Assembly: GCF_003994255.1 (NCBI RefSeq)
Contig: NZ_ML133855.1
Coordinates: 124,001-188,000 of the forward strand
DNA length: 64,000 nucleotides
Direction of reading: 5' to 3'
Source: Brachybacterium paraconglomeratum
GTDB taxonomy: Bacteria; Actinomycetota; Actinomycetes; Actinomycetales; Dermabacteraceae
The position numbers were made by a program, and so were the translations under genes. Shown here one piece after another: positions 1 to 64,000 of the stretch. Under the pieces are notes generated by a model, which searched no databases, had not been told where the DNA came from, and saw only the letters and a program-made list of their open reading frames with translations. Within the stretch, counting starts at the first letter, position 1. The number at the start of each line of letters is the position of its first letter.

Positions 1-19
1 CCCCCGACCGGGAGTCCCC

Positions 20-1570
20 ATGCCCAGCGCGCCCACCGCCGCCCCCGTCAGCCGTCGCCGCCTGCTCCAGCTCAGCGGCGCCTCCGCCGCCATGCTCGCG
101 CTCGGCATCGACGCCCCCTCGGTCGAGGCCGCCCCGCCGCCGGGGACCGAGGGGATGTTCTCCCTCGGCGTCGCGAGCGGCGCTCCGCGCCCCGACGGGG
201 CGGTGCTGTGGACCCGCCTGGCCCCGGAGCCTCTGGCCGAGGACGGCCACGGCGGGATGCCGCTGAAGGAGGTGACGGTGCGCTGGGAGGTCGCGACCGA
301 CGAGAACTTCCGCGACATCGTCGCCCACGGCCGGGCACTGGCCCAGCCCGGCCTCGCCCACTCCGTGCACCCGCGCGTCGAGGGGCTCGAGCCCGGCACC
401 GAGCACTTCTACCGTTTCCGGGTGGGGCGCGAGCTCAGCCCCGTCGGCCGCTTCCGCACCCTGCCCGGTGCGGGCGAGACCCCGGAGTCGTTCTCCTTCG
501 GGCTCGTCTCCTGCCAGGCCTGGTACCACGGCCACTTCACCGCCCACCGCCATCTCGCGGCGGAGGAGGACCTCGACCTGGTCGTCTTCGTCGGCGACTA
601 CATCTACGAGTACGGCATCACGGAGACGAACCTGTGGCGCCAGGGGGCCGAGGTGGGCGAGGCGCATCGGGTCGAGATCGAGACGCTCGAGCAGTACCGT
701 CTGCGGTACGCCCTGTTCAAGTCCGATCCGCACCTGCAGGCCGTCCACGCCCGCGCCGCGGCGGTCGCCGTCTGGGACGACCACGAGGTGCAGAACAACT
801 ACACCGGCCCCCTCTCCGACACCGGCATCGGCGAGGAGGACTTCGCCCACCGGATCGCGGTCGCCTATCGCGCGTTCTACGAGAACATGCCGCTGGACGT
901 CGCCGCGCTGCCCGAGGGCCCGGACACCGACATCACCGCCGGCTTCGACGTCGGGGCGCTGGCCCGCTTCTCGCTGCTGGACTCCCGCCAGTTCCGCGAC
1001 GCGGAGCCGGCCGACGCCGCCGAGCAGCAGCGCGAAAACCGCACCATCCTCGGCGCCGCGCAGGAGGAGTGGGTCGGGGAGCGGCTCGCGAGCTCCGAGG
1101 CGACCTGGAACCTGCTCGCCAACGGCGTGGTGCTGGTGCCGATCAACGAGAAGAGCACCGACATGTGGGACGGCTATCCGGCGGCCCGCCGGCGCCTGCT
1201 CGCCCAGATGGCCGAGGCGCAGAACCCGGTGATGCTCACCGGAGACATCCACAAGCACGTCGCCGCCGAGATCCCCGCCGACCCCGACGACCCGGGCGAG
1301 GAGCGGCTGGGCGTGGAGCTGGTGTGCACCTCGGTCGCCTCGGACGGGGACGGCGCCGAGGACGCCGGCAGCCCCGAGACCTGGACCCGGCACGACTACG
1401 TGAAGCTCTACGACGGCCGACGCGGCTACGTCCACGTGCGCCTCACCCCCGAGGAGATGGTCTCCAGCTTCCACGTCGTGGAGTGGATCGAGGCCGACGA
1501 CACCGCCCCGAAGCAGCTCACCGCCCGCTTCACCACCCCCGCGGGCGAGCCCCGCCTGATCCCGGCCTGA
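20..1570 (+). CDS. phoD: PhoD-like alkaline phosphatase, Tat-exported
   Basis: This 516-residue protein is a secreted metallophosphoesterase of the PhoD family, which releases phosphate from phosphomonoesters or diesters outside the membrane. The N-terminus has a twin-arginine signal (SRRRLLQL, residues 11-18), a hydrophobic stretch and a likely cleavage after VEA near residue 37. The usual N-terminal Ig-like PhoD domain follows (about 45-145) and then the catalytic domain. Metal-ligand motifs visible there are FVGDYIYEYG (about 193-202), WDDHEVQNN (about 253-261) and TGDIHKH (about 411-417). Length fits the family. The ATG at 20 leaves room for the complete signal peptide. A second gene follows after 21 bp, probably in the same transcript. 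The family call is firm. The exact substrate and any phosphate control cannot be read from the sequence. Confidence 0.93.
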   Translation: MPSAPTAAPVSRRRLLQLSGASAAMLALGIDAPSVEAAPPPGTEGMFSLGVASGAPRPDGAVLWTRLAPEPLAEDGHGGMPLKEVTVRWEVATDENFRDIVAHGRALAQPGLAHSVHPRVEGLEPGTEHFYRFRVGRELSPVGRFRTLPGAGETPESFSFGLVSCQAWYHGHFTAHRHLAAEEDLDLVVFVGDYIYEYGITETNLWRQGAEVGEAHRVEIETLEQYRLRYALFKSDPHLQAVHARAAAVAVWDDHEVQNNYTGPLSDTGIGEEDFAHRIAVAYRAFYENMPLDVAALPEGPDTDITAGFDVGALARFSLLDSRQFRDAEPADAAEQQRENRTILGAAQEEWVGERLASSEATWNLLANGVVLVPINEKSTDMWDGYPAARRRLLAQMAEAQNPVMLTGDIHKHVAAEIPADPDDPGEERLGVELVCTSVASDGDGAEDAGSPETWTRHDYVKLYDGRRGYVHVRLTPEEMVSSFHVVEWIEADDTAPKQLTARFTTPAGEPRLIPA

Positions 1571-1591
1571 GCCGGACGAAGGAGCACCGCC

Positions 1592-2437
1592 ATGAGCCCG
1601 CGCCCCGCCGTCGTCACCGGCCTCGCCGCCGAGCCCGCCCTCGTCGCGATCTCCCTTTCCTGGGACTCGCTCGGCTTCGACCCGCTGATCGACCACTACC
1701 GCATCTACGGCCTCCCCGGCGAGACGGCCCCCGACACGGCCGACGAGACCGCGCTGCTGGGCAAGTCCGTCTACCCCCGATTCCGGCACACCGGCCTGGA
1801 CGTCGCGGGCGAGACCTGGACCTACGCGGTCCTCGCCGTCACCGACGCCGGGGAGCGGGGCGAGCCCTCCGCCCCGGTCACCGCCGCCTCCGAGCCCTCG
1901 GTCACCGCGACCGGGACCCCGGTCGCGACTATCGGGGACTTCGACGGCCGCACCCTCGAGCACCTCCTCGCCCCCGCCTCCTACGCGCAGATCCCCGAGC
2001 GGTTCCCGGATGCGTTGATCGAGTACGTGGACGGGACCGACGCACCCGGCGAGGCCTGGCCCTACCTGCTGCCCGGACCGGGCGATGCCTGGGCGGGGAG
2101 CAAGGCCTACCGCGCCCGCTGGACCGTCACGCTCGAGAGCGCACCGAGCGAGGACCACGACCTGGCTCTCTGGCTCGTGGACACCACCCGCCTCGGCGGA
2201 CTGCTGCGCATCGCGGCGAACGGGGAGCACGTCACCGATCTCGAGCTGCCGGTCGGCGCGACCCGCGGCTCCCGCGAGGGGGACGCGACGGTGCCCGGCA
2301 CGGCGCTGCGCCGCGCCCTGCTCGAGCTGCCCGTCCCGGCCGCCGCGCTGCAGGAGGGGCGGAACGTGATCGAGCTCGAGCTCGCCGAGGGCGGCTGGGT
2401 CGCCTGGGACGCGCTGGGTCTGTTCGCGCGGGGGTGA
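1592..2437 (+). CDS. Fibronectin type III-like protein with C-terminal beta-sandwich domain
   Basis: This 281-residue protein lies directly behind phoD and has a clear GAAGGAG ribosome site before its ATG. The first ~95 residues look like a fibronectin type III repeat (SLSWDSLGFDPLIDHYRIYG, then a tyrosine-corner region WTYAVLAVTDAGERGEPS). Residues ~110-281 resemble the beta-sandwich found at the end of rhamnogalacturonan-lyase-like (PL4) proteins, with segments such as LLRIAANGEHV and GRNVIELELAEGGWVAWDAL. No signal peptide is visible, which is odd for such an architecture. No catalytic residues can be pointed to. Co-transcription with phoD suggests a carbohydrate- or phosphoester-related role, but this is inference. 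The fold assignments are from pattern memory and moderately sure. Confidence 0.7.
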   Translation: MSPRPAVVTGLAAEPALVAISLSWDSLGFDPLIDHYRIYGLPGETAPDTADETALLGKSVYPRFRHTGLDVAGETWTYAVLAVTDAGERGEPSAPVTAASEPSVTATGTPVATIGDFDGRTLEHLLAPASYAQIPERFPDALIEYVDGTDAPGEAWPYLLPGPGDAWAGSKAYRARWTVTLESAPSEDHDLALWLVDTTRLGGLLRIAANGEHVTDLELPVGATRGSREGDATVPGTALRRALLELPVPAAALQEGRNVIELELAEGGWVAWDALGLFARG

Positions 2438-2468
2438 GACCGGGCGGGGCGGGGCGTCGTCCGCGGCG

Positions 2469-2506
2469 GCTGCGCTGCTGAGCGCTCGGCCCCCCCTCAG
2501 CGCAGC
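2469..2506. terminator. Inverted repeat between convergent genes, possible bidirectional terminator
   Basis: The arms GCTGCGCTG (2469-2477) and CAGCGCAGC (2498-2506) are perfect 9-bp complements around a C-rich loop. They sit where the phoD operon and the leftward membrane-protein gene converge. The right arm includes the last codons of that gene. There is no T tract, as is common for high-GC actinobacterial terminators. Confidence 0.4.
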
Positions 2507-3216
2507 ATGATCAGCTGGCGCAGCCAGGGCACGTGCCCGCTCAGCAGGGCGACCGCGCCGTCGGCCAGCACGGCGAGGCCGGCCAGGGCGAGCACGGTCG
2601 CCAGCACCGTCTGCAGCATGCGCCGGCGCGGGGAGGAGATCTCGAGCAGCCGCACCACGATCTGCTCGTGGCGGCCGACGGCGGCGGCGACGATCACCGT
2701 CACCAGCGGCAGCTGGTAGACGAGGTTCCACACCACCAGCAGCGCGATCCGCAGCGTGAGGTGCTGCTCCTGGGACGCCATCCCGACGGCGATCGTGAAC
2801 GCCGGATCGGCCAGCGCGGTCCCGGCGAAGGCCACCCCGCCGAGGACCAGCGGGACGGTGGCCAGACGCGCCGGAGCGGCTCTCTCCTCGAGCGGGCCGT
2901 GCGGTCCGGGCGGCTGCGAGGCGCCGCGGAACTGGTGCACGCCGAACCCGATCAGCGCGAGGCCCACGACCGCCTCGACCGCGCCGATCGCATCGTTCGA
3001 CTCCAGCACGGGGTGCAGCCAGCGTCCCAGCAGGGTCAGCAGCGAGTGCAGCACCAGGGTCGCCCCGACCACGACCGCGCCGTACCCCGCGGCGAAGGCC
3101 AGCAGGTGACGTATCGTGCCGCCGCGCAGCAGCATCCCCATCGCGAGCACGCCGCCCAGCACGTCCATCGTCACCACGGCGAGGCCGAGGAAGGCGAGGA
3201 GGCCGGCGAAGGTCAT
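2497..3216 (-). CDS. GAP/LysE-like integral membrane protein
   Basis: This is a 239-residue polytopic membrane protein with about six hydrophobic segments: residues 2-28, 38-64, 78-98, 118-145, 150-180 and 205-230. Its pattern resembles the GAP family (relatives of the mycobacterial sulfolipid-1-addressing protein) and the wider LysE exporter superfamily, which move small lipids, amino acids or other metabolites across the membrane. A hydrophilic, positively and negatively charged loop (about 98-117) separates the two halves, as is usual in LysE-type folds. The ATG at 3216 is used. The gene stands alone, convergent with the phoD pair. The substrate is unknown. Confidence 0.65.
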   Translation of the reverse strand: MTFAGLLAFLGLAVVTMDVLGGVLAMGMLLRGGTIRHLLAFAAGYGAVVVGATLVLHSLLTLLGRWLHPVLESNDAIGAVEAVVGLALIGFGVHQFRGASQPPGPHGPLEERAAPARLATVPLVLGGVAFAGTALADPAFTIAVGMASQEQHLTLRIALLVVWNLVYQLPLVTVIVAAAVGRHEQIVVRLLEISSPRRRMLQTVLATVLALAGLAVLADGAVALLSGHVPWLRQLIMLR

Positions 3217-3325
3217 GGGGGAAGGTTATGTCGCAGCGGGATCCGGGACGAGACGGCGACCTGCAGGGACGTGGTGGGGGTTCCTCCAGGGCCGCTGCGG
3301 GTGGGAGGCAGTGGACGCAAACCCC

Positions 3326-3354
3326 TTGAATGCGGCAAAACAGACAGCTATGGT
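3326..3354 (+). promoter_or_regulatory. Candidate sigma-70-type promoter
   Basis: TTGAAT (3326-3331) and TATGGT (3349-3354) are separated by 17 bp. They lie about 30 bp upstream of the GTG start of the small gene at 3383. The spacing is ideal and the hexamers are close to consensus in a very GC-rich background. Confidence 0.45.
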
Positions 3355-3382
3355 CGCCGGAACGGACAGAGGAGGACCCGTG

Positions 3383-3547
3383 GTGACTCTTGATCGGCTC
3401 CGACGACTGATGAGCGAGTGCCGCGCAGACCGGGAGAACGTGATGGTGTCACCGGAGGTGCTCGAGGTACTCCTCGATATCGCCGAGAACTCGTTGGGCG
3501 GGGAGGACGTGGTCGCTGCGGTGCAGCGCGCGCCGAAGGCTGCCTGA
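3383..3547 (+). CDS. Small hypothetical protein, about 54 residues
   Basis: A short gene starts at the second of two adjacent GTG codons. GGAGGA (3371-3376) sits 6 bp before it, a good Shine-Dalgarno distance, and a plausible promoter lies just upstream. The product is acidic and probably helical (PEVLEVLLDIAENSLGGEDV, then VAAVQRAPK). No signal peptide, membrane helix or known motif is visible, and I do not recognise the family. It lies between the GAP-type membrane gene and a relic of an amidohydrolase gene. It could be an intact small regulatory or structural protein, or itself a leftover of a rearrangement. Confidence 0.45.
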   Translation: MTLDRLRRLMSECRADRENVMVSPEVLEVLLDIAENSLGGEDVVAAVQRAPKAA

Positions 3548-3564
3548 CGGCAGATGCTGAGCTG

Positions 3565-3690
3565 GCCGGTGCGGCATCGAGGCCTCCGGCGCGTGGTCCC
3601 TCGTCGACGAACACGCCGTCCCTGATCATCGCGAGGACCTCGATTTCAGGAAGGTTCTCAAGCAGAGTGGCAAGAAGCCGGCGGAGGCGG
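3565..3690 (-). pseudogene. Relic of an amidohydrolase gene (C-terminal fragment)
   Basis: On the minus strand a short stretch reads LATLLENLPEIEVLAMIRDG followed by VFVDEGP. It aligns well with the very end of the YtcJ-like amidohydrolase encoded at 14142-15824 (LATAPSNLREIDVLTTIKDG, then TVVFDAGP). About 13 of 29 positions match, including the conserved D-G turn. The upstream catalytic domain is absent and the reading frame runs into unrelated sequence on both sides. The simplest reading is a decayed, 5'-truncated paralogue left by a rearrangement. The exact limits of the relic are uncertain. Confidence 0.5.
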
Positions 3691-3807
3691 ACGGGGCCTG
3701 CCTGCGGCCCCTGATGCGGTTGCCCTCTGAGTCCATCTCGCCGCGCTGCTCGTCCGCCGAACGGGTGACTGCGAGGAATGCTCCCCGGGGTGGCTACTCT
3801 CGGGGTC

Positions 3808-5658
3808 GTGAAATGTGAAACGGAGAGGGAGGAGTCCGTCGCGGCCTCGGCCCTGTCGGCGGCCGCGCGGACAGCACGCAACGCACGGCTCCTGGGTGCT
3901 TCGGTCGTCCAGCATCTCATCGACGATCCAGCACTGTTCGTCATGCAAGTCAGTCGGCGCTTGCCGCTGAGAATGCGTGTGAGCGTCGGCCGGTCGCTGT
4001 TCCACCTCGGCTCGCGACTCCACGGTGGGGCCGGGGTAGCGGCACTCGGCGCCGTGATGGCGGGGGAGAACGGGCGCGCCGAGTCGCAGCTGACAGGACA
4101 TCCCGCTCCCGGATCACGCCTGCGCAGTGAGGTCGCTGTGCTGTTGGGACGGCCGGATCTCGTCCCGTCGTCGGCTCCTGCCGCTACGAGGGCGCGGGCC
4201 GCGTGGTCCCTCGGAGACCTCGAGGGAGCGGTGCAGCTGCTGGATGCCGCAGGAAGCGGCACGACCACGCAGGCACGGCGCCTCCGCAGCGAACTCGCGA
4301 TGCTCACCCCTGGGTTCCGGCTAGCGAAACGGCGACAGTCGGGGGCTGCCCCCGTGCCGGGGCCCGAGGAGAGAGTACGGGTTCTCCATCTGCTCACGAA
4401 CTCCCTGCCGCATACGCAGTCCGGATACTCCCTGCGCACGCACAACATTCTCATCGGGCTGCGCGACCGCGGCATAGACTCCGTGGCCCTCACGCGCACC
4501 GGCTACCCGGTCATGGTCGGTAAGCCGCTGTGTGCCGACGTCGATGTCGTGGACGGCATCGAGTACCGCAGAACTCTTCCCACGCGCCTGGGCATGACGC
4601 CCACGGAGAGGTTGGAGCAGGAGGTCGACGAGGCGCTTCGCATCGTCCGTGAGTTCAGGCCTCACGTCCTGCACGCGACCACTGATTACCGTAACGCGCT
4701 CGTCGCCCAGGCGGTGAGCGCCGCGACGGGCATACCGTGGATCTTCGAGGTGCGCGGCCTCATGGAGCAGACGTGGATCGCGTCGCATCCTTCCGAGGAG
4801 CTCCGGCGACGCGCCGCCCGATCGGAGAAGGTGCAGCGCATCGTCGCCACGGAGGGTGATCTCGTGCGCACCGCCTCGAGCGTGGTGACGCTCAGCCGCA
4901 CGATGGCCGATGTGCTCGTGCGACGGGGCGTCCCAGCTGATCGGATCGTCCTCGTGCCGAACGGCATCGACACGGCACTGCTCCGCGAGACGATGACTCC
5001 TCGACAGGCGCGGGCTCATGTCGCCGCCGATCTGCCCGCTGACACGCTCGCCGTCGGCGCGGTCAGCGCACTCGTCGACTACGAGGGCTTCGACACCCTC
5101 CTCCACGCGGCCGCGCAGATCATCCATGACGACTCGTTGCCGCGGCAGGTGCGCGATCGTCTCCATGTCGTCCTGGTCGGTGACGGATCCGCTGCGCCTG
5201 CTCTCGCGGAATCCGCTCGGGAGCTCGGACTCGCTGACAGGATCCTGATGCCCGGAAGGGTCCCTCGCTCCGAGGCTCGGCTCTGGGTGCAGGCTCTCGA
5301 CCTGGTCGTCGTCCCGCGCAGGGACCTCGACGTCTCCCGCACCGTCACCCCGCAGAAGCCGGTGGAGGCCATGGCTCTGGGACGCCCGGTGGTGGTGAGC
5401 GATCTCCCGGCACTGCGGGAGACTGTGACCGATGCAGCAGGTCGGGTGCACGGGACGCTGGTGCCTCCGGATGACCCCCGTGCACTGGCGGAGGCCGTGG
5501 CCGAGCATCTGGTCGGTGGAGCCCCTCCTGAGGGCGAGCGCGCCGCAGCTCGACGTGCCGCGCAGGAGAGGACGTGGCCGGTTCTGATGGCACGGTACGA
5601 ACTCGCCTACTGTGGAGCAGTTCAGAAGTCTTTCGAGGAGAACCACGATGGCGAATGA
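3808..5658 (+). CDS. GT4-family glycosyltransferase with N-terminal helical extension
   Basis: This protein of about 616 residues belongs to glycosyltransferase family 4 (GT-B fold, retaining, nucleotide-sugar donor). The first ~190 residues are a helix-rich, positively charged extension. The acceptor domain begins near VLHLLTNSLPHTQSGYSLRT (about 192-211). The donor domain carries VPNGID, VGDGSAAP, MPGRVPRSEA and the C-terminal EX7E-type region (TVTPQKPVEAMALGRPVVVS). The start is uncertain: the GTG at 3808 is chosen over the ATG at 3778, whose GAGGA is directly abutting. The protein strongly resembles the first half of the tandem glycosyltransferase at 8829 and the one at 37657, so these are paralogues. 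It overlaps the ABC permease by 11 bp, placing it in the export operon. Confidence 0.85.
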   Translation: MKCETEREESVAASALSAAARTARNARLLGASVVQHLIDDPALFVMQVSRRLPLRMRVSVGRSLFHLGSRLHGGAGVAALGAVMAGENGRAESQLTGHPAPGSRLRSEVAVLLGRPDLVPSSAPAATRARAAWSLGDLEGAVQLLDAAGSGTTTQARRLRSELAMLTPGFRLAKRRQSGAAPVPGPEERVRVLHLLTNSLPHTQSGYSLRTHNILIGLRDRGIDSVALTRTGYPVMVGKPLCADVDVVDGIEYRRTLPTRLGMTPTERLEQEVDEALRIVREFRPHVLHATTDYRNALVAQAVSAATGIPWIFEVRGLMEQTWIASHPSEELRRRAARSEKVQRIVATEGDLVRTASSVVTLSRTMADVLVRRGVPADRIVLVPNGIDTALLRETMTPRQARAHVAADLPADTLAVGAVSALVDYEGFDTLLHAAAQIIHDDSLPRQVRDRLHVVLVGDGSAAPALAESARELGLADRILMPGRVPRSEARLWVQALDLVVVPRRDLDVSRTVTPQKPVEAMALGRPVVVSDLPALRETVTDAAGRVHGTLVPPDDPRALAEAVAEHLVGGAPPEGERAAARRAAQERTWPVLMARYELAYCGAVQKSFEENHDGE

Positions 5659-6544
5659 GGTGAAGAGCTCTGGCGAGGTGATCCGCGCTCTCGAAGCGAG
5701 GGGCCATGATGCGAGCGCGCTCAGTCCCATCGGGGTCCGCCCGAATCTGGGTGAGTACCTCGCGCTGCTGTGGGGCCGACGACACTTCATCTGGTTCGAC
5801 TCGCGGCATCGTGCGGCGAACCAGAACAGCAGGAACCGGCTGGGAAACCTCTGGTTGGTTCTCCGCCCCCTCCTGGATGCTGCCGCGTACTACGTGATCT
5901 TCGGATACATCCTGAAGACCGACCGTGGCCTGGAGAACTTCCCGGCCTTCCTCCTCATCGGTGTACTGATGTTCCGTTCCACGACGACGGCCATCTCGTC
6001 GGGTGCGAACTCGATGCGGGGAAGCCGATCGATGATCAAGGCATTCACGTTCCCCCGCGCCTCGATCCCCATCTCCAATGCGCTCCAGAGCGCTCTGACC
6101 GCGGTGTACACCATGCTTGCGATGTGTGCGGCGATCGTCGTCGTGCCGCCCTTCGCCCTGCCCCAGATGACCTGGCTGCTCCTGGTGCCGATCTTCCTCC
6201 TCCATACTCTCGTGAACCTCGGTATCACGCTCATCACGGCAAGGATCGGCTTCTACTTCCCCGACCTGTCTAACATGATGTCCGTGATCGGTCGGTTCCT
6301 CATGTACGGATCGGGCGTCATGTTCCCGATCAGCCATTTCCTGAACCCGGGGCTCTTCATGGACATCATCACTCTCAATCCGCTGTTCAGGATCATCGAC
6401 ATGGCACGAACGGCACTCATCGATGGAGCCGTCCCCGACCTCGGCTCATGGCTCGTGGTCCTCGCGTGGGGGGTCCTCCTCACCGTAGGAGGGTTCCTCT
6501 TCTTCTGGAGCAAGGAGGCGAACTATGGCCGAGACCTCGGATGA
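5648..6544 (+). CDS. ABC-2 type polysaccharide exporter permease (Wzm/TagG-like)
   Basis: This 298-residue membrane permease belongs to the ABC-2 family that exports surface glycans such as teichoic acids, O antigens and capsules. It has a cytosolic N-terminus (about 1-70) and six hydrophobic spans (about 77-98, 107-128, 150-180, 182-205, 215-240 and 270-290). The short segment SRNRLGNLWLVLRPLLDAA before the first span is typical of Wzm/TagG proteins. The ATG at 5648 follows GAGGAGAACC with good spacing and overlaps the upstream glycosyltransferase. The ATPase gene begins inside its last codons, so the two are translationally coupled. Together they form the only polymer exporter seen in the window. 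Confidence 0.92.
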   Translation: MANEVKSSGEVIRALEARGHDASALSPIGVRPNLGEYLALLWGRRHFIWFDSRHRAANQNSRNRLGNLWLVLRPLLDAAAYYVIFGYILKTDRGLENFPAFLLIGVLMFRSTTTAISSGANSMRGSRSMIKAFTFPRASIPISNALQSALTAVYTMLAMCAAIVVVPPFALPQMTWLLLVPIFLLHTLVNLGITLITARIGFYFPDLSNMMSVIGRFLMYGSGVMFPISHFLNPGLFMDIITLNPLFRIIDMARTALIDGAVPDLGSWLVVLAWGVLLTVGGFLFFWSKEANYGRDLG

Positions 6545-7559
6545 CGCCCCAGATCACGATGAGGAGTCGACTCTCGCGGAGAGCCCCTGGGTCGCTCCGG
6601 AGCGATCACCCGTCACCGTCGCCGCCCACAACCTGCGCATGCGCTACAAGGTCCCGCGTACGGATCGGACCCCACGCAAGGGGATAGCCGCCAAGCTGCT
6701 CCCACGCAAGCACATGGTGGCGGTCGCCGCTGTGCGCGGGGTGGACCTCACGGTGCGCGAAGGAGAGTTCGTCGGGATCATCGGGCGGAACGGGTCGGGG
6801 AAGTCCACGCTGCTGCGCATGCTCGCGGGTATCGAACCGCCCACGTCGGGCGTGGTGCTGACCAGCGCACGGCCCCAGCTCCTCGGAGTGAGCGCGGCCC
6901 TGATGGGTGAGCTCACCGGTGCGGAGAACATCAAGCTGGGCTTTCTCGCACTGGGGATGACCCCGGACGAGGCGGACGGGAAGTTCGAGGCTGCCGCCGA
7001 GCTCTCCGCGCTCGGGGACGCCGTGGACCTGCCGATGCGCACCTACTCCTCGGGGATGGGCGCACGGCTGAAGTTCGCGATCTCGGTGATGGCGGAGCCG
7101 AAGATCCTGATGATCGACGAGGCGCTCTCGACCGGTGACGCGACCTTCGCCGAGCGCTCGAAGAGGAAGATGGATGAGATGCTCGGAGCCGCCGGCACGG
7201 TCTTCATGGTCAACCATGGCGCGAAGACCATCGAGAACATGTGCTCCCGAGCGATCTGGATGGAGAAGGGCCGCATCGTCATGGACGGCGACACCTTCGA
7301 CGTCACCAAGCGGTACAGGTCATTCGCGTACCGGATGGCACAGAATCGCGAAGAGGAGGCGATGGAATACTTGAGGGACGCTTTCGAGGAGGGCGCGGAG
7401 CAGCGCGCCGCATCGAGACTCACTTCTCCCGACGGGGCATCGGAAGTCCGAAGCGGGCTTCCTGGCCGCGGACCGGACCCCTTCACGGGGATCTTCACGC
7501 AGGAGACGGCAGCACGCCGGTTCCCTGGCGGGCGCTCCGACAGCTCGACGAATTCCTGA
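6525..7559 (+). CDS. ABC transporter ATPase for polysaccharide export (Wzt/TagH-like)
   Basis: This 344-residue nucleotide-binding subunit shows Walker A GRNGSGKS (87-94), the signature YSSGMGARL (174-182) and Walker B ILMIDEAL (194-201), with the switch histidine in FMVNHGAKT. The Wzt/TagH spacing is present, with a compact Q-loop region and the abbreviated SSGM signature. The C-terminal tail (about 270-344) is charged and low in complexity. It lacks the jelly-roll carbohydrate-binding domain of long Wzt proteins, so export probably does not depend on recognition of a capped chain end. The gene overlaps the permease by 20 bp, and AAGGAGG precedes the ATG. It is followed closely by wecB. Confidence 0.92.
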   Translation: MAETSDDAPDHDEESTLAESPWVAPERSPVTVAAHNLRMRYKVPRTDRTPRKGIAAKLLPRKHMVAVAAVRGVDLTVREGEFVGIIGRNGSGKSTLLRMLAGIEPPTSGVVLTSARPQLLGVSAALMGELTGAENIKLGFLALGMTPDEADGKFEAAAELSALGDAVDLPMRTYSSGMGARLKFAISVMAEPKILMIDEALSTGDATFAERSKRKMDEMLGAAGTVFMVNHGAKTIENMCSRAIWMEKGRIVMDGDTFDVTKRYRSFAYRMAQNREEEAMEYLRDAFEEGAEQRAASRLTSPDGASEVRSGLPGRGPDPFTGIFTQETAARRFPGGRSDSSTNS

Positions 7560-7588
7560 CGTCCCCACCCTCGAGGAAGCGAACACCT

Positions 7589-8761
7589 ATGGCACTGCGC
7601 ATCATGACGATCTACGGCACGAGGCCCGAAGCGATCAAGCTCGCCCCGATCATCAGGGCGATTGATGCCGACCCGGATCTCGAGAACGTCGTGGTGGTCA
7701 CCGGCCAGCACCGGGAGATGCTCGATCAGGTCAATGACATGTTCGCGATCCGTCCCGACCATGATCTGGACATCATGGTCGCCGGTCAGAGCCTCAACGG
7801 CATCGTCGCGAAAGTGATCGGCGGCGTCGATGCGGCCCTCGAGCAGGAGCGTCCGGATGCGGTGATCGTCCAGGGTGACACCTCCACGGCCATGGGTGCG
7901 GCGGTCGCCGCGTTCGACCGGCAGGTCCCCGTCGTCCATCTCGAGGCCGGGCTGCGCTCGGGGGACATCGGGTCGCCCTTCCCCGAGGAGGCGAACCGCA
8001 AGATCACCGCCCAGGTCACCTCCCTCCATCTCGCCCCGACCTCGACGAGCAAGGCGAACCTCCTGCGTGAAGGTTTCAGCGAGGATGACGTCGTGGTCAC
8101 CGGCAACAGCGTGATCGACACGCTCCTCTTCGCCACGGCTGTGCTGGACGTCTCGTTCGACGATGAACGTCTCGAGAATCTCCAGCGCAGTATCGCCGCC
8201 GGCGAGCGACGACGCATCCTGCTGGTCACCGCGCATCGGAGGGAGAACCTCGGCTCCGCCATGGAGGACATCGGTCAGGCCGTGGCGGAGCTTGCCCGCA
8301 TGCACCCTGATCTCACGGTCGTCTTCCCCCTCCACAGGAACCCCAAGGTGCGTGAGGTGATCCTGCCGGCGATTGACGATCTCGAGAATGTCCTGCTCAC
8401 CGAACCGCTCCCGTACGCACAGTTCACGCGTGCCCTGAGCCTGGCCCACACCGTGCTCACCGACTCGGGCGGGGTCCAGGAGGAGGCTCCCAGCCTGGGC
8501 AAGCCCGTCCTCGTGATGCGGGAGAACACCGAGCGTCCCGAGGCCGTGCTCTCGGGCACGGTGAAACTGATCGGGACGAGCAGTCAGCGCCTGGTGGACG
8601 AGGTGTCCCTGCTGCTGAGCTCCACGGAGGCGCATGCTGCCATGGCCAATGCCGTCAACCCCTACGGTGATGGACGCGCCGCCGAGCGCACCGTCGCTGC
8701 GCTCCGATGGAGGTTCCGGGGCGGGAGGCGCCCCGAGGACTTCACCGGCGATATCGGCTGA
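7589..8761 (+). CDS. wecB: UDP-N-acetylglucosamine 2-epimerase (non-hydrolysing)
   Basis: This 390-residue enzyme interconverts UDP-GlcNAc and UDP-ManNAc in the cytosol. Diagnostic stretches are YGTRPEAIKLAP (9-20), VTGQHREML (37-45), HLEAGLRSGD, TAHRRENLG and TDSGGVQEEAPSLGKP followed by VLVMRENTERPEA. These match true WecB/MnaA enzymes, including the C-terminal TERPEA signature that the second epimerase of this window (13068) lacks. The ATG at 7589 follows GAGGAAGCGA. The gene sits 29 bp behind the exporter ATPase in the same operon. Its product would feed the WecC-type dehydrogenase at 36195 to give UDP-ManNAcA. Confidence 0.92.
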   Translation: MALRIMTIYGTRPEAIKLAPIIRAIDADPDLENVVVVTGQHREMLDQVNDMFAIRPDHDLDIMVAGQSLNGIVAKVIGGVDAALEQERPDAVIVQGDTSTAMGAAVAAFDRQVPVVHLEAGLRSGDIGSPFPEEANRKITAQVTSLHLAPTSTSKANLLREGFSEDDVVVTGNSVIDTLLFATAVLDVSFDDERLENLQRSIAAGERRRILLVTAHRRENLGSAMEDIGQAVAELARMHPDLTVVFPLHRNPKVREVILPAIDDLENVLLTEPLPYAQFTRALSLAHTVLTDSGGVQEEAPSLGKPVLVMRENTERPEAVLSGTVKLIGTSSQRLVDEVSLLLSSTEAHAAMANAVNPYGDGRAAERTVAALRWRFRGGRRPEDFTGDIG

Positions 8762-8828
8762 GAGAGCCGGGACGGCTCAAGGGGCGAGCACGCAAGACCG
8801 GGTTCACCGAAGGATGAGGGAGAGATCT

Positions 8829-11800
8829 ATGCGCGTGATGGTCCGAGTCGCTTCGGCGATCTGCGGAGTTCTGGCGGTGATCCTGCTCGCGCTGCTGATC
8901 GCTACCGCCGTGACCGGATCGATCCGCCTCGCCGCCGTCACGGGGGCGGTCGGCGTCCTCGGTGTGATCGGGGTCGTGGTCCTCGTCGACCTGATCCTGC
9001 GCAGGGCGGCTCGCACCCGCGACCGGAGCGCCACGAGGCTGACCAACCTCGAACGTCGCGCGCAGAGCGCCGCCGTTGCGGAGGAGGCGCGTGGAGCATC
9101 GTTCCAGGAACTTCAGGCGTCCATCCGCCGGGAACTCGACGGACTCGACGCCAGGACCGCGGACACCTGGGCGCTCAGCACGCAGTCCGCCCTGCAGCTC
9201 GGACGACGACCGCAGTCGTTCCTCAGCGGCACCCAGGCGCAGGACCTTTTCCAGCACTACCTCGACTCGAATCGTCTGCTGGAGGCTGGCCCGCTGCTCA
9301 AGGGCTACCCGGTCCTCGCCACGCAGAAGCTCGGGACGCTGCGCTCCCTCTACCGGTTCTACCGCTCGGCGGGGTACTGGGGCCTCGCCGAGACGGTGCT
9401 CGAGAAGATCGCCACGGCCTCGCAAGGGGACAACGACCGCAGCACCCTGCACCGGCTTCGGTGTGACATCGACGTGTTCTCCGACCCTGCGTCCGTCACC
9501 GCCGACCTCCCGTCGGTGAATGCCCACTCCGCGACGGGGCCGGTCCTGCACATGGTCGGCAAGATGCTTCCGGACACTCAGTCCGGATACACCTTGCGCA
9601 CCCACTACACGGCTCGGGCGCAGGCACGCCGAGGACTTCCCGTCGTCGTCGTGGGGCAGTCCGGGATCGCGGAGGGTGAGGACACCCCGGACAGCTACAG
9701 CCACGACGGCATCGAGTACCGACGCCTCCGAGGCCCGCATCGCCGAGAGACGGATACCGAGAGCTGGCTGCGCCACGACATCCAAGAGCTCTCGCGGATC
9801 GTCCGTGAACTGCGACCGAGCGTCCTGCATGCCCACTCCGACTTCCACAACGCCGTCATCGCCGATGTCGTGGGAAGGGCGCACGGGGTGCCGACGGTGT
9901 ACGAGAGCCGAGGGTTCTGGGAGGAGTCCTGGCTGACTCGGACCATCGCGCGTCACGGCTGGCAGGGCGACACCGACTCCATATTCGCGACGTACGGTGC
10001 ACCGGAGGCGTATGCGCTGCGCAAGCACGCCGAGGAGGTGGCCCGTACGCTCCCTGACCACAACTTCACGCTTGCCGAGGTGATGAAGGACCATATCCTC
10101 GACTGCGCCCCGGAGGGGCTCGCACCCGAGGAGGTCACGGTCGTCCCCAACGCGGTGGACCCCGAGGAGTTCCCTGTCCAGCAGCGCGACCCGGAGCTCG
10201 CCGCCGGACTCGACCTCCCCGAAGATGCCCTCATCATCGGGTACATCTCCTCGATGGTGGAGTACGAGGGCATCGAGACTCTGATCGACGGCTTCCGGGG
10301 AGCGGCGGCCGAGGTCGAGGTTCCGCTCCACCTGTTGCTGGTGGGCGCGGGGGACCATCTCGCGGCGCTCAGGCGTCATGCCGAAGAGAGCGGAGCCGAG
10401 AACATCCACTTCGTCGGTGCGGTCCCGCACGCGGACGTGTTGCGCTACTACGGCCTCATCGACATCTTCGTCGTCCCACGGCGACGCTCCCCGGTTGGGG
10501 AACTCGTCACCCCGCTGAAGCCTTTCGAGGCGTTCGCGACCGGGCGCGCCGTGGTGCTCTCGGACGTCGCGGCGCTGAAGGAGATCGCGGAGGAGTCCGG
10601 AGCGGCGGAGACGTTCCGCGCCGGCGATGCCGACGATCTGACCCGGATACTGACTACTCTCGCAAGGGACCCGCAGCGTCGCCGCCACCTGGGCGTGCGG
10701 GGAGCTCGATGGGTGCGAGGCCACCGCACCTGGGACGAGAACGTCGCCGCGTACCTCACTGTGTACCGACGGCTCGGGTACCGAGGACCTGCGGACCCGG
10801 TCGTCGAGACGCCCCCTCATGACGCGGACGGTGCTGACGTCGCAAGCTCCTCGCGAGGGGGGCGTCGACGAACTGGGCGCCGTGCGGGCTCCCAGCGCCT
10901 CGCCGGGTCCTCGGAGGGCGGACCACGAGGCACCTCTCGGATCTCGGAGATCGGCCGCGCCCAGATCTCGGCACCTCTCGACCTCGCGCCGTCATCGGAA
11001 CGTCCGGGCACGGGCAGGCGCGCCGTCGTCGTGGCGATGAAGCCGCAGATCGCCGGGCGCATACGACGGAACATCATCACCCTTCTCGAACTCGGCTTCG
11101 AGGTCACGGTCGTGAACTCGACCCCTCGAGCGGACTTCTTCCAGGGTCTCGCTCATCCGCTCCTCTCGGCGGACTTCATCGAGGTGCACTCGTTGGCGAC
11201 GCGGTATCAGTCGCGCATGACGCGCAAGAAGAACGAGCGCCAGGCCAGGTGGGATGAGCAGAAGAAGCTGGAGCGGGCGCGGAGAGCGGCCGGAGCGGCC
11301 GCGCCGTCTCGCAAGGCGTCGGCGCGGACGACGAGCGATGTTCCGGGCGCGGAGCTCCCTCTGCGGCTGTGGACGTCCGCGCGCGCTCGTGACGTCCGCG
11401 AGCGCCTCGAACTGGCGTGGACGACGGCGGACAAGCGGGTCACGAAGTTCGTGAGGAGCTCCCGCAGCACACGGGATCTCGCGATCAGGGACCAGCTGAA
11501 GCAGGTCCATCTGATCAATCGTTTCATCGAGTTCTGGCGGCTGTCGCCGGAGCGGATCGCGGCGCACGCGCCCGACCTCGTGGTGAGTTCCGACCTTCCT
11601 GGACTGGTGGGCGCAAGCATCGCGGCGCGACGGCTCGGCGTCCCACACCTGCACGACTGCCACGAGCTGTATCTCGAGAGCACGTCCCTCCGGCCTTACG
11701 AGCAACGGTTGCTCTGGCCCGTCGAGAAGGCCTACATGCGCCGGGCCGACGCAGTGGTCGTCGTCAACGAGACCATCCGCGACGAGTACCGGGACCGCTA

Positions 11801-12461
11801 CGGCGTCGAGGGGACCGTGCTGCGCAATGCCGCCCCCGCGGTTCCGGAGTCGGTCCGCTCGAATCCGATGGACATCAGGGCGCTGGCGGGCCTCGACCGC
11901 ACGGCGAAGGTCGTTCTGTATCAAGGCGGGCTCGTCCCGGGACGGGGCCTCGACGTGTGCGTACGGGCAGCAGCGCACTTCGACGACGGCGTGCACCTCG
12001 TCCTCATCGGCAAGGGCAGGTCCCGGGACGAGCTCGTGATGCTGGCCGAGGAGGCCGGGGTGGGGGACCGCGTCCACTTCCTGCCCGCAGTCGAGCCCGG
12101 AGAGCTCCCGGCGTACACGAGCGCCGCGGACGTCGGCGTGATCCCGTACCAGCCGGTCTCGCGCAACAACGAGTACGCCCTGCCCAACAAGATCTTCGAG
12201 TACACGGGTGCCGGCATACCCGTCGTGGCCTCGGACCTTCCCGAGCTGCGTCGCATCGTGAGCACGTCCGAGTGCGGGGTCACCTACGACTCGTTCGATC
12301 CCGTCGACCTCGCGAGAGCTCTCCGCGACGTGCTGAGCACGGAGAGGACCGACGCGTATCGCCGCAACGCGGAGCGCTACGGCAGGGCGAACACGTGGGA
12401 GTCCGAGCGGGAGATCCTTACGCGGCAGATCAGGGGACTGCTCGGGGACGTTGAGCGCTAG
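8829..12461 (+). CDS. Membrane-anchored fusion of two GT4 glycosyltransferases
   Basis: This very large 1210-residue protein joins an N-terminal anchor to two complete GT-B glycosyltransferases. Residues 6-30 and 33-58 are hydrophobic spans, followed by a charged coiled-coil-like stretch (about 60-115) and a helical region. The first GT4 unit starts at VLHMVGKMLPDTQSGYTLRT (about 239-258) and ends near 650, with its EX7E-type region at LVTPLKPFEAFATGRAVV. A basic, serine/glycine-rich linker (about 665-725) leads to the second unit. That unit starts at RRAVVVAMKPQIAGRIRRN (about 730) and carries LYQGGLVPGRGLD and NEYALPNKIFEYTGAG. The second unit has its own long charged insertion (about 780-840). 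The start is set by GAGGGAGAG before the ATG. The first unit resembles the enzymes at 3808 and 37657. The second resembles the one at 22556. The fusion implies two consecutive sugar additions at the membrane. Confidence 0.88.
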   Translation: MRVMVRVASAICGVLAVILLALLIATAVTGSIRLAAVTGAVGVLGVIGVVVLVDLILRRAARTRDRSATRLTNLERRAQSAAVAEEARGASFQELQASIRRELDGLDARTADTWALSTQSALQLGRRPQSFLSGTQAQDLFQHYLDSNRLLEAGPLLKGYPVLATQKLGTLRSLYRFYRSAGYWGLAETVLEKIATASQGDNDRSTLHRLRCDIDVFSDPASVTADLPSVNAHSATGPVLHMVGKMLPDTQSGYTLRTHYTARAQARRGLPVVVVGQSGIAEGEDTPDSYSHDGIEYRRLRGPHRRETDTESWLRHDIQELSRIVRELRPSVLHAHSDFHNAVIADVVGRAHGVPTVYESRGFWEESWLTRTIARHGWQGDTDSIFATYGAPEAYALRKHAEEVARTLPDHNFTLAEVMKDHILDCAPEGLAPEEVTVVPNAVDPEEFPVQQRDPELAAGLDLPEDALIIGYISSMVEYEGIETLIDGFRGAAAEVEVPLHLLLVGAGDHLAALRRHAEESGAENIHFVGAVPHADVLRYYGLIDIFVVPRRRSPVGELVTPLKPFEAFATGRAVVLSDVAALKEIAEESGAAETFRAGDADDLTRILTTLARDPQRRRHLGVRGARWVRGHRTWDENVAAYLTVYRRLGYRGPADPVVETPPHDADGADVASSSRGGRRRTGRRAGSQRLAGSSEGGPRGTSRISEIGRAQISAPLDLAPSSERPGTGRRAVVVAMKPQIAGRIRRNIITLLELGFEVTVVNSTPRADFFQGLAHPLLSADFIEVHSLATRYQSRMTRKKNERQARWDEQKKLERARRAAGAAAPSRKASARTTSDVPGAELPLRLWTSARARDVRERLELAWTTADKRVTKFVRSSRSTRDLAIRDQLKQVHLINRFIEFWRLSPERIAAHAPDLVVSSDLPGLVGASIAARRLGVPHLHDCHELYLESTSLRPYEQRLLWPVEKAYMRRADAVVVVNETIRDEYRDRYGVEGTVLRNAAPAVPESVRSNPMDIRALAGLDRTAKVVLYQGGLVPGRGLDVCVRAAAHFDDGVHLVLIGKGRSRDELVMLAEEAGVGDRVHFLPAVEPGELPAYTSAADVGVIPYQPVSRNNEYALPNKIFEYTGAGIPVVASDLPELRRIVSTSECGVTYDSFDPVDLARALRDVLSTERTDAYRRNAERYGRANTWESEREILTRQIRGLLGDVER

Positions 12462-12505
12462 CACCAGCCCCGGCCGGCGTTCCCGCGCCCTGTTGCGATC
12501 ACCTT

Positions 12506-12539
12506 CCGCTCGGTCGAGATCGCGAAGCCTGCCGAGCGG
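12506..12539. terminator. Inverted repeat after the tandem glycosyltransferase gene
   Basis: CCGCTCGG (12506-12513) and CCGAGCGG (12532-12539) are perfect 8-bp complements around an 18-nt loop, about 45 bp after the stop codon. There is no T run. It may act as an intrinsic or Rho-assisted terminator of the operon that begins at 3808. Confidence 0.35.
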
Positions 12540-12612
12540 GCGAGACGCTTCTGCGGTACGTTCTACTCCTCTCGAGCAGCCGGGATGACGCTACTTAGAG
12601 AGAGAACGATCA

Positions 12613-12930
12613 ATGAGCACCCCGAGCGAGCAGATTGAAGCGGAGATCTGGCTGGAAGCTTCGCACCCGCACCTCTCGGACGCGCTGCGTAGGCGCTTCT
12701 TCGCCATGGTCAGGGAGTATCACCTCCAGCAAACTCCGGCAAAGCCCACGATCCACTTCCTCTGCGCTCTGAGGCAGGATTACCACGAGTACGAGAGAAT
12801 CTTTCACGAGATCACGACGGCGGCTTCGCAACCCTGGCCCGCGGGAAGCCGCAGAAGCCCAGCGGTGCCGTTGCTCGAGGGTGATACCCGCGGCCGCCGA
12901 GGCGAATTCTACCGGTGTCGCTCTGCGTAG
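12613..12930 (+). CDS. Hypothetical small protein, possibly truncated
   Basis: An ORF of 105 codons begins at ATG 12613 behind a purine-rich AGAGAGAACG. The first ~70 residues look like real protein with amphipathic helices (EAEIWLEASHPHLSDALRRR, later YHEYERIFHEITTAA). The last ~35 residues are arginine- and proline-rich and look like random high-GC translation. This suggests that an originally longer gene lost its 3' end. I do not recognise a family. It stands alone between the tandem glycosyltransferase and the leftward wlbD gene, and its base composition is somewhat less GC-rich than its neighbours. No signal peptide or membrane span is visible. Confidence 0.42.
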   Translation: MSTPSEQIEAEIWLEASHPHLSDALRRRFFAMVREYHLQQTPAKPTIHFLCALRQDYHEYERIFHEITTAASQPWPAGSRRSPAVPLLEGDTRGRRGEFYRCRSA

Positions 12931-13067
12931 GCTCTGCCGCGACGCCTGCCGGCTGGCCGGCGAGTGTTGCGTTCGCCGGAGCCTTCGTGAGCTACTACCG
13001 GCTCACTGGATCGCCTCACCTGAAGCTCAGCTCCCCAGCCGGTAGCGAGAAGACGTCGCCATGTCTC

Positions 13068-14132
13068 TCAAGACCGCGCGCGCAGGGCATCGATGCTGCG
13101 CAAGGAGGCGTGGCCGTCGCCGTAGTGGGGCGGACGCTCAGCAGTCGGGCGGGGGCGGGCGACCGCGTAGGGGAGTTCTACAGGGTTCATCACGAGGCGG
13201 TTCCAGTCGTTCTCGAGGGTCTCGACCCACTCGGTCTCGGTGCGAACCGTCGAGGCGGGCGTTCCGAGCAGGTAGGCCTCCTTCTGCAGGCCACCGGAGT
13301 CAGTGACGACCGCGGCCGCGTTTTGCACGGCGTTGACGAGGTCAGGGTAGGCGACGGGCTCACCCACGTGGACAGCGCCCCCGGCGAGCTCGATCCCGGC
13401 GTCCTTCGCCTTGGCGACGAGGCGGGGGTGTGCGAACAGGGCGAGCGGCATGTCGAGCCGCTGCAGGGAGGTGATGATCGCGGCGAGACGCTGCGGATCG
13501 TCGGTGTTGTCGGCGCGGTGGATGGTCGCCACGGCGTAGTCGCCCGTGGGGTCGATCCCCTCGGGGAGCGCGACGGGGGCGTTCTTGACCGACTGGGCCA
13601 CGCGCAGGCACACGTCGGTCATCACGTCCCCGGTGACTATCGTGCGCTCGGCGAGCCCCTCGGCGGCGAGGTGATCGCGGGCGACCTCGGTGGGGGCCAG
13701 AAGCAGGTCGGCTGCGTGGTCGGTGAGGACGCGGTTGTGCTCCTCGGGCATGCGACGGTTGAAGGAGCGCAGGCCGGCCTCTAGATGGGCGACCTTGAGG
13801 TGCATCTTCACTGCGGAGAGGGTGCCAGCGAGGGTGGAGTTGGTGTCGCCGTAGACGAGGGTCCAGTCCGGACGGTGCTCCTCGAGCACCTCGTCCATCC
13901 CGGCGAGCATCGCGCCGGTCTGGCGGCCGTGGGAGCCTGAGCCGACGGCGAGGTTCACATCCGGGGCCGGGATCCGGAGGTCCGCGAAGAACACGTCGCT
14001 CATCGCCGCGTCGTAGTGCTGGCCGGTGTGGACGATGACGTGCTCGACGTCGTCCCGCTGCGCTGCAGCATCCGCGATCGCGGCGAGCTTGACGAACTGC
14101 GGGCGCGCGCCCACGACGGACAGGATCTTCAT
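13068..14132 (-). CDS. wlbD: UDP-sugar 2-epimerase, WbpI/WlbD type
   Basis: This 354-residue non-hydrolysing 2-epimerase differs in subtype from the WecB at 7589. It reads VVGARPQFVKLA (6-17), HTGQHYDAAMSDVFF (36-50), VYGDTNSTLAGTL, HLEAGLRSFNRRMPEEHNRV and TDSGGLQKEAYLLGTP. The GARPQF, HYD..MSDVFF and FN..MPEE.NR features match the group that contains WbpI/WlbD. Those enzymes convert UDP-GlcNAc3NAcA to UDP-ManNAc3NAcA, the last step of that pathway. The other four pathway genes lie at 30066-34340. The ATG at 14132 is only 9 bp from the upstream amidohydrolase stop, so it seems to be transcribed with the metabolic block rather than with its partners. A generic UDP-GlcNAc 2-epimerase role is the alternative. 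Confidence 0.82.
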   Translation of the reverse strand: MKILSVVGARPQFVKLAAIADAAAQRDDVEHVIVHTGQHYDAAMSDVFFADLRIPAPDVNLAVGSGSHGRQTGAMLAGMDEVLEEHRPDWTLVYGDTNSTLAGTLSAVKMHLKVAHLEAGLRSFNRRMPEEHNRVLTDHAADLLLAPTEVARDHLAAEGLAERTIVTGDVMTDVCLRVAQSVKNAPVALPEGIDPTGDYAVATIHRADNTDDPQRLAAIITSLQRLDMPLALFAHPRLVAKAKDAGIELAGGAVHVGEPVAYPDLVNAVQNAAAVVTDSGGLQKEAYLLGTPASTVRTETEWVETLENDWNRLVMNPVELPYAVARPRPTAERPPHYGDGHASLRSIDALRARS

Positions 14133-14141
14133 GAGGGGTCC

Positions 14142-15824
14142 TCAGCGGAGAGTAGGGGTGGCCGGCTGGATCCAGCGGGTCGGGGGAGAGGCGGGCCCCG
14201 CATCGAAGACCACCGTCCCATCCTTGATGGTGGTGAGAACGTCGATCTCGCGCAAGTTCGAGGGGGCCGTTGCCAGCGGATCCGCGGAGAGGATCACCAG
14301 ATCCGCCCGCATCCCCTCGCGGATCTGCCCCTTGGAGCCCTCCTCGCCGTACTGGTGGGCGGCCTCGACGGTGACCGCACGCAGCGCCTCCCAGGTGGAG
14401 ATCCGTTCCTCGGGTCCGATCTCCTTGCCGGTGCGGCTGATCCGGTTCACGGCCGCCCAGGTCGTCAGCAGCATGTCCGGGGGAGTGACCGGGGTGTCCT
14501 GGTGGAGGGTGACGCGCACGTCGCGGTCCAGAGCGGAGCGGGCGGGGGAGATGCGCCGGCCCCGGACGGGACCGAAGTTCTGCAGATGCACGTCACCCCA
14601 GAACCAGGTGTGGACGGAGAAGATCGAGGCGATCATGCCCAGCTCCGCCATGCGCTCGAGCTGGTCGTCGCGCACGGTCTGGGCGTGGATCATCACCGGG
14701 CGGGCCTCGAGCAACGCTGGGTGCTCGGCGCCGACCCGCTCGACGGTGTCCACCCACAGCTGTGCGGCGGCGTCCCCGTTGCAGTGCGCGATCAGCTGTC
14801 GGCCTTGCTCCGCAACGGCGCGGGTGAACTCCTCCACCTCGGCGGGGGAGTGGATCGGGTAGGCGCAGCCGGGGTCCTCATCCCCCTCGATCGGCTCGTA
14901 GGGCTCACTCATCCAGGCGGAGCGAGCCTGCGGGGAGCCGTCGAGGATCATCTTGTACCCGCCCAGGCGCAGCCGGTCCCGGTAGTCGTCGGCGAACTCG
15001 GGGTGCTCCTGGAAGTACCGGGTGCCGGACTGCACCACGGGGTAGACGACGACGTCCAGGCCGAGCTTTCCGGCCTTCGACGCCTCGATGAGCCCGGTGA
15101 CCGTGGCCGGGTCCGCGGCGCCCTCCTGGGCGGTGGTGATGCCGTGGCGGAGGTAGTCGGCGCTCGCCAGCTCCGCAGCGCGCAGCGGGTTCGCGACGCC
15201 GGCGGGCAGCAGCCCGCCCCCGCCGCCGGGAGAGAGGAGCGGCATGTAGGCGGCCATCGCCGGGTTCTCCTCGACGTACCCGTCCGGGGTCCGGTCGGGG
15301 AAGCGCCCGAAGCGGCCGCCGTCGGGGTCGGGCGTCTCGGCCGTGAGGCCGGCGCCGTCGACGAGCACCGAGTTGCCGACCGCCACGTGCATGCTGCGGT
15401 GCAGCGCGAAGACGGGCACCTCGGTGGAGACCTGGTCGAGGTCGGTGCGGGTGGGATGGCGGCCCTCGGCCAACAGCTGCGGATCGTACTTCGCACCGAT
15501 CAGCGGGGTGCGGTCGGAGGGGTCACGCTCGGCGAGGCGCTCGCGGAACGCGGCGACGACCTCGGCGATGCTGCGGGCATTCTCTAGATCGACGAGGGAT
15601 GCGAGCGTCCCGTGCTGCAGCAGGTGCCCATGGGGGTCGATGAACGCGGGCATCAGCGTGCGACCGGCGAGATCCACCTCCTCGACCGCGGGGGTGGCCA
15701 GCTGCCGGATCTCCTCGAGCGGGCCGACGGCGGCGATGCGTCCGTCGCGTACGAGGACGGCCTCCGGGGCGTCCTCCGGGGCGACCATCGTGAGGATGCG
15801 GCCGGAGTGGAAGATCGTCTCCAC
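14142..15824 (-). CDS. YtcJ-like metal-dependent amidohydrolase
   Basis: This 560-residue protein belongs to the amidohydrolase superfamily, YtcJ-like subgroup (TIM barrel plus a small beta domain). The metal-binding HxH motif is in FIDPHGHL (about 60-67). Further ligand regions are GITTAQEGAADP, AHCNGDAAAQL, IHAQTVRDDQL and LHQDTPVTPPD, and the closing beta domain reads ADLVILSADPLATAPSNL. There is no signal peptide, so it should be cytosolic. The start is a GTG preceded by AAGGAGCT. The natural substrate of YtcJ-like enzymes is usually unknown, though amides and N-acyl compounds are typical. It lies between a glutamate-type symporter and wlbD, all leftward. A decayed relative is present at 3565-3690. 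Confidence 0.88.
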   Translation of the reverse strand: METIFHSGRILTMVAPEDAPEAVLVRDGRIAAVGPLEEIRQLATPAVEEVDLAGRTLMPAFIDPHGHLLQHGTLASLVDLENARSIAEVVAAFRERLAERDPSDRTPLIGAKYDPQLLAEGRHPTRTDLDQVSTEVPVFALHRSMHVAVGNSVLVDGAGLTAETPDPDGGRFGRFPDRTPDGYVEENPAMAAYMPLLSPGGGGGLLPAGVANPLRAAELASADYLRHGITTAQEGAADPATVTGLIEASKAGKLGLDVVVYPVVQSGTRYFQEHPEFADDYRDRLRLGGYKMILDGSPQARSAWMSEPYEPIEGDEDPGCAYPIHSPAEVEEFTRAVAEQGRQLIAHCNGDAAAQLWVDTVERVGAEHPALLEARPVMIHAQTVRDDQLERMAELGMIASIFSVHTWFWGDVHLQNFGPVRGRRISPARSALDRDVRVTLHQDTPVTPPDMLLTTWAAVNRISRTGKEIGPEERISTWEALRAVTVEAAHQYGEEGSKGQIREGMRADLVILSADPLATAPSNLREIDVLTTIKDGTVVFDAGPASPPTRWIQPATPTLR

Positions 15825-15893
15825 GGTGAGAGCTCCTTGGTTCGAGTCGTGAATGTGGCGCGGCGGCTCTCGGCACGAAGCCGGGAGGGGCGG

Positions 15894-17309
15894 TCAGCCC
15901 ACGGGGGCGGGCTCCGCCGTGCGCTCCTCCGCGGCGTCCACGCTCCCGTGCAGGGTCCAGGTGCGCTTCCCGATACTGCGTGTGAGGAGCAGGATCACGA
16001 AGTACGCGACGGTCAGCGCCGCCATCACGCCGAGTGCCGGGACCAGGCCCAGCTCGCCCGCGAAGGCGGCGGAGATCGCGAGCATCGCGGGGATGTACAG
16101 CAGCTCCGGGAGGTTCATCAGGCCCATCTCCGCCATGGTGGTGGTGCGCATGCGCGGGTCGAGGATCCGCACCAGGGCGAGGCCGGTGGGGGTGGTGCCG
16201 GTGAGCGTCCCGTACATGCCCATCGTGCGCTCGAAGTCGTGATCGCTGCCGTAGCGCTGACCGATCAGGAAGCACAGCGCAACGGTCACGGCGGTGACGA
16301 GCACGCAGGTGACGAGGATCGGCACCAGCCAGGCGGCGACGACCGCGGCCTGCACCGCCATGAAGGACGCGACCACGACGTAGTCGGTGGTGAACCCGGT
16401 GATCTTTGCCTGCATCTGCCGGTCCAGCAGGTGCTCGGCATGCAGCCGGCGCAGCACCCAGCGCACGAAGTACGCCGCGAACAGACCGTTCATGAACATC
16501 ATCCCGCTGATGGTGTCGCCCACGAAGCCGGGGATTAAGGCGAAGATCCAGGCGAGGCCGTGGGCCAGCAGGTAGGCGAGTCCCATCATCGCCATGTGCA
16601 CGGTGAGTGTGTCGATGTTCCCGGAGAAGGTGGTCTCCGTGCCCATCGACTCGGTCTCCTCGTCCTCGCGGAAGTAGCCCTTGCCCACCGAGTCGGAGAT
16701 CTCCATCGAGTGGGAGGCGAGGCCCTTGCTCATGCCCCACTTCGCCAGCGGGACGCCCACGAGGAAGGCGGCGGCGAATCCGGCGGAGGCGAAGGCGAGG
16801 CCCACGTTCACCGCGTCGTCCCAGCCCTGCTGCTCGAAGATCCCGGCGAAGGTGACGGCCTGGCCGGGGCCCTGGGCGAAGGCGAAGGGAACCATGAAGC
16901 CGTACATCGCGTCCATGCCGCCGAAGCGGCCGGTCGCCGCGACAACGCCCACGCCGATGAGCGCCTGCACCACGAACACGAAAGCCCACGTGAGCCCCAT
17001 CGCCCAGGCACCGCGCAGCAGCACCTTCTGGGTGCGGCCGCCGTCGTCCTTCGTGCTCGGCGGCGGAGGGGTGAGGCCGATCGAGATGAAGGACAGAGTG
17101 AACAGCTGCGCGGTGAGCGACGTGAACAGCTCCTGATCCACGCCCTCCAGGACACCGGAGAGGCCCACGTTCATGGCGATCGCGCCGAGGAACCCGGCGA
17201 TCACGAAGGCGGGGACCATGGTGGTGCGGAAGGCTGGGATCCAGCGCCGGAGCCCCATGCCGATGAGGCAGAAGATGCCGATGAGGGCGAGACCGAACAG
17301 TGCGGGCAT
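15894..17309 (-). CDS. Sodium/glutamate symporter family protein (GltS-like)
   Basis: This polytopic membrane protein of 471 residues has about 11-12 hydrophobic spans and the layout of GltS-type sodium:glutamate symporters. It has two related halves, the first starting at LFGLALIGIFCLIGMGLRRW and the second after a central hydrophilic segment (about 195-220). A glycine-rich region (ALIPGFVGDTISGMMFMNG, about 262-280) in the second half is a likely re-entrant loop. A charged C-terminal tail (about 450-471) is cytosolic. The ATG at 17309 follows GAGGAGCCC. It is the first gene of a leftward trio with the amidohydrolase and wlbD. Substrate specificity is not proven, and another carboxylate is possible. 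Confidence 0.8.
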   Translation of the reverse strand: MPALFGLALIGIFCLIGMGLRRWIPAFRTTMVPAFVIAGFLGAIAMNVGLSGVLEGVDQELFTSLTAQLFTLSFISIGLTPPPPSTKDDGGRTQKVLLRGAWAMGLTWAFVFVVQALIGVGVVAATGRFGGMDAMYGFMVPFAFAQGPGQAVTFAGIFEQQGWDDAVNVGLAFASAGFAAAFLVGVPLAKWGMSKGLASHSMEISDSVGKGYFREDEETESMGTETTFSGNIDTLTVHMAMMGLAYLLAHGLAWIFALIPGFVGDTISGMMFMNGLFAAYFVRWVLRRLHAEHLLDRQMQAKITGFTTDYVVVASFMAVQAAVVAAWLVPILVTCVLVTAVTVALCFLIGQRYGSDHDFERTMGMYGTLTGTTPTGLALVRILDPRMRTTTMAEMGLMNLPELLYIPAMLAISAAFAGELGLVPALGVMAALTVAYFVILLLTRSIGKRTWTLHGSVDAAEERTAEPAPVG

Positions 17310-17591
17310 GGGGAGGGCTCCTCGCAGCGGCGGCCTCGCTCACAGGGCGCGGCGGGCATGCGCTGGTGTGGTGTCGTGTGGGAGGACGATAGGCAATCGG
17401 GCTTGCCGGGACCGTGCTCTCTCATGTCCTGGACGTGCACAGTTGGATAACGATCTGCCATCGCGAGGTGCGCGGGCAGGAGCCGTGCCCCGAGGATCGT
17501 GGAGGCTTCACGTCAGGGGGCAAGCCCTCGAGCGCAGGGTACTGTCCCTTCAGCGCACAGACGATCTGCGACGAAGGGGGCGGGACGGAGC

Positions 17592-18515
17592 ATGGACGAC
17601 GGAGTCGGCACGAGACGGACCGAGCCCTCCACCGCGACCGATGCGGAGACGGCGGAGGAGAGCGCGCAGTCGCGCCAGGTCAAGAGGTCCGCTCGCGCGG
17701 GCAGATCCCGCCGGGCGCGACGCAATCGGCTCCTGCAGGCCGGGGTGCTCGTGGGGATCCTCGCGCTGTGGTGGCTGATCACCGCGATCGAGCTGGTCGA
17801 TCCCCTTTACCTGCCCAGCCCTCAGGCCGTCGCCGGTGCCTTCCTCGACGCCAATCGATGCCTCGTCGTGGACGACGCGACCGGGCGCACGGTGTGCGGG
17901 GTGCAGAACTACTACCTGTGGGAGCACCTGATCGCCTCCCTGCAGCGCATCGGTGTGGGCGTCTCCCTCGCCGCGGTCGCGGGCATCGCGCTGGGCTTCC
18001 TGATGAGCATGTGGGAGCCCGCGAACACGGCGCTCGCGCCCTATCTCAACTTCCTGCGCGCCCTGCCGCCGCTGGGTTACATCGGCCTGATCATCGTGTG
18101 GGTGGGCATCGGGGACACCTCGAAGTACCTGTTGCTCTTCCTCGCGGCCTTCCCGCCGATCGTCATCGCGACCATCGACGGCGTGCGCGGGGTGAGGAGC
18201 GACTATCTCGCCGCCGCCCGTTCCATGGGGGCCGGGCCCGGCCAGGTCGCACGCTTCGTGGTGCTGCCCGCCGCGACCGCCTCGATCTTCTCGGGCGTCC
18301 GCCTCGCCATCGGATTCGCCTGGACCACCGTGGTCGCGGCCGAGCTCAACAACGGCATCCCCGGCATCGGCGGCCTCGCCTACATCTCCGGCACGCAGCT
18401 GAACACCGCCCTCACCATCGCCTGCATCATCGTGATCGGCCTCGTCGCCGTCACGCTCGACGCGATCATCCGCTGGATCGGGGACCGCCTGGTGCCCTGG
18501 CACGGAAAGGTCTGA
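17592..18515 (+). CDS. ABC transporter permease, taurine/sulfonate (SsuC/TauC) type
   Basis: This 307-residue inner membrane permease has a hydrophilic N-terminal tail rich in charged residues (1-48) and six hydrophobic spans. The EAA loop that docks the ATPase is at AARSMGAGPGQVARFVVLPA (about 213-232). The pattern LYLPSPQAVAGAF after the first span is typical of nitrate/sulfonate/taurine permeases. The ATG at 17592 lies behind GGGACGGAG. The binding protein and ATPase follow with 3-bp and overlapping junctions, so the three genes form one operon. The likely substrate is a sulfonate, nitrate or pyrimidine-like organic compound, and the sequence alone does not decide. Confidence 0.9.
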   Translation: MDDGVGTRRTEPSTATDAETAEESAQSRQVKRSARAGRSRRARRNRLLQAGVLVGILALWWLITAIELVDPLYLPSPQAVAGAFLDANRCLVVDDATGRTVCGVQNYYLWEHLIASLQRIGVGVSLAAVAGIALGFLMSMWEPANTALAPYLNFLRALPPLGYIGLIIVWVGIGDTSKYLLLFLAAFPPIVIATIDGVRGVRSDYLAAARSMGAGPGQVARFVVLPAATASIFSGVRLAIGFAWTTVVAAELNNGIPGIGGLAYISGTQLNTALTIACIIVIGLVAVTLDAIIRWIGDRLVPWHGKV

Positions 18516-18518
18516 CCC

Positions 18519-19601
18519 GTGAGCACATCGACCACCCCGCGCCGACCCGGGCTGCGCCTCGCCGCGGCCGCGCTCGGCCTCGCCCTGGCCCTTAGCGGGT
18601 GCGTGCAGTCCGGTCGCACCACGCACCCCGACAACTTCGCGGGCGAGATCGCCTGCCCCGTCGACCCCGACCCCTCCATCACGGCGTCAGTGCGGATCGG
18701 ATGGCAGGCGATCCCCAACGGCGACCTCGTGGTGAAGGACCTCCAGCTCCTCGAGCGCTGCATGCCGGAGGCGGAGATCTCCTGGTTGAAGATGAACTCC
18801 GGCGGCGACGTCATCCAGGCGTTCGGCTCGAACTCCCTGGACATCTCCCTCGTGGGCTCCAGCCCTGCCGTGAAGTCCGCCTCCCCGCCGCTGAACAAGG
18901 ACGTCAGGGTGATCTGGATCGGAGACGTCATCGGCGCGGCCGAGTCCCTCGTGGTCAAGGACCCGGCGGCCCAGACGCTCGCGGACCTCTCCGGGAAGAC
19001 GATCGCCGTGCCCTTCGGCTCCACCGCCCACTACTCCCTGCTCACCGCTCTCGGTGACCAGGACCTGCTCAGCGAGGTGCGGGTGGTCAACCTGGCCACG
19101 GACGCGATCCTCGCCGCCTGGCAGCGCGACGAGATCGACGCGGCCTGGGTGTGGGAGCCGACCCTCACCGAGCTGCTCGAGAACGAGGGCCACACGATCC
19201 TCTCCAGCGAGGACAGCGCGGGGCTCGGCGCCCCCACCTTCGACCTCATCGCCGGGACCGGGGACTTCATCGAGGCGAACCCCGAGTTGATGCGGATGTG
19301 GACCACGGTCCAGGCCGAGGGCACCCGCCTGCTGAACGAGGAGCCGGACACGGCCGCGACGTCGATCGCCGTGCAGCTGGACGTCTCCAAGGAGGAGTCC
19401 GAGAAGCTCCTCGAGGGATACACCTACCCCACGCTCGAGGAGCAGTCGGGCGAGGACTACTTCGGCGGGGACGGCCTCGCGGAGGACCTCGCCAGCACCG
19501 CGGAGTTCCTCGAGGCGCAGGGAGAGATCGACGCCCTCGCCGAGGACGAGGTCTACTCCCGCATGTCCCACGGCGACGCGATCGAGGAGGCCGCCCAGTG
19601 A
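18519..19601 (+). CDS. ABC transporter substrate-binding lipoprotein (TauA/SsuA-like)
   Basis: This 360-residue lipoprotein has a signal peptide with lipobox LSGC (about 25-28), so it is anchored outside by Cys28. The mature part is a periplasmic-binding-protein type 2 fold of the NMT1/TauA group. VRIGWQAIPNGDLVVKDLQL opens the first lobe, DISLVGSSPAVKSA forms a ligand-side loop, and LSGKTIAVPFGSTAHYSLL and DAAWVWEPTL lie in the second lobe. The last two are hallmark phrases of taurine-binding proteins (GKTIAVPFGSTAHY and the WEP motif). Start is GTG at 18519, 3 bp after the permease stop. The neighbours confirm an importer operon. Confidence 0.92.
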   Translation: MSTSTTPRRPGLRLAAAALGLALALSGCVQSGRTTHPDNFAGEIACPVDPDPSITASVRIGWQAIPNGDLVVKDLQLLERCMPEAEISWLKMNSGGDVIQAFGSNSLDISLVGSSPAVKSASPPLNKDVRVIWIGDVIGAAESLVVKDPAAQTLADLSGKTIAVPFGSTAHYSLLTALGDQDLLSEVRVVNLATDAILAAWQRDEIDAAWVWEPTLTELLENEGHTILSSEDSAGLGAPTFDLIAGTGDFIEANPELMRMWTTVQAEGTRLLNEEPDTAATSIAVQLDVSKEESEKLLEGYTYPTLEEQSGEDYFGGDGLAEDLASTAEFLEAQGEIDALAEDEVYSRMSHGDAIEEAAQ

Positions 19602-20392
19602 ACGATCCGGTGACCGACACGGCGACCCCCGTCGTCGCCCTGGACGGTGTCTCCCAGCGCTTCGTCACCGATTCCGGGGAGGTGGTGCACGCCCTGGACG
19701 AGACCGACCTGCAGATCCCGGAGGGGCAGTTCGTGTGCGTGGTCGGGCCGTCCGGCTGCGGCAAGACGACGCTGCTGAAGATCCTCGCCGGCTTCCTGGC
19801 CCCGACGGGCGGCAGCGCCCACTACCGGGGCATGAGGATCACGGCACCGGGTGCGGAGCGCGGCGTCGTGTTCCAGCAGCCCAACCTGTACCCGTGGTTC
19901 ACGGTGCGTGACAACGTCGCGCTCGGGATGAGGCTGCGCAAGGTCGGCAAGCAGGAGCGCCGCGAGAAGGCGCAGGAGTACCTCGACCTCGTGGGACTGG
20001 GGGACTTCGGCGACGCGAAGCCGTACGAGCTCTCCGGCGGCATGCAGCAGCGCGCCCAGATCGCGCGCGTGCTCGCCAACGAGACCGACGTGATCCTCAT
20101 GGACGAGCCCTTCGGGGCGCTCGACGCGATCACCCGCGCCCGCCTGCAGGCCGACCTCCTGTCGATCCAGCGCCGACAGCGGCGCACGGTCTTCTTCATC
20201 ACCCACGACGTGGACGAGGCGGTGTTCCTCGGGGACCGGGTGCTCGTGATGAGCGCACGCCCCGGCCGCGTGGTGCTCGACCAGGAGGTGACGCTCTCCG
20301 CGCAGGCGGGCAAGGTGCTCGGCGAGGAGATGCGCCGCACCGCGGAGTTTATCGAGCTGCGCGAGACGATCGCCGGGGCAATCGAGCACTGA
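19598..20392 (+). CDS. ABC transporter ATPase, taurine/sulfonate (TauB/SsuB) type
   Basis: This 264-residue ATPase completes the importer. Walker A is GPSGCGKTT (50-58), the Q-loop VVFQQPNLYPWFTV, the signature LSGGMQQR, Walker B VILMDEPFGALD and the switch histidine ITHDVDE. The tail has the short family-specific segment SARPGRVVLDQEV. The start is the GTG that overlaps the stop of the binding protein (GTGA, 19598-19601), a translational coupling. The phrase PNLYPWFTVRDNVALGM is characteristic of taurine/nitrate ATPases. This gene ends the metabolic block, and a glycan-related gene follows about 100 bp later. Confidence 0.92.
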   Translation: MNDPVTDTATPVVALDGVSQRFVTDSGEVVHALDETDLQIPEGQFVCVVGPSGCGKTTLLKILAGFLAPTGGSAHYRGMRITAPGAERGVVFQQPNLYPWFTVRDNVALGMRLRKVGKQERREKAQEYLDLVGLGDFGDAKPYELSGGMQQRAQIARVLANETDVILMDEPFGALDAITRARLQADLLSIQRRQRRTVFFITHDVDEAVFLGDRVLVMSARPGRVVLDQEVTLSAQAGKVLGEEMRRTAEFIELRETIAGAIEH

Positions 20393-20435
20393 GGCAGTCG
20401 ACATGAGACCGACGCCGGCTACCGGAGCGCAAGAA

Positions 20436-20452
20436 CGTACTCTCGCAGTACG
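20436..20452. promoter_or_regulatory. Small inverted repeat upstream of the first AsnB-like gene
   Basis: CGTACT (20436-20441) and AGTACG (20447-20452) form a 6-bp dyad with a 5-bp spacer in the 102-bp gap before the GTG at 20495. It could be an operator or part of a promoter region. No clear -35/-10 pair was found, so the role is uncertain. Confidence 0.25.
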
Positions 20453-20494
20453 AGCCCGCACGGCTCGGTCGAGGTGAAGTGAAAGGCTGATCGG

Positions 20495-22246
20495 GTGAAC
20501 ATCAATCTCGGTGTTGCGGCGATATCGGAGCACGGTTGCGCTATGCTGCCGCGGCTTTGGGACGAGGCGCTTCGCATCGGTGGCGAGGCGTACGACCTCG
20601 ACACTGCGATCGTGCGCAGGACCCCTCGTCGTGCGACGTTGAATGCACAGTTCCTGGAGAAGACGTGGGAGGTGCCGACCTGGCTGGAGGACGAGCACGG
20701 CATCCTGTCCTTGTCCCAGCCTCCGGTTTCCTACACGACAGAGGTTCCTCGTTCCGGGTGGGAGCGGTGGGCGCTCGACACCCTCCGTACGGACGAGGGG
20801 CGTCGGACCGTGCACCCCGGATACCTCGGTATCGCCCACTGGAACGATGACGGCATGGAGCTGTGGAACGACTACTTCGGGTTCGCCCGTGCCTTCGTCG
20901 TCCACAACGAGCACTTCGTCGCCGTAGGCAATCACATCGGCATGCTCGCGATGTTCGCGGACCAGCCGATCGAAGCCGACGATTACGGGGCCGACGTGTT
21001 CGCGCAGCTCGGCTTCTGGCCGGAGGAGAACTCACCTTTCACCGGGATCCGCCGGCTGTCGGCAGCTGAAGTGATCGCGGTGGGGACCCACGACGAGGTA
21101 TCGATCCGTCGCTACACGCAGCTCGAGGAGACCTTTGGCCACCGGGACAGCATCCCTGACATCGAGGCCGCCGCTCGGTCGCTCGCCACGTCGACGTCCA
21201 ACATCGGTGAAATCGCGTCTCGCCGTCCCCGCGTGGACCTCTCCGGCGGACAGGACTCGCGCCTGACGGCTGCGGCCTGGATCGCCGGAGGGCATCCGGG
21301 GCTGGTCCACACACTGGGAAATCTGCAGGGAGAGGCGGACATCGCCTCGGAGCTCATGGATGTCCTCGCCGCCGAGCGGCCGCTCGAGGATCGAGGGCTC
21401 TCGCATCAGATCGTCCACTCGGATCCGAAGCGCAACGCGAGGTTCTCGCTCGAGGAGCGGCTCGAGGCGGGTATGCGCCAGTGGGACGGGGATTTCGCGC
21501 ACATCAACCTCAAGGCCCCGATCAAGCGCCCGCCTCGGGTCAGCGCTTTCGCCGTCGGCGGAGGGAACGGAGAGGTGATGCATCCTCTCTACTACTCGAC
21601 GCCGCACATCCTGAAGAAGGTCAGGGAGTTCCCCCACCCGCTCTGGCGGGTCCCCCAGGCGCTTCCTCCCCGCTGGAACACGGATCGCGCGATCGCTCAC
21701 ACGGACCTCTACATCAGTCGGCAGGTCGAGGAGATGCAGTCGATCGGCCAGCACGATGCTTCGTCGCTGAACGTTTTCCAGATGATGGGGAAGTTCCGCC
21801 GTTGGCCGAGCTCGCAGCTCGTGGGCTCCGCCTTCGTCCTCCTTCTCAACCCCGTCTTCGTGCGGTCGGCCATCGATCTCACCCCCGAGCAGCGAGTGGA
21901 GAAGACGATGCAGCGCGCACTCACCGAAGAGCTCGTGCCGCGGTGGTCCGGCATCCCGTACTTTAAGGGTGGGGTCTCAGATTTCAAGAAATCTGAGATC
22001 GTCCAGGCGAACCGCATCTGGAACACATCGCCGGGGTCAATGGAGCGGCTGCTGCACGAGCGCTCGAACTGGAAGGGCGCCTTCGACGAGACGAAGATGC
22101 TCGAACTCGAGCAGGTGGTCCACTCCGGTGAGGCCGCCACAGTGCAGGAGTCGACGCTCAACAAGGCATTCATCGTCGACGCTATCCCTGACCACGCGTC
22201 GTTCCTCGAGACTGCTCGCAGACGAACCTGGTCCGGTATCGCGTGA
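20495..22246 (+). CDS. Asparagine-synthase-like protein 1 with degenerate glutaminase domain
   Basis: This 583-residue protein has the two-part layout of class B asparagine synthetase. The C-terminal ATP-pyrophosphatase domain carries the PP-loop DLSGGQDSRL (248-257). The N-terminal half keeps landmarks of the Ntn glutaminase fold (NDYFGFARAFVV, about 125-136, where AsnB has its DxxG..PLY segment). It lacks the catalytic Cys at position 2: it begins M-N-I-N. Glutamine hydrolysis is therefore unlikely, and free ammonia or another nucleophile may be used. AsnB-like proteins in sugar clusters, such as WbpS, amidate uronic acids. Amidation of a hexosaminuronic acid is a reasonable but untested role here. 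Start is GTG. A GT4 gene and a second AsnB-like gene follow on the same strand. Confidence 0.8.
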   Translation: MNINLGVAAISEHGCAMLPRLWDEALRIGGEAYDLDTAIVRRTPRRATLNAQFLEKTWEVPTWLEDEHGILSLSQPPVSYTTEVPRSGWERWALDTLRTDEGRRTVHPGYLGIAHWNDDGMELWNDYFGFARAFVVHNEHFVAVGNHIGMLAMFADQPIEADDYGADVFAQLGFWPEENSPFTGIRRLSAAEVIAVGTHDEVSIRRYTQLEETFGHRDSIPDIEAAARSLATSTSNIGEIASRRPRVDLSGGQDSRLTAAAWIAGGHPGLVHTLGNLQGEADIASELMDVLAAERPLEDRGLSHQIVHSDPKRNARFSLEERLEAGMRQWDGDFAHINLKAPIKRPPRVSAFAVGGGNGEVMHPLYYSTPHILKKVREFPHPLWRVPQALPPRWNTDRAIAHTDLYISRQVEEMQSIGQHDASSLNVFQMMGKFRRWPSSQLVGSAFVLLLNPVFVRSAIDLTPEQRVEKTMQRALTEELVPRWSGIPYFKGGVSDFKKSEIVQANRIWNTSPGSMERLLHERSNWKGAFDETKMLELEQVVHSGEAATVQESTLNKAFIVDAIPDHASFLETARRRTWSGIA

Positions 22247-22555
22247 TGCGCAGCCGGCTACCGAAGGACGGCCGACGACGCCGTTTCATCTGAGGCCGAC
22301 GTCGGGCATGCGACCGCCCCTCGGTGGTTCACTCGGCGACAGCCCCGTCGGTGCGTTTCCCAGGTGGGTGCGCGCTGGCGGGATGCTCTGTCGCGGGCGG
22401 ACGGGCGAGCAGCTCGTCCTCCCTACACACCTCCCGGGAGCTGTGCGCAGTGATACACCTGCGGGCGTGTTCGGGGGACGGCGTTCGATCGATATCATCA
22501 GTGCGGCGCACCGACTGCCGTGCCGCCCACAGTCCTGACCGAGGAGAGAAGAGCC
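22247..22555. other. Intergenic stretch of 309 bp without a gene
   Basis: I see no protein-like reading frame here. A TATCAT hexamer (22493-22498) could be a -10 element for the glycosyltransferase at 22556, but no convincing -35 lies at the right distance. The ribosome site GAGGAGAGAAG ends the stretch. Confidence 0.3.
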
Positions 22556-23833
22556 ATGCGTATTGCGGCCGTCGTCCACAACGGGGTCAAGCATGATGCG
22601 CGAGTCCTCAAGGGGGCGGCGTCCCTCAAGGCACAAGGACACGACGTGCGACTGTTCGGGCTCACCGCCGACGAGTCCGAGGACTTCGTGCTTCCGAACG
22701 GCATCCCCGTCCACCTTCAGCACAGGGATCTGTCGGATCTGAAGCCGCGCGTCGAGCGCGAGGATCTGCCCAAGGGGCGTGTGAGCTCGATCTGGACGTC
22801 TTTCCGGATTCAGGGCGAGACAGTCTTCGAGAGCGTGCGATCGACGTTCGTGCCGGACATCGTCCACATGCACGATCATCTGACCCTCGCCGCCGCGGCG
22901 ATGTACAAAGAAGCGTTCGACGTGCCGATCATCTGGGACGCTCATGAGATCTATGAGGACCTGGCGAGCATCGAGCCCGAGCGTGCCGCGGTGAACTCAC
23001 GCATCATCGCCGACAACGTCCAGTACGTCGATGGCTTCATCACCCTGAACCAGAGCATCGCCGACTTCTACCGTGAGAAGTACGAGGCCCTGCCCGAGGC
23101 GGTCTTGGTCCCCAACGCGGTCGAACGTGTCACGCAGACCAAGTACGACGGCCGTCTGCACGAGGCGGCTGGTCTGGAACCCGAGCAGAAGATCCTCCTC
23201 TTCCAAGGCGGCTTCTCGCCGCACCGCGGCATTCCCGCGCTCCTCGAGGCGTCGAAGCTTCTGCGGGAGGACTGGTCGCTGGTGTTCATGGGCTGGGGGA
23301 AACTCGAGGAGAGCATCCGTGAGTACGCCGAGTCCGAGACCGACAGGCCCGACGGTCGAGCGCGGGTGGCAGCCGTGCCCAGTGCACCTCACGACGAGCT
23401 CCTGAGCTGGACGGCCGGGGCCGCTCTCGGCACGATCCCGTACGAGAACACCGGTCTCAATCATCTCTACTGCTCGCCGAACAAGTTGTGGGAGTATCCG
23501 GCGGCCGGAGTGCCGATCCTGGCGACCGACATGCCGGAGATGGAGAAGCAGATCAAGAAGTACGGGATCGGTGTCACGTTTCCCATGGCACTCGACCCGG
23601 CGCAGATCGCCGACACGGTCAATGCCCTCAGCGATGCCGATCTCGAGCAGATGGCGGCGAACTGCGCGACCTACGCGGCCTCGGAGAACTGGCAGAAGTA
23701 CGAGGGTCGGCTCATCTCACTGCACGAGCGGGTCTCTGGCGTGCAGGAGGAGAAGGGGCCGGGGGCAGGAGCTGCGGAGCGGGCACCGGCGACACTCTGG
23801 TCCAAGGTCGTCGACTTCTTCCGGGGGCGGTGA
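22556..23833 (+). CDS. GT4-family glycosyltransferase
   Basis: This 425-residue GT-B glycosyltransferase has no signal peptide or membrane span. The first domain begins RIAAVVHNGVKHDARVLKGA. WDAHEIYEDL and ITLNQSIADFYRE mark the inter-domain region. The donor domain has VPNAVER, LFQGGFSPHRGI, PYENTGLNHLYCSPNKLWEY (the EX7E-like region) and AGVPILATDMPEM. It resembles the second half of the tandem glycosyltransferase at 8829 (compare LYQGGLVPGRGLD and ALPNKIFEY), so these are paralogues. The ATG at 22556 follows a strong GAGGAGAGAAG. The next gene begins 3 bp after its stop, which couples it to the second AsnB-like protein. Confidence 0.88.
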   Translation: MRIAAVVHNGVKHDARVLKGAASLKAQGHDVRLFGLTADESEDFVLPNGIPVHLQHRDLSDLKPRVEREDLPKGRVSSIWTSFRIQGETVFESVRSTFVPDIVHMHDHLTLAAAAMYKEAFDVPIIWDAHEIYEDLASIEPERAAVNSRIIADNVQYVDGFITLNQSIADFYREKYEALPEAVLVPNAVERVTQTKYDGRLHEAAGLEPEQKILLFQGGFSPHRGIPALLEASKLLREDWSLVFMGWGKLEESIREYAESETDRPDGRARVAAVPSAPHDELLSWTAGAALGTIPYENTGLNHLYCSPNKLWEYPAAGVPILATDMPEMEKQIKKYGIGVTFPMALDPAQIADTVNALSDADLEQMAANCATYAASENWQKYEGRLISLHERVSGVQEEKGPGAGAAERAPATLWSKVVDFFRGR

Positions 23834-23836
23834 ACC

Positions 23837-25609
23837 ATGTCGAGCAGCCAGTTCATCCTCGCCTACGCCTGCGAGCGTAAGGAGGAGATGTCCGCGGAAG
23901 AGCTCGCGATCCGGTGGAACGCGGCGACGCGCCATCTTGAGGACGTCGCGGCCACGAGCCTCGAGTTTTCTAGGGCCGGCGACGGGAGGACCGGCTTCGC
24001 GGTATGGCAGCACGCGCGAAAGGTCATGACATGGCCGATGTTCGCCGAACGCGGGGGAGAGGCTGCAGGGTGGCTGCACGTCCCGGCGGCCGCGGGGAGA
24101 CCTGAGGATGGCGTCGATGCTGTCGAGCTCGCGCGTGGTCTGTCCACCGGTGCGATCGATCGCGTCACGATGGGGGCACCTGCAGCGGCCGTGCACTGGT
24201 CCGAAGACGGCCTGCGGATCGTCAACGACCGCCTCGGGATGGTCCGTCTCTACGAGATCGTCGTGCCAGGTTTCGGCATGGTCTGGAGCAGCAGACCGGG
24301 GCTAGCGCACATCTTCGCCGGACTTCAGCCAGCGCTGTCGCAGTCGACCTGGAACGACATGGCGACGCTCGGATGGCCCTCACATGGCACAGCGCACCTG
24401 GGCAACGGCGGACAGATGCCGGCGAGCACCTCGGTCCATGCGGGTGCGGACGGGACGACGAGCTCGCAGTGCGACCGGGACGAGTGGATCCGTTCCATCA
24501 TCGAGGACGGCGTCCCGTCACTCGCCGAGGGTGGACTCGGCATGGTCGACTCCTTGAGCACCGCCGCGTGGTGGGAGGGGAGGCCCGTGGCAGACCTCTC
24601 CGGGGGGAAGGACTCGAGGGTGACCGCCGCTGCGGCCATCCGTGCCGGAGTGGTCGATACAGTGAGGACCGTCAACACGGACACGGGCGAGGTGGAGGCC
24701 GCTCGTCGTCTTCTCGCGCTGGCCGGCGATCCGGTCCGCCATCGCGTGGACAGCGTCGTCGAGCCGAAGAAGCCGGAAGGTTCGGCGATGGATCGATACA
24801 TCTCCATGCAGCGGGCATGGGAGGGTGCATACAACGCGCGGTCGGCGTATCGCTCCAGGCCGTTCACCGGGTTCCGTCCCGCGTCGGCGCCGCGTATCAA
24901 CGGTCTCGGCGGCGAAGCGGTCCAGGGACGCACTCTTCTCAACCCGGCGTGGGAGAAGAAGATGACAGATCAGGGCGCGGAAGTCGGACGGGAGCGGCTC
25001 ACGCAGATGGTCCGGTCCGGCGGCGGCGGAGTGGGGGGCGAGGTCATCGAGGACTCCGTGGCCTCGACGCTCCGACTTGCTGATCAGTCCGGGGAGGTCG
25101 GCCTCCAGTCCGCGTTCAACGTGGTCGACTTCTTCTACCATTTCAGCAAGATGCCGTACTGGTCGATGCCCCAGGCGACGGGGAGCACTCTGCTGCCTTT
25201 CTACGCGCCGCAGATGCTCCCGCGCACGATGTGGGCGATTCCGAATGCCATGACGGAGTATGGGCGGCTGCACCGAGACGTTCTGCGGGAGCTGATGCCG
25301 CAGTGGGCCGACGAGCCGTTCTACAAGGGCTCGGCCAGGACGCGTGCGACTCCCTGGATGTGGGAGAACGCGGACTGGGAAGGTATCGAGCCCCTGATCA
25401 TGGAGGGTGCCGCGGCACTGGAGACGTTTTCCCTCCAGGAGATCGAGAACTTCATGGGCAAAGTGCGTGACGGCGGAGGGAACGGTCGCCACGAGACCGC
25501 CTTCGCTCGCGTACTGTGGGAGATGAGCTTCCGGGAGTATGCGGACGAGATTGGCCGCCAGGCAGCCGCGACGTCGCGGGAAGTCGAGCGCGTACGCACC
25601 GGTAATTAG
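23837..25609 (+). CDS. Asparagine-synthase-like protein 2 with degenerate glutaminase domain
   Basis: This 590-residue protein is the second AsnB-type protein of the locus. The PP-loop is DLSGGKDSRV (253-262). The N-terminal half retains the glutaminase-fold landmark VNDRLGMVRLYEIVVPGFG (129-147) followed by a VWSSRPGLAHIF strand, as in AsnB (DxxG..PLY, then the ASE.K motif). It starts M-S-S-S, so the catalytic Cys2 is missing. Overall similarity to the protein at 20495 is moderate, mainly around the PP-loop and a PxxxW.....FYKG region (WADEPFYKGSA here, GIPYFKGGVSD there). The two seem to be diverged paralogues. The intimate linkage to the GT4 gene (3-bp gap) suggests that the AsnB-like proteins modify the sugar chain or its precursor. 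Substrate unknown. Confidence 0.8.
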   Translation: MSSSQFILAYACERKEEMSAEELAIRWNAATRHLEDVAATSLEFSRAGDGRTGFAVWQHARKVMTWPMFAERGGEAAGWLHVPAAAGRPEDGVDAVELARGLSTGAIDRVTMGAPAAAVHWSEDGLRIVNDRLGMVRLYEIVVPGFGMVWSSRPGLAHIFAGLQPALSQSTWNDMATLGWPSHGTAHLGNGGQMPASTSVHAGADGTTSSQCDRDEWIRSIIEDGVPSLAEGGLGMVDSLSTAAWWEGRPVADLSGGKDSRVTAAAAIRAGVVDTVRTVNTDTGEVEAARRLLALAGDPVRHRVDSVVEPKKPEGSAMDRYISMQRAWEGAYNARSAYRSRPFTGFRPASAPRINGLGGEAVQGRTLLNPAWEKKMTDQGAEVGRERLTQMVRSGGGGVGGEVIEDSVASTLRLADQSGEVGLQSAFNVVDFFYHFSKMPYWSMPQATGSTLLPFYAPQMLPRTMWAIPNAMTEYGRLHRDVLRELMPQWADEPFYKGSARTRATPWMWENADWEGIEPLIMEGAAALETFSLQEIENFMGKVRDGGGNGRHETAFARVLWEMSFREYADEIGRQAAATSREVERVRTGN

Positions 25610-25697
25610 CTGTGAGCATGGATCGCGCCACGAATGGGATTGCGATCTTGCAGTATTCTTGACAGTTCCAGTGAGCATGAGGTGGGTGAGGTGGGCC

Positions 25698-27023
25698 GTG
25701 ACTTCCGAGATCGAGTACATCACGAATGAGGCGGAGGTCGGGCTCCCCCCGCTGCAGTCGTCCCGGCGGACGGTGTGGAATTATTACAGGATCGAGTTCC
25801 TGCCCCACGGGTACCCCGGCCGGCGCACGGGCGATGTGCTGTATGCCCACCCGATCTACGGCCCGTATGTGATCGCGGACTACATCGCGCAGTACCGCCG
25901 GACGAAGGATGACGTGTTCCTGGAGGCCGCCAAGCACGTCACAGACGCCGCGGTCGAGCAGATGACCCCGGTCGGGGACGGCCTGGCGTTTCTGTACAGC
26001 CAGGACAAGACTGCTGTCTCCTCGAGGTCGCACACGTTCTACAGCGGTCTGACGCAGGCCCGTTACGTCGAGTGCCTCAAGAACTTGGTGCAGCTGCCCG
26101 ACACCGAACGGTTCCAGGAGCCCCTCTCCCGGGTCCTGAAGAGTCTTCTCGTCCCTGCCGAGGAGGGAGGTGTGGCGCGCTACACCGATGATGGTGGGCT
26201 GATCATCGAGGAGTACCCGTCGCTCGCGCCCGATTGCACCTTGAACGGTTGGACGACCGCCACAGTCATCCTCCGCGACTATGCGCGGCTCACCGGTGAT
26301 GAGTTGGGGTGGGAGATCTTTCGGAAGTCCGTCCGCGGGCTGGAGCGGCTGATCCCGATCTATGACGTGCCTGAGCTGGCCAACTCCCGGTACCGTCTTA
26401 CCGGTGTGGCGTCGATCCAGGTCGCGGCGAAGGGGGCCGATCTCGAAGTCGTCGACTGCGAGGTCGAGATGCCAGGCAGCGGCACCTTCTCCGCGAAGGA
26501 TGTGCGGGATCCCGCGGGCGAAGCGCTGAAGTCGGGCCCGAGGCACGTGGCCGATGGCAATGCGGAAGCGCTGGTCCTGTCGCTGAGCCGTCTGACCTGG
26601 CCCACGCCGAACACCGTCCACCTCACGATCCGCGCCTCCGAACCGGGCGAGGTGATGCTCGGCATCGGCGATGGCGAGTACTCCCCGATGTCGAAGGATC
26701 TCCCCGTCTCCTCCTTCCGAGAACTCGCCACGGTGCCGGTCGAGGCCGGTGAGAACCGAGTCTCAGTGGCGATCCCCTGGAATGATGCGGAGCTCGTCTC
26801 CTACCCGACGGGCTTCGGCAAGGCGCTGGCCGGTCGGCAGTTCAATCAGTACCACTGGATTCATGTGGACACCCTCGGGAAGATCGTCGAGGAGACCGGC
26901 AGCGATATCCTTGCTTACTACCGTGAGAAGTGGATGCGTTACCCGGAGAAGTGGCCGGAGATGCCGCAGTACCAGGATGAGCGGATTACTCTCGAGCGCT
27001 TCGACCCGAAGAGGCATAAGTAG
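25698..27023 (+). CDS. D-glucuronyl C5-epimerase-like protein
   Basis: This protein of about 441 residues matches the C-terminal domain of heparan sulfate-type D-glucuronyl C5-epimerases. Conserved phrases are HTFYSGLTQARYVE (about 112-125), LIIEEYPS (about 168-175), TLNGWTTATVILRDYARLTG (about 182-201), IYDVPELANSRY (about 220-231) and YHWIHVDTLGKI (about 384-395). In these enzymes the same region forms the (alpha/alpha) barrel and inverts C5 of a uronic acid within a polymer. A beta-rich insertion of about 140 residues (236-375) splits the helical domain. No signal peptide is present, so the enzyme should act in the cytosol before export. The GTG at 25698 (behind GTGAGGTGG) is chosen over ATG 25677. 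Its 3' end overlaps the convergent gene by 38 bp. Confidence 0.8.
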   Translation: MTSEIEYITNEAEVGLPPLQSSRRTVWNYYRIEFLPHGYPGRRTGDVLYAHPIYGPYVIADYIAQYRRTKDDVFLEAAKHVTDAAVEQMTPVGDGLAFLYSQDKTAVSSRSHTFYSGLTQARYVECLKNLVQLPDTERFQEPLSRVLKSLLVPAEEGGVARYTDDGGLIIEEYPSLAPDCTLNGWTTATVILRDYARLTGDELGWEIFRKSVRGLERLIPIYDVPELANSRYRLTGVASIQVAAKGADLEVVDCEVEMPGSGTFSAKDVRDPAGEALKSGPRHVADGNAEALVLSLSRLTWPTPNTVHLTIRASEPGEVMLGIGDGEYSPMSKDLPVSSFRELATVPVEAGENRVSVAIPWNDAELVSYPTGFGKALAGRQFNQYHWIHVDTLGKIVEETGSDILAYYREKWMRYPEKWPEMPQYQDERITLERFDPKRHK

Positions 27024-28491
27024 GAATTCCCGTGTTCATCGCGAGGATCTCCGCGGACGAGAGGGCGGTGGCGCCGAAGATCTCGGTGGGTGGATGTCGG
27101 TAGGCCAGCGAATTGATGCGCCGCTTGATCGTCGATTCCCAGGGTGCCAGGGCGCCCCATGCGCCGACGTACGTGTTCGACCTGCCCAGCCGGGGCGCAT
27201 CCGGAGGGTCCTGGGCCAGCCAGCGGACGGTCGTGATCCTCTTGTGCGCTGCCAGGTAGTGGCGACGAAACGAGAGAGCGACGGTATGCAGGTTCTCGTC
27301 GGTCACGAGCTGGGGGTCGATCGCTCGCCACTCGAGGAGTGCCCTGACCCTGAGCGTGGCGTGCGAGCTGTCCTCGGCACGCTGGACGGGAGGGATCTGG
27401 CGCTCCTCCAGCGGATCGTCTCGGGTCACGCCCGCGAAGGCATCGCTATCGACGGGGTAGTAGTACCAAGGGTGCTTCAGTTCCCCTGACTCATAGGCGC
27501 CGATCTCCGAGAGGAAGCGGTGGGCCAGGGAGCTCCCCAGGCGTCGGAATCCCTTGTCCGAGTATCGGTGTCCGAGGATCATGAACGAGGTCGCCGCGTC
27601 GACGACGTGGTTGTGCGGCAGCTCGAGGCCCAATCGGCGAGATGGAAATGCCCGAAGGGTGATGTACCACGTCTGGCCTGAGCGAACACGGATTTCATCA
27701 TCGTGGAGCAGCAGGGCGCGGCGCGCCGCGGTGTACAGCTCTTCGGGCGAGATGTCGGAGACTCCGGCGGAGGCCGGAGAGCGCTCGAGCTCTTCTGCGA
27801 CGCTGATCAGTGATCGGGAGATCATTCCTGAGTGGACGAGGTGGGCGCCCCGCTGAGGCTCGATGGGCCATTCCCCGGCGGGAATGAAGGAGAGGTCGAT
27901 CGGTGCGGGCAATCCACGGATCAGCACCGAATGAATCGAGCTGCGCCTGGCGAGGACATCGGGCAGGTAGTCCTGGTCAGCCGGGTCGAGCGATCCTTCG
28001 GGGGATGACCAGGTCGCGCCGTCGCCGCGGTAGGAACGTATGATCGCAGTGGTCGGACTCGGACGTTCGATGACGATGCGCTCCGAAGCGGCCTGCACGC
28101 TGATCGGGGCTCCGCCGATTGAGCCCATGACAGCGCTCCCGGCGGTGTACCGAGGGCCCGAGGACCATGCGGGAACGATACGGCCCTGCCAGTTCTCGAG
28201 TCCTCGTGCCTCGTCGGTCCTCTCGACCATGTGCTGTGCCCACCGAGCGGCGCGGCGTAGCTGTTCGATGTCTCCGGTGACCCGCCAGGTGAGCACGGCA
28301 GCGCGGATCAGGAGCGAGACGTCCCAGGTGAAATGGCCGCTCTCGTTGGACTCGTATGCGGGCTCGGTACCGATCACCTCGTCCATGACAGTCAGGGCCT
28401 CATGGACGAAGTCCTCGCTCGCAGCGCGCACATCGGACATGCGGTGGCTCTTCGGGCCGTCTGCACGGGACGCGACGGCGTCGTGGTCCAT
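26986..28491 (-). CDS. Helical-barrel protein of unknown function, possibly C5-epimerase-related
   Basis: This is a 501-residue soluble protein. I do not recognise a named family. Two helix-rich parts (about 20-115 and 255-480) flank a beta-rich part (about 120-235), the same order as in the neighbouring C5-epimerase-like protein. The phrases VSLLIRAAVLTWRVTGDIEQ (about 58-77) and DAATSFMILGHRYSDKGFRR look like paired helices of six-hairpin glycosidase or epimerase folds. WYYYPVDSDAF and HPWYYY are aromatic clusters that could line a sugar groove. No signal peptide is visible. The ATG at 28491 follows AGGGGAAAG. It is convergent with, and overlaps, the C5-epimerase gene by 38 bp. A polysaccharide-modifying role is inferred from fold pattern and position only. 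Confidence 0.7.
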   Translation of the reverse strand: MDHDAVASRADGPKSHRMSDVRAASEDFVHEALTVMDEVIGTEPAYESNESGHFTWDVSLLIRAAVLTWRVTGDIEQLRRAARWAQHMVERTDEARGLENWQGRIVPAWSSGPRYTAGSAVMGSIGGAPISVQAASERIVIERPSPTTAIIRSYRGDGATWSSPEGSLDPADQDYLPDVLARRSSIHSVLIRGLPAPIDLSFIPAGEWPIEPQRGAHLVHSGMISRSLISVAEELERSPASAGVSDISPEELYTAARRALLLHDDEIRVRSGQTWYITLRAFPSRRLGLELPHNHVVDAATSFMILGHRYSDKGFRRLGSSLAHRFLSEIGAYESGELKHPWYYYPVDSDAFAGVTRDDPLEERQIPPVQRAEDSSHATLRVRALLEWRAIDPQLVTDENLHTVALSFRRHYLAAHKRITTVRWLAQDPPDAPRLGRSNTYVGAWGALAPWESTIKRRINSLAYRHPPTEIFGATALSSAEILAMNTGIPTYASSGRSARE

Positions 28492-28775
28492 CGGGCTTTC
28501 CCCCTACTTCGGTCGACAGCGACTGAATCACTCAGGAGCTGGACGATAGTGTCTTGGTCCGAGGACTGCTGGTCGTTCCATGGAGTCAGGCGAGCACGTC
28601 GACGACACCGTCAGAGTCCTCCGCGGCGGTCGCGACCGCCCTTCGCGTGAAGAGCGGCCGCAGTTCACGATCCGTTGTCGCCGTCATGTGATCGAAGTGC
28701 GACGCTGGCACCGGTCTCCGTCGAGCGCTGCAGTCCCGGGGAGCCTATCCTCGAAATCTGTGGACGAGGACCGGT

Positions 28776-29837
28776 TCAGGTTCCCGTCGTGATTACGCTG
28801 TCCGTGCCGTCGGCATGTACGACGAACGGGGTGCCGGCGACGCTCTCCACCTGGACGGTGAGGACGACGCCCGCGGCGTCCTCCGGCACCAGGTCCGCCA
28901 TGCCAGTCTGCCGCAGGTTCCACGGGACGTGGTGCGTGCTGTAGTCGATCGCCAGGGTCTCGTCCCAGTAGGTCGTGGTCGACGCGATCTCGCCGTCCTC
29001 GTCGAGCCATCGGGCGATCACCTGGACCCTCGCCGTGGACGATTCCTTGCCGGTCATCCCCTCCCGGCACTTGTTCGCGCCGTCGCCGTCGCGGGACCCG
29101 CCGACCACGGTGCACGAGGTCAGTCGCACGGTCGAGCTCATCTGGTCGAGCGAAGACGGATCGTCGACACGTCGGCTCAGGATGGTCTTCTTCGTGCCGG
29201 GCGTGAAGAGGGTGGCGTCCTCGAGGCGGTGCAGCGCCGGGACATGTGCACCGTTTCCTCTGTCGGCCTCTAGCGTGGCGCGGAGGGGGAGCGAGGTGAG
29301 CTCGCCGTCCGAGCTCTCGGCGAAGGGGGCGGAGGCGAGCAAATCGCACTCCATCGACTCGCCGGTCTCCACGGTCAGGGCCTGGCCCGAGATGGATCCG
29401 CCGCGGGAGACGAATACATTCGTGCTCACCTTGCCGGAGGCATGCATCTCCACGGTTGCCTCGCCGCTGCGACATTCGACGCGCCCCGAGATCATGATCG
29501 CGTGGACGGTCGAGGTCGGGACGCCCTCGGTGGTCAGATCGAAGTGCAGCAGCGCCGGTCCGGTGGCGTCCGCGGGAACCATCACGCTCGCGACCGTTTC
29601 GTCCTTCGCGCCGAAGGACAGGGGGACCGTGCTCGTGCTGCTCGCAGGTCCGGTGGACGACGCGCCGGGATCCTCGGAGGTCTGGTCATCGGAGCCGCTG
29701 AAGGCCAGGGTGCAGAGGACTCCGACGAGGACCAACGCGAGGGAGTAGGCGGCCAGGGCGACCCATCGCGCCGTCCGGGAGGGGCCGGGGCGAGGTTCGT
29801 CGGACTCCTGGTCGAGGCCGGGGAAGATGTCACTCAC
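28776..29837 (-). CDS. Membrane-anchored extracytoplasmic protein, paralogue A
   Basis: This 353-residue protein has a short proline-rich cytosolic tail (1-24), one hydrophobic span (about 25-48) and a Ser/Thr-rich spacer (DDQTSEDPGASSTGPASSTS), then a beta-rich outer domain. It resembles the protein encoded at 39252. Shared features are MSxI at the start, an LTSCTVVGGSRDGDGANKCRE segment with two cysteines (LTACTGVNGSREDGRAWCRE in the other), a VPADA/IDEAG region and a closing FVVHADGTDSVITT-like strand. The GTG at 29837 with GGAGCGTC is chosen because an upstream extension is not protein-like. The two copies flank the hexosaminuronate genes. Function is unknown; a wall- or glycan-associated role is inferred. 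Confidence 0.72.
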   Translation of the reverse strand: MSDIFPGLDQESDEPRPGPSRTARWVALAAYSLALVLVGVLCTLAFSGSDDQTSEDPGASSTGPASSTSTVPLSFGAKDETVASVMVPADATGPALLHFDLTTEGVPTSTVHAIMISGRVECRSGEATVEMHASGKVSTNVFVSRGGSISGQALTVETGESMECDLLASAPFAESSDGELTSLPLRATLEADRGNGAHVPALHRLEDATLFTPGTKKTILSRRVDDPSSLDQMSSTVRLTSCTVVGGSRDGDGANKCREGMTGKESSTARVQVIARWLDEDGEIASTTTYWDETLAIDYSTHHVPWNLRQTGMADLVPEDAAGVVLTVQVESVAGTPFVVHADGTDSVITTGT

Positions 29838-30065
29838 GACGCTCCACAGTAGCGGGCGAGCACAGTTCGGCTCAGTTTCCTCCCGATCGTGGGGTGGCGT
29901 GGGATCCGGCCGGCGGGCCTGAAAGTGAAACAGCGGGTGAACACCGCGAAATGAGCAGCGAGTCACACGGGTGATGAGAGCCCTCACCGGGGTGGTGGAG
30001 GTCGAGGATCACGTATCGTCGGGAGTGCGTCATCCACGCCGATATCCGTCATCGAAAGGCTCACC

Positions 30066-31391
30066 GTGAAGACTGCTGTTGTCGCCCTGGGGAAGATCGG
30101 GCTGCCGCTCGCGGTGCAGTTCGCTGATGCCGGTCATGAGGTGATCGGCGTGGACGTGAACCCGGGTCAGGTGGAGCTCATCAACAAGGGGACCGAGCCC
30201 TTCCCCGGTGAGGCGCACTTGCAGGAGAAGCTCTCCGAGCTGGTCCCCGCCGGGAAGCTCCGCGCGACCACCGACTACGCCGAGGCGATCCCGGGGGCGG
30301 ACGCGGTCGTGATCGTCGTCCCGCTCTTCGTGGACGACGCCACCTGGGCACCGGACTTCGGATGGATGGACGCCGCGACCCGTTCGCTGGCCGAGCACCT
30401 CACTCCCGGCACCCTCGTCTCCTACGAGACGACCCTGCCCGTGGGCACCCTGCGCACCCGCTTCGTGCCGATGATCGAGCAGATCTCGGGGCTGAAGGAG
30501 TCCGAGGGCTTCTTCGCCGTGTTCTCCCCCGAGCGCGTGCTGACCGGGCGGGTCTTCGAGGACCTGCGCAAGTACCCCAAGCTCATCGGCGCGCTGACCG
30601 AGGAGGGCGCCCGTCGGGCCCGCGAGTTCTACGAGTCCGCGCTCTCCTTCGACGAGCGTCCCGACCTCACGCAGCCCAACGGCGTGTGGGACCTCGGATC
30701 TCCCGAGGCGTCCGAGCTGGCAAAGCTCGCCGAGACCACCTACCGGGACGTGAACATCGCGCTCGCGAACGAGTTCGCGCTGTTCGCGCAGGACCACGGC
30801 ATCGACGTGTACAAGGTCATCGAGGCCAGCAACTCCCAGCCCTACTCGCACATCCACCAGCCCGGCATCGCCGTGGGCGGGCACTGCATCCCCGTCTACC
30901 CGCGGCTCTACCTCTCGGGCGACCCGTCGGCGACCACCGTGCGCACCGCCCGAACCCTGAACGCCTCGGTGCCCGCCTTCCTCGTGGAGCGGGCTGCGAG
31001 CCTGCTCGGCTCCCTGAAGGGCCTGAAGGCTGTGGTGCTCGGCGCCTCCTACCGCACCGGCGTGAAGGAGACCGCGTTCTCCGGCGTGTTCCCGGTCGTG
31101 GATGCGCTGCGTGGGCACGGGGCCGACGTCGCGGTGCACGACACCTTTTACGACGACGAGGAGATCCGCGGCTTCGGCTGGGATCCCTACACGATCGGCG
31201 ACGCCGCGGACCTCGTGATCGTCCAGACCAATCACCCCGACTACCGCGAACTCGGCAGCGAGGACGTGCCCGGAGTGAAGCTGATCGTGGACGGCCGCAA
31301 CATCACCACCGCCGAGAACTGGGCCGGCACCCCCCGCCTCGTGCTCGGCGACGGCTCCACCTCCACCCACCAGCAGGCCGAGGAGGCCTGA
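30066..31391 (+). CDS. Nucleotide-sugar 6-dehydrogenase (WbpA/WbpO-like)
   Basis: This 441-residue enzyme is an NAD-dependent UDP-sugar dehydrogenase, which oxidises C6 to a carboxylate in two steps. The Rossmann start is VVALGKIGLPLAVQFADAG (5-23), with the canonical GxGxxG altered to GKIG. The middle domain carries FSPERVLTGRVFEDL and LAKLAETTYRDVNIALANE (catalytic Lys220, Asn230). The catalytic cysteine is Cys274 in AVGGHCIPVYPRLY. The genes that follow (acetyltransferase, aminotransferase, oxidoreductase) make this most likely the UDP-GlcNAc 6-dehydrogenase that opens the UDP-ManNAc3NAcA pathway. Start is GTG at 30066. The next gene follows after about 150 bp. Confidence 0.9.
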   Translation: MKTAVVALGKIGLPLAVQFADAGHEVIGVDVNPGQVELINKGTEPFPGEAHLQEKLSELVPAGKLRATTDYAEAIPGADAVVIVVPLFVDDATWAPDFGWMDAATRSLAEHLTPGTLVSYETTLPVGTLRTRFVPMIEQISGLKESEGFFAVFSPERVLTGRVFEDLRKYPKLIGALTEEGARRAREFYESALSFDERPDLTQPNGVWDLGSPEASELAKLAETTYRDVNIALANEFALFAQDHGIDVYKVIEASNSQPYSHIHQPGIAVGGHCIPVYPRLYLSGDPSATTVRTARTLNASVPAFLVERAASLLGSLKGLKAVVLGASYRTGVKETAFSGVFPVVDALRGHGADVAVHDTFYDDEEIRGFGWDPYTIGDAADLVIVQTNHPDYRELGSEDVPGVKLIVDGRNITTAENWAGTPRLVLGDGSTSTHQQAEEA

Positions 31392-31485
31392 CTAGTCGGA
31401 AGAGAAGCATCGAACGGTGTATGAACGCAACATGATCAGGGCAGCTGTACCGATCAGCCGACAGATCTATAAGCAAGGGGAATCA

Positions 31486-31515
31486 CTTGCCTGTGTCCGG
31501 CTTGCCTGTGTCCGG
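31486..31515 (+). repeat. Perfect 15-bp tandem duplication
   Basis: CTTGCCTGTGTCCGG occurs twice in immediate tandem (31486-31500 and 31501-31515), 25 bp upstream of the acetyltransferase start. It probably arose by replication slippage and changes the spacing of the leader. Confidence 0.85.
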
Positions 31516-31540
31516 GGCGCGGCGCGGTATCGTCGGGCCC

Positions 31541-32218
31541 ATGGCTGACACCCCTTCCTACCGGGTCGCCCCGGGGGCGGACATCTCGGACGACGCGACT
31601 ATCGGGGACGGCAGCGCGATCTGGCATCTCGCGCAAGTGCGGGAGGGGGCCCGGCTCGGCGCGGGTTGCATCGTGGGCCGTGGCGTCTACATCGGCTCCG
31701 GGGTGCGGATGGGCGATGGCTGCAAGGTCCAGAATTATGCCCTGGTCTACGAGCCCGCAGTGCTCGCCGACGGCGTGTTCGTGGGGCCTGCGGCGGTGTT
31801 CACCAACGACCATTTCCCCCGTGCCGTGAATCCCGACCTCTCCCCGAAGTCCGCTTCGGACTGGGAGCCTGTGGGTGTGACCTGCGAGACGGGCGCCTCG
31901 ATCGGTGCCCGTGCGGTGTGCGTCGCCCCGGTGACCATCGGTGCCTGGGCGATGGTCGCCGCCGGCGCGACGGTGGTCAAGGACGTCCCTCCGCACGCCC
32001 TGGTCGCCGGGGTGCCGGCGCGGCGTCTGGGCTGGGTGGGCCGCTCCGGGGAGAAGCTGGTCCCGGCCTCCGACGGCACCGATGCCTGGGTGTGCCCCAC
32101 CACCGGTGACTGGTACGTCCCCGATGACTCCACCGGCGGGCTGCAGCTCGCCTCCGCATCCGCGGCCGGCGCATTGCGTCCGGCCGCCCCCGACGAACAG
32201 GACGGACCTATCGCATGA
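31541..32218 (+). CDS. wlbB: UDP-3-amino-sugar N-acetyltransferase (WbpD/WlbB-like)
   Basis: This 225-residue left-handed beta-helix (hexapeptide repeat) acetyltransferase has repeats such as IGDGSAIWHLAQVREGARLG and VRMGDGCKVQNYALVYEPAV. The family-specific loop FTNDHFPRA (about 87-95) is the place where WbpD/WlbB enzymes read FTND.YPR. The coil ends with GVPARRLGWVGRSGEKL, also typical. WbpD enzymes acetylate the 3-amino group of UDP-GlcNAc3NA using acetyl-CoA. The C-terminal tail (about 175-225) with TDAWVCPTTGDWYV has two Cys-Pro/Trp-type elements. The ATG at 31541 has only a weak ribosome site. The stop overlaps the next start (ATGA), coupling it to the aminotransferase. Confidence 0.88.
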   Translation: MADTPSYRVAPGADISDDATIGDGSAIWHLAQVREGARLGAGCIVGRGVYIGSGVRMGDGCKVQNYALVYEPAVLADGVFVGPAAVFTNDHFPRAVNPDLSPKSASDWEPVGVTCETGASIGARAVCVAPVTIGAWAMVAAGATVVKDVPPHALVAGVPARRLGWVGRSGEKLVPASDGTDAWVCPTTGDWYVPDDSTGGLQLASASAAGALRPAAPDEQDGPIA

Positions 32219-33324
32219 GCACCGAACTCGACTTCATCCCGCCGGCCAAGCCGATCATCGGCACCGAGGAGCGGGAGGCGGTGGATCGTGTGCTCGCTTC
32301 CGGGATGGTCGCCCAGGGCCCCGAGGCCGCCGCGTTCGAGCAGGAGTTCTCGGCCGCGCTGGTGGGCGGTCGCGAGGTCGTCGCGGTGAACTCCGGCACC
32401 TCCGGGCAGCATCTGGGGATGCTGGCGCTGGGGCTGAAGCCGGGCGATGAGGTGATCGTGCCGTCCTTCACCTTCGCGGCGACCGCGAACTCGGTGGCCG
32501 TCTCCGGTGGGGTGCCGGTGTTCGTGGACGTGGACCCCGAGACCTTCACCCTCGATCCTGCCGCGGTCGAGGCGGCGGTCACCGAGCGCACCGTCGGCAT
32601 CCAACCGGTGCATCTGTACGGGCACCCGGCGTCGATGGATCAGCTGGTGGAGATCGCGCAGCGGCACGGGCTGTGGCTCTTCGAGGACGCGGCGCAGGCG
32701 CACGGTGCGACCTGGAACGGTGCGCAGGTGGGCACCTTCGGTGACGCGGTGATGTACTCGCTGTACCCGACGAAGAACATGACCTCCGGTGAGGGTGGCA
32801 TGGTCGGCTGCGCCTCGAGCGAGACCGCACGTCAGGTGCGGCTGCTGCGCAACCAGGGCATGGAGAAGCAGTACGCGAACGAGGTCGCCGGATACAACAA
32901 CCGCATGACCGACATCCACGCCGCGATCGGTCGCGTCCAGCTGGGCAAGCTCCCCGCCTGGACCGCGACCCGTCAGGCGAACGCCGCGTTCTTCGACGCG
33001 CACCTCGAGGGGGTGGTGACGCCGGTGGTCCGTGAGAACGCGAGCCACGTCTACCACCAGTACACGGTGCGCATCGAGGGCGCCACCGCCGCGGAGCGCG
33101 ACGCCTTCGCGACCGCGCTGCGCGAGGAGCACAAGGTGGGCTGCGGCGTCTACTACCCCACGCCGGTGCACCGTCTGGAGACCTTCCAGATCGACCTGGA
33201 CCTGCCCGTGACCGAGCTGCTCGCACGCGAGGTGCTCTCGCTGCCGGTGCACCCCTCGCTCTCCGAGCTGGACCGCGAGCGGATCGTCGCGGCCGTGAAC
33301 ACCGTGGCGAAGGCAGGAGCCTGA
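32215..33324 (+). CDS. wlbC: UDP-3-keto-sugar aminotransferase (WbpE/WlbC-like)
   Basis: This 369-residue aminotransferase of the DegT/DnrJ/EryC1/StrS (PLP-dependent) family has its Schiff-base lysine at Lys187 in YPTKNMTSGEGG. Other landmarks are NSGTSGQHLGM (phosphate binding), PSFTFAATANSV, FEDAAQAHGA (Asp stacking the cofactor) and the C-terminal LPVHPSLSE. WbpE/WlbC transfers an amino group from glutamate to the 3-keto group of UDP-3-keto-GlcNAcA. Close homology to DegT enzymes that act on other keto sugars cannot be excluded by eye, but the four-gene context is specific. Start is ATG 32215 overlapping the acetyltransferase stop. The oxidoreductase follows 2 bp after the stop. Confidence 0.9.
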   Translation: MSTELDFIPPAKPIIGTEEREAVDRVLASGMVAQGPEAAAFEQEFSAALVGGREVVAVNSGTSGQHLGMLALGLKPGDEVIVPSFTFAATANSVAVSGGVPVFVDVDPETFTLDPAAVEAAVTERTVGIQPVHLYGHPASMDQLVEIAQRHGLWLFEDAAQAHGATWNGAQVGTFGDAVMYSLYPTKNMTSGEGGMVGCASSETARQVRLLRNQGMEKQYANEVAGYNNRMTDIHAAIGRVQLGKLPAWTATRQANAAFFDAHLEGVVTPVVRENASHVYHQYTVRIEGATAAERDAFATALREEHKVGCGVYYPTPVHRLETFQIDLDLPVTELLAREVLSLPVHPSLSELDRERIVAAVNTVAKAGA

Positions 33325-33326
33325 TC

Positions 33327-34340
33327 ATGACCACGAAGACACTGCGGGCCGGACTGATCGGCCTGGGCATGATGGGCCGCCACCACGCCCGCAACCTCCG
33401 CGCACTCGACGGTGTCGATCTCGTGGCGGTCGCCGATGCGCAGGGCGATCCTCATGGCGCCGCGCCCGGGCTCGACGTCCTGCCCGATGTCGACGCGCTG
33501 ATCGCGGCCGGCATCGACTACGCGATCGTGGCCGTGCCCACCCAGTTCCATCGCGATGTCGCACTCGCGCTCGCCTCGGCCGGGATCCACACCCTGGTCG
33601 AGAAGCCGCTCGCCTTCGACATCGGAGAGGCCGAGGAGATCACCGCCGCCTACGAGACGGCGGGGCTGGTCGGCGCGGTGGGGTACATCGAGCGGTACAA
33701 CCCAGCGCTCCAGGCGATGCGCAAGCGCATCGCCGAGGGGCAGCTGGGGGAGATCTACCAGATCGTCACCCGTCGTCAAGGGGCGTTCCCCGCGCGTATC
33801 CGCGACGTGGGAGTGGTCAAGGACCTCGCCACTCACGACCTCGACCTCACCGCCTGGGTCGCGAAGTCGCAGTTCTCTTCCGTCGCCGCCACATCTACAC
33901 GGCGCTCGGGACGGCAGGACGAGGACATGGTGTCGATCACCGGTCAGCTCGAGGACGGAACGATCACGAACCATCTGGTGAACTGGCTGTCCCCGTTCAA
34001 GGAGCGGGTCACCGTGGTCACCGGGGAGAAGGGAGCCCTGATCGGCGACACGCTGAGCGCGGACCTCACCTTCCACGCCAACGGGGAGACCGCCACGAAC
34101 CTGTGGGAGTCGATGGCCTCGTTCCGCGGGGTCAGCGAGGGTGACTCGATCACCTATGCCCTCCAGCGCAAGGAGCCGCTGGTGACCGAGCACGAGGCCT
34201 TCCGCGACGCGGTCCTCGGTGATGCCTCGAACATCGTGACCATGCGCGAAGGCCTGCACACCGTGCGAACCGTCGAGGCCGTGCTCGAGTCGGCGGAGAC
34301 GGAGCAGTCGGTGGCGCTGGGCGGATCAGTCCGGGCCTGA
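33327..34340 (+). CDS. wlbA: Gfo/Idh/MocA oxidoreductase, UDP-GlcNAcA 3-dehydrogenase-like (WbpB/WlbA)
   Basis: This 337-residue NAD(P)-dependent oxidoreductase opens with LIGLGMMGRHHARNLRAL (10-27) as the Rossmann motif. It has VEKPLAF (about 90-96, the conserved EKP) and GYIERYNPAL, then KDLATHDLDL with the catalytic histidine. WbpB/WlbA enzymes oxidise C3 of UDP-GlcNAcA to the 3-keto sugar. The GYIERYNPAL phrase is one that I associate with this subfamily. Order and spacing (dehydrogenase, acetyltransferase, aminotransferase, oxidoreductase) strongly support the pathway call. The heparinase-like gene follows 99 bp downstream. Confidence 0.88.
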   Translation: MTTKTLRAGLIGLGMMGRHHARNLRALDGVDLVAVADAQGDPHGAAPGLDVLPDVDALIAAGIDYAIVAVPTQFHRDVALALASAGIHTLVEKPLAFDIGEAEEITAAYETAGLVGAVGYIERYNPALQAMRKRIAEGQLGEIYQIVTRRQGAFPARIRDVGVVKDLATHDLDLTAWVAKSQFSSVAATSTRRSGRQDEDMVSITGQLEDGTITNHLVNWLSPFKERVTVVTGEKGALIGDTLSADLTFHANGETATNLWESMASFRGVSEGDSITYALQRKEPLVTEHEAFRDAVLGDASNIVTMREGLHTVRTVEAVLESAETEQSVALGGSVRA

Positions 34341-34439
34341 TGCTCGGCCTGCTGCCCCCGTGAGCCCGCGCGGCAGACGCCGCGCCCAGGTCTGCTCAAT
34401 ACACTGGGCAGGACAGAGAACATCACTGGAGGTCCTTAC

Positions 34440-36176
34440 GTGTCTGCCCGAGGCGTCGCGAACGTTGCCGAACTGGATCTCGGCGTCGCCGAACGCCAGG
34501 CATTCGGCACCGTGTACGGAAAGCCCGCCAAGCACGAACTGCTGGCCAAGCTCGTCAAGGGTGGGACGTTGCGTCTTCCGCCGCACCCCAACTGGACAGG
34601 TGACACGACCGATTGGACCGCCGATCCCTACGGCGACCGGAACTGGCAGTTCCAGCACCACACACTCCGGTGGCTGAATCCGCTGCGATGGGCCGCGCTC
34701 GAGGGGGACGAAGAGGCCGCCACCGAATGGCGTCGCGTCGCGAGATCCTGGGCCGAGGCGAACATCCCCGCGAAGCGCGCCCGCGGGGTCTTCGCGTGGA
34801 AGGACATGGCAGATGGCAACCGTGCCATCCAGCTGAGCCTCGGCGCACCGCTCATCCGCCCGGAGGACGACTGGTACATCTCCTCGATCCGCTACCACGT
34901 CGAGTGGCTCATGGACGAGGACCACATCGTCCAGAAGAACCACGCGCTCCACCAGCACTCAGGGCTCGTCGTCGCCGCTGCCCTCCTCCGTGATGAGACG
35001 GCGCTGGACATCGCACACGCCCGAATGGTCGCTCAGTTCGGCAGCACGTTCGACAGCCAGGGTGCGAACGACGAGGGCGCCACCGGATACCACGAGATGA
35101 ACCTGAAATGGTGGGGCCAGGCGTGGCAGCGGGTGAAGGTGGAGGGCCTCGAGATACCGGCCACGGTCGAGGCCCAGCTCGCCGCCGGTCGCGCCGCTCT
35201 GGCGCAGCTCGTGCTCCCCGACGGCACGCTCTCGCAGATCGGCGACACCAAACGGGTTCCCGTCTCGCGAGGGCTCGGGCCGGAGGTCGAGTACGTCGCC
35301 ACCCAAGGTGCCGAAGGCACGCCCCCTCGGGAGACTGCAGTCGCCTTCGACCGTGGGTACGTCGTCTCACGCAGCGGTTGGGGCACGGACCGCCCTCTGG
35401 CCGACGAGTCACACATGATCGTGCGCTTCGGCCACGACGTCCTCTCCCATTCGCACCAGGACCGGGGCAGCGTGCACCTGTATACGCGTGGCCGCCCTTG
35501 GTTGACGGACAGCGGCTTCTTCAGCTACCAGACAGGGGACCTGACCCGCACGTACTTCCTGTCCCCCGAGGCGCACAATGTCGCGAGACTCCCCGACCAC
35601 GCTCATTCCTTGCGCGCCGAGGTCGAGCTCGAGAGGTTCGAGGCCACCGCGGATGTCCATGACATCCTGCTTCGTGATCACGGGTACCGGGACGTCGAGA
35701 TGCGTCGCAGGATCCTCTACCTCACGGGTCCCGACTGCTGGATCATCTGGGACCAGGTCTCCGAGCCGTCGAGCATCGAACAGAACTGGATCGTCGACAT
35801 CGGAGTGAGGATGCGCCGCCACGATCGTGGGTTCGAACTCCTGGCAGAGGGGCAGTCGATGACGATGACCTGGCTCGGCAACGTTCCCGCCTTCTCTCGC
35901 CACGTGGCGAAGGAAGGTGATCCCCACGGCTGGATCGCGACGAAGTGGAAGACCCTGGAACCAGCGACGGCCCTGACAGCCCGGACGTCACACAATCGCC
36001 AGCGGTGCGTGGTCCTCATCGCCCCGTCGGCGCCGCAGGAGCTCGCCGTGGTGCGCTCCTACATCACGACTGCCGGCCGACTCACCATGGTCGTCACACG
36101 AGGTCCCCGTGTCTGGGAGGTCGCTGTCGACGAGGCCGAGCTGAGCATCGCCGAGCTGGAGCGCGATTGGACCTGA
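34440..36176 (+). CDS. Heparinase II/III-like protein without signal peptide
   Basis: This 578-residue protein has the two-part heparinase II/III layout. An (alpha/alpha) toroid (about 60-270, with GANDEGATGYHEMNLKWW and DGTLSQIGDTKRVP) is followed by a beta-sandwich domain. The latter contains the motif SHSHQDRGSVHLYTRGRPWL, then DSGFFSY and FLSPEAHNV. In lyases the SH..D...F/L...G...L.D.G pattern carries catalytic and metal residues. Heparinase II/III proteins cleave uronic-acid polymers by beta-elimination, but homologues in biosynthetic loci may have other roles. No signal peptide or membrane span is visible, so it seems cytosolic. The GTG at 34440 follows GGAGG with good spacing. It is convergent with wecC, with an 18-bp gap. 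Confidence 0.85.
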   Translation: MSARGVANVAELDLGVAERQAFGTVYGKPAKHELLAKLVKGGTLRLPPHPNWTGDTTDWTADPYGDRNWQFQHHTLRWLNPLRWAALEGDEEAATEWRRVARSWAEANIPAKRARGVFAWKDMADGNRAIQLSLGAPLIRPEDDWYISSIRYHVEWLMDEDHIVQKNHALHQHSGLVVAAALLRDETALDIAHARMVAQFGSTFDSQGANDEGATGYHEMNLKWWGQAWQRVKVEGLEIPATVEAQLAAGRAALAQLVLPDGTLSQIGDTKRVPVSRGLGPEVEYVATQGAEGTPPRETAVAFDRGYVVSRSGWGTDRPLADESHMIVRFGHDVLSHSHQDRGSVHLYTRGRPWLTDSGFFSYQTGDLTRTYFLSPEAHNVARLPDHAHSLRAEVELERFEATADVHDILLRDHGYRDVEMRRRILYLTGPDCWIIWDQVSEPSSIEQNWIVDIGVRMRRHDRGFELLAEGQSMTMTWLGNVPAFSRHVAKEGDPHGWIATKWKTLEPATALTARTSHNRQRCVVLIAPSAPQELAVVRSYITTAGRLTMVVTRGPRVWEVAVDEAELSIAELERDWT

Positions 36177-36194
36177 CGCTCTCGGGGCCGTCGC

Positions 36195-37448
36195 TCAACG
36201 CCACAGCCCCCTGGTGTCGATCAGCACCTTCTCCCGCAACCTGTCGCGGTCGAAATTCTTGAACGGCGTGTGGTCGACCAGCAGCAGCACGATGTCGGCT
36301 CGAGAGACGGCGTCGTCCATCTCGGTGAGCTCGACGTTGTCGCGCCCGTCGAGCTCGGAGGGGAGCTGGTCGATGTTGGGCTCGACGACGAGCACCACCG
36401 CGTCCGGCAGCTGATCAGCGAGCGCGATGCAGATCTCCTTCGACGGGGACTCTCTCAGATCGTCGATATCCGGCTTGAATGATATCCCGAGTGCCGCGAC
36501 GGTCGGTTTCTTGAATCGGTCGGCCCTCTCGAGGACCTTGCGAAGAACGTGGTCGGGCTTCGCGTCGTTCACCTCTCGGGCGGTGGCGATCAATCGCGAG
36601 GCCTCGGGTTCGGCCGCGACGATGAACCACGGATCCACTGCGATGCAATGACCGCCCACCCCCGGGCCGGGCTTCAGGATGTTCACCCGGGGGTGATGGT
36701 TCGCCAGCTCGATCAACTCCCACACGTCGATGCCTTGGCGCTCGGCGATGATCGAGAGCTCGTTGGCGAAGGCGATGTTCACGTCCCGGAAGGCGTTCTC
36801 GGTCAGCTTCGCCATCTCGGCGGTGCGGGCGTCGGTGAGCAGCAGCTCCCCGTGGCAGAAGCTCGCGTAGAGATCTCGTGTCAGCTCCGCTGCTTCCGGG
36901 GTCGTCCCTCCGATGATGCGGTCGTTGTCGACCATCTCGATCATGATCCGACCGGGCAGCACGCGTTCGGGGGCATGGGCGAAGTGCAGGGAGGCAGGCG
37001 ACCCCGGCGCGTCCGTGAGATCAGGGCGCGCGCGGAGCAGCACACCCGCCATGTGCTCGGTGGTCCCCGGGGGCGATGTCGACTCGAGGACGATCAGCTC
37101 GCCTCCCTCGAGTCTCGGGGCGATGCTCTCGGCGGCCGATTCGATGTAGGAGAGGTCGATCGCGCGATCGCCCCTGAAGGGGGTGGGGACGGCGACGATG
37201 TACGCGTCTGCTCGAGGCATGACCGTCCCCGCCGAGAGCCGACCCTGGGCCACGACCCCGGCGACCACCGCCTCGAGCCCCTCCTCGGCGAAGGGGACTC
37301 GTCCGTCGTTGATGGCGTCGACGGTGGTCTGCTCCACGTCGACCCCGACGACGGTCTTGCCGGCCTGCGCGAGCACCGCGGCCGTCGGCAGGCCGATGTA
37401 CCCCAGCCCGACCACACAGACGGTGTTCAAGGGGATTCGTGGGGTCAT
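36195..37448 (-). CDS. wecC: UDP-N-acetyl-D-mannosamine dehydrogenase
   Basis: This 417-residue nucleotide-sugar dehydrogenase has Rossmann motif GLGYIGLP (14-21), FAHAPERVLPGRIMIEMVDN (about 156-175), KLTENAFRDVNIAFANE (Lys214) and catalytic Cys268 in GVGGHCIAVDPW. The phrase A.ERVLPG....E.V.NDR.IGG is the WecC hallmark. WecC oxidises UDP-ManNAc to UDP-ManNAcA. The matching epimerase WecB is at 7589, far away on the other strand. The ATG at 37448 follows CCAGGAGACTCC. It differs clearly from the dehydrogenase at 30066, supporting two distinct uronic acids. A 208-bp gap separates it from the upstream glycosyltransferase. Confidence 0.92.
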   Translation of the reverse strand: MTPRIPLNTVCVVGLGYIGLPTAAVLAQAGKTVVGVDVEQTTVDAINDGRVPFAEEGLEAVVAGVVAQGRLSAGTVMPRADAYIVAVPTPFRGDRAIDLSYIESAAESIAPRLEGGELIVLESTSPPGTTEHMAGVLLRARPDLTDAPGSPASLHFAHAPERVLPGRIMIEMVDNDRIIGGTTPEAAELTRDLYASFCHGELLLTDARTAEMAKLTENAFRDVNIAFANELSIIAERQGIDVWELIELANHHPRVNILKPGPGVGGHCIAVDPWFIVAAEPEASRLIATAREVNDAKPDHVLRKVLERADRFKKPTVAALGISFKPDIDDLRESPSKEICIALADQLPDAVVLVVEPNIDQLPSELDGRDNVELTEMDDAVSRADIVLLLVDHTPFKNFDRDRLREKVLIDTRGLWR

Positions 37449-37656
37449 GGAGTCTCCTGGGGACAGCGGGAAAGGAAAGAAAGGAGGGGGAAACCGGTGC
37501 GTATCACCTGAGGGACAGGCATCCCTTACCGTAGCCCCTGTTGAGGCTCTGTGATGATGCCGCGGGTCCGGTAGGCAGGGAAAATACAGCTGTGCCGGAT
37601 GCGCGAACGCCCCCACGTGCGGCGCCGTCGAATGATGGCGTCTCGCTCTACGTGAG

Positions 37657-39123
37657 TCAGCGGGAGATCTCCTCGTAAGCCTTGGCGATCCGTGCAGCCA
37701 TCGCCGTCCAGTCCCGCTCGGCGACCACCCAATCCCGGGCCCGGGAGCCCAATCGCGCGGCAAGCGGGGGATCGTCGAGCAGCGCCGTGAGCTGTTCGGT
37801 CAGCGATTCCGCGCTGCCCTTCTCATGCAACAACCCGTTCATCTCGGGCGTCACGATCTCCGCGAGGGCCGCGACGTCCGAGGCGATCACCGCCTTGCCC
37901 ATCGCCATCGCCTCGAAGGGCTTCAGCGGCGAGACCATCTCGCACACCGGCAGGGGCAGGCGCGGGAACGGGGTCACGTCGATGATCGAGTAGTAGCGCT
38001 CGACCTCCTCGTGGGGGACGCGTCCGGTGAAGGTAACCACGTCATCGAGCCCCTGCTCGGCGGCGCTCGCCTGCAGCTCCTCGAGCTTCGCGCCGTCGCC
38101 GACGATCAGCACGCGGAAGTCCTCACGGCTGCGCTTCAGCCTGGCAGTGGCCTCGAGCAGCAGGTCCAGGCCCTCGTAGTCCACGATCGTGCCCACGTAG
38201 CCGATGACCGTCCTCCCGTCCACGCCGAGCTCGGATGCGAGCTCCTCGTCGCGGGGGAGCGGGGTGAAGCGTTCGGTGTCCACGCCGTTGGGGACCAGGA
38301 CGATCTTGTCCTCGTCGACCCCGCGCTCGATCAGCTCGTCCTTCAGCGCCTGCGTGATCGCGAGGACCTTCGTCGCGCCCCGGGCGGCGTCGGCCTCCAT
38401 GCGCGCGATGTACCGGTACTGGTCGCTGCGGCCCCATTCGGGGTCGCGGGAGCCGCGGGTGACCTCCCACAGCCCCCGCACCTCGTAGACGGACGGGATC
38501 CCGAGGATCCGCCCGGCCATCACCGCGGCGAGCCCGTTCCAGTGGTTCGAGGCGCCGTGGAGGATCGCGGGCCGTTCCTCGCGGGCCAGCGGCAGCAGCG
38601 CATCCACGTACCGGCTCACGTAGTCGTGCATCGGGTTCTTCTTCTCGATCTGCCGTCCCGTGAGCAGGTGGTGGTAGTCCACCTCGCCCACCACCTCGTG
38701 CGGGGGCAGGTCCGGGACATCGGCCATCTTCGGCATGTCGTAGGGGTAGCCGAGCCGGGTCACCCCGTCCACGTCCCAGCCCGCCCGGCCCAGCTCCGTG
38801 AGCAGTCCGTGGGTGCGGGTGGCGTAGCCGCCGGAGTGGTGGGGGAGGGCGTTGTGCAGCATGTAGAGCACGTGATCACGTCGGGGCTCGTACTCGGGTG
38901 CCTCCCGCATCTCCGGCAGGGGGAAGCCGTCGCGGGCGAGGTCGGAGTTGCGCACCACAGTGGGCTTCGCATCACCGGCCGGCGTGTGCGAGACGGCGGA
39001 CGGCTTCGCGCGCCGGGGCTCCTGTCGGCTCCACCACAGGCGGAGCTGTGAGAGGCCGCCGTGCCGCAGATGCCACAGCCCCTTCCTCAACGACTCGAGG
39101 CGGGACGACAGGGGGCTGGGCAC
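37657..39123 (-). CDS. GT4-family glycosyltransferase
   Basis: This 488-residue GT-B enzyme has a basic N-terminal extension (about 1-80) that includes a possible amphipathic segment LESLRKGLWHLRHGG. The catalytic part begins VLYMLHNALPHHSGGYATRT (about 85-104), the same opening as in the enzymes at 3808 and 8829. Donor-domain landmarks are VPNGVDTERF, IGYVGTIVDYEGLD, FTGRVPHEEVERYY and SPLKPFEAMAMGKAVIAS (EX7E-type). Start is GTG behind GGAGGTCATCC. No membrane span is visible. The sugar and acceptor are unknown. It is divergent from the anchored-protein gene at 39252 and probably transcribed together with wecC. Confidence 0.88.
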   Translation of the reverse strand: MPSPLSSRLESLRKGLWHLRHGGLSQLRLWWSRQEPRRAKPSAVSHTPAGDAKPTVVRNSDLARDGFPLPEMREAPEYEPRRDHVLYMLHNALPHHSGGYATRTHGLLTELGRAGWDVDGVTRLGYPYDMPKMADVPDLPPHEVVGEVDYHHLLTGRQIEKKNPMHDYVSRYVDALLPLAREERPAILHGASNHWNGLAAVMAGRILGIPSVYEVRGLWEVTRGSRDPEWGRSDQYRYIARMEADAARGATKVLAITQALKDELIERGVDEDKIVLVPNGVDTERFTPLPRDEELASELGVDGRTVIGYVGTIVDYEGLDLLLEATARLKRSREDFRVLIVGDGAKLEELQASAAEQGLDDVVTFTGRVPHEEVERYYSIIDVTPFPRLPLPVCEMVSPLKPFEAMAMGKAVIASDVAALAEIVTPEMNGLLHEKGSAESLTEQLTALLDDPPLAARLGSRARDWVVAERDWTAMAARIAKAYEEISR

Positions 39124-39251
39124 GGATGACCTCCGACGGTGAACGGTGGGAGTCCAGTCTACGGTCGGCGCCGGTGCGGATCGCGGTGCCCGTAGCCTGG
39201 TCGCGGCCCTGATCGGCAGGGAGAGCTCGGGGCGGGGAGATGCGAGGGACG

Positions 39252-40322
39252 ATGAGCGGGATTCAGGAGTCCGGACAGACCGGTCCTAGGCGAGGCCGGG
39301 CATGGCTCCTCGGTGGAGGGGCGCTGATCCTCCTACTTGCGGTCGTGCTCGTCGTCGGCGTCGTGGGGCTCGCCGGACGAGGCGGGGACGGGAACCCGAC
39401 CTCGCGGACTGCGCCGTCGACCGCCGCTCCCACCCCACCGCCCTTCCCGGCAGCCCCCTACGCCGTCTCGGACGAGGCCTTGCTCACCGTCCCCGAGGAG
39501 ACCCGCATCGCGCAGGGAACCTTCTGGGCGGAGGCCGGCGCCGAGTACGTCGTCACCATGGACCTGCGCAGCACGATGCCCGAGGGCAGCGGCGGCCGCT
39601 CGATGTACCTCGGCGTGACCCTCAGCTGCTCACCCCGGGCCGGAGGCCCCGGCATCAGCGTCGGTGGGACCCAGAACATGCTCACCGGCGAGGAGACGAC
39701 CTACCGCAATCAGGGCCTGATCAGCATGCCCGAGGACGGCGGCGTGGACTGCAGCATCAAGCTCTCCGCCCCCTACGACGACGTCGCCTCGAGGGACACC
39801 ACGTTCCCCGCTGGCGCGAGCTGGGAGGTGCGTCGTGCGGATGCCGCCGCGCAGGCACCGACGGACACGGTGCTGCCGACGACGATCGCAGCCGGCGCGA
39901 CCGAGGACGTGCTCACCGCCGAGCTCCCGATCGATGAGGCCGGCGAGGGCCTCGAGGCCCTCTCCTCCCTGCACCTGACCGCCTGCACCGGCGTGAACGG
40001 CTCCCGGGAGGACGGACGGGCCTGGTGCCGGGAGGATGCGCTCGACGAGGGCGGCAGCACGGTCACGCTCCGGGCCCGGATGGAGCTCGTCGGCGAGGAC
40101 GGCAACGCCTGCGCCGAGCTCGCCGCGCAGGCGCTGCCCGCGGACCGCATCGAGCTCCACCGCCACCACCGGCTGCTGTCCCTCGCCCTGGAGACCTCCC
40201 TCCCGGAGCGGCCGTGCGGTCGGCAGGCTCGGGTGACGCTCGCAGTGCACAACGACGGACCTGCCCCGGTCGTCGTGCACCGGACGAACTCGTCCCTGCT
40301 CCTGACGACCCCGGCCGGGTGA
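39252..40322 (+). CDS. Membrane-anchored extracytoplasmic protein, paralogue B
   Basis: This protein of about 356 residues has a short basic cytosolic tail, a hydrophobic span (about 18-42), a Thr/Pro-rich spacer and a beta-rich outer domain with several cysteines. It resembles the protein at 28776 in layout, in LTACTGVNGSREDGRAWCRE (LTSCTVVGGSRDGDGANKCRE there) and in the final APVVVHRTNSSLLLTTP strand. Two in-frame starts exist, ATG 39240 and ATG 39252. The second is chosen because it gives the MSxI start seen in the paralogue, with GAGGG upstream. It sits just before the rml genes. Function is unknown. Confidence 0.72.
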   Translation: MSGIQESGQTGPRRGRAWLLGGGALILLLAVVLVVGVVGLAGRGGDGNPTSRTAPSTAAPTPPPFPAAPYAVSDEALLTVPEETRIAQGTFWAEAGAEYVVTMDLRSTMPEGSGGRSMYLGVTLSCSPRAGGPGISVGGTQNMLTGEETTYRNQGLISMPEDGGVDCSIKLSAPYDDVASRDTTFPAGASWEVRRADAAAQAPTDTVLPTTIAAGATEDVLTAELPIDEAGEGLEALSSLHLTACTGVNGSREDGRAWCREDALDEGGSTVTLRARMELVGEDGNACAELAAQALPADRIELHRHHRLLSLALETSLPERPCGRQARVTLAVHNDGPAPVVVHRTNSSLLLTTPAG

Positions 40323-40435
40323 CGGCGGCGAACGGGCCGGCACCGACGCCGTCCTCCGTCGGCCGATCCTCCCCTGCCGCGTCGGCCACATCCCCGGAAG
40401 GCCCTCTGGAATCCCGCCCCCGCCTGCCATCATGA

Positions 40436-43764
<3,329 letters not shown>

Positions 43765-43792
43765 GCTGGGGCCGGCGTGTGCCGCGTCGGTG

Positions 43793-44668
43793 TCAGTGGG
43801 AGGCGCCCTCCGCGACCGCGGTGAACAGCTCCTCGTTCGCGGGCACCCCGGTATGCACCGCGCCCTCCTCGTCGAGATAGCGCCAGGTGAACGGCACACC
43901 CTTCGCGGTGGAGATGTCGGACCCGTCCATGAGCTGGACGTGGACGTGCGGATCGGAGGAGTTGCCGGAGTTCCCGCACTGCCCGAGCACCTGACCGGCC
44001 CGCACCCGCTCGCCCACCTGCACCGTGGGCGAGCCGCGCCGGAGATGAGCGAGCACCGCGACCGTCCCGGCAGGGACGTCGGACCCCTCGTCGTCGTGGG
44101 CCGCCCCGCTCCCGGCCGCGCGCACCATGACGTGGTTGCCCAGCAGGTGCCGCGGCGAGCCGAGACTGCGCACGAATCCCTCGAGCAGCAGATACGCGAT
44201 GCCCGGGAGGGAGAGGCGGCTGAGATGGTCGCGGCTGGTCCCGTGCACAGCGATCACCTCCCCGTCGAACGGGGCGAGCACCTCCTGCCCGAAGGACGGG
44301 AACCCCTCGGGCCGACGCATCGGCGCCCAGAACGGATCCAGGGCCCGGGGCGAGGCGCCCTCGGGCTCGTGGGTGATGTCGAGGGCGTAGGTCTGCGCGA
44401 GACGATGGGTGTGAGACGGGACCGATGAGGCCGGTGAGTTCAGCCCCCGCCACCGCCCGCGCACCGGCACCGCGACCGCGACCGGGTCCTGTTCCTGCGT
44501 GGGGCGCTGGAGGCGGGTCTGCAGGAACTGGCCGACCAGGCTCAGCACGACGAGCGCGACCCCCAGCAGGTAGGCGGGACCGATCCCTCGGCCCAGCGAG
44601 ACCGTCACGATGATCAGCACGGCGCCGAGGCCGAGCGCAGGTCCGGACAGTCTCAGCAGTGACGGCAC
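43793..44668 (-). CDS. M23 family peptidase-like membrane protein
   Basis: This protein of about 291 residues has two hydrophobic spans near the N-terminus (about 6-24 and 29-46) followed by an M23 (LytM-type) domain. The zinc site is represented by HRLAQTYALDI (H...D) and HVHVQ in GNSGNSSDPHVHVQL, and the glycine-rich core reads RVRAGQVLGQCGNSG. M23 enzymes cut peptidoglycan peptides, but some anchored versions are inactive scaffolds. The domain probably faces outside. The GTG at 44668 is chosen because it starts directly before the first span. An upstream extension is Arg/Pro-rich and unlikely to be translated. Convergent with rmlCD. Confidence 0.8.
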   Translation of the reverse strand: MPSLLRLSGPALGLGAVLIIVTVSLGRGIGPAYLLGVALVVLSLVGQFLQTRLQRPTQEQDPVAVAVPVRGRWRGLNSPASSVPSHTHRLAQTYALDITHEPEGASPRALDPFWAPMRRPEGFPSFGQEVLAPFDGEVIAVHGTSRDHLSRLSLPGIAYLLLEGFVRSLGSPRHLLGNHVMVRAAGSGAAHDDEGSDVPAGTVAVLAHLRRGSPTVQVGERVRAGQVLGQCGNSGNSSDPHVHVQLMDGSDISTAKGVPFTWRYLDEEGAVHTGVPANEELFTAVAEGASH

Positions 44669-44864
44669 GGTGGAGCCTTGTCGACGAAGGGAAGGTGCAG
44701 ACCCACCGTACGAGCGACGCGGCAGCGGACGCCATGACATTCCCGCGAGGCGCAGGGGGGCGCGCCCGGCCCCCGGATCCGTGGCCGCTCGACCTCTCGG
44801 CTCTCGGATCCCCGGGCCTCTCAATCCGCTGGTCCTCGCGGGCAGGGCTCGCTACGGTCGCGGA

Positions 44865-45323
44865 ATGGACACCGACGTCTTCGTCCCCGCCGACTTCACC
44901 CCGCCCACGTCGCTCGTGCGCGAGCGCTTCCGCCTCGAGCCCCTCGGTCCGCAGCACAACGAGGCCGACCTCGCTGCCTGGACCAGCAGCGTCGACCAAA
45001 TCCGCGATACCCCCGGCTACCCGGACGGCTCCTGGCCGCCGCCCGAGGGGATGACTCCCGAACGGAACCGGCAGGACCTCGAGCGCCACGCCGCCGACTT
45101 CGCCGCGCGGAAGGGCTTCACCTTCACCGTCCTCGACCCCGCCGACGGCGACGTGATCGGCTGCGTGTACATCTACCCCGCCCAGGACCCCGCCCACGAG
45201 GCGGAGATCCAGTCGTGGGTGCGCGCGAGCCACGCCGAGCTCGACGGTCCCCTCGCAGACGCTCTCGCCCAGTGGCTCGCCGAGGCCTGGCCCTGGCAGC
45301 GTGTGGACCGCTTCGGGCGGTGA
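44865..45323 (+). CDS. GNAT-family N-acetyltransferase
   Basis: This 152-residue protein is shaped like a GCN5-related acetyltransferase. FRLEPLGPQHNEADLAAW (about 22-39) forms the first strand-helix, FTFTVLDPADGDVIGCVYIY (about 86-105) the central hairpin and EIQSWVRASHAELDGPLADA the acetyl-CoA-binding strand region. The glycine-rich pyrophosphate loop is weakly conserved, so activity is plausible but not certain. The ATG at 44865 is chosen as the first start with a protein-like N-terminus. The gene ends 50 bp before a convergent TetR gene. Substrate unknown. Confidence 0.75.
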   Translation: MDTDVFVPADFTPPTSLVRERFRLEPLGPQHNEADLAAWTSSVDQIRDTPGYPDGSWPPPEGMTPERNRQDLERHAADFAARKGFTFTVLDPADGDVIGCVYIYPAQDPAHEAEIQSWVRASHAELDGPLADALAQWLAEAWPWQRVDRFGR

Positions 45324-45372
45324 GCCGTCCTCGGCGGTCCCGGCCGCCGCTGCGTGCCGCGCGCCGCCCCGA

Positions 45373-45972
45373 TCAGTCCGGACGGTTGCCGCGCAGGAAC
45401 TGCTCCACCGCCGCGTCGACCAGCTCGTCGAGCCGCTCGGCCTCGACCATCCCGCCGTTGATGAGCGTGGCGATGCCCTGCACGGTCGCGAGCAGCACGA
45501 TCCCGGCCCGGGAGGACGTCCCGGCGGCGAGCAGCCCCTCGGCCTGGCCCTGCTCGATCAGACCGGGCAGGGTCGCGAACGCCGCGGACGCCGCCTCGCG
45601 CACCTCCTCCGCCCCGTCGCGGTGCTTGGTGGAGAACATGAGCTCGAGCAGCGCGGCGTCCTGGGTCGCGAAGCGCACGAAGGCCCCCACCGCGTCGTGC
45701 AGGCGCGAGGCGAAAACGTCGTCGGCCGCCTCGATCGCCGCCTCCAGCTTCGCCCCCAGGCGCTCGAAGCCCGTGATGGCGAGCGCATCCAGCAGCGCCT
45801 GACGGTCGCGGAAGTGGCGTCGCGGCGCCGCATGGCTCACCCCGATCTGACGTGCCAGCTCGCGCAGCGAGAGCTCGTCCTGGCCCTGCGCGCGCAGGGT
45901 CCGCTCGGCGGCGCTCAGCAGGGCATCACGGAGGCTGCCGTGGTGGTAGGGGCGTTCCTCGGTCTCGGTCAC
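45373..45972 (-). CDS. TetR-family transcriptional regulator
   Basis: This 199-residue repressor-type protein has an N-terminal helix-turn-helix (LREL.RQIGVSHAAPRRHF, about 36-54) and a helical ligand-binding domain with the C-terminal pattern of the TetR_C WHG-type group (AGTSSRAGIVLLATVQGIATL). Start is GTG at 45972. It is divergent from an SDR gene with only 61 bp between the start codons, a classic arrangement for autoregulation and control of the neighbour. The ligand is unknown. Confidence 0.88.
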   Translation of the reverse strand: MTETEERPYHHGSLRDALLSAAERTLRAQGQDELSLRELARQIGVSHAAPRRHFRDRQALLDALAITGFERLGAKLEAAIEAADDVFASRLHDAVGAFVRFATQDAALLELMFSTKHRDGAEEVREAASAAFATLPGLIEQGQAEGLLAAGTSSRAGIVLLATVQGIATLINGGMVEAERLDELVDAAVEQFLRGNRPD

Positions 45973-45996
45973 GTCCGGATCCTATCGATGTTTCCA

Positions 45997-46026
45997 TTGA
46001 CAACACCAGTTGCCACTGTCTACATT
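45997..46026 (+). promoter_or_regulatory. SDR promoter with overlapping operator-like dyad
   Basis: TTGACA (45997-46002) and TACATT (46021-46026) with 18 bp between them form a strong sigma-70-type promoter. The expected transcription start is only a few bases before the ATG at 46034, so the mRNA is nearly leaderless. An imperfect dyad (TTGACA near the left end, TGTCTA near 46016-46021) overlaps it and may be the TetR operator. Confidence 0.6.
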
Positions 46027-46033
46027 GTGGCCC

Positions 46034-46951
46034 ATGACAACATTCTCCGTGGACGCCCTCCCCGATCTCACCGGACGCACCGTGATCGTCACCGGTGCCA
46101 ACAGCGGCATCGGCCGCGTCACCGCCCGTGTCCTCGCCGAGCACGGCGCCCGCGTGATCCTGGCCGTGCGCGATCCGCGCAGAGGGGCCGACGCCGCCGC
46201 CACGATGAGCGGCGAGGTCGAGGTGCGGCGTCTGGACCTCGCCGACCTCGCCTCGGTGCGGCTCTTCGCCGGCGGCATCGACGGCCCCGTCGACCTGCTG
46301 ATCAACAACGCCGGGCTGATGATCCCGCCGCTGGGACGCACGGCCGACGGCTTCGAGCTCCAGCTCGGCACCAACCATCTCGGCCACTTCGCCCTGACCA
46401 ACCTGCTGCTGCCGCAGCTCGTCGGCCGCGTGGTCACCGTCTCCTCCATCGCCCACCGCAGCGGCGCGATCAACCTCCACGACCCCAACTGGGAGCGCCG
46501 CCCCTATCGAGCGCCGCGCGCGTACGCCCAGTCCAAGCTCGCGAATCTCCTGTTCACCGCCGAGCTGCAGCGGCGCCTCGAGGGGGCAGGCTCCGAAGTG
46601 CTCTCCCTGGCCGCGCACCCCGGCCTCGCCGCGACCTCGCTGCTGCGCGGCCGACGCGGCCGGCTGGTCGAGGCCGCGGAGAGCGCGCTCATCGGCCTGC
46701 TGGGCCACGACGACGTGGGCGGGGCCCAGCCCACGCTGATGGCCGCCACGGCGGACCTCCCCGGGGACACGTACGTCGGCCCCACCGGGCGCTTCGGCGC
46801 CCGCGGCGAGCCCGGCCCCGTCGAGCGTTCCGCCCGCGCCGAGGACACCCAGATGGCCCGCAGCCTGTGGAGCCTCTCCGAGGAGCTCACCGGCGTCAGC
46901 TTCCCCCTGGGCGGGCCGGTCCGCTCCGGTGTCGCTCCACGTACCGCCTGA
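46034..46951 (+). CDS. Short-chain dehydrogenase/reductase (retinol-dehydrogenase-like)
   Basis: This 305-residue SDR oxidoreductase has cofactor motif TGANSGIG (20-27), LDLADLASVR, the NNAG motif, catalytic Ser in VSSIAHRSG and YAQSK (Tyr-Lys). The C-terminus (AHPGLAATSLLRG) and overall length match the retinol dehydrogenase/WWOX-like group often annotated as SDR family oxidoreductase. Divergent from its presumed TetR regulator. It is probably expressed from a near-leaderless transcript. The 3' end overlaps the convergent patatin gene by 56 bp. Confidence 0.92.
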   Translation: MTTFSVDALPDLTGRTVIVTGANSGIGRVTARVLAEHGARVILAVRDPRRGADAAATMSGEVEVRRLDLADLASVRLFAGGIDGPVDLLINNAGLMIPPLGRTADGFELQLGTNHLGHFALTNLLLPQLVGRVVTVSSIAHRSGAINLHDPNWERRPYRAPRAYAQSKLANLLFTAELQRRLEGAGSEVLSLAAHPGLAATSLLRGRRGRLVEAAESALIGLLGHDDVGGAQPTLMAATADLPGDTYVGPTGRFGARGEPGPVERSARAEDTQMARSLWSLSEELTGVSFPLGGPVRSGVAPRTA

Positions 46952-48050
46952 AGTCCCACGGCTCCTGGCCGCGCTCGTCGCCGTCGAGGAACTCCGTCGC
47001 GGCCTTGCGCCCCTTGCGGTGGAGCAGGTCGCGGTCCTCGTCGGAGAGGTCGAACTGGGTGGGGCGCACCGCCGCGGTGTCGATGAAGATGGTCCGCTCC
47101 ACCGCATGCTGGGCGTCGATGTGCATCCGGTCGTAGAACCCGGTGACCGTGTCCACGAGCGCCTTCCCGAAGGAGAGCGGGCCGCGGATCCGGTTGCGCT
47201 GGCCGAAGTCCGCCTCGGGCTTGGCCGAGAGCTTGATGCCGAAGGTGGGCCAGCGCGGCATCTCGCCGCCCGGCCGGTCGAACACGGAGACCGGGAAGTT
47301 CGAGAGCATCCCGCCGTCCACCAGCACCGCACTGCCGCCCGCGGGGGACCTCCATCGCGCCGGGCGGAAGAACAGCGGGATCGAGGACGAGACCCGCACC
47401 GCCTCCGCGATCCGCAGACGCTCCGGGTCGCGCCCGAACTCGGCCGCGTCGCGGGGAAGCAGTCGCAGCTTCCCGGCCGAGAGGTCCGAGGCGGTGACCA
47501 CCAGGCGGTGACGGCGCGGATCGTCCCTGTCCACGTCCACCTCGGGATCGTCGATGACGAGGTCGCCGAAGGTGCCGGTGCTGCCTGCCGGGGCGTGCTC
47601 GGCGAGCTGCTCCTCGAGCCACTGCTGGAGGAAGTCGCCGCGGTGGATGCCGTTGTGCAGCAGGATCGACAGCGCCTTGCCGGGCAGGGTGCGGGTCCAC
47701 CAGGGCCCGTCCTCGAAGCGCCGGTAGTCGGTGGCGCGGAGGATCTCCACCATCGTGGACCCGTCGATCCCCGAGGCCGCGAGCGCGCCCGCGATCGCCC
47801 CGGCCGACGAGCCCGCCACCCGGTGCACCCGGTAGCCGCGCTCCTCGAGCACCTCGATCGCCCCGGCCAGGGCGATGCCCTTGACCCCGCCGCCCTCCAT
47901 CACGAGGTCGACCCGATTCGAGAGGTCCTCGCCTCCGGCGTGCGCAGATTTGCCCTCAGCCGCGGCGTGCGCAGATTTGCCCTCATCTTTCGAGTGCGGG
48001 GCGACGCTCGGCGGGGTGTCGGGCGAGACGGCAGGCTGCGGGGACGTCAT
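46896..48050 (-). CDS. Patatin-like phospholipase
   Basis: This 384-residue protein carries the patatin serine-hydrolase signatures. The oxyanion loop is MEGGGVKGIALAG (about 51-63), the nucleophile GSSAG (about 79-83) and the catalytic aspartate is in LVDGGMLSNFPV. RssA/patatin proteins hydrolyse acyl esters of lipids and act in the cytosol or at the membrane. The first ~45 residues are low in complexity and contain a duplicated EGKSAHA(A/G) unit encoded by a 22-bp direct repeat, so the true start could be at a later codon such as the GTG before DLVMEGGG. ATG 48050 is kept as the first protein-like start. The 3' end overlaps the SDR gene. Confidence 0.88.
   Translation of the reverse strand: MTSPQPAVSPDTPPSVAPHSKDEGKSAHAAAEGKSAHAGGEDLSNRVDLVMEGGGVKGIALAGAIEVLEERGYRVHRVAGSSAGAIAGALAASGIDGSTMVEILRATDYRRFEDGPWWTRTLPGKALSILLHNGIHRGDFLQQWLEEQLAEHAPAGSTGTFGDLVIDDPEVDVDRDDPRRHRLVVTASDLSAGKLRLLPRDAAEFGRDPERLRIAEAVRVSSSIPLFFRPARWRSPAGGSAVLVDGGMLSNFPVSVFDRPGGEMPRWPTFGIKLSAKPEADFGQRNRIRGPLSFGKALVDTVTGFYDRMHIDAQHAVERTIFIDTAAVRPTQFDLSDEDRDLLHRKGRKAATEFLDGDERGQEPWDFRRYVERHRSGPARPGGS
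47937..47985. repeat. 22-bp direct repeat inside the patatin gene
   Basis: The unit GGCGTGCGCAGATTTGCCCT plus CA is found at 47937-47958 and 47964-47985 with a 5-bp spacer. It encodes the repeated EGKSAHA segment in the low-complexity N-terminus of the patatin protein. Confidence 0.85.
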
Positions 48051-48140
48051 GGCGCCCAGGCTAGGGGAGCGGTCCGACGCCGAGCCGACGCGGCCGGGCC
48101 GCGGGCAGGCCGGTGGACAGATCCACGACGCAGGGATAGC

Positions 48141-48236
48141 GAACATGGGCGAATGACGTGCTCGAAAGCCCATGCCTGCTGACCGGCAGAACATGGGCGA
48201 ATGACGTGCTCGAAAGCCCATGTCTGCTGACCGGCC
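48141..48236. repeat. Two tandem copies of a 48-bp hairpin-forming repeat
   Basis: Copy 1 (48141-48188) and copy 2 (48189-48236) are almost identical. Each holds the inverted arms CATGGGC and GCCCATG around a 17-nt loop and ends with CTGCTGACCGGC. Two adjacent identical hairpins suggest a small REP-like or slippage-derived element. Two copies are too few, and have no unique spacers, for a CRISPR array. Confidence 0.85.
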
Positions 48237-48280
48237 GACCTGCGACGGCGCGTCATGCAGGACCTCGCTCGGGCCGAAAG

Positions 48281-48336
48281 TTTTGTGCCTGCGGCGAGTC
48301 ATGCGAGCCCGCAGATGAGTCCTCACGGCCACAAAA
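48281..48336. repeat. Nested inverted repeat
   Basis: Outer arms TTTTGTG (48281-48287) and CACAAAA (48330-48336) enclose inner arms CTGCGG (48289-48294) and CCGCAG (48309-48314). The AT-rich outer arms stand out in the GC-rich surroundings. A folded RNA or a palindromic element is possible. Confidence 0.4.
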
Positions 48337-48397
48337 GCTCACCGGCCCCGCGCCGGCCGGGTCCACGACGTCGCTTCCCGCCACCGAGACGTGGCGA

Positions 48398-48427
48398 TGT
48401 GACGGTATTGGGCCTCATACCGTCACA
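48398..48427. terminator. Perfect 11-bp palindrome, terminator or operator
   Basis: TGTGACGGTAT (48398-48408) and ATACCGTCACA (48417-48427) are fully complementary around the 8-nt loop TGGGCCTC. It lies about 200 bp after the stop of the leftward oxidoreductase gene. It may terminate that transcript or serve as a binding site for a dimeric regulator. No T run follows in either direction. Confidence 0.5.
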
Positions 48428-48622
48428 AACTCAGGTCTCGATCGCGTGCTGCCCGGTCTGCCCCGTCCAGCCCGCCCCCCGCGCCGTCCCGTCCTGCCCC
48501 CACCCCACCCACGCAACAACCCGCCGAGGCCGATGCGATCGCTCGCACCGACCCCGGCGGGTCAGAATCCTGCGGAGGCCCTGGTCAGAGCCCCCTCAGA
48601 TGCCCTGCTGAGAACCCCCTGC

Positions 48623-49759
48623 TCAGAGCGTCCTCGCCAGCGGGTCGAAGCCCTCGGGCAGCACCGGCACGGTGTCCACCGACGACTCGACGTCCACGAA
48701 CTCGCCGCGCTCGGCGGACTCCTCGGCGGAGAGCATGATGTCCAGGACGTGGTAGCCCACTGCGCCGGAGGCGACGTGCGGGCGGTCCTCCTGGATGGCG
48801 CGGACCATGTCCAGCAGGCCGAGGCCGCGGCCGGTGACCGGACCCTCCTGCTGGATCTCGATCCACTCCTGCTCGGGCGGGGCCTCGCCGAAGGACTCGA
48901 AGGGGCGCACGTAGGCGATGCGGCCCTCGAACATGTTCGGGTCGGGGATCGAGAGCGAGCCCTCGGTGCCGTGGATCTCGACGATGCCCTGACGCGCGAG
49001 CGGCGAGTCGAAGCTGACCAGCGAGGTGCCGGTCTGGCCGCCCTCGAACTGGGTGAGCACGGAGATGGTCGACGGCGGCTCGACGGGGAACTTCTGCCCC
49101 TTGTTCGGGCCGACGAGGATCTCGCGCTCCTCCTGCGCCTTCAGACCCATCGCGGCGACCTTCTCGACGGTGCCGAAGAGGCTCACCAGGGTGGTGAAGT
49201 AGTAGGGGCCGATGTCCAGCAGCGGGCCCGCGCCCTTGGCGAACAGGAAGGCGGGGTTCGGGTGGAAGACCTCCGGGCCCTGCCACTGCATGGAGGTCTG
49301 CGCGAACAGCGGGCGGCCGATGAGGCCGTCGAGGATCGCGCGCTTGGCGGTCTGCACGCCGGCGCCGAGCACGGTGTCGGGGGCGCAGCCGATGCGCAGC
49401 CCGGCCTCGTCGGCCTGCTTCAGCAGCGCGGCGGTGGACTCGCGGTCCAGGCCCAGCGGCTTCTCGGTCCACACGTGCTTGCCCGCGGCGATCGCCTGCG
49501 AGGAGATCTCCGTGTGCACGGCGGGGATGGTCAGGTTCACGACGACCTGCACGCCCGGGTGGTCCAGCACGTCCTGCGCGGTGCCGGAGGCGGGGATGCC
49601 GTACTTCTCGGCCTGGGCCGCGGCGACCTCGGTGTTGAGATCGCCGAGGATCAGGACCTCGAGGTCGGGGAAGGTGGTGAGGTTCGTCAGGTACTGGTCG
49701 GAGATGACTCCGGTGCCGATGAAGCCGACGCCCACGGGGCCGTTGAAAGGGGTGCTCAT
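48623..49759 (-). CDS. Gfo/Idh/MocA-family oxidoreductase (sugar dehydrogenase type)
   Basis: This 378-residue protein has the two-domain layout of Gfo/Idh/MocA enzymes. VGFIGTGVISDQYLTNL (about 10-26) is the dinucleotide motif, VWTEKPLGLD (about 95-104) the conserved EKP, and GPLLDIGPYYFTTLVSLFG the substrate-side helix with the DIG..Y pattern of the catalytic region. The closing strand region is IVEIHGTEGSLSIPDPN. It is the second gene of a leftward operon, and its ATG overlaps the stop of the sugar isomerase (ATGA). It most likely oxidises a cyclitol or sugar. It is not part of the UDP-sugar pathway described above. Confidence 0.9.
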   Translation of the reverse strand: MSTPFNGPVGVGFIGTGVISDQYLTNLTTFPDLEVLILGDLNTEVAAAQAEKYGIPASGTAQDVLDHPGVQVVVNLTIPAVHTEISSQAIAAGKHVWTEKPLGLDRESTAALLKQADEAGLRIGCAPDTVLGAGVQTAKRAILDGLIGRPLFAQTSMQWQGPEVFHPNPAFLFAKGAGPLLDIGPYYFTTLVSLFGTVEKVAAMGLKAQEEREILVGPNKGQKFPVEPPSTISVLTQFEGGQTGTSLVSFDSPLARQGIVEIHGTEGSLSIPDPNMFEGRIAYVRPFESFGEAPPEQEWIEIQQEGPVTGRGLGLLDMVRAIQEDRPHVASGAVGYHVLDIMLSAEESAERGEFVDVESSVDTVPVLPEGFDPLARTL

Positions 49760-50580
49760 GCTGCGAGTCCTCCGTCGATCAGGAAGCGGTAGCTGTTCTC
49801 GACGTCCGCGAAGACGTCGCCGGGGGCGTTGTCGTACTCGATGACGGCGTACTTGACGTTCGACGCCGCCTTCATCGCCTCGACGGTGGGCACCTCGCCC
49901 TGGCCGGCGTGGCGCTGGTCCAGGCTCGAGGAGCTGAACTTCGGGGCGCCGGGCGCGAAGGGGTTGGACTCGGGCTTGATGCCGTCCTTGACGTGGATCG
50001 CGACGAGGCGGTCGCCGAGCTCCTGCACCAGCGCGACGACGTCCTGGCCGCCGACGAGAGCCCAGTACAGGTCCAGCTCGATCTCGACCGACGGATCGAC
50101 CAGCGACAGGAAGCGCTGGTAGGCGGTCTGGCCGTCGAAGTCCGCGAGGAACTCCTGGGCGTGGTTGTGGTAGCCGACCGCGAGGCCGAACTCCTTGGCC
50201 TTCTCGGAAGCGGCGTTGAGGCGCTCGGCGATGTCCTTCACGCCGTCCTCGGTGAGCCAGCGCTCGGTGGGGACCATCGGGTCGATGACGGTCTTCATGC
50301 CGATCTCGGCGGCGGCCTCGAACACGACCTCGTTGGAGGGGGTGGGGATGGAGCCGTCCGGGGTCCACAGCTCGTCGGAGAGCAGCGGGGCGTGACCGGT
50401 GGGGGAGGCGAGGCCGGAGGCGTCCAGCGCCGCGCGGATCTCCTTCGGGCGGCGCACGAAGTCGAAGGCCTCGACGTTCTTCAGGCCGATGCCGGCGAGC
50501 TTGTCGAGGGAGCCGTTCATGTCTGCGGAGAACTCCGCGGCCAGCGTGTACAGCTGGACGGAGGCGAGGGGCAATGCCAC
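49756..50580 (-). CDS. Sugar phosphate isomerase/epimerase family protein (xylose-isomerase-like TIM barrel)
   Basis: This 274-residue AP endonuclease 2/xylose-isomerase-like TIM barrel protein is typical of IolE/IolI-type enzymes. Metal-site and barrel landmarks are GYHNHAQEF (about 141-149), EIELDLYWAL, VAIHVKDG (about 192-199) and YAVIEYDNAPGD near the end. Start is GTG 50580. It is the first gene of a two-gene operon with the Gfo/Idh/MocA enzyme and divergent from a TetR gene with 162 bp between. Function is probably in catabolism of a cyclic polyol or an unusual sugar. The substrate is not evident. Confidence 0.88.
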   Translation of the reverse strand: MALPLASVQLYTLAAEFSADMNGSLDKLAGIGLKNVEAFDFVRRPKEIRAALDASGLASPTGHAPLLSDELWTPDGSIPTPSNEVVFEAAAEIGMKTVIDPMVPTERWLTEDGVKDIAERLNAASEKAKEFGLAVGYHNHAQEFLADFDGQTAYQRFLSLVDPSVEIELDLYWALVGGQDVVALVQELGDRLVAIHVKDGIKPESNPFAPGAPKFSSSSLDQRHAGQGEVPTVEAMKAASNVKYAVIEYDNAPGDVFADVENSYRFLIDGGLAA

Positions 50581-50682
50581 GGGTGACCTGCTTTCGGTAC
50601 GTCGTCGTCAGAGGGCGGGTCGCACTCGCCGGCCCGCGGCGCGCGAGGGGTGGGGCGGTGCGTGGACGACAGCGTAGCACCG

Positions 50683-50714
50683 GATCCCACCAGGTGGAGG
50701 TTTTGTCTGGGATC
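50683..50714. promoter_or_regulatory. Candidate operator in the divergent sugar-operon/TetR promoter region
   Basis: GATCCCA (50683-50689) and TGGGATC (50708-50714) form a 7-bp dyad, with a second small palindrome CCACCAGGTGG (50687-50697) overlapping its left arm. It lies between the divergent isomerase and TetR genes, 29 bp before the TetR start. A TetR binding site is the natural guess. Confidence 0.4.
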
Positions 50715-50742
50715 GGCGTCCGACGGCGCATACTGTGGCGCC

Positions 50743-51486
50743 ATGAGCACCGACGACGAGCCCGCCGAGGACCCCGCGAACCCAGCCGCGAGCTCCGCCT
50801 CGAGCCCTGCCGGGGATCTCGCGATCCCTGCCGACGACGCCGCCGGACCGGCCGGTCCGTCGGCCGCCGGAACGGCGCGGCCCCGCGGCATCGGCCGTCA
50901 GGGCTCCTACTCCAAGGGCATCGCGCGGAGGCAGGAGATCCTCGACCGCGCGATCGAGGTGTTCCGCGACCGCGGGGCCGACGGCACCTCGCTGCGCCGG
51001 ATCGCCGAGGCCATCGGCGTCTCCCACGGCGCGCTGCTGCACTACTTCTCCTCCCGCGAGGAGCTGCTGGTCGCCGTCTACGAGCACGCCGAGCGTCGGC
51101 GCGACCTCGACCGGCTCGAGCGGGAGGGCCCGAGCGCCCTCGACGACGAGCGCGCCGTCGAGGTGATGGCCAACGCGGCGCTGGCGAACCTCGAGGTGCC
51201 CGGTCTCGTCCAGCTCTACTCGACGCTGGTGGCGACCTCGCTCGAGAGCGAGCGCGGCCCGGCGAAGGAGTTCTTCACCGCCCGCTTCGAGAACGTGCGC
51301 GGCGGCCTCGCGACCCGCCTGCGCGAGGACCAGGCCGCGGGCCGGGTGCGGGGCGACGTCGACCCCGAGCAGATGGCGGCGCTGATCGTCGCCGCCTCGG
51401 ACGGCCTGCAGATCCAGTGGCTGCTCGAGCCCTCGATCCAGCTGCAGCGGACCCTCGAGCTGTTCGCGGTGCTGCTGGAGCCGTGA
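50743..51486 (+). CDS. TetR-family transcriptional regulator
   Basis: This 247-residue protein has an Ala/Pro/Asp-rich N-terminal tail (about 1-60) that is unusual for the family. The DNA-binding domain follows (RRQEILDRAIEVFRDRG and SLRRIAEAIGVSHGALLHYF, about 62-103), then the helical effector domain. It is divergent from the sugar isomerase/oxidoreductase operon, which it probably represses. The ATG at 50743 is the first start after the palindromic region. No clear Shine-Dalgarno is present, so a leaderless or weakly translated mRNA is possible. Confidence 0.9.
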   Translation: MSTDDEPAEDPANPAASSASSPAGDLAIPADDAAGPAGPSAAGTARPRGIGRQGSYSKGIARRQEILDRAIEVFRDRGADGTSLRRIAEAIGVSHGALLHYFSSREELLVAVYEHAERRRDLDRLEREGPSALDDERAVEVMANAALANLEVPGLVQLYSTLVATSLESERGPAKEFFTARFENVRGGLATRLREDQAAGRVRGDVDPEQMAALIVAASDGLQIQWLLEPSIQLQRTLELFAVLLEP

Positions 51487-51538
51487 GGGGCTGACGGGGC
51501 AGTATGGGGGACGCGCACCGATGACAGGAGAATCACCG

Positions 51539-52534
51539 ATGACCAGCGGATGCGGCTGCGGCTGCGGGACGCCCAGCCGGGAGCAGCTGCTCGGGGACCT
51601 CGCCGTTCCGGCCGCCGGTCCGGCATCGTCGGCCGGCGCAGGTCGCCACCCGATCGAGCAGATCGCCGTCCCCGCCGGCACCTTCACGATGGGCGACTCC
51701 TCCGGCGACAAGAACCGCGCCGACGGCGAGACGCCGCGCCACGAGGTCGCACTCAGCGCCTTCGACATCGACGCCACGACCGTCACCAACGACGCCTTCG
51801 CCCGCTTCGTCGACGAGACCGGCTACGTCACCGAGGCCGAGAGCTTCGGGTTCTCCGCCGTCTTCCACCTCGCGATCGCCGCGCCCGAGGAGGACGTGAT
51901 GGGTCCGGCCGACGGCACCCCCTGGTGGGCCGGGGTGAAGGGCGCGGACTGGCGCCACCCGGGCGGCCGCCTCTCCGATCTCGACGGCCGCGGCGACCAC
52001 CCGGCGGTGCACATCTCCTGGAACGACGCGATCGCCTACTGCGACTGGGCCGGGCGCCGACTGCCCACCGAGGCCGAATGGGAGTACGCCGCCCGCGGCG
52101 GGATCGACGGCGCGAAGTACCCCTGGGGCGATCAGGAGGTCGACGAGGGCGGCTGGCGCGCCAACATCTTCCAGGGCGAGTTCCCGCGCCGGAACACCTG
52201 CGAGGACGGCTTCCTCACCACCGCGCCCGTGCGCAGCTTCGAACCGAACGGCTACGGACTGTGGCAGATGGTCGGCAACGTCTGGGAGTGGTGCGAGGAC
52301 TGGTTCCACCCCGCCACCTACCGCCGCGGCACCACCGCCGAGAAGCGCACCCTGGTCACGGACCCCGTCGGTCCCGAGACAGGGCAGACCCGCGTCATGC
52401 GCGGCGGCAGCTACCTGTGCCACCTCTCCTACTGCAACCGCTACCGCAACTCGGCCCGCTCCCAGAACACCCCCGACTCCTCCATGGGCAACGGCGGCTT
52501 CCGCACCGTCGGCCGACGGCGCGGCGAGGTGTGA
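51539..52534 (+). CDS. Formylglycine-generating enzyme
   Basis: This 331-residue protein belongs to the FGE/SUMF1 family, which oxidises an active-site cysteine of sulfatases to formylglycine using copper and oxygen. The catalytic pair is in RGGSYLCHLSYCNRYRNSAR, Cys294 and Cys299. Other family landmarks are VPAGTFTMGD (45-54), NRADGETPRHEV, HISWNDAIAYCDWAGRRLPT and GNVWEWCEDWF. The start ATG 51539, preceded by AGGAG, is preferred over ATG 51521. The protein begins with an unusual cysteine-glycine run, MTSGCGCGCG, which may bind metal. No sulfatase gene is seen in the window. It follows the TetR gene on the same strand, probably with its own promoter. Confidence 0.94.
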   Translation: MTSGCGCGCGTPSREQLLGDLAVPAAGPASSAGAGRHPIEQIAVPAGTFTMGDSSGDKNRADGETPRHEVALSAFDIDATTVTNDAFARFVDETGYVTEAESFGFSAVFHLAIAAPEEDVMGPADGTPWWAGVKGADWRHPGGRLSDLDGRGDHPAVHISWNDAIAYCDWAGRRLPTEAEWEYAARGGIDGAKYPWGDQEVDEGGWRANIFQGEFPRRNTCEDGFLTTAPVRSFEPNGYGLWQMVGNVWEWCEDWFHPATYRRGTTAEKRTLVTDPVGPETGQTRVMRGGSYLCHLSYCNRYRNSARSQNTPDSSMGNGGFRTVGRRRGEV

Positions 52535-52550
52535 TCGGGACGAGGCGCAC

Positions 52551-53843
52551 TCATCGCTGAGGGCGAGAGGGCGCCGCACGCACTGGTGGTGAGCTCGCCG
52601 TGTCGAAGTCTCGGCTCGCCATCGCCCGCTCGCTGTGCGTGATGAGGTCCAGCACGTCGAGCGACACATAGGCGCGCTGTGCCCGCCCGATCGAGATCGG
52701 GTCGAGGATGCCGTACTCCGCCAGGCGTGCCAGTGCGTTCTGGGCCGCGGTCGTCGTCACCCCGTGCATCCGGGTCACCGTGGAGGTGGTGAGCACAGGC
52801 GTGCCGGGCAGGGCGTCGAGGATGGTGGACAGGGCAGAGTCCCGACGAGTGGCGCGCACCCTGCCCTCGCGGTGCCGCGCCTCGGTGATGATCCGGGCCC
52901 ACTCCTCACGCAGCTCCGCGAGCCGGCGCTCCAGATCTGCAGCCTGCTCGGCAGCGATGTGCACGGCATGGGCGAAAGTGCTGATCCAGACTTCGTATGC
53001 CGCGAAGACCTCGGGAGACCCAGGCCCTCCCTCGACCCGGAAGGCGCCGAGGCCAGCGATGTACTGCTCGTGGAGGGTCGCGAGCACCAGGCTCACCGGG
53101 AGGATCACTTCCGAGGTGAGCCCGCGACGGGTGAGCACGGTGTGTATCAGGGCGCGCCCCACACGGCCGTTCCCGTCGGGGAAGGGGTGGATCGTCTCGA
53201 ACTGCGCGTGGACCAGTGCGGCCTGCACGATCGGGGAATGAGCGGCACCGGCCATGTACAGCACGAGGTCCTCGAGCAGGCTCCGCACCTGCTCCGGAGG
53301 AGGCGGCACATGCGCCGCCTCGAGGGGGTGATAGCGCGAGCCGCCGATCCAGTTCTGCGTAGTGCGCACCCCCTGCAGATCCGTGGGGTCGGTGATGAGG
53401 GAGGACTGAAGGGTCTCGAGTTCGCCGATGGTCAGGGCGTCCTTCGTCGAGAGCGCGTCGGAGGCGGCCCGCACGATCGTCATGTTCCGCGCGACCTGCT
53501 GGGCCGTCTCGGTCAGGCCCCGGACGTCCTCGTCGAGCGCGAGTTCGGCCAGGGCGACGCTCTGCGGACTGGGCGTGATCCCCTCGATGTAGGACGACGC
53601 GATCGCCTCTGAGCGCAGGAGGAACCGCGACACCAGTCCCAGGTCTCCATGAGTGCCACGGTTCAGCGAGCGGACCGCGCGCTCGGCTGCGGCGACCTCG
53701 GCGTCCACCGCGGGGCTGACGGCGAGGCGCATGCCCGCGAGCGCCGTGGGCGTGTAGGCGCGGTAGCCGCCCGAACGCCGATCGGAGCGAGGGATGCCGG
53801 AGTCGTGCGGGTTCTCCCAGTAGTGGCTTGAGTAGTGCCCCAT
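52551..53843 (-). CDS. Fic-domain protein with C-terminal winged helix
   Basis: This 430-residue protein carries the Fic active site HPFPDGNGRVGR (219-230), the residues that transfer AMP to protein hydroxyls. An N-terminal inhibitory motif of the [S/T]xxxE[G/N] type is present as SSYIEG (83-88), which marks it as a class II Fic protein kept in check by an intramolecular glutamate. The C-terminal ~90 residues (LTTSTVTRMHGVTTTAAQNA through GILDPISIGRAQRAY) look like a winged helix, suggesting DNA binding and autoregulation. Three related 17-18-bp elements occupy its upstream region. ATG 53843 follows AGGGACTATCC. The stop lies 17 bp from the convergent FGE gene. Confidence 0.92.
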   Translation of the reverse strand: MGHYSSHYWENPHDSGIPRSDRRSGGYRAYTPTALAGMRLAVSPAVDAEVAAAERAVRSLNRGTHGDLGLVSRFLLRSEAIASSYIEGITPSPQSVALAELALDEDVRGLTETAQQVARNMTIVRAASDALSTKDALTIGELETLQSSLITDPTDLQGVRTTQNWIGGSRYHPLEAAHVPPPPEQVRSLLEDLVLYMAGAAHSPIVQAALVHAQFETIHPFPDGNGRVGRALIHTVLTRRGLTSEVILPVSLVLATLHEQYIAGLGAFRVEGGPGSPEVFAAYEVWISTFAHAVHIAAEQAADLERRLAELREEWARIITEARHREGRVRATRRDSALSTILDALPGTPVLTTSTVTRMHGVTTTAAQNALARLAEYGILDPISIGRAQRAYVSLDVLDLITHSERAMASRDFDTASSPPVRAAPSRPQR

Positions 53844-54219
53844 GGATAGTCCCTAAGGTGGTGGGAAGAGCTCAAGGATCCAAGGATAACTCTTAAAGTT
53901 GGATGGATGGCCGACGGGAGCCACCTTAGGAGTTATCTCGGCGCCGACAGTCGCCGTGCGACTCGGCGGCTCTCCTCGACCTCCGACATCAGTCGACCTA
54001 CGAAGTCTCTCCTGCCGGGCCGCCCTGGTCCGCTGTCGGCGCCCGACCGTAGGCTGAGCCTGACGCCGGCGCTCTGACCAGCGCCTCTCCGGCGCAGACG
54101 GGCTCCGCACGACCAGCCTGTCCCGCCCACGAGACCCACGAAGAAGGTCGATCCCCACGGCCACGCCGACCCTGCGCCGCTTCGGTCCGCTCCGCGACCG
54201 CCACTCCCGCCCGTATCTG
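53844..54219. other. Intergenic region of 376 bp upstream of fic and the MFS gene
   Basis: No gene is supported here. The part nearest fic (53845-53937) holds three related operator-like elements and is more AT-rich than its surroundings. The rest is GC-rich with no clear signals, except AAGAAGG about 75 bp before the MFS ATG, which may serve a non-canonical start. Confidence 0.6.
53845..53937. promoter_or_regulatory. Three iterated operator-like elements before fic
   Basis: CCACCTTAGGAGTTATC lies on the plus strand at 53921-53937. Its relatives CCACCTTAGGGACTATC (53845-53861) and CCAACTTTAAGAGTTATC (53885-53902) lie on the minus strand. The first two match at 14 of 17 positions. Their placement from the start codon outward suggests repression by a sequence-specific protein, perhaps the Fic protein's own winged helix. 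Confidence 0.6.
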
Positions 54220-55404
54220 ATGACCGCCGGCCTGTCGATGATGGGCGACAACATCGAGCACGTGATCACCTACTGGGTGCTGTGGGAGGTGTTCGCCTCG
54301 CCCTGGCTGGTGGGCTTCCAGGTGATCAGCCACTGGCTGCCGTTCCTGCTGTTCTCGGTGCTGTTCGGCGGGCTCGCGGAGAAGTACGACTGCCGACGCA
54401 TCATCCAGATCGCCCAGGGCCTGTTCGCTGTCGTGTCCCTGAGCTGGGGCCTGCTGTTCCTGACGGGGACGCTGGAGATGTGGAGCGCCTGCGTGCTGCT
54501 GGTGCTGCACGGCTGCGCCGGGGCGCTGTGGGGCCCGGCCGAGCAGCTGATGCTGCACGACTTCGCCGAGCCCGCCGAGCTGCCGAGCGCGGTGCGGCTG
54601 AACGCGACGTTCAAGTCCCTCGGCGTGCTCGCGGGCCCCGTCGTCGGCTCGCTCCTGCTGCTGCTCCTGGGGCCGACGTGGGGGATCCTCGCCAACATCG
54701 TCTTCTACCTGCCGATGACGCTGCTGATGCTGCGCACCCCGTTCACCGGCCACTCCCGCAGCGGCTTCGTGCGCCGCGAGCGGGTCTCGATCCTGGACAC
54801 CCCGCGGGTGCTGCGCACGGTCGGCAGCGACAAGGTGCTGGTGGGCATGATCGCGCTCGCCGGTCTGATCGCGGTGTGCGTCGGCGCGTCGCTGCAGGTG
54901 GCGATGCCGAACTTCGCCCAGGTGCTCGGCGCCGGGGACGAGGGCGGCCTCGGCTACGGCGCGCTCCTGTTCGCCAACGGGATCGGGGGAGTGGTGGGCG
55001 GCTTCCTGCTCGAGGCCACCGGGATCCTGAAGGTCGACGTGCGCGGCGCGGTGATCGCGGCGGTGATGTTCGGGCTGACCTCGCTGATCGTCGCGACCAC
55101 GACCAGCTATCCGATCGCGCTGATCGCGCTGGTGATCGGCGGCGTCGCGTACCTCGCCGCGACTGCGATCGGGCAGGCGCTCGTGCAGCTGCGCGCCCCG
55201 GAGGACCAGCGAGGCCGCGTCGTCGGCGTCTACTCGATGATCGGCAGCGGCATGCGCACCGGCAACGGCATCACGATCGGCTGGCTCGGCGCGCTGCTCG
55301 GCGTCAGCGGCGCGGTCGCCGTGGGCGGGCTCGCGCGCGTGGTCGGCGCGCTGCTGATCGGCGTGCTCATCGCGCTGCAGACCCGCCGCGGCGCCCCCGC
55401 CTGA
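54220..55404 (+). CDS. MFS transporter
   Basis: This protein of at least 394 residues is a major facilitator with about 11 hydrophobic spans downstream of ATG 54220. The inter-helix motif GGLAEKYDCRR (about 50-60, the MFS motif A equivalent GxxxDxxxRR) and a second-half counterpart are visible. Coding-like sequence continues upstream of the ATG in frame (LRRFGPLRDRHSRPYL) without an ATG, GTG or TTG, so the true start may be a rare codon such as CTG 54172 or ATC 54151, the latter behind AAGAAGG. The extension fits the positively charged segment before the first helix. Likely an exporter or permease of the MFS_3/enterobactin-exporter-like group. Substrate unknown. Confidence 0.85.
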   Translation: MTAGLSMMGDNIEHVITYWVLWEVFASPWLVGFQVISHWLPFLLFSVLFGGLAEKYDCRRIIQIAQGLFAVVSLSWGLLFLTGTLEMWSACVLLVLHGCAGALWGPAEQLMLHDFAEPAELPSAVRLNATFKSLGVLAGPVVGSLLLLLLGPTWGILANIVFYLPMTLLMLRTPFTGHSRSGFVRRERVSILDTPRVLRTVGSDKVLVGMIALAGLIAVCVGASLQVAMPNFAQVLGAGDEGGLGYGALLFANGIGGVVGGFLLEATGILKVDVRGAVIAAVMFGLTSLIVATTTSYPIALIALVIGGVAYLAATAIGQALVQLRAPEDQRGRVVGVYSMIGSGMRTGNGITIGWLGALLGVSGAVAVGGLARVVGALLIGVLIALQTRRGAPA

Positions 55405-55431
55405 CCGAGGCGGCGGCCGTCCGTCTGCGGC

Positions 55432-56646
55432 TCAGCGTCCGCGACGGACTTGGTGGATCTTCAGTCCGGCGCCGAGGAGGATCGCGGCGGCCGCGATCCC
55501 GGCGGGGACGAGCATGTTCGACCCGGTCGCGGCGAGCGCATCGCCGTCGGAGGACTCGGAGCCCGAGCCGTCGTCGCTCGAGCTGCCGTTGTCGGAGCCT
55601 GCGGGCACCTCGATCTCGGAGGCTTCGGCCGACGGGTCGATCACCGTGCGGGCCTGGTCGGGAGTCGTGCCGACCGAGCCGGTGGAGACCCCGCCCGCGA
55701 ACAGCTGAGTCATCAGCACCGCGAGCGCGGCCGACTGCTTCTGGTCAGCGGTCGCCTCCTGCTGGGCGGCCGGGAAGTCATTGGTCGCCGAGCCGGGAGC
55801 GGCCGGCGGCTGCGCGGGCGCGTCGCCCCTGCTCGCGGCGTCGTCGTTCGCGGCCGACGCCGAGGTGTCGCCGTCCTCCTCGTCGCCGGGGAAAGGCTTG
55901 GTGGGGTAGCCGGAAGCGTTGGTGTCGCCGCCCTGCTGCTTCTCGTCGGAGTCCTCGGTGTCGTCGGACCTGCCGTTGTCCTCGGAGTCCTGATTCTGCT
56001 CGTCGTCTGAGCCGGAGCCGCCGGTGCCGGTGTCGGAGCCGTCTCCGACGGGTTCTTCGTCGTCCGGGTTCGGGGCGTCGCTGACCTGCTCCTCGTCATC
56101 CCCGCTGCCCTGGCCTTCGTCGTCGCCCTCGGCTGGCGGGGTGGTCTCGCCAGGGTCCGGCTCTTCGCTGGGCTTATCGGGCTCGGTGGTCGGGGGAGGG
56201 GGCTCCTCCTCACCCTTGACGACCTTGAAAGTTGCGTTGTTGTTGAAGTTATCGGACTTGACCACAAACGAGTAGTCGCCGGGTTCGGCGAGCTCCGGGA
56301 CATCGAAGGTCAGGGTCGCCGTACCCCCAGGCGCCGCGCTGATCGAGCCCGGCTCGGCGGAGAAACCTCCCGGCCCGGTGACATCGACCGTTGCGGATTC
56401 ACGATTCGGGCCAGGGAAACACTGCACCGTAAGCGTGACGGGCTCGCCGGGGGCGACCTCGCTCGGCGTGACAGCGAGCGTGGTCTCGTAATTTCCGGCC
56501 GCGTCCGCCGCGCAGCCGCCGTCGGACGGCCCGGGCGCTCCCGGCGTCGCGGGGGCATCACCGAACGCGACAGCGGGTCCGGCAGCGAACGCCGCGAGCA
56601 GCAGCAGCCCGGCAGAGGACTGGGCGACGGTACGGCGGACAGACAT
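55432..56646 (-). CDS. Cell-wall-anchored surface protein with LAATG sortase signal
   Basis: This 404-residue secreted protein has a Sec signal peptide (about 1-28, cleavage near VAFGDA). A beta-sandwich domain of about 100 residues follows (TLAVTPSEVAPGEPVTLTVQ ... GDYSFVVKSDN). Then comes a long acidic, low-complexity stretch rich in Asp, Glu, Gly, Ser and Pro (about 135-265). The C-terminus has LAATG (371-375), a hydrophobic span and RRGR, the arrangement of class E sortase substrates in actinobacteria. It is probably covalently linked to peptidoglycan. The ATG at 56646 is used. The gene is convergent with the MFS gene and divergent from moxR. A structural or adhesive role is likely. Confidence 0.88.
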   Translation of the reverse strand: MSVRRTVAQSSAGLLLLAAFAAGPAVAFGDAPATPGAPGPSDGGCAADAAGNYETTLAVTPSEVAPGEPVTLTVQCFPGPNRESATVDVTGPGGFSAEPGSISAAPGGTATLTFDVPELAEPGDYSFVVKSDNFNNNATFKVVKGEEEPPPPTTEPDKPSEEPDPGETTPPAEGDDEGQGSGDDEEQVSDAPNPDDEEPVGDGSDTGTGGSGSDDEQNQDSEDNGRSDDTEDSDEKQQGGDTNASGYPTKPFPGDEEDGDTSASAANDDAASRGDAPAQPPAAPGSATNDFPAAQQEATADQKQSAALAVLMTQLFAGGVSTGSVGTTPDQARTVIDPSAEASEIEVPAGSDNGSSSDDGSGSESSDGDALAATGSNMLVPAGIAAAAILLGAGLKIHQVRRGR

Positions 56647-56779
56647 CAGAACCCTTCGGGAGGCTGGGGAGGACCAGCCATACTGTAGGAGGCGACGGCG
56701 CCCCGGGGGACCTCAACGAATTCATCCCCCGGCAAACTTTTCATGAACACCGCTGGGGTGCGCATCGGAGGAGCCTGTG

Positions 56780-57811
56780 ATGATCCTGGAAGAATCCGGT
56801 GCCGGAAACGCCCCTGACCTGCAGGGGAGCGAGGCGCCCGAGGTCCTGTCGGAGCAGCGGGCCCACCAGATCGCCGAGGACGCCTTCGCGGTGGTGAGAG
56901 AGATCGCCACCATCGTCGAGGGCAAGGAGGAAGTGGCCCGGATCGCGGTGCTGGTGCTCCTGGCCGGCGGGCACCTGCTGATCGAGGACATTCCCGGCGT
57001 CGGCAAGACGATGCTCGCCAAGTCCCTCTCCGCCGCGCTCGGCGCGGACCGCCACCGCATCCAGTTCACCCCCGACCTGCTGCCCGGCGACGTGACCGGC
57101 GCGAGCGTGTTCAACCAGGCCAGCGGCGAGTTCGAGTTCCGTCCCGGCGCCGTGTTCACGCAGATCCTGCTGGCCGACGAGATCAACCGCGCCTCCCCGA
57201 AGACCCAGTCCGCACTACTCGAGGCGATGGAGGAGCGGCAGGTCAGCGTCGACGGCACCACCTACGCGCTCGCCGAGCCGTTCATGGTCGTCGCGACCGC
57301 GAACCCCGTCGAGATGGAGGGCACCTACCGCCTACCCGAGGCGCAGCGAGACCGCTTCCTCGCACAGACCTCGATGGGCTATCCCGTCGCCTCCGCCGAG
57401 GCGCGAATGCTCGAGGCGCAGGCCGGGCCCGTGGCCGAGGGGGACCGGGAGGTGGTCGACGCGGTCCGCCGACGCACCAGCCCCGAACGGATCGCCGCCC
57501 AGGTGCGGGCGGTGCGCAGCGTCTACGCCTCGCCCGTGATCCTGCAGTACGTGGTGCGCCTGGCGGAGGCGACCCGCTCCCACCCCCAGGTCACCCTCGG
57601 CGCCTCGCCCCGTGCGGCCGTGCATCTGGTGCGCGCGGCGAAGGCGAACGCCGCGCTCGCCGCCCGCACCTTCGTCACCCCGCAGGACATCGCCGACGTC
57701 ATCTTCCCGGTCTGGCGCCACCGGCTCCATCTGACCCCGCAGGCGCTCTCCCGCGGCGCGAGCGCCGGGGAGCTCGTGGACCAGGTCCTGCGCAGCACCC
57801 CGCAGACGTGA
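56780..57811 (+). CDS. MoxR-family AAA ATPase
   Basis: This 343-residue AAA+ ATPase has Walker A in EDIPGVGKTMLAK (69-81), Walker B LLADEINRASPK, sensor 1 ATANPVEMEGTY and sensor 2 in GASPRAAVHLVRA. It represents the APE2220/TM0930-like MoxR group that accompanies DUF58 proteins. MoxR ATPases help assemble or mature protein complexes with von Willebrand or DUF58 partners. ATG 56780 is preferred over the GTG just before it, given GGAGGAG at 56767-56773. It is followed by overlapping DUF58 and transglutaminase genes, a standard three-gene cell-envelope operon. Confidence 0.94.
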   Translation: MILEESGAGNAPDLQGSEAPEVLSEQRAHQIAEDAFAVVREIATIVEGKEEVARIAVLVLLAGGHLLIEDIPGVGKTMLAKSLSAALGADRHRIQFTPDLLPGDVTGASVFNQASGEFEFRPGAVFTQILLADEINRASPKTQSALLEAMEERQVSVDGTTYALAEPFMVVATANPVEMEGTYRLPEAQRDRFLAQTSMGYPVASAEARMLEAQAGPVAEGDREVVDAVRRRTSPERIAAQVRAVRSVYASPVILQYVVRLAEATRSHPQVTLGASPRAAVHLVRAAKANAALAARTFVTPQDIADVIFPVWRHRLHLTPQALSRGASAGELVDQVLRSTPQT

Positions 57812-59157
57812 GGGGCCGCGCACGCACGATCCTCCGCCCCACCGGGCGGGGCGTCGTCGTGCTCGTGGCCTGCGCGGCGCTGTGGCTGCTGGGCGACCTC
57901 ACCCGCATCGAGCCCGCCCGGCAGCTCGCCGCCGGCCTCGTGCTGGTCCTCGCCGTCGGCGCGATCGGGATCCTCGTCGCCGGCCGCGGCATCTCCCCGC
58001 GGCGCCGGGTCGTGGACGACGCGGTGCCCGTCGGCGGCTCCGCCCGCGTGATGCTCGAGATGCAGGACCGCCCGTGGATCACCGTCGTGCCGCTCGGCCG
58101 GGGCGTGGTGCGCGAGCATCTCCCGGAGGAGCTCGGGGGCCAGGGAGACCTGCCGCTGGCGAGGCGCATGCCGCACGTGCTGCACGTGAGCCGGCGCGGC
58201 GGCCATGCGCTCGGCCCGTACTCGGTCCTGGTGCGCGACGTCTTCGGGCTGTTCCACCTCCGCCGCACCGTTGAGGACGGGCTGCGGATCACCGGCCTGC
58301 CCGTGGTCGCCGAGATGTCGACCGCCGCGGAGCGCTCGACCGGCATCGCCGACGACGCCGTGGCCGGTGCGGTGCCCGTCGCGGGGGTGGGGGAGATCGG
58401 CCCGATCGCCCGCCCCTACGCCGCCGGCGACGACATCCGCCGCATCCACTGGCGGGCCAGCGCCCGCACCGGCACGCTGATGACCCGCGAGGACGAGCCG
58501 ACCGCGGGCCGCAGCGCCGTGGTCGTGCTGGACACCACCCGGCGGGACGGGCTCGAGGGGCAGGTCGAGGAGGCGCTCGTCTCCCATGCCGCGACCGTGC
58601 TGGACTCCCTGGGCCGCAACGGCTGGGAGGTGCGGATCGTGGACGCCTCGGGCGACGAGATCACCCGCACCCAGCGCCGACGCGGAGTCCCCGGCCCGTC
58701 CCTGCTGGGCGGCGAGGCCGACGCGCTCGAGCGCCGCGCCTCCCTCCTCGCGCTCGCCGAGGTCGACTTCGACGACGACGAGCAGCACGGCGTGGGCCGC
58801 GACCACGCCGCCGGCCATGCCGAGCTCGCGATCGCGCTCGGCGCCGACCTGGGCGAGCCCTTCGCGGGCCTCGAGCTGGACCGCTTCGCCGGCCGCGCCA
58901 CGCGCCGCACCGCGATCGCGCTGGACGCGGCGCTGCCCGAGGAGGAGCCCGAGACGCCCCGTCGTGCCCGTCGCATCGGCCCCGCCGACGGCGACGACTT
59001 CGGCCACGCCCACGAGAAGCACGCCGAGCAGCTCGCCGCCGCGCGCGCCCAGCGGCCGCCGCGCCGCTCGCGCCTGGGCACCTGGGCCCTCGTGCGCGGC
59101 TCCTCCGCCGACACCCTCGACGACCTGCTCACCACCGCCGTGGAGGAGCCGCGATGA
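57808..59157 (+). CDS. DUF58 domain protein
   Basis: This 449-residue protein has two hydrophobic spans (about 9-29 and 33-53) and then a large cytosolic part. The DUF58 core is recognised from RPYAAGDDIRRIHWRASART (about 207-226) followed by VVLDT and a von Willebrand-like region. The family works with MoxR ATPases and membrane transglutaminases, but its biochemical role is unclear. The GTG start overlaps the moxR stop, and its own stop overlaps the next ATG. The tail (about 380-449) is Arg- and Ala-rich. Confidence 0.92.
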   Translation: MRGRARTILRPTGRGVVVLVACAALWLLGDLTRIEPARQLAAGLVLVLAVGAIGILVAGRGISPRRRVVDDAVPVGGSARVMLEMQDRPWITVVPLGRGVVREHLPEELGGQGDLPLARRMPHVLHVSRRGGHALGPYSVLVRDVFGLFHLRRTVEDGLRITGLPVVAEMSTAAERSTGIADDAVAGAVPVAGVGEIGPIARPYAAGDDIRRIHWRASARTGTLMTREDEPTAGRSAVVVLDTTRRDGLEGQVEEALVSHAATVLDSLGRNGWEVRIVDASGDEITRTQRRRGVPGPSLLGGEADALERRASLLALAEVDFDDDEQHGVGRDHAAGHAELAIALGADLGEPFAGLELDRFAGRATRRTAIALDAALPEEEPETPRRARRIGPADGDDFGHAHEKHAEQLAAARAQRPPRRSRLGTWALVRGSSADTLDDLLTTAVEEPR

Positions 59158-61742
59158 GCCCGCTGATGGGCCGCCCCTCGCTCGAGGGCCCCCACCTCAC
59201 CGGCCGCGCCCTGCTGCTCCTGGTCGCACTGCTGCTCGCCGCCGCGCCCACCTCCCAGCTGCTGGCCGGCGCGTCCTGGCTGGTGCTGACCCTGACCGGC
59301 GCCGCCCCCGTGATCCTCGGCGGGATCGTGCTGCGCCACCTGATCTCCCGGACCGCGCTGGTGCCGCTGCTCCAGCTGGGCCTGATCCTCGTGCTGATGC
59401 TCGTCGTCGAGACGGCGCAGGGGCTCGCCCCGTGGTCCGACGGTCCGATCGCGGTTCTCGCCTCCCAGCCCGAGGTGCTGCGGCTCGGGGTGCGGGAGCT
59501 CGCCTCCGGCCTGCCGCCGCTGGTGCTCGGCGCGCCCGGGACCGTGATCATCGTCGTGCTCGTCGCGCTGCTCGCCCTGCTGCTGGACCTGCTGTACCTC
59601 GACCTCGGCTGGCACACCCCCACCGCCCTGCTGCTGATGGGCACCGTGCTCGTGCCCGCGCTGCAGCAGCCCTCGGGCGGGGCGTGGTGGCAGGTGGCCG
59701 CGCCGGTCGCCGCCGGCGCCGCCGTCCTCGCCGTCCGCACCGTCCACGGGGACCCGCGCTATCTCGAAGGGGACCGCCGCCCGCAGGCCGGACCCGTCCC
59801 CGCGCCCGGCCGCACCCTCGGCGCCGCGGTCCTGTGCGTCGCGCTCGTCGCCGCCGGCGCCCCCGTGCTCGGCGCGGCCCTGCCCCAGCTGGTCCCGCCG
59901 CGGATCGCGCTGAACGTCGACGTGCTGAACCGCTGGAAGGACCCCGACACCCCGCAGCTCGGCCCCGTCATGATCGACGACGACGTCTCCGTGCGCCGCT
60001 CCCTGCTCGAGCAGTCCGACACCGAGGTGCTGCGTTACACCACCACCGCCGAGGACCCCTCCTACCTGCGCCTGCGCACCCTGAACCGCTTCGACGGGGA
60101 GACCTTCCACGCCGGCGACGAGGAGGAGTCGAACCTCGCCTCCTCCTTCTCCGACGCCCGCGATGACGGCAGGGCGGTCAGCGGCGGCACGGGCGATCTC
60201 GAGGAGACCGACGTCCAGGTGATGAGCCTGGGCGGGGACCGGCTGCCGATGCCGGAGAACGTGCGCGAGGTGAGCTCCCCGACGCCGGCGCTGGCGCGTG
60301 CGCTCACCCTGCGGCCGGTCGACGGAGAGGCGGCGCTGGAGTTCGTCCCCGAGGGACTGACCGGGCAGCAGTACACCGTGCTCTCCGAGCCGCGCTCCTC
60401 CACCCCCGAGCAGCTCCGCGCGGTCACGCCCGCCGCGGCGAGCGCCCCCTTCGACTCCGGCTACACCGACCGCGCCGAGGTGCCGCAGGTCGCGGCCGAC
60501 CTCGCCGAGCAGCTGGTCCAGGACGCCGGGGCGGAGAACGGCTTCGACGCGGCCGTCGCCTTCCAGGACTACTTCCGCAGCGCCTTCGCCTACTCCCTCA
60601 CCGTGAACACCCCGCCGGGGGAGGACCCGCTGGAGTCCTTCCTCGAGGACCGGATCGGCTACTGCGAGCAGTTCGCCTCGACCTTCGCGCTGATGATGAC
60701 CGCGCAGGGGTATCCGACACGGGTCGTCATCGGCTTCACCGCCGGGGACGCCGACGGGGACGAGCGCACCGTCAGCGCGCGCAACGCCCACGCCTGGCCC
60801 GAGGTGTGGTTCGGCCCCGAGCACGGCTGGGTCCAGTTCGAGCCCACCCCCGCCGCCGCGAACAACGGCGTGCGCACCCCCGAGGTCACCGACCTCTCCG
60901 CGAGCGAGGAGGACGTCGAGACCCCCGAGACGACCTCCGACACCCCGACCGCCGACGAGGAGAGCGCGAGCAGCGAGGAGGGCACCACCGAGGAGCAGAG
61001 CAGCGCGAGCACCGAGGAGGACGAGGCCGCCGAGCCGGGCCCCTCACCCCAGACGGTCCAGCGCATCGAGTGGGGCACAGTGAGCGTGCTCGGCCTCGGC
61101 GCGCTCCTGGCCGCCGCCGCGGCCGCCGTGGTGCTGGTGATCCGGCGCCGACGGATCCGCCATCGCGAGGAGCGCTGGGCGGCGCTCGGGGGTGGCGCGG
61201 GGGAGCGAGGCGCAGGAGCAGGCGCCGACGGAGAGCCCCCTGAGGAGGGCGGGGGCGGTGGCTCCGGTGCGTCGGGCGACGCCTCCGCCGCCGCGCTCGA
61301 GACCGAGCGGCTGCGCCGCGCCGCCGGCGAGCTGGCCTGGTCGGAGCTGACCCACGAGCTCGAGGTGCGGGCGACGGCGATCCGCTGGCTGGGCCTCACC
61401 GGCGCCTGGGGCAGGCCGCCGACGCGCCTCGCGATGGACCCGGCGCTGCCCCCGCACCGCGCCGTCGAGCAGCTGCTGGACCGCATCGCGGAGGGCACGC
61501 CCGAGGTCACCGCCGAGGACCGGGCCGCCGCCGCGCGCCTCGCCGATGCCTATACCGCCGCCGCCTACGCCGCACCGCTGCCCGCAGCCGCGAGAACGAC
61601 CGGGCACGACGGCGCGAGGGCCACGCCGGCAGGCACGGCGGCCAGGGACGACGCCGAGACCGCCCCCGCGGAGGAGCGCCTTCAGCACCCCCTGCGGCAT
61701 GACGCCGACCGGATCGTCGGGCTCATCCGCACCGCGCGCTGA
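59154..61742 (+). CDS. TgpA-like membrane transglutaminase
   Basis: This 862-residue polytopic protein begins with six to seven hydrophobic spans (about 10-225). A large outer domain with a transglutaminase-like core follows, with catalytic Cys504 in GYCEQFAS, His546 in RNAHAWPEVWF and an acidic partner in VQFEPTP. A Glu/Ser/Thr-rich linker (about 580-640), a further hydrophobic span (about 645-665) and a cytosolic DUF4129-type C-terminus come next. This is the TgpA family, needed in some bacteria for envelope integrity. The enzyme's substrate is unknown. Last gene of the moxR-DUF58-tgpA operon, coupled by an ATGA overlap. Confidence 0.93.
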   Translation: MSPLMGRPSLEGPHLTGRALLLLVALLLAAAPTSQLLAGASWLVLTLTGAAPVILGGIVLRHLISRTALVPLLQLGLILVLMLVVETAQGLAPWSDGPIAVLASQPEVLRLGVRELASGLPPLVLGAPGTVIIVVLVALLALLLDLLYLDLGWHTPTALLLMGTVLVPALQQPSGGAWWQVAAPVAAGAAVLAVRTVHGDPRYLEGDRRPQAGPVPAPGRTLGAAVLCVALVAAGAPVLGAALPQLVPPRIALNVDVLNRWKDPDTPQLGPVMIDDDVSVRRSLLEQSDTEVLRYTTTAEDPSYLRLRTLNRFDGETFHAGDEEESNLASSFSDARDDGRAVSGGTGDLEETDVQVMSLGGDRLPMPENVREVSSPTPALARALTLRPVDGEAALEFVPEGLTGQQYTVLSEPRSSTPEQLRAVTPAAASAPFDSGYTDRAEVPQVAADLAEQLVQDAGAENGFDAAVAFQDYFRSAFAYSLTVNTPPGEDPLESFLEDRIGYCEQFASTFALMMTAQGYPTRVVIGFTAGDADGDERTVSARNAHAWPEVWFGPEHGWVQFEPTPAAANNGVRTPEVTDLSASEEDVETPETTSDTPTADEESASSEEGTTEEQSSASTEEDEAAEPGPSPQTVQRIEWGTVSVLGLGALLAAAAAAVVLVIRRRRIRHREERWAALGGGAGERGAGAGADGEPPEEGGGGGSGASGDASAAALETERLRRAAGELAWSELTHELEVRATAIRWLGLTGAWGRPPTRLAMDPALPPHRAVEQLLDRIAEGTPEVTAEDRAAAARLADAYTAAAYAAPLPAAARTTGHDGARATPAGTAARDDAETAPAEERLQHPLRHDADRIVGLIRTAR

Positions 61743-61758
61743 GCCGCGCGGGGCCGGA

Positions 61759-63198
61759 TCAGTCCTGGGAAGGGGCGGCGACGTCGGCCGCGCCGGGAGC
61801 GTCCTCGGCCGCCGCCCGGTTCTCCCGCGCCCCGGCATTCAGGCCGAAGAGGCGGTGCGGGGCCTGCTCCTCGAAGATCCGTGCCGCGCGCAGCGAGTCG
61901 ACCTCGCCCACCACGGGGTTCGGCTGGTGGGTGCCGCGGGTGCCGCCGTACAGCGAGACGAGGTTCATCGCGACCGCGCGCTGGTTGCGGTGGCCGAGCA
62001 TCTTCGTGATGTGCACGCCGAGCCAGGCCGCCCAGCCGAGCGATCCGGAGAGCCCGCCGAGCACCGGAATCTCCGCGATCGCGGCGTGGCGGCCGATCGT
62101 GGCCATGGTGCCGAGATTCGTGTAGGTGAAGGTCGGGCGCTGCTTGCCCTTCACGTCGGCGGCGATGGACTTCGCGACGGCCGAGCCGGTCTGGATCGCG
62201 GGCTGCGCGAGCTGGGGGAGGGCCTCGTCCTGGGCGGCGACGTCGCCGGCGGCGTACACCCCCGGCATGCCCTTGACCTGCAGGTGGTCGTCCACGGCGA
62301 TGCGGCCGCGCTTGTCCTGCGGCAGGCCCCACCGGGAGACCGCCTCGGGGATCGCGACGCCGGCGGCCCAGATGGTGATGTCGGACTCGAGGATCGAGCC
62401 GTCGTCGAGGATCACGTGGTCGTAGCCGACCTCCTTCACGCCGTGGCCGAGGCGCAGCACGACGCCGCGGTCGCGCAGCTCGTCGGCGGCGTACTGGCGG
62501 TACTTGTCGCTGAACTCCTTGAGCAGCTCGTCGCCGCGCTGCAGCACCGTGAGCTGCAGGGTCCCCGGATCCATCTCGGGATAGAGGATGTCCAGCTCCT
62601 GCATGCGGAAGTCCGCCAGGGCGCCGGCGATCTCCACGCCCGTCGGTCCGCCGCCGACGATGCAGACGTGGAGCTTGTCGTGGGTGACGCCGGCCTCGCG
62701 GCTGGAGCGCTCGAGCTCGGAGAAGACCCGGTCGCGGATGGCGAGGGCCTGCGCGCGCGTGTACATCGGCATCGCGTGCTCCTCGGCGCCGGGGGTGCCG
62801 AAGTAGGTGGTGGTGGCGCCGTTGGCGAGCACCAGGTAGTCGTAGGAGAGCTCCTGATCGCCGCGCTGGCCCTCGTTGAGCGTGACGACCTTCCGCTCCG
62901 GGTCGACGCCGACCACCTCGCCCTGCCGATAGCGCATGTTGGGGACCTTCAGCGAGAGGCCGCGCAGGAACATGGTGACGTCTCCGGGGTTCAGTCCGGC
63001 GGTGGCCACCTGGTACAGCAGCGGCTGGAAGGTCTTGTAGACGTTGCGGTCGATGAGGGTGACGCGCACGCGGGCGTCGCGCAGGCCCAGCACGGCGTTG
63101 GCGCCGGCGAAGCCACCGCCCACGATGACCACGTGGGGCCAGCTCGCGCCGTCCTTCGCGGGGACCGTGGGACGGCGGGTGAGGAAGGGCAGCGACAT
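61759..63198 (-). CDS. ndh: Type II NADH dehydrogenase
   Basis: This 479-residue flavoprotein of the NDH-2 type passes electrons from NADH to membrane quinones. The FAD site is VVIVGGGFAGANAVLGL (23-39). The second glycine-rich NADH site is HVCIVGGGPTGVEIAGAL (about 176-193). The later FAD contact is GVYAAGDVAAQ. The phrase FQPLLYQVATAGLNPGDV is typical of NDH-2. The C-terminal part has a hydrophobic segment (GSLGWAAWLGVHITKMLG) that binds the membrane surface. ATG 63198 follows AAGGAG with 8-nt spacing. It is convergent with tgpA, 16 bp away. Energy metabolism gene, not linked to the glycan theme. Confidence 0.95.
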   Translation of the reverse strand: MSLPFLTRRPTVPAKDGASWPHVVIVGGGFAGANAVLGLRDARVRVTLIDRNVYKTFQPLLYQVATAGLNPGDVTMFLRGLSLKVPNMRYRQGEVVGVDPERKVVTLNEGQRGDQELSYDYLVLANGATTTYFGTPGAEEHAMPMYTRAQALAIRDRVFSELERSSREAGVTHDKLHVCIVGGGPTGVEIAGALADFRMQELDILYPEMDPGTLQLTVLQRGDELLKEFSDKYRQYAADELRDRGVVLRLGHGVKEVGYDHVILDDGSILESDITIWAAGVAIPEAVSRWGLPQDKRGRIAVDDHLQVKGMPGVYAAGDVAAQDEALPQLAQPAIQTGSAVAKSIAADVKGKQRPTFTYTNLGTMATIGRHAAIAEIPVLGGLSGSLGWAAWLGVHITKMLGHRNQRAVAMNLVSLYGGTRGTHQPNPVVGEVDSLRAARIFEEQAPHRLFGLNAGARENRAAAEDAPGAADVAAPSQD

Positions 63199-63728
63199 GG
63201 GGAGGACTCCTTGGGGCGACGCGTCGGCCGACGGGGCGCGGCGGTGGCCGGCCGGGTCGTGCACCGCGTCTGATCGAGAGGGAGAGCGGCGGAGTGAGCG
63301 GGCTTCGGGCGGAGGCGGGGTGTCCGTCGGCCGGTCCGAGATCGTCGGGCCGATGCCGCGATGCGGGCGACCCGGTCCGTCCAGAGTCCTCGCCGATGCT
63401 ACCCACTCCGCCGCCCGTCGGCACAGCGGACGGCGGGACGGGTCGTCACGATTCACATCCTCCGCGGCTCCCGCGGTGGCTCGGGTCTCCCTGCGCGACG
63501 CCGTCGGCGACGGGTGCGCAGGGGAGCTCCCCATCGGCAAAAGGTTCGTCAAGCGCAGCAATGTTGCAGGTCAAGAAGCCAGCGCAGTGGGGTGATGCAG
63601 ATGAACTCTCGGTGACGGCTCGATACCGGATCGGGGAAAACAGGTTCTGACGCCTCCCGATGGGGTGAGATGACATGGCGCACCCGTGCGCCCTCCTCGA
63701 CTCCGCCTCGTCCCCGGGAGCCTCCTCC
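63199..63728. other. Intergenic region of 530 bp between divergent genes
   Basis: I find no supported gene. Two palindromes stand out: CCGCGG pairs at 63462-63467 and 63471-63476, and the GGCGCAC/GTGCGCC hairpin at 63677-63692. The first part should hold the ndh promoter and the last part that of the nucleotidase gene, but no clear consensus hexamers were found. Confidence 0.5.
63677..63692 (+). promoter_or_regulatory. Hairpin in the leader of the 5'-nucleotidase gene
   Basis: GGCGCAC (63677-63683) and GTGCGCC (63686-63692) are fully complementary with 2 bp between, and an RNA would form a 6-bp stem with a CCCG loop. It lies 37 bp before the ATG. It may influence translation or mark an operator. 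Confidence 0.35.
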
Positions 63729-64000
63729 ATGCGTGTCCACCCCGCCCGCAGCGCCGTCCGCGGCGCGACCGTCGGCCTCGGCGCCGCCGCCCTCGCCGTC
63801 TCCGGCGCCCTCGTGCCGCTGGGCGCGGTCGCCGCCGAGCCCGGCCAGCAGATCACCCTGATGGGCTTCAACGACTTCCACGGCGCGCTCGGCGGCGCCT
63901 CGGCCCTGGCCTGCCAGGTCGAGACCGTGCGGGCGGAGAGCGACACCTCGTTCCTGTTCTCGGCCGGCGACAACGTGGGCGGCTCCGCCTTCGAGTCCGC
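63729..64000 (+). CDS. Secreted 5'-nucleotidase / 2',3'-cyclic phosphodiesterase family protein, cut by the window end
   Basis: The first ~90 codons of a gene that continues beyond the window are visible. The N-terminus is a Sec-type signal peptide (basic RSAVRG, hydrophobic LGAAALAVSGALVPLGAV, cleavage near VAA at about residue 36). The mature part reads QITLMGFNDFHGALGG followed by FLFSAGDNVGGSAFES. These are the metal-binding motifs of UshA-type metallophosphoesterases (NDFHG and AGDN), which dephosphorylate nucleotides outside the cell. The ATG at 63729 has GGGAG upstream. Full length and domain order cannot be judged. Confidence 0.88.
   Translation, partial: MRVHPARSAVRGATVGLGAAALAVSGALVPLGAVAAEPGQQITLMGFNDFHGALGGASALACQVETVRAESDTSFLFSAGDNVGGSAFES

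Follow-up and report, generated by a model that had tools for sequence, protein, structure and literature searches.

PF06662 is the C-terminal domain of D-glucuronyl C5-epimerase. A bacterial C5-epimerase, RED65_08024, has been reported (PMC4432689). Streptomyces griseus has an established teichuronic acid containing 2,3-diacetamido-mannuronic acid (ManNAc3NAcA), and in its utr cluster this actinobacterium encodes the UDP-ManNAc3NAcA pathway among wall-polymer genes; none of the roles given for utrA-J in the portion of the paper available is that of a C5-epimerase, a heparinase-like or an AsnB-like protein (PMC13274773). Polysaccharide chemistry has revealed amino- and diamino-uronic acids in L-guluronic form, as well as the amides that they form with amino acids (PMC3901696; PMC3210612). 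Vibrio cholerae VPS contains L-GulNAcA amidated with glycine, and C5 inversion of ManNAcA was proposed; the available portion of that account assigns no enzyme to the inversion or the amide (PMC3901696). Marine bacteria carry ManNAc3NAcA-L-alanine and a gulo-configured diNAc-hexuronic acid (PMC3210612), and WbpS, an AsnB-type protein encoded beside wbp genes, amidates a diNAc-uronic acid (PMC7468200). Across the portions of papers covered by our literature search, we found no enzyme assigned to making L-guluronic amino- or diamino-uronic acids or amino-acid amides in the chain.

Here we analyze a 64,000-nucleotide stretch of Brachybacterium paraconglomeratum DNA (the window). It shares with the S. 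griseus cluster a predicted UDP-ManNAc3NAcA pathway, to which it adds C5-epimerase-like, heparinase-like and AsnB-like proteins. We read it as a locus for a wall or capsule polysaccharide of teichuronic-acid type, carrying an acquired uronic-acid-editing cassette, an explanation that, taken whole, we hold to have an even chance of being right.

Gene content of the locus

An earlier note on positions 20495-37448 described two AsnB-like proteins, a D-glucuronyl C5-epimerase-like protein, a heparinase II/III-like protein, an unassigned helical protein and genes for hexosaminuronic acids, with the polymer edited in the cytosol before ABC export. The family matches, motifs and models given in Table 1 and below bear out each of these gene assignments, including the dehydrogenase, acyltransferase, aminotransferase and oxidoreductase genes and wecC. 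Permease and ATPase genes for the exporter are also present, upstream of that span, and are the single exporter in the scanned part of the window (about 3.8-45 kb). ABC genes at 17499-20392 were ruled out as an exporter, their domain matches being of importer type. Homologues of GT4a adjoin Wzm in genus relatives G011, G720 and G764. The chain would be built in the cytosol by the GT4 enzymes, and Wzm/Wzt would export the finished product.

Table 1. Features of the locus, in window coordinates
Feature	Coordinates	Strand	Evidence
GT4 glycosyltransferase (GT4a), core locus	3778..5658	+	PF13692 87 bits
ABC exporter permease (Wzm/KpsM type)	5612..6544	+	PF01061 38 bits; NF050109, NF050053 below cut-off
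ABC exporter ATPase (Wzt/TagH type)	6525..7559	+	Walker A; TagH/Wzt models 158-172 bits, below equivalog cut-offs
WecB1, UDP-GlcNAc 2-epimerase (start uncertain)	7355..8761	+	TIGR00236 442.6 bits, equivalog cut-off 210
Double-GT4 glycosyltransferase	8634..12461	+	PF00534 matched in two stretches
WecB2, second non-hydrolysing 2-epimerase, possibly WbpI-like	13068..14132	-	TIGR00236 254 bits, cut-off 210
AsnB-like 1	20495..22246	+	PP-loop SGGQDS; no Cys2; TIGR01536 weak match, E 0.0034
GT4b glycosyltransferase, frequent companion of the epimerase	22520..23833	+	PF13579 42.7 bits
AsnB-like 2	23837..25609	+	PP-loop SGGKDS; no Cys2; AlphaFold2 model
C5-epimerase-like protein (PF06662 subfamily with inserted stretch)	25539..27023	+	PF06662 72.1 bits, cut-off 23.3
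(alpha/alpha)6 protein	26986..28491	-	Confident structure model, pLDDT 89.0
UDP-HexNAc dehydrogenase (WbpA-like)	30066..31391	+	TIGR03026 294.8 bits, over cut-off
Hexapeptide N-acyltransferase (WbpD-like)	31487..32218	+	PF00132; NeuD/PglB family 76 bits, below cut-off
DegT aminotransferase (WbpE-like)	32215..33324	+	PF01041 393 bits
Gfo/Idh/MocA oxidoreductase (WbpB-like)	33327..34340	+	PF01408; NF040723 UDP-GlcNAc 3-dehydrogenase 198 bits, below cut-off
Heparinase II/III-like protein, no hydrophobic N-terminus	34440..36176	+	PF07940 and PF16889, both over cut-off
UDP-ManNAc dehydrogenase (WecC)	36195..37448	-	NF008286 556 bits, equivalog cut-off 459
GT4c glycosyltransferase, core locus	37657..39123	-	PF00534 117 bits

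The sugars indicated by these genes are ManNAcA and ManNAc3NAcA. UDP-ManNAcA would be supplied by WecB/WecC, and UDP-ManNAc3NAcA by a WbpA/B/E/D and WecB2 set that we assign from family membership and gene order. The earlier note called the chemistry glycosaminoglycan-like, and the PF06662 domain itself would suit classical editing of GlcA to IdoA. UDP-HexNAc/ManNAc models, however, outscore UDP-glucose dehydrogenase models for both dehydrogenases of the locus. One exceeds the WecC cut-off; the WbpA-like protein falls below every equivalog cut-off, with UDP-ManNAc dehydrogenase models ranking next, below cut-off. Because the dehydrogenases of the locus fit HexNAc/ManNAc, we rank heparin-like GlcA/IdoA editing low and consider it very improbable. 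The note's interpretation is upheld in part, but this label, as worded, is not supported: the predicted chemistry resembles inversion of D-Man to L-Gul more than GlcA/IdoA editing.

The five editing candidates have no hydrophobic N-terminus by hydropathy scan (19-residue Kyte-Doolittle maximum over the first 60 residues, 0.15-1.17), in agreement with the claim that they lack signal peptides. Together with the position of enzymes resembling heparin editors next to acidic amino-sugar genes, this suggests that uronic acids are flipped, capped and trimmed in the cytosol before chain export.

A subfamily of C5-epimerase-like proteins

All five human GLCE catalytic residues named in the available part of PMC13308652 are kept in the C5-epimerase-like protein, where E225, Y226, N236, Y285 and Y438 correspond to E499, Y500, N510, Y560 and Y578 (human residue numbers read off the 6hzz alignment). 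Its start codon is uncertain, the longest open reading frame sharing 71 bases with AsnB-like 2. The phmmer alignment covers the helical part only and does not reach the beta-hairpin and beta-sandwich domains that animal enzymes have at their N-terminus. Beyond the shared domain and residues, the window protein differs from animal GLCE in its inserted stretch, its diNAc-mannuronic-acid gene neighbors and its N-terminus.

We collected 34 loci of this subfamily: 29 from a genome search, two viral, two plasmid and the window. Twenty-six entered a tree and residue count; those left out were partial or weak (L053, L070, L074, L075, L076), split in reading frame (L068) or from the viral collection (L077, L078). 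L068 and L074 have wbp genes. Within the 26 proteins, E499 and N510 are invariant, Y560 and Y578 are each kept in 25, and Y500 is kept in 18. The equivalents of Y560 and Y578 lie 134-160 residues apart, versus 20 in one control bacterial PF06662 member. Judged from these alignments, the window protein belongs to a bacterial GLCE subfamily whose hallmark is an insertion of about 150 residues separating two of the catalytic tyrosines.

Is the subfamily linked to genes for diNAc-mannuronic acid? Taking 10 kb as the range, though some contigs end sooner, we compared the 33 loci other than the window with 18 regions that surround other matches to PF06662. The controls exclude subfamily members (the window's own, G013 and G285:C32) and three weak or fragmentary matches (G194, G070, G242). 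A WbpB homologue lies within 10 kb at 10/33 subfamily loci and 0/18 controls (Fisher p 0.009, uncorrected for relatedness), and a WecB2 homologue lies near the epimerase at 15/33 and 1/18 (p 0.004, likewise uncorrected). A looser measure, at least two of the WbpB/D/E homologues, did not separate the groups (12/33 versus 6/18, p 1.0), and close homologues of WbpA and WecB2 also occur at L131, one of the controls. Linked members are spread over four separate parts of the 26-member tree, where the label 'linked' covers L057 by WbpA/D/E without WbpB, Tersicoccus with WbpB 15 kb away and two Occultella members with WbpB 25 kb away. Two alphaproteobacterial plasmids carry the epimerase together with genes whose independent annotations are dehydrogenase, Gfo/Idh/MocA, DegT, 2-epimerase and exporter permease. 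The tie between the epimerase and ManNAc3NAcA-type genes is thus found in several lineages. Within the same 10 kb, again with some contigs ending sooner, 18/33 loci have no WecB2 and 23/33 no WbpB, so other epimerase substrates probably exist; in Arthrobacter and Paenarthrobacter the epimerase has no wbp genes within that distance.

AsnB-like, heparinase-like and (alpha/alpha)6 proteins

At E<=0.1, Pfam gave nothing meaningful for either AsnB-like protein. The AlphaFold2 model of AsnB-like 2 (pLDDT 87.1) matches the AsnB/beta-lactam-synthetase family in both domains (Foldseek, 1mbz, E 1.9e-12; VIA-align, 7ylz Z 20.1, 1ct9 Z 17.8, 1m1z Z 16.2). This gives AsnB-like 2 a two-domain Ntn and PP-loop ATPase fold by model, which we extend to AsnB-like 1 solely by its alignment to AsnB-like 2. 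An AsnB-like profile searched against the PDB matched beta-lactam synthetase alone, not significantly (E 0.44).

The N-terminal glutaminase Cys2 is absent from both proteins, whose first cysteines are residues 15 and 12. Thirteen of 14 aligned members likewise have no cysteine in their first six residues, the exception, L090, having one at position 5; L100, one of the 13, was counted from an upstream start, and its homologous start also lacks cysteine. Unlike WbpS, both are unmatched by the WbpS and eps_aminotran amidotransferase models (NCBIfam, E<=0.01). The suggestion that the polymer is amidated by ordinary AsnB chemistry does not fit these observations, the weak TIGR01536 match being the one exception among the NCBIfam models. 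Beta-lactam and carbapenam synthetases have the AsnB fold and activate a carboxylate without glutamine. Their structures match AsnB-like 2 at Z 15-16, and their genomic setting and presumed substrate differ. By analogy of fold, the AsnB-like proteins would activate uronic carboxyls at the expense of ATP and couple them with ammonia or an amino acid, having no glutaminase of their own; we infer this activity from fold only.

In the heparinase-like protein, N167, Y217 and H337 align with PL12 HepIII (4mmi), and we take Asn/Tyr/His to have the roles of the PL12 active-site triad. It shares these residues and both heparinase domains with PL12 heparinase III, from which it differs in lying in a biosynthesis locus and in having no hydrophobic N-terminus. 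The protein, which we presume to resemble DS-epimerase 1, could trim chains by lyase chemistry or act as a second C5-epimerase of DS-epimerase type.

Sequence search matched the (alpha/alpha)6 protein to no family, and its profile gave weak matches alone, GH76-type among them. Its model is tied at Z 23-24 (VIA-align) between cellobiose 2-epimerases and unsaturated glucuronyl hydrolase; D92, H262, E372, D373 and H376, numbered without the first Met, are invariant. The match to the hydrolase 1vd5 (Z 23.1), together with the lyase triad of the heparinase-like protein, would suit a turnover set in which the two break down cytosolic polymer that is wrongly made or recycled. We think this improbable: the Z score for the hydrolase is tied with those for 2-epimerases and GH105, and the pair is inconstant, since Agrococcus and Nesterenkonia have the (alpha/alpha)6 protein while no heparinase-like match turned up there at E<=1e-8.

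Comparison with relatives

Agrococcus terreus has much the same locus, holding within about 27 kb homologues of WecC, WbpA, WbpE, WbpB, WecB2, AsnB-like 1 (57% identical), GT4b, the epimerase, the (alpha/alpha)6 protein, WecB1 and Wzm. GT4b homologues (about 41-72%) occur in Agrococcus, Nesterenkonia, Tersicoccus, Burkholderiaceae, Accumulibacter and the two plasmid loci. Searching plasmids with AsnB-like 1, AsnB-like 2 and the (alpha/alpha)6 protein gave no matches. A homologue of AsnB-like 2 (61%) adjoins the epimerase in Occultella glacieicola. Occultella belongs to the same order as the window's organism. Whole-genome searches, covering 25 of the 29 genome-search loci (L053, L070, L075 and L076 omitted), found AsnB-like 2 in 1/25 epimerase genomes.

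WbpB is present in 30/38 genomes of the window's genus and the epimerase in 1/38, so diNAc-mannuronic-type sugars are made without the epimerase. The WecB1, glycosyltransferase, heparinase-like and AsnB-like genes are found again in genus relatives, as mostly is the exporter, and the heparinase-like and AsnB-like proteins occur there at loci without the epimerase. Gene-neighborhood comparison, which the earlier note had proposed as a check, upholds epimerase-wbp linkage in several lineages, but the whole set does not co-occur and does not behave as one unit. By this comparison the gene set is modular rather than a travelling unit, and the epimerase, AsnB-like 2 and (alpha/alpha)6 genes are apparently rare additions to an otherwise recurring locus.

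An alternative reading has two polymers merged in one region, WecB, WecC, the heparinase-like protein, AsnB-like 1 and the ABC exporter making a ManNAcA polymer while the wbp genes, GT4b and the epimerase make one of ManNAc3NAcA. Distances in the genus would allow it: WbpB lies at 1.86 Mb and the AsnB/heparinase locus at 1.10 Mb in G011, and at 1.24 and 2.17-2.18 Mb of the same contig in G720, and the stretches read of the G011, G711, G720 and G764 loci contain no wbp or epimerase genes. The single exporter in the scanned part of the window argues against it, however, as do Agrococcus and Tersicoccus, where both sugar pathways share one locus, and G199, where WecC, WecB1 and WbpA/E/B are found together. 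We consider two polymers unlikely, albeit the strongest of the alternatives, and infer that all the editing proteins act on one.

Discussion

Under the single-polymer reading, the GLCE-subfamily protein would act on the growing chain, converting D-mannuronic-type residues into L-guluronic-type ones by inversion at C5. The products, L-GulNAc3NAcA or L-GulNAcA, are those to be expected from its intact catalytic residues and its linkage. We propose tentatively, as a reading less likely than not, that this dispersed subfamily is the missing chain-level C5-epimerase acting on ManNAc3NAcA/ManNAcA, and that in this locus glutaminase-less AsnB ligases cap the same carboxyls, all in the cytosol before export.

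The subfamily offers a candidate for the C5 step that can be expressed, and the AsnB-like proteins add another family that might carry out amide formation. The subfamily would also bear on the ways in which actinobacteria diversify their wall polymers, which, according to the available part of PMC13274773, are recognized by lectin-guided toxins.

Gene content of the locus

Genes in the window (G000:C5:124001-188000, from a 3.78 Mb genome; 69.7% G+C) were called from codon-position G+C and checked against Pfam and NCBIfam (table). All 2-kb bins across 4001-14000 and 20001-30000 have a G+C content of 0.645-0.69, against values of at least 0.71 in the two bins of 1-4000 and, from 38001 onward, in 11 of 13. 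At 14142-20392 the glycan locus is broken by an amidohydrolase, a glutamate-type symporter and a nitrate/sulfonate-type ABC importer, and at 42283-43764 a single protein combines RmlC- and RmlD-type domains. A second no-family protein with a single strongly hydrophobic stretch (39240-40322, +) is a distant paralogue of that at 28776-29987 (25% over 197 residues, E 1.4e-8); its relatives lie near heparinase-like genes in three genus members (G011, G199 and G711).

Features of the glycan locus, placed relative to the 20495-37448 span
Feature	Position	Strand	Placement
Wzm, ABC exporter pair member	5612-6544		upstream
Wzt, ABC exporter pair member	6525-7559		upstream
WecB-type 2-epimerase (WecB1)	7355-8761		upstream
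WecB-type 2-epimerase (WecB2)	13068-14132	-	upstream
GT4			upstream
Double GT4			upstream
AsnB-like 1	20495-22246		within
GT4 (GT4b)	22520-23833		within
AsnB-like 2	23837-25609		within
C5-epimerase-family protein	25539-27023		within
Helical protein, unassigned	26986-28491	opposite to epimerase	within
Protein with single strongly hydrophobic stretch, no family	28776-29987	-	within
Dehydrogenase, acyltransferase, aminotransferase, oxidoreductase (four-gene set)	30066-34340		within
Heparinase II/III-like protein	34440-36176		within
UDP-ManNAc dehydrogenase (WecC)	36195-37448	-	within
Further GT4 and rml genes			downstream

The epimerase and its subfamily

The epimerase matches PF06662 at 72 bits (cut-off 23.3), and its helical part aligns with zebrafish GLCE (phmmer, E 8.2e-5) and, marginally, with human GLCE (E 0.019). 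Residues were numbered in an alignment of a bacterial PF06662 protein (G419) with human 6hzz, which spans the whole C-terminus (E 1.4e-48), reproduces E499, Y500 and N510 as given in PMC13308652, and places Y560 and Y578. Carried over to the window ORF by means of an alignment containing the G419 protein, the five positions fall on E225, Y226, N236, Y285 and Y438, all kept. E499 and N510 are conserved in all 26 subfamily proteins compared, Y560 and Y578 in 25 each, and Y500 in 18. GLCE and the window epimerase thus have the five catalytic residues in common, whereas the long insertion between Y560 and Y578 belongs to the bacterial subfamily, where the spacing is 134-160 residues versus 20 in the G419 control. 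We read the extra residues as a putative inserted domain. In two Streptomyces members (L065, L066) the ORF is longer (625 and 604 aa) and Leu replaces Tyr500, and two viral-collection contigs (L077, L078) carry epimerase homologues at 55% and 32% identity.

Predicted functions of the accompanying proteins

The heparinase-like protein exceeds the cut-offs of both PF07940 and PF16889. It matches PL12 heparinase III chains (E 6.6e-12 to 4.7e-8) and heparinase II (E 0.0074), and its N167, Y217 and H337 align with the Asn, Tyr and His of 4mmi, which we take to be catalytic. Because abstraction of the C5 proton is common to lyases and C5-epimerases, these matches fit either class. In a genus relative, a heparinase-like ORF (L107:2388-5261, in G720) runs on into a C-terminal region where an alpha/beta-hydrolase-like motif, GNSGGG, was noted by eye.

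Both AsnB-like proteins are barely detected by sequence profiles; the predicted model of AsnB-like 2 (pLDDT 87.1) matches the AsnB family across both domains. Neither has Cys at position 2, 13 of 14 aligned members have no Cys within the first six residues, and no earlier start codon is listed in the window for the two ORFs. The glutamine-hydrolysing half is therefore probably inactive. The likely chemistry would be activation of a carboxylate by ATP and its transfer to ammonia or an amine, with beta-lactam synthetase as the analogue.

The helical protein model (pLDDT 89.0, pTM 0.91) has two Foldseek matches at E<=0.001. VIA-align Z scores are 24.3 for cellobiose 2-epimerase, 23.1 for unsaturated glucuronyl hydrolase (1vd5), 22.7 for YteR and about 21 for GH76, and no family stands out. 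Close homologues (42-56% identity) occur in Agrococcus terreus, Nesterenkonia sphaerica, G717 and G199; counting the window, all five cases show a WbpB homologue no more than about 12 kb away. Genes of the wbp type also lie close to a distant homologue in G277 (21%), and the stretch read around two distant G245 homologues holds generic WbpE-type matches only, with no WbpB or WbpD. The distant homologues L082, L084 and L085 have Tat-like N-termini, judged by eye.

The family calls of the earlier note thus hold for the epimerase and heparinase-like protein by profile and for AsnB-like 2 by predicted model, and its claim that the editing proteins have no signal peptide agrees with our finding no hydrophobic N-termini.

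Genomic linkage

The same note named co-occurrence of the genes as a check; in our neighbourhood survey the set as a whole does not travel together, and parts recur separately. Scanning GTDB species genomes with the alignment of the epimerase yielded 95 pattern matches and 29 loci, to which two plasmids and two viral-collection contigs were added (33 subfamily loci). A WbpB homologue (>40 bits) lies within 10 kb in 10 of the 33, versus 0 of 18 other PF06662 loci, all from one order. For WecB2 the counts are 15/33 and 1/18, the control concerned (L131) carrying WbpA too. A looser measure, at least two of WbpB, D and E within 10 kb, showed no difference (12/33 versus 6/18). By whole-genome search, 11 of 25 epimerase genomes have WbpB at >=55% identity. 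It lies on the epimerase contig, within about 26 kb, in six: Agrococcus, Tersicoccus (with an internal TGA in the match), Nesterenkonia, Glycomyces and two Occultella. The other five (Paenarthrobacter, Arthrobacter, Jiangella and two Streptomyces) have no WbpB closer than 10 kb to the epimerase. In a tree of 27 proteins, controls left out, the linked label takes 6 changes versus 9.4 in shuffles (7 of 500 as low) and falls in the window's Micrococcaceae/Microbacteriaceae group, Occultella, Bacilli and Proteobacteria.

Among the 25 epimerase genomes, AsnB-like 2 occurs in one, adjoining the epimerase; the helical protein in two, near it in both; and the heparinase-like protein as a strong match in three (five at E<=1e-8), its gene lying within 10 kb in Tersicoccus and Arthrobacter. 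A 31% AsnB-like 2 homologue adjoins the helical protein in G717.

Across 38 genomes of the genus, WbpB is present in 30, the helical protein in two and the epimerase in one. AsnB-like 1 relatives occur in 12 of 396 genomes of the order, eight of them in the genus (window included), with two per genome in five of seven genus relatives. Loci of four relatives (G011, G711, G720, G764) all contain WecB1, double GT4, heparinase-like and AsnB-like homologues, with Wzm in three and WecC in two; the stretches read hold no epimerase or wbp genes, and in G011 and G720 WbpB is distant from this locus. G199 groups WecC, heparinase-like, helical, WbpA/E/B, WecB1, Wzm and rml genes without the epimerase. 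Of its two WbpB copies (G199:C1:2252535-2253521 and 3015338-3016306), only one belongs to the helical-protein locus. The locus is thus an assembly of modules: a genus-recurrent core and a diNAc-mannuronic module accompanied by the epimerase, GT4b, AsnB-like 2 and the helical protein. The lower G+C, together with the sporadic distribution, suggests acquisition by transfer.

A model for the polymer

Related chemistry appears in published work. A ManNAc3NAcA teichuronic acid and its gene cluster are described in Streptomyces griseus (PMC13274773), an AsnB-type protein beside wbp genes forms a uronamide in Porphyromonas (PMC7468200), Vibrio VPS contains glycine-amidated L-GulNAcA, proposed there to arise by C5 inversion of ManNAcA (PMC3901696), and PMC3210612 mentions ManNAc3NAcA-L-alanine and a gulo-configured diNAc-hexuronic acid. 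Our literature search, mostly at title level and with poor coverage of subscription journals, returned no paper in which we recognised the assignment of a C5-epimerase acting on these sugars at chain level.

Our observations cover the genes present, the catalytic residues, two predicted folds, genomic linkage and the lack of hydrophobic N-termini, whereas the substrate, the order of steps, the amide chemistry and a single common polymer are inferred. A chain containing ManNAcA and ManNAc3NAcA would most likely be built in the cytosol. Some C5 centres would then be inverted to L-gulo and some carboxyls capped as amides, and the heparinase-like protein may trim the chain or edit it further. Export by Wzm/Wzt would come last.
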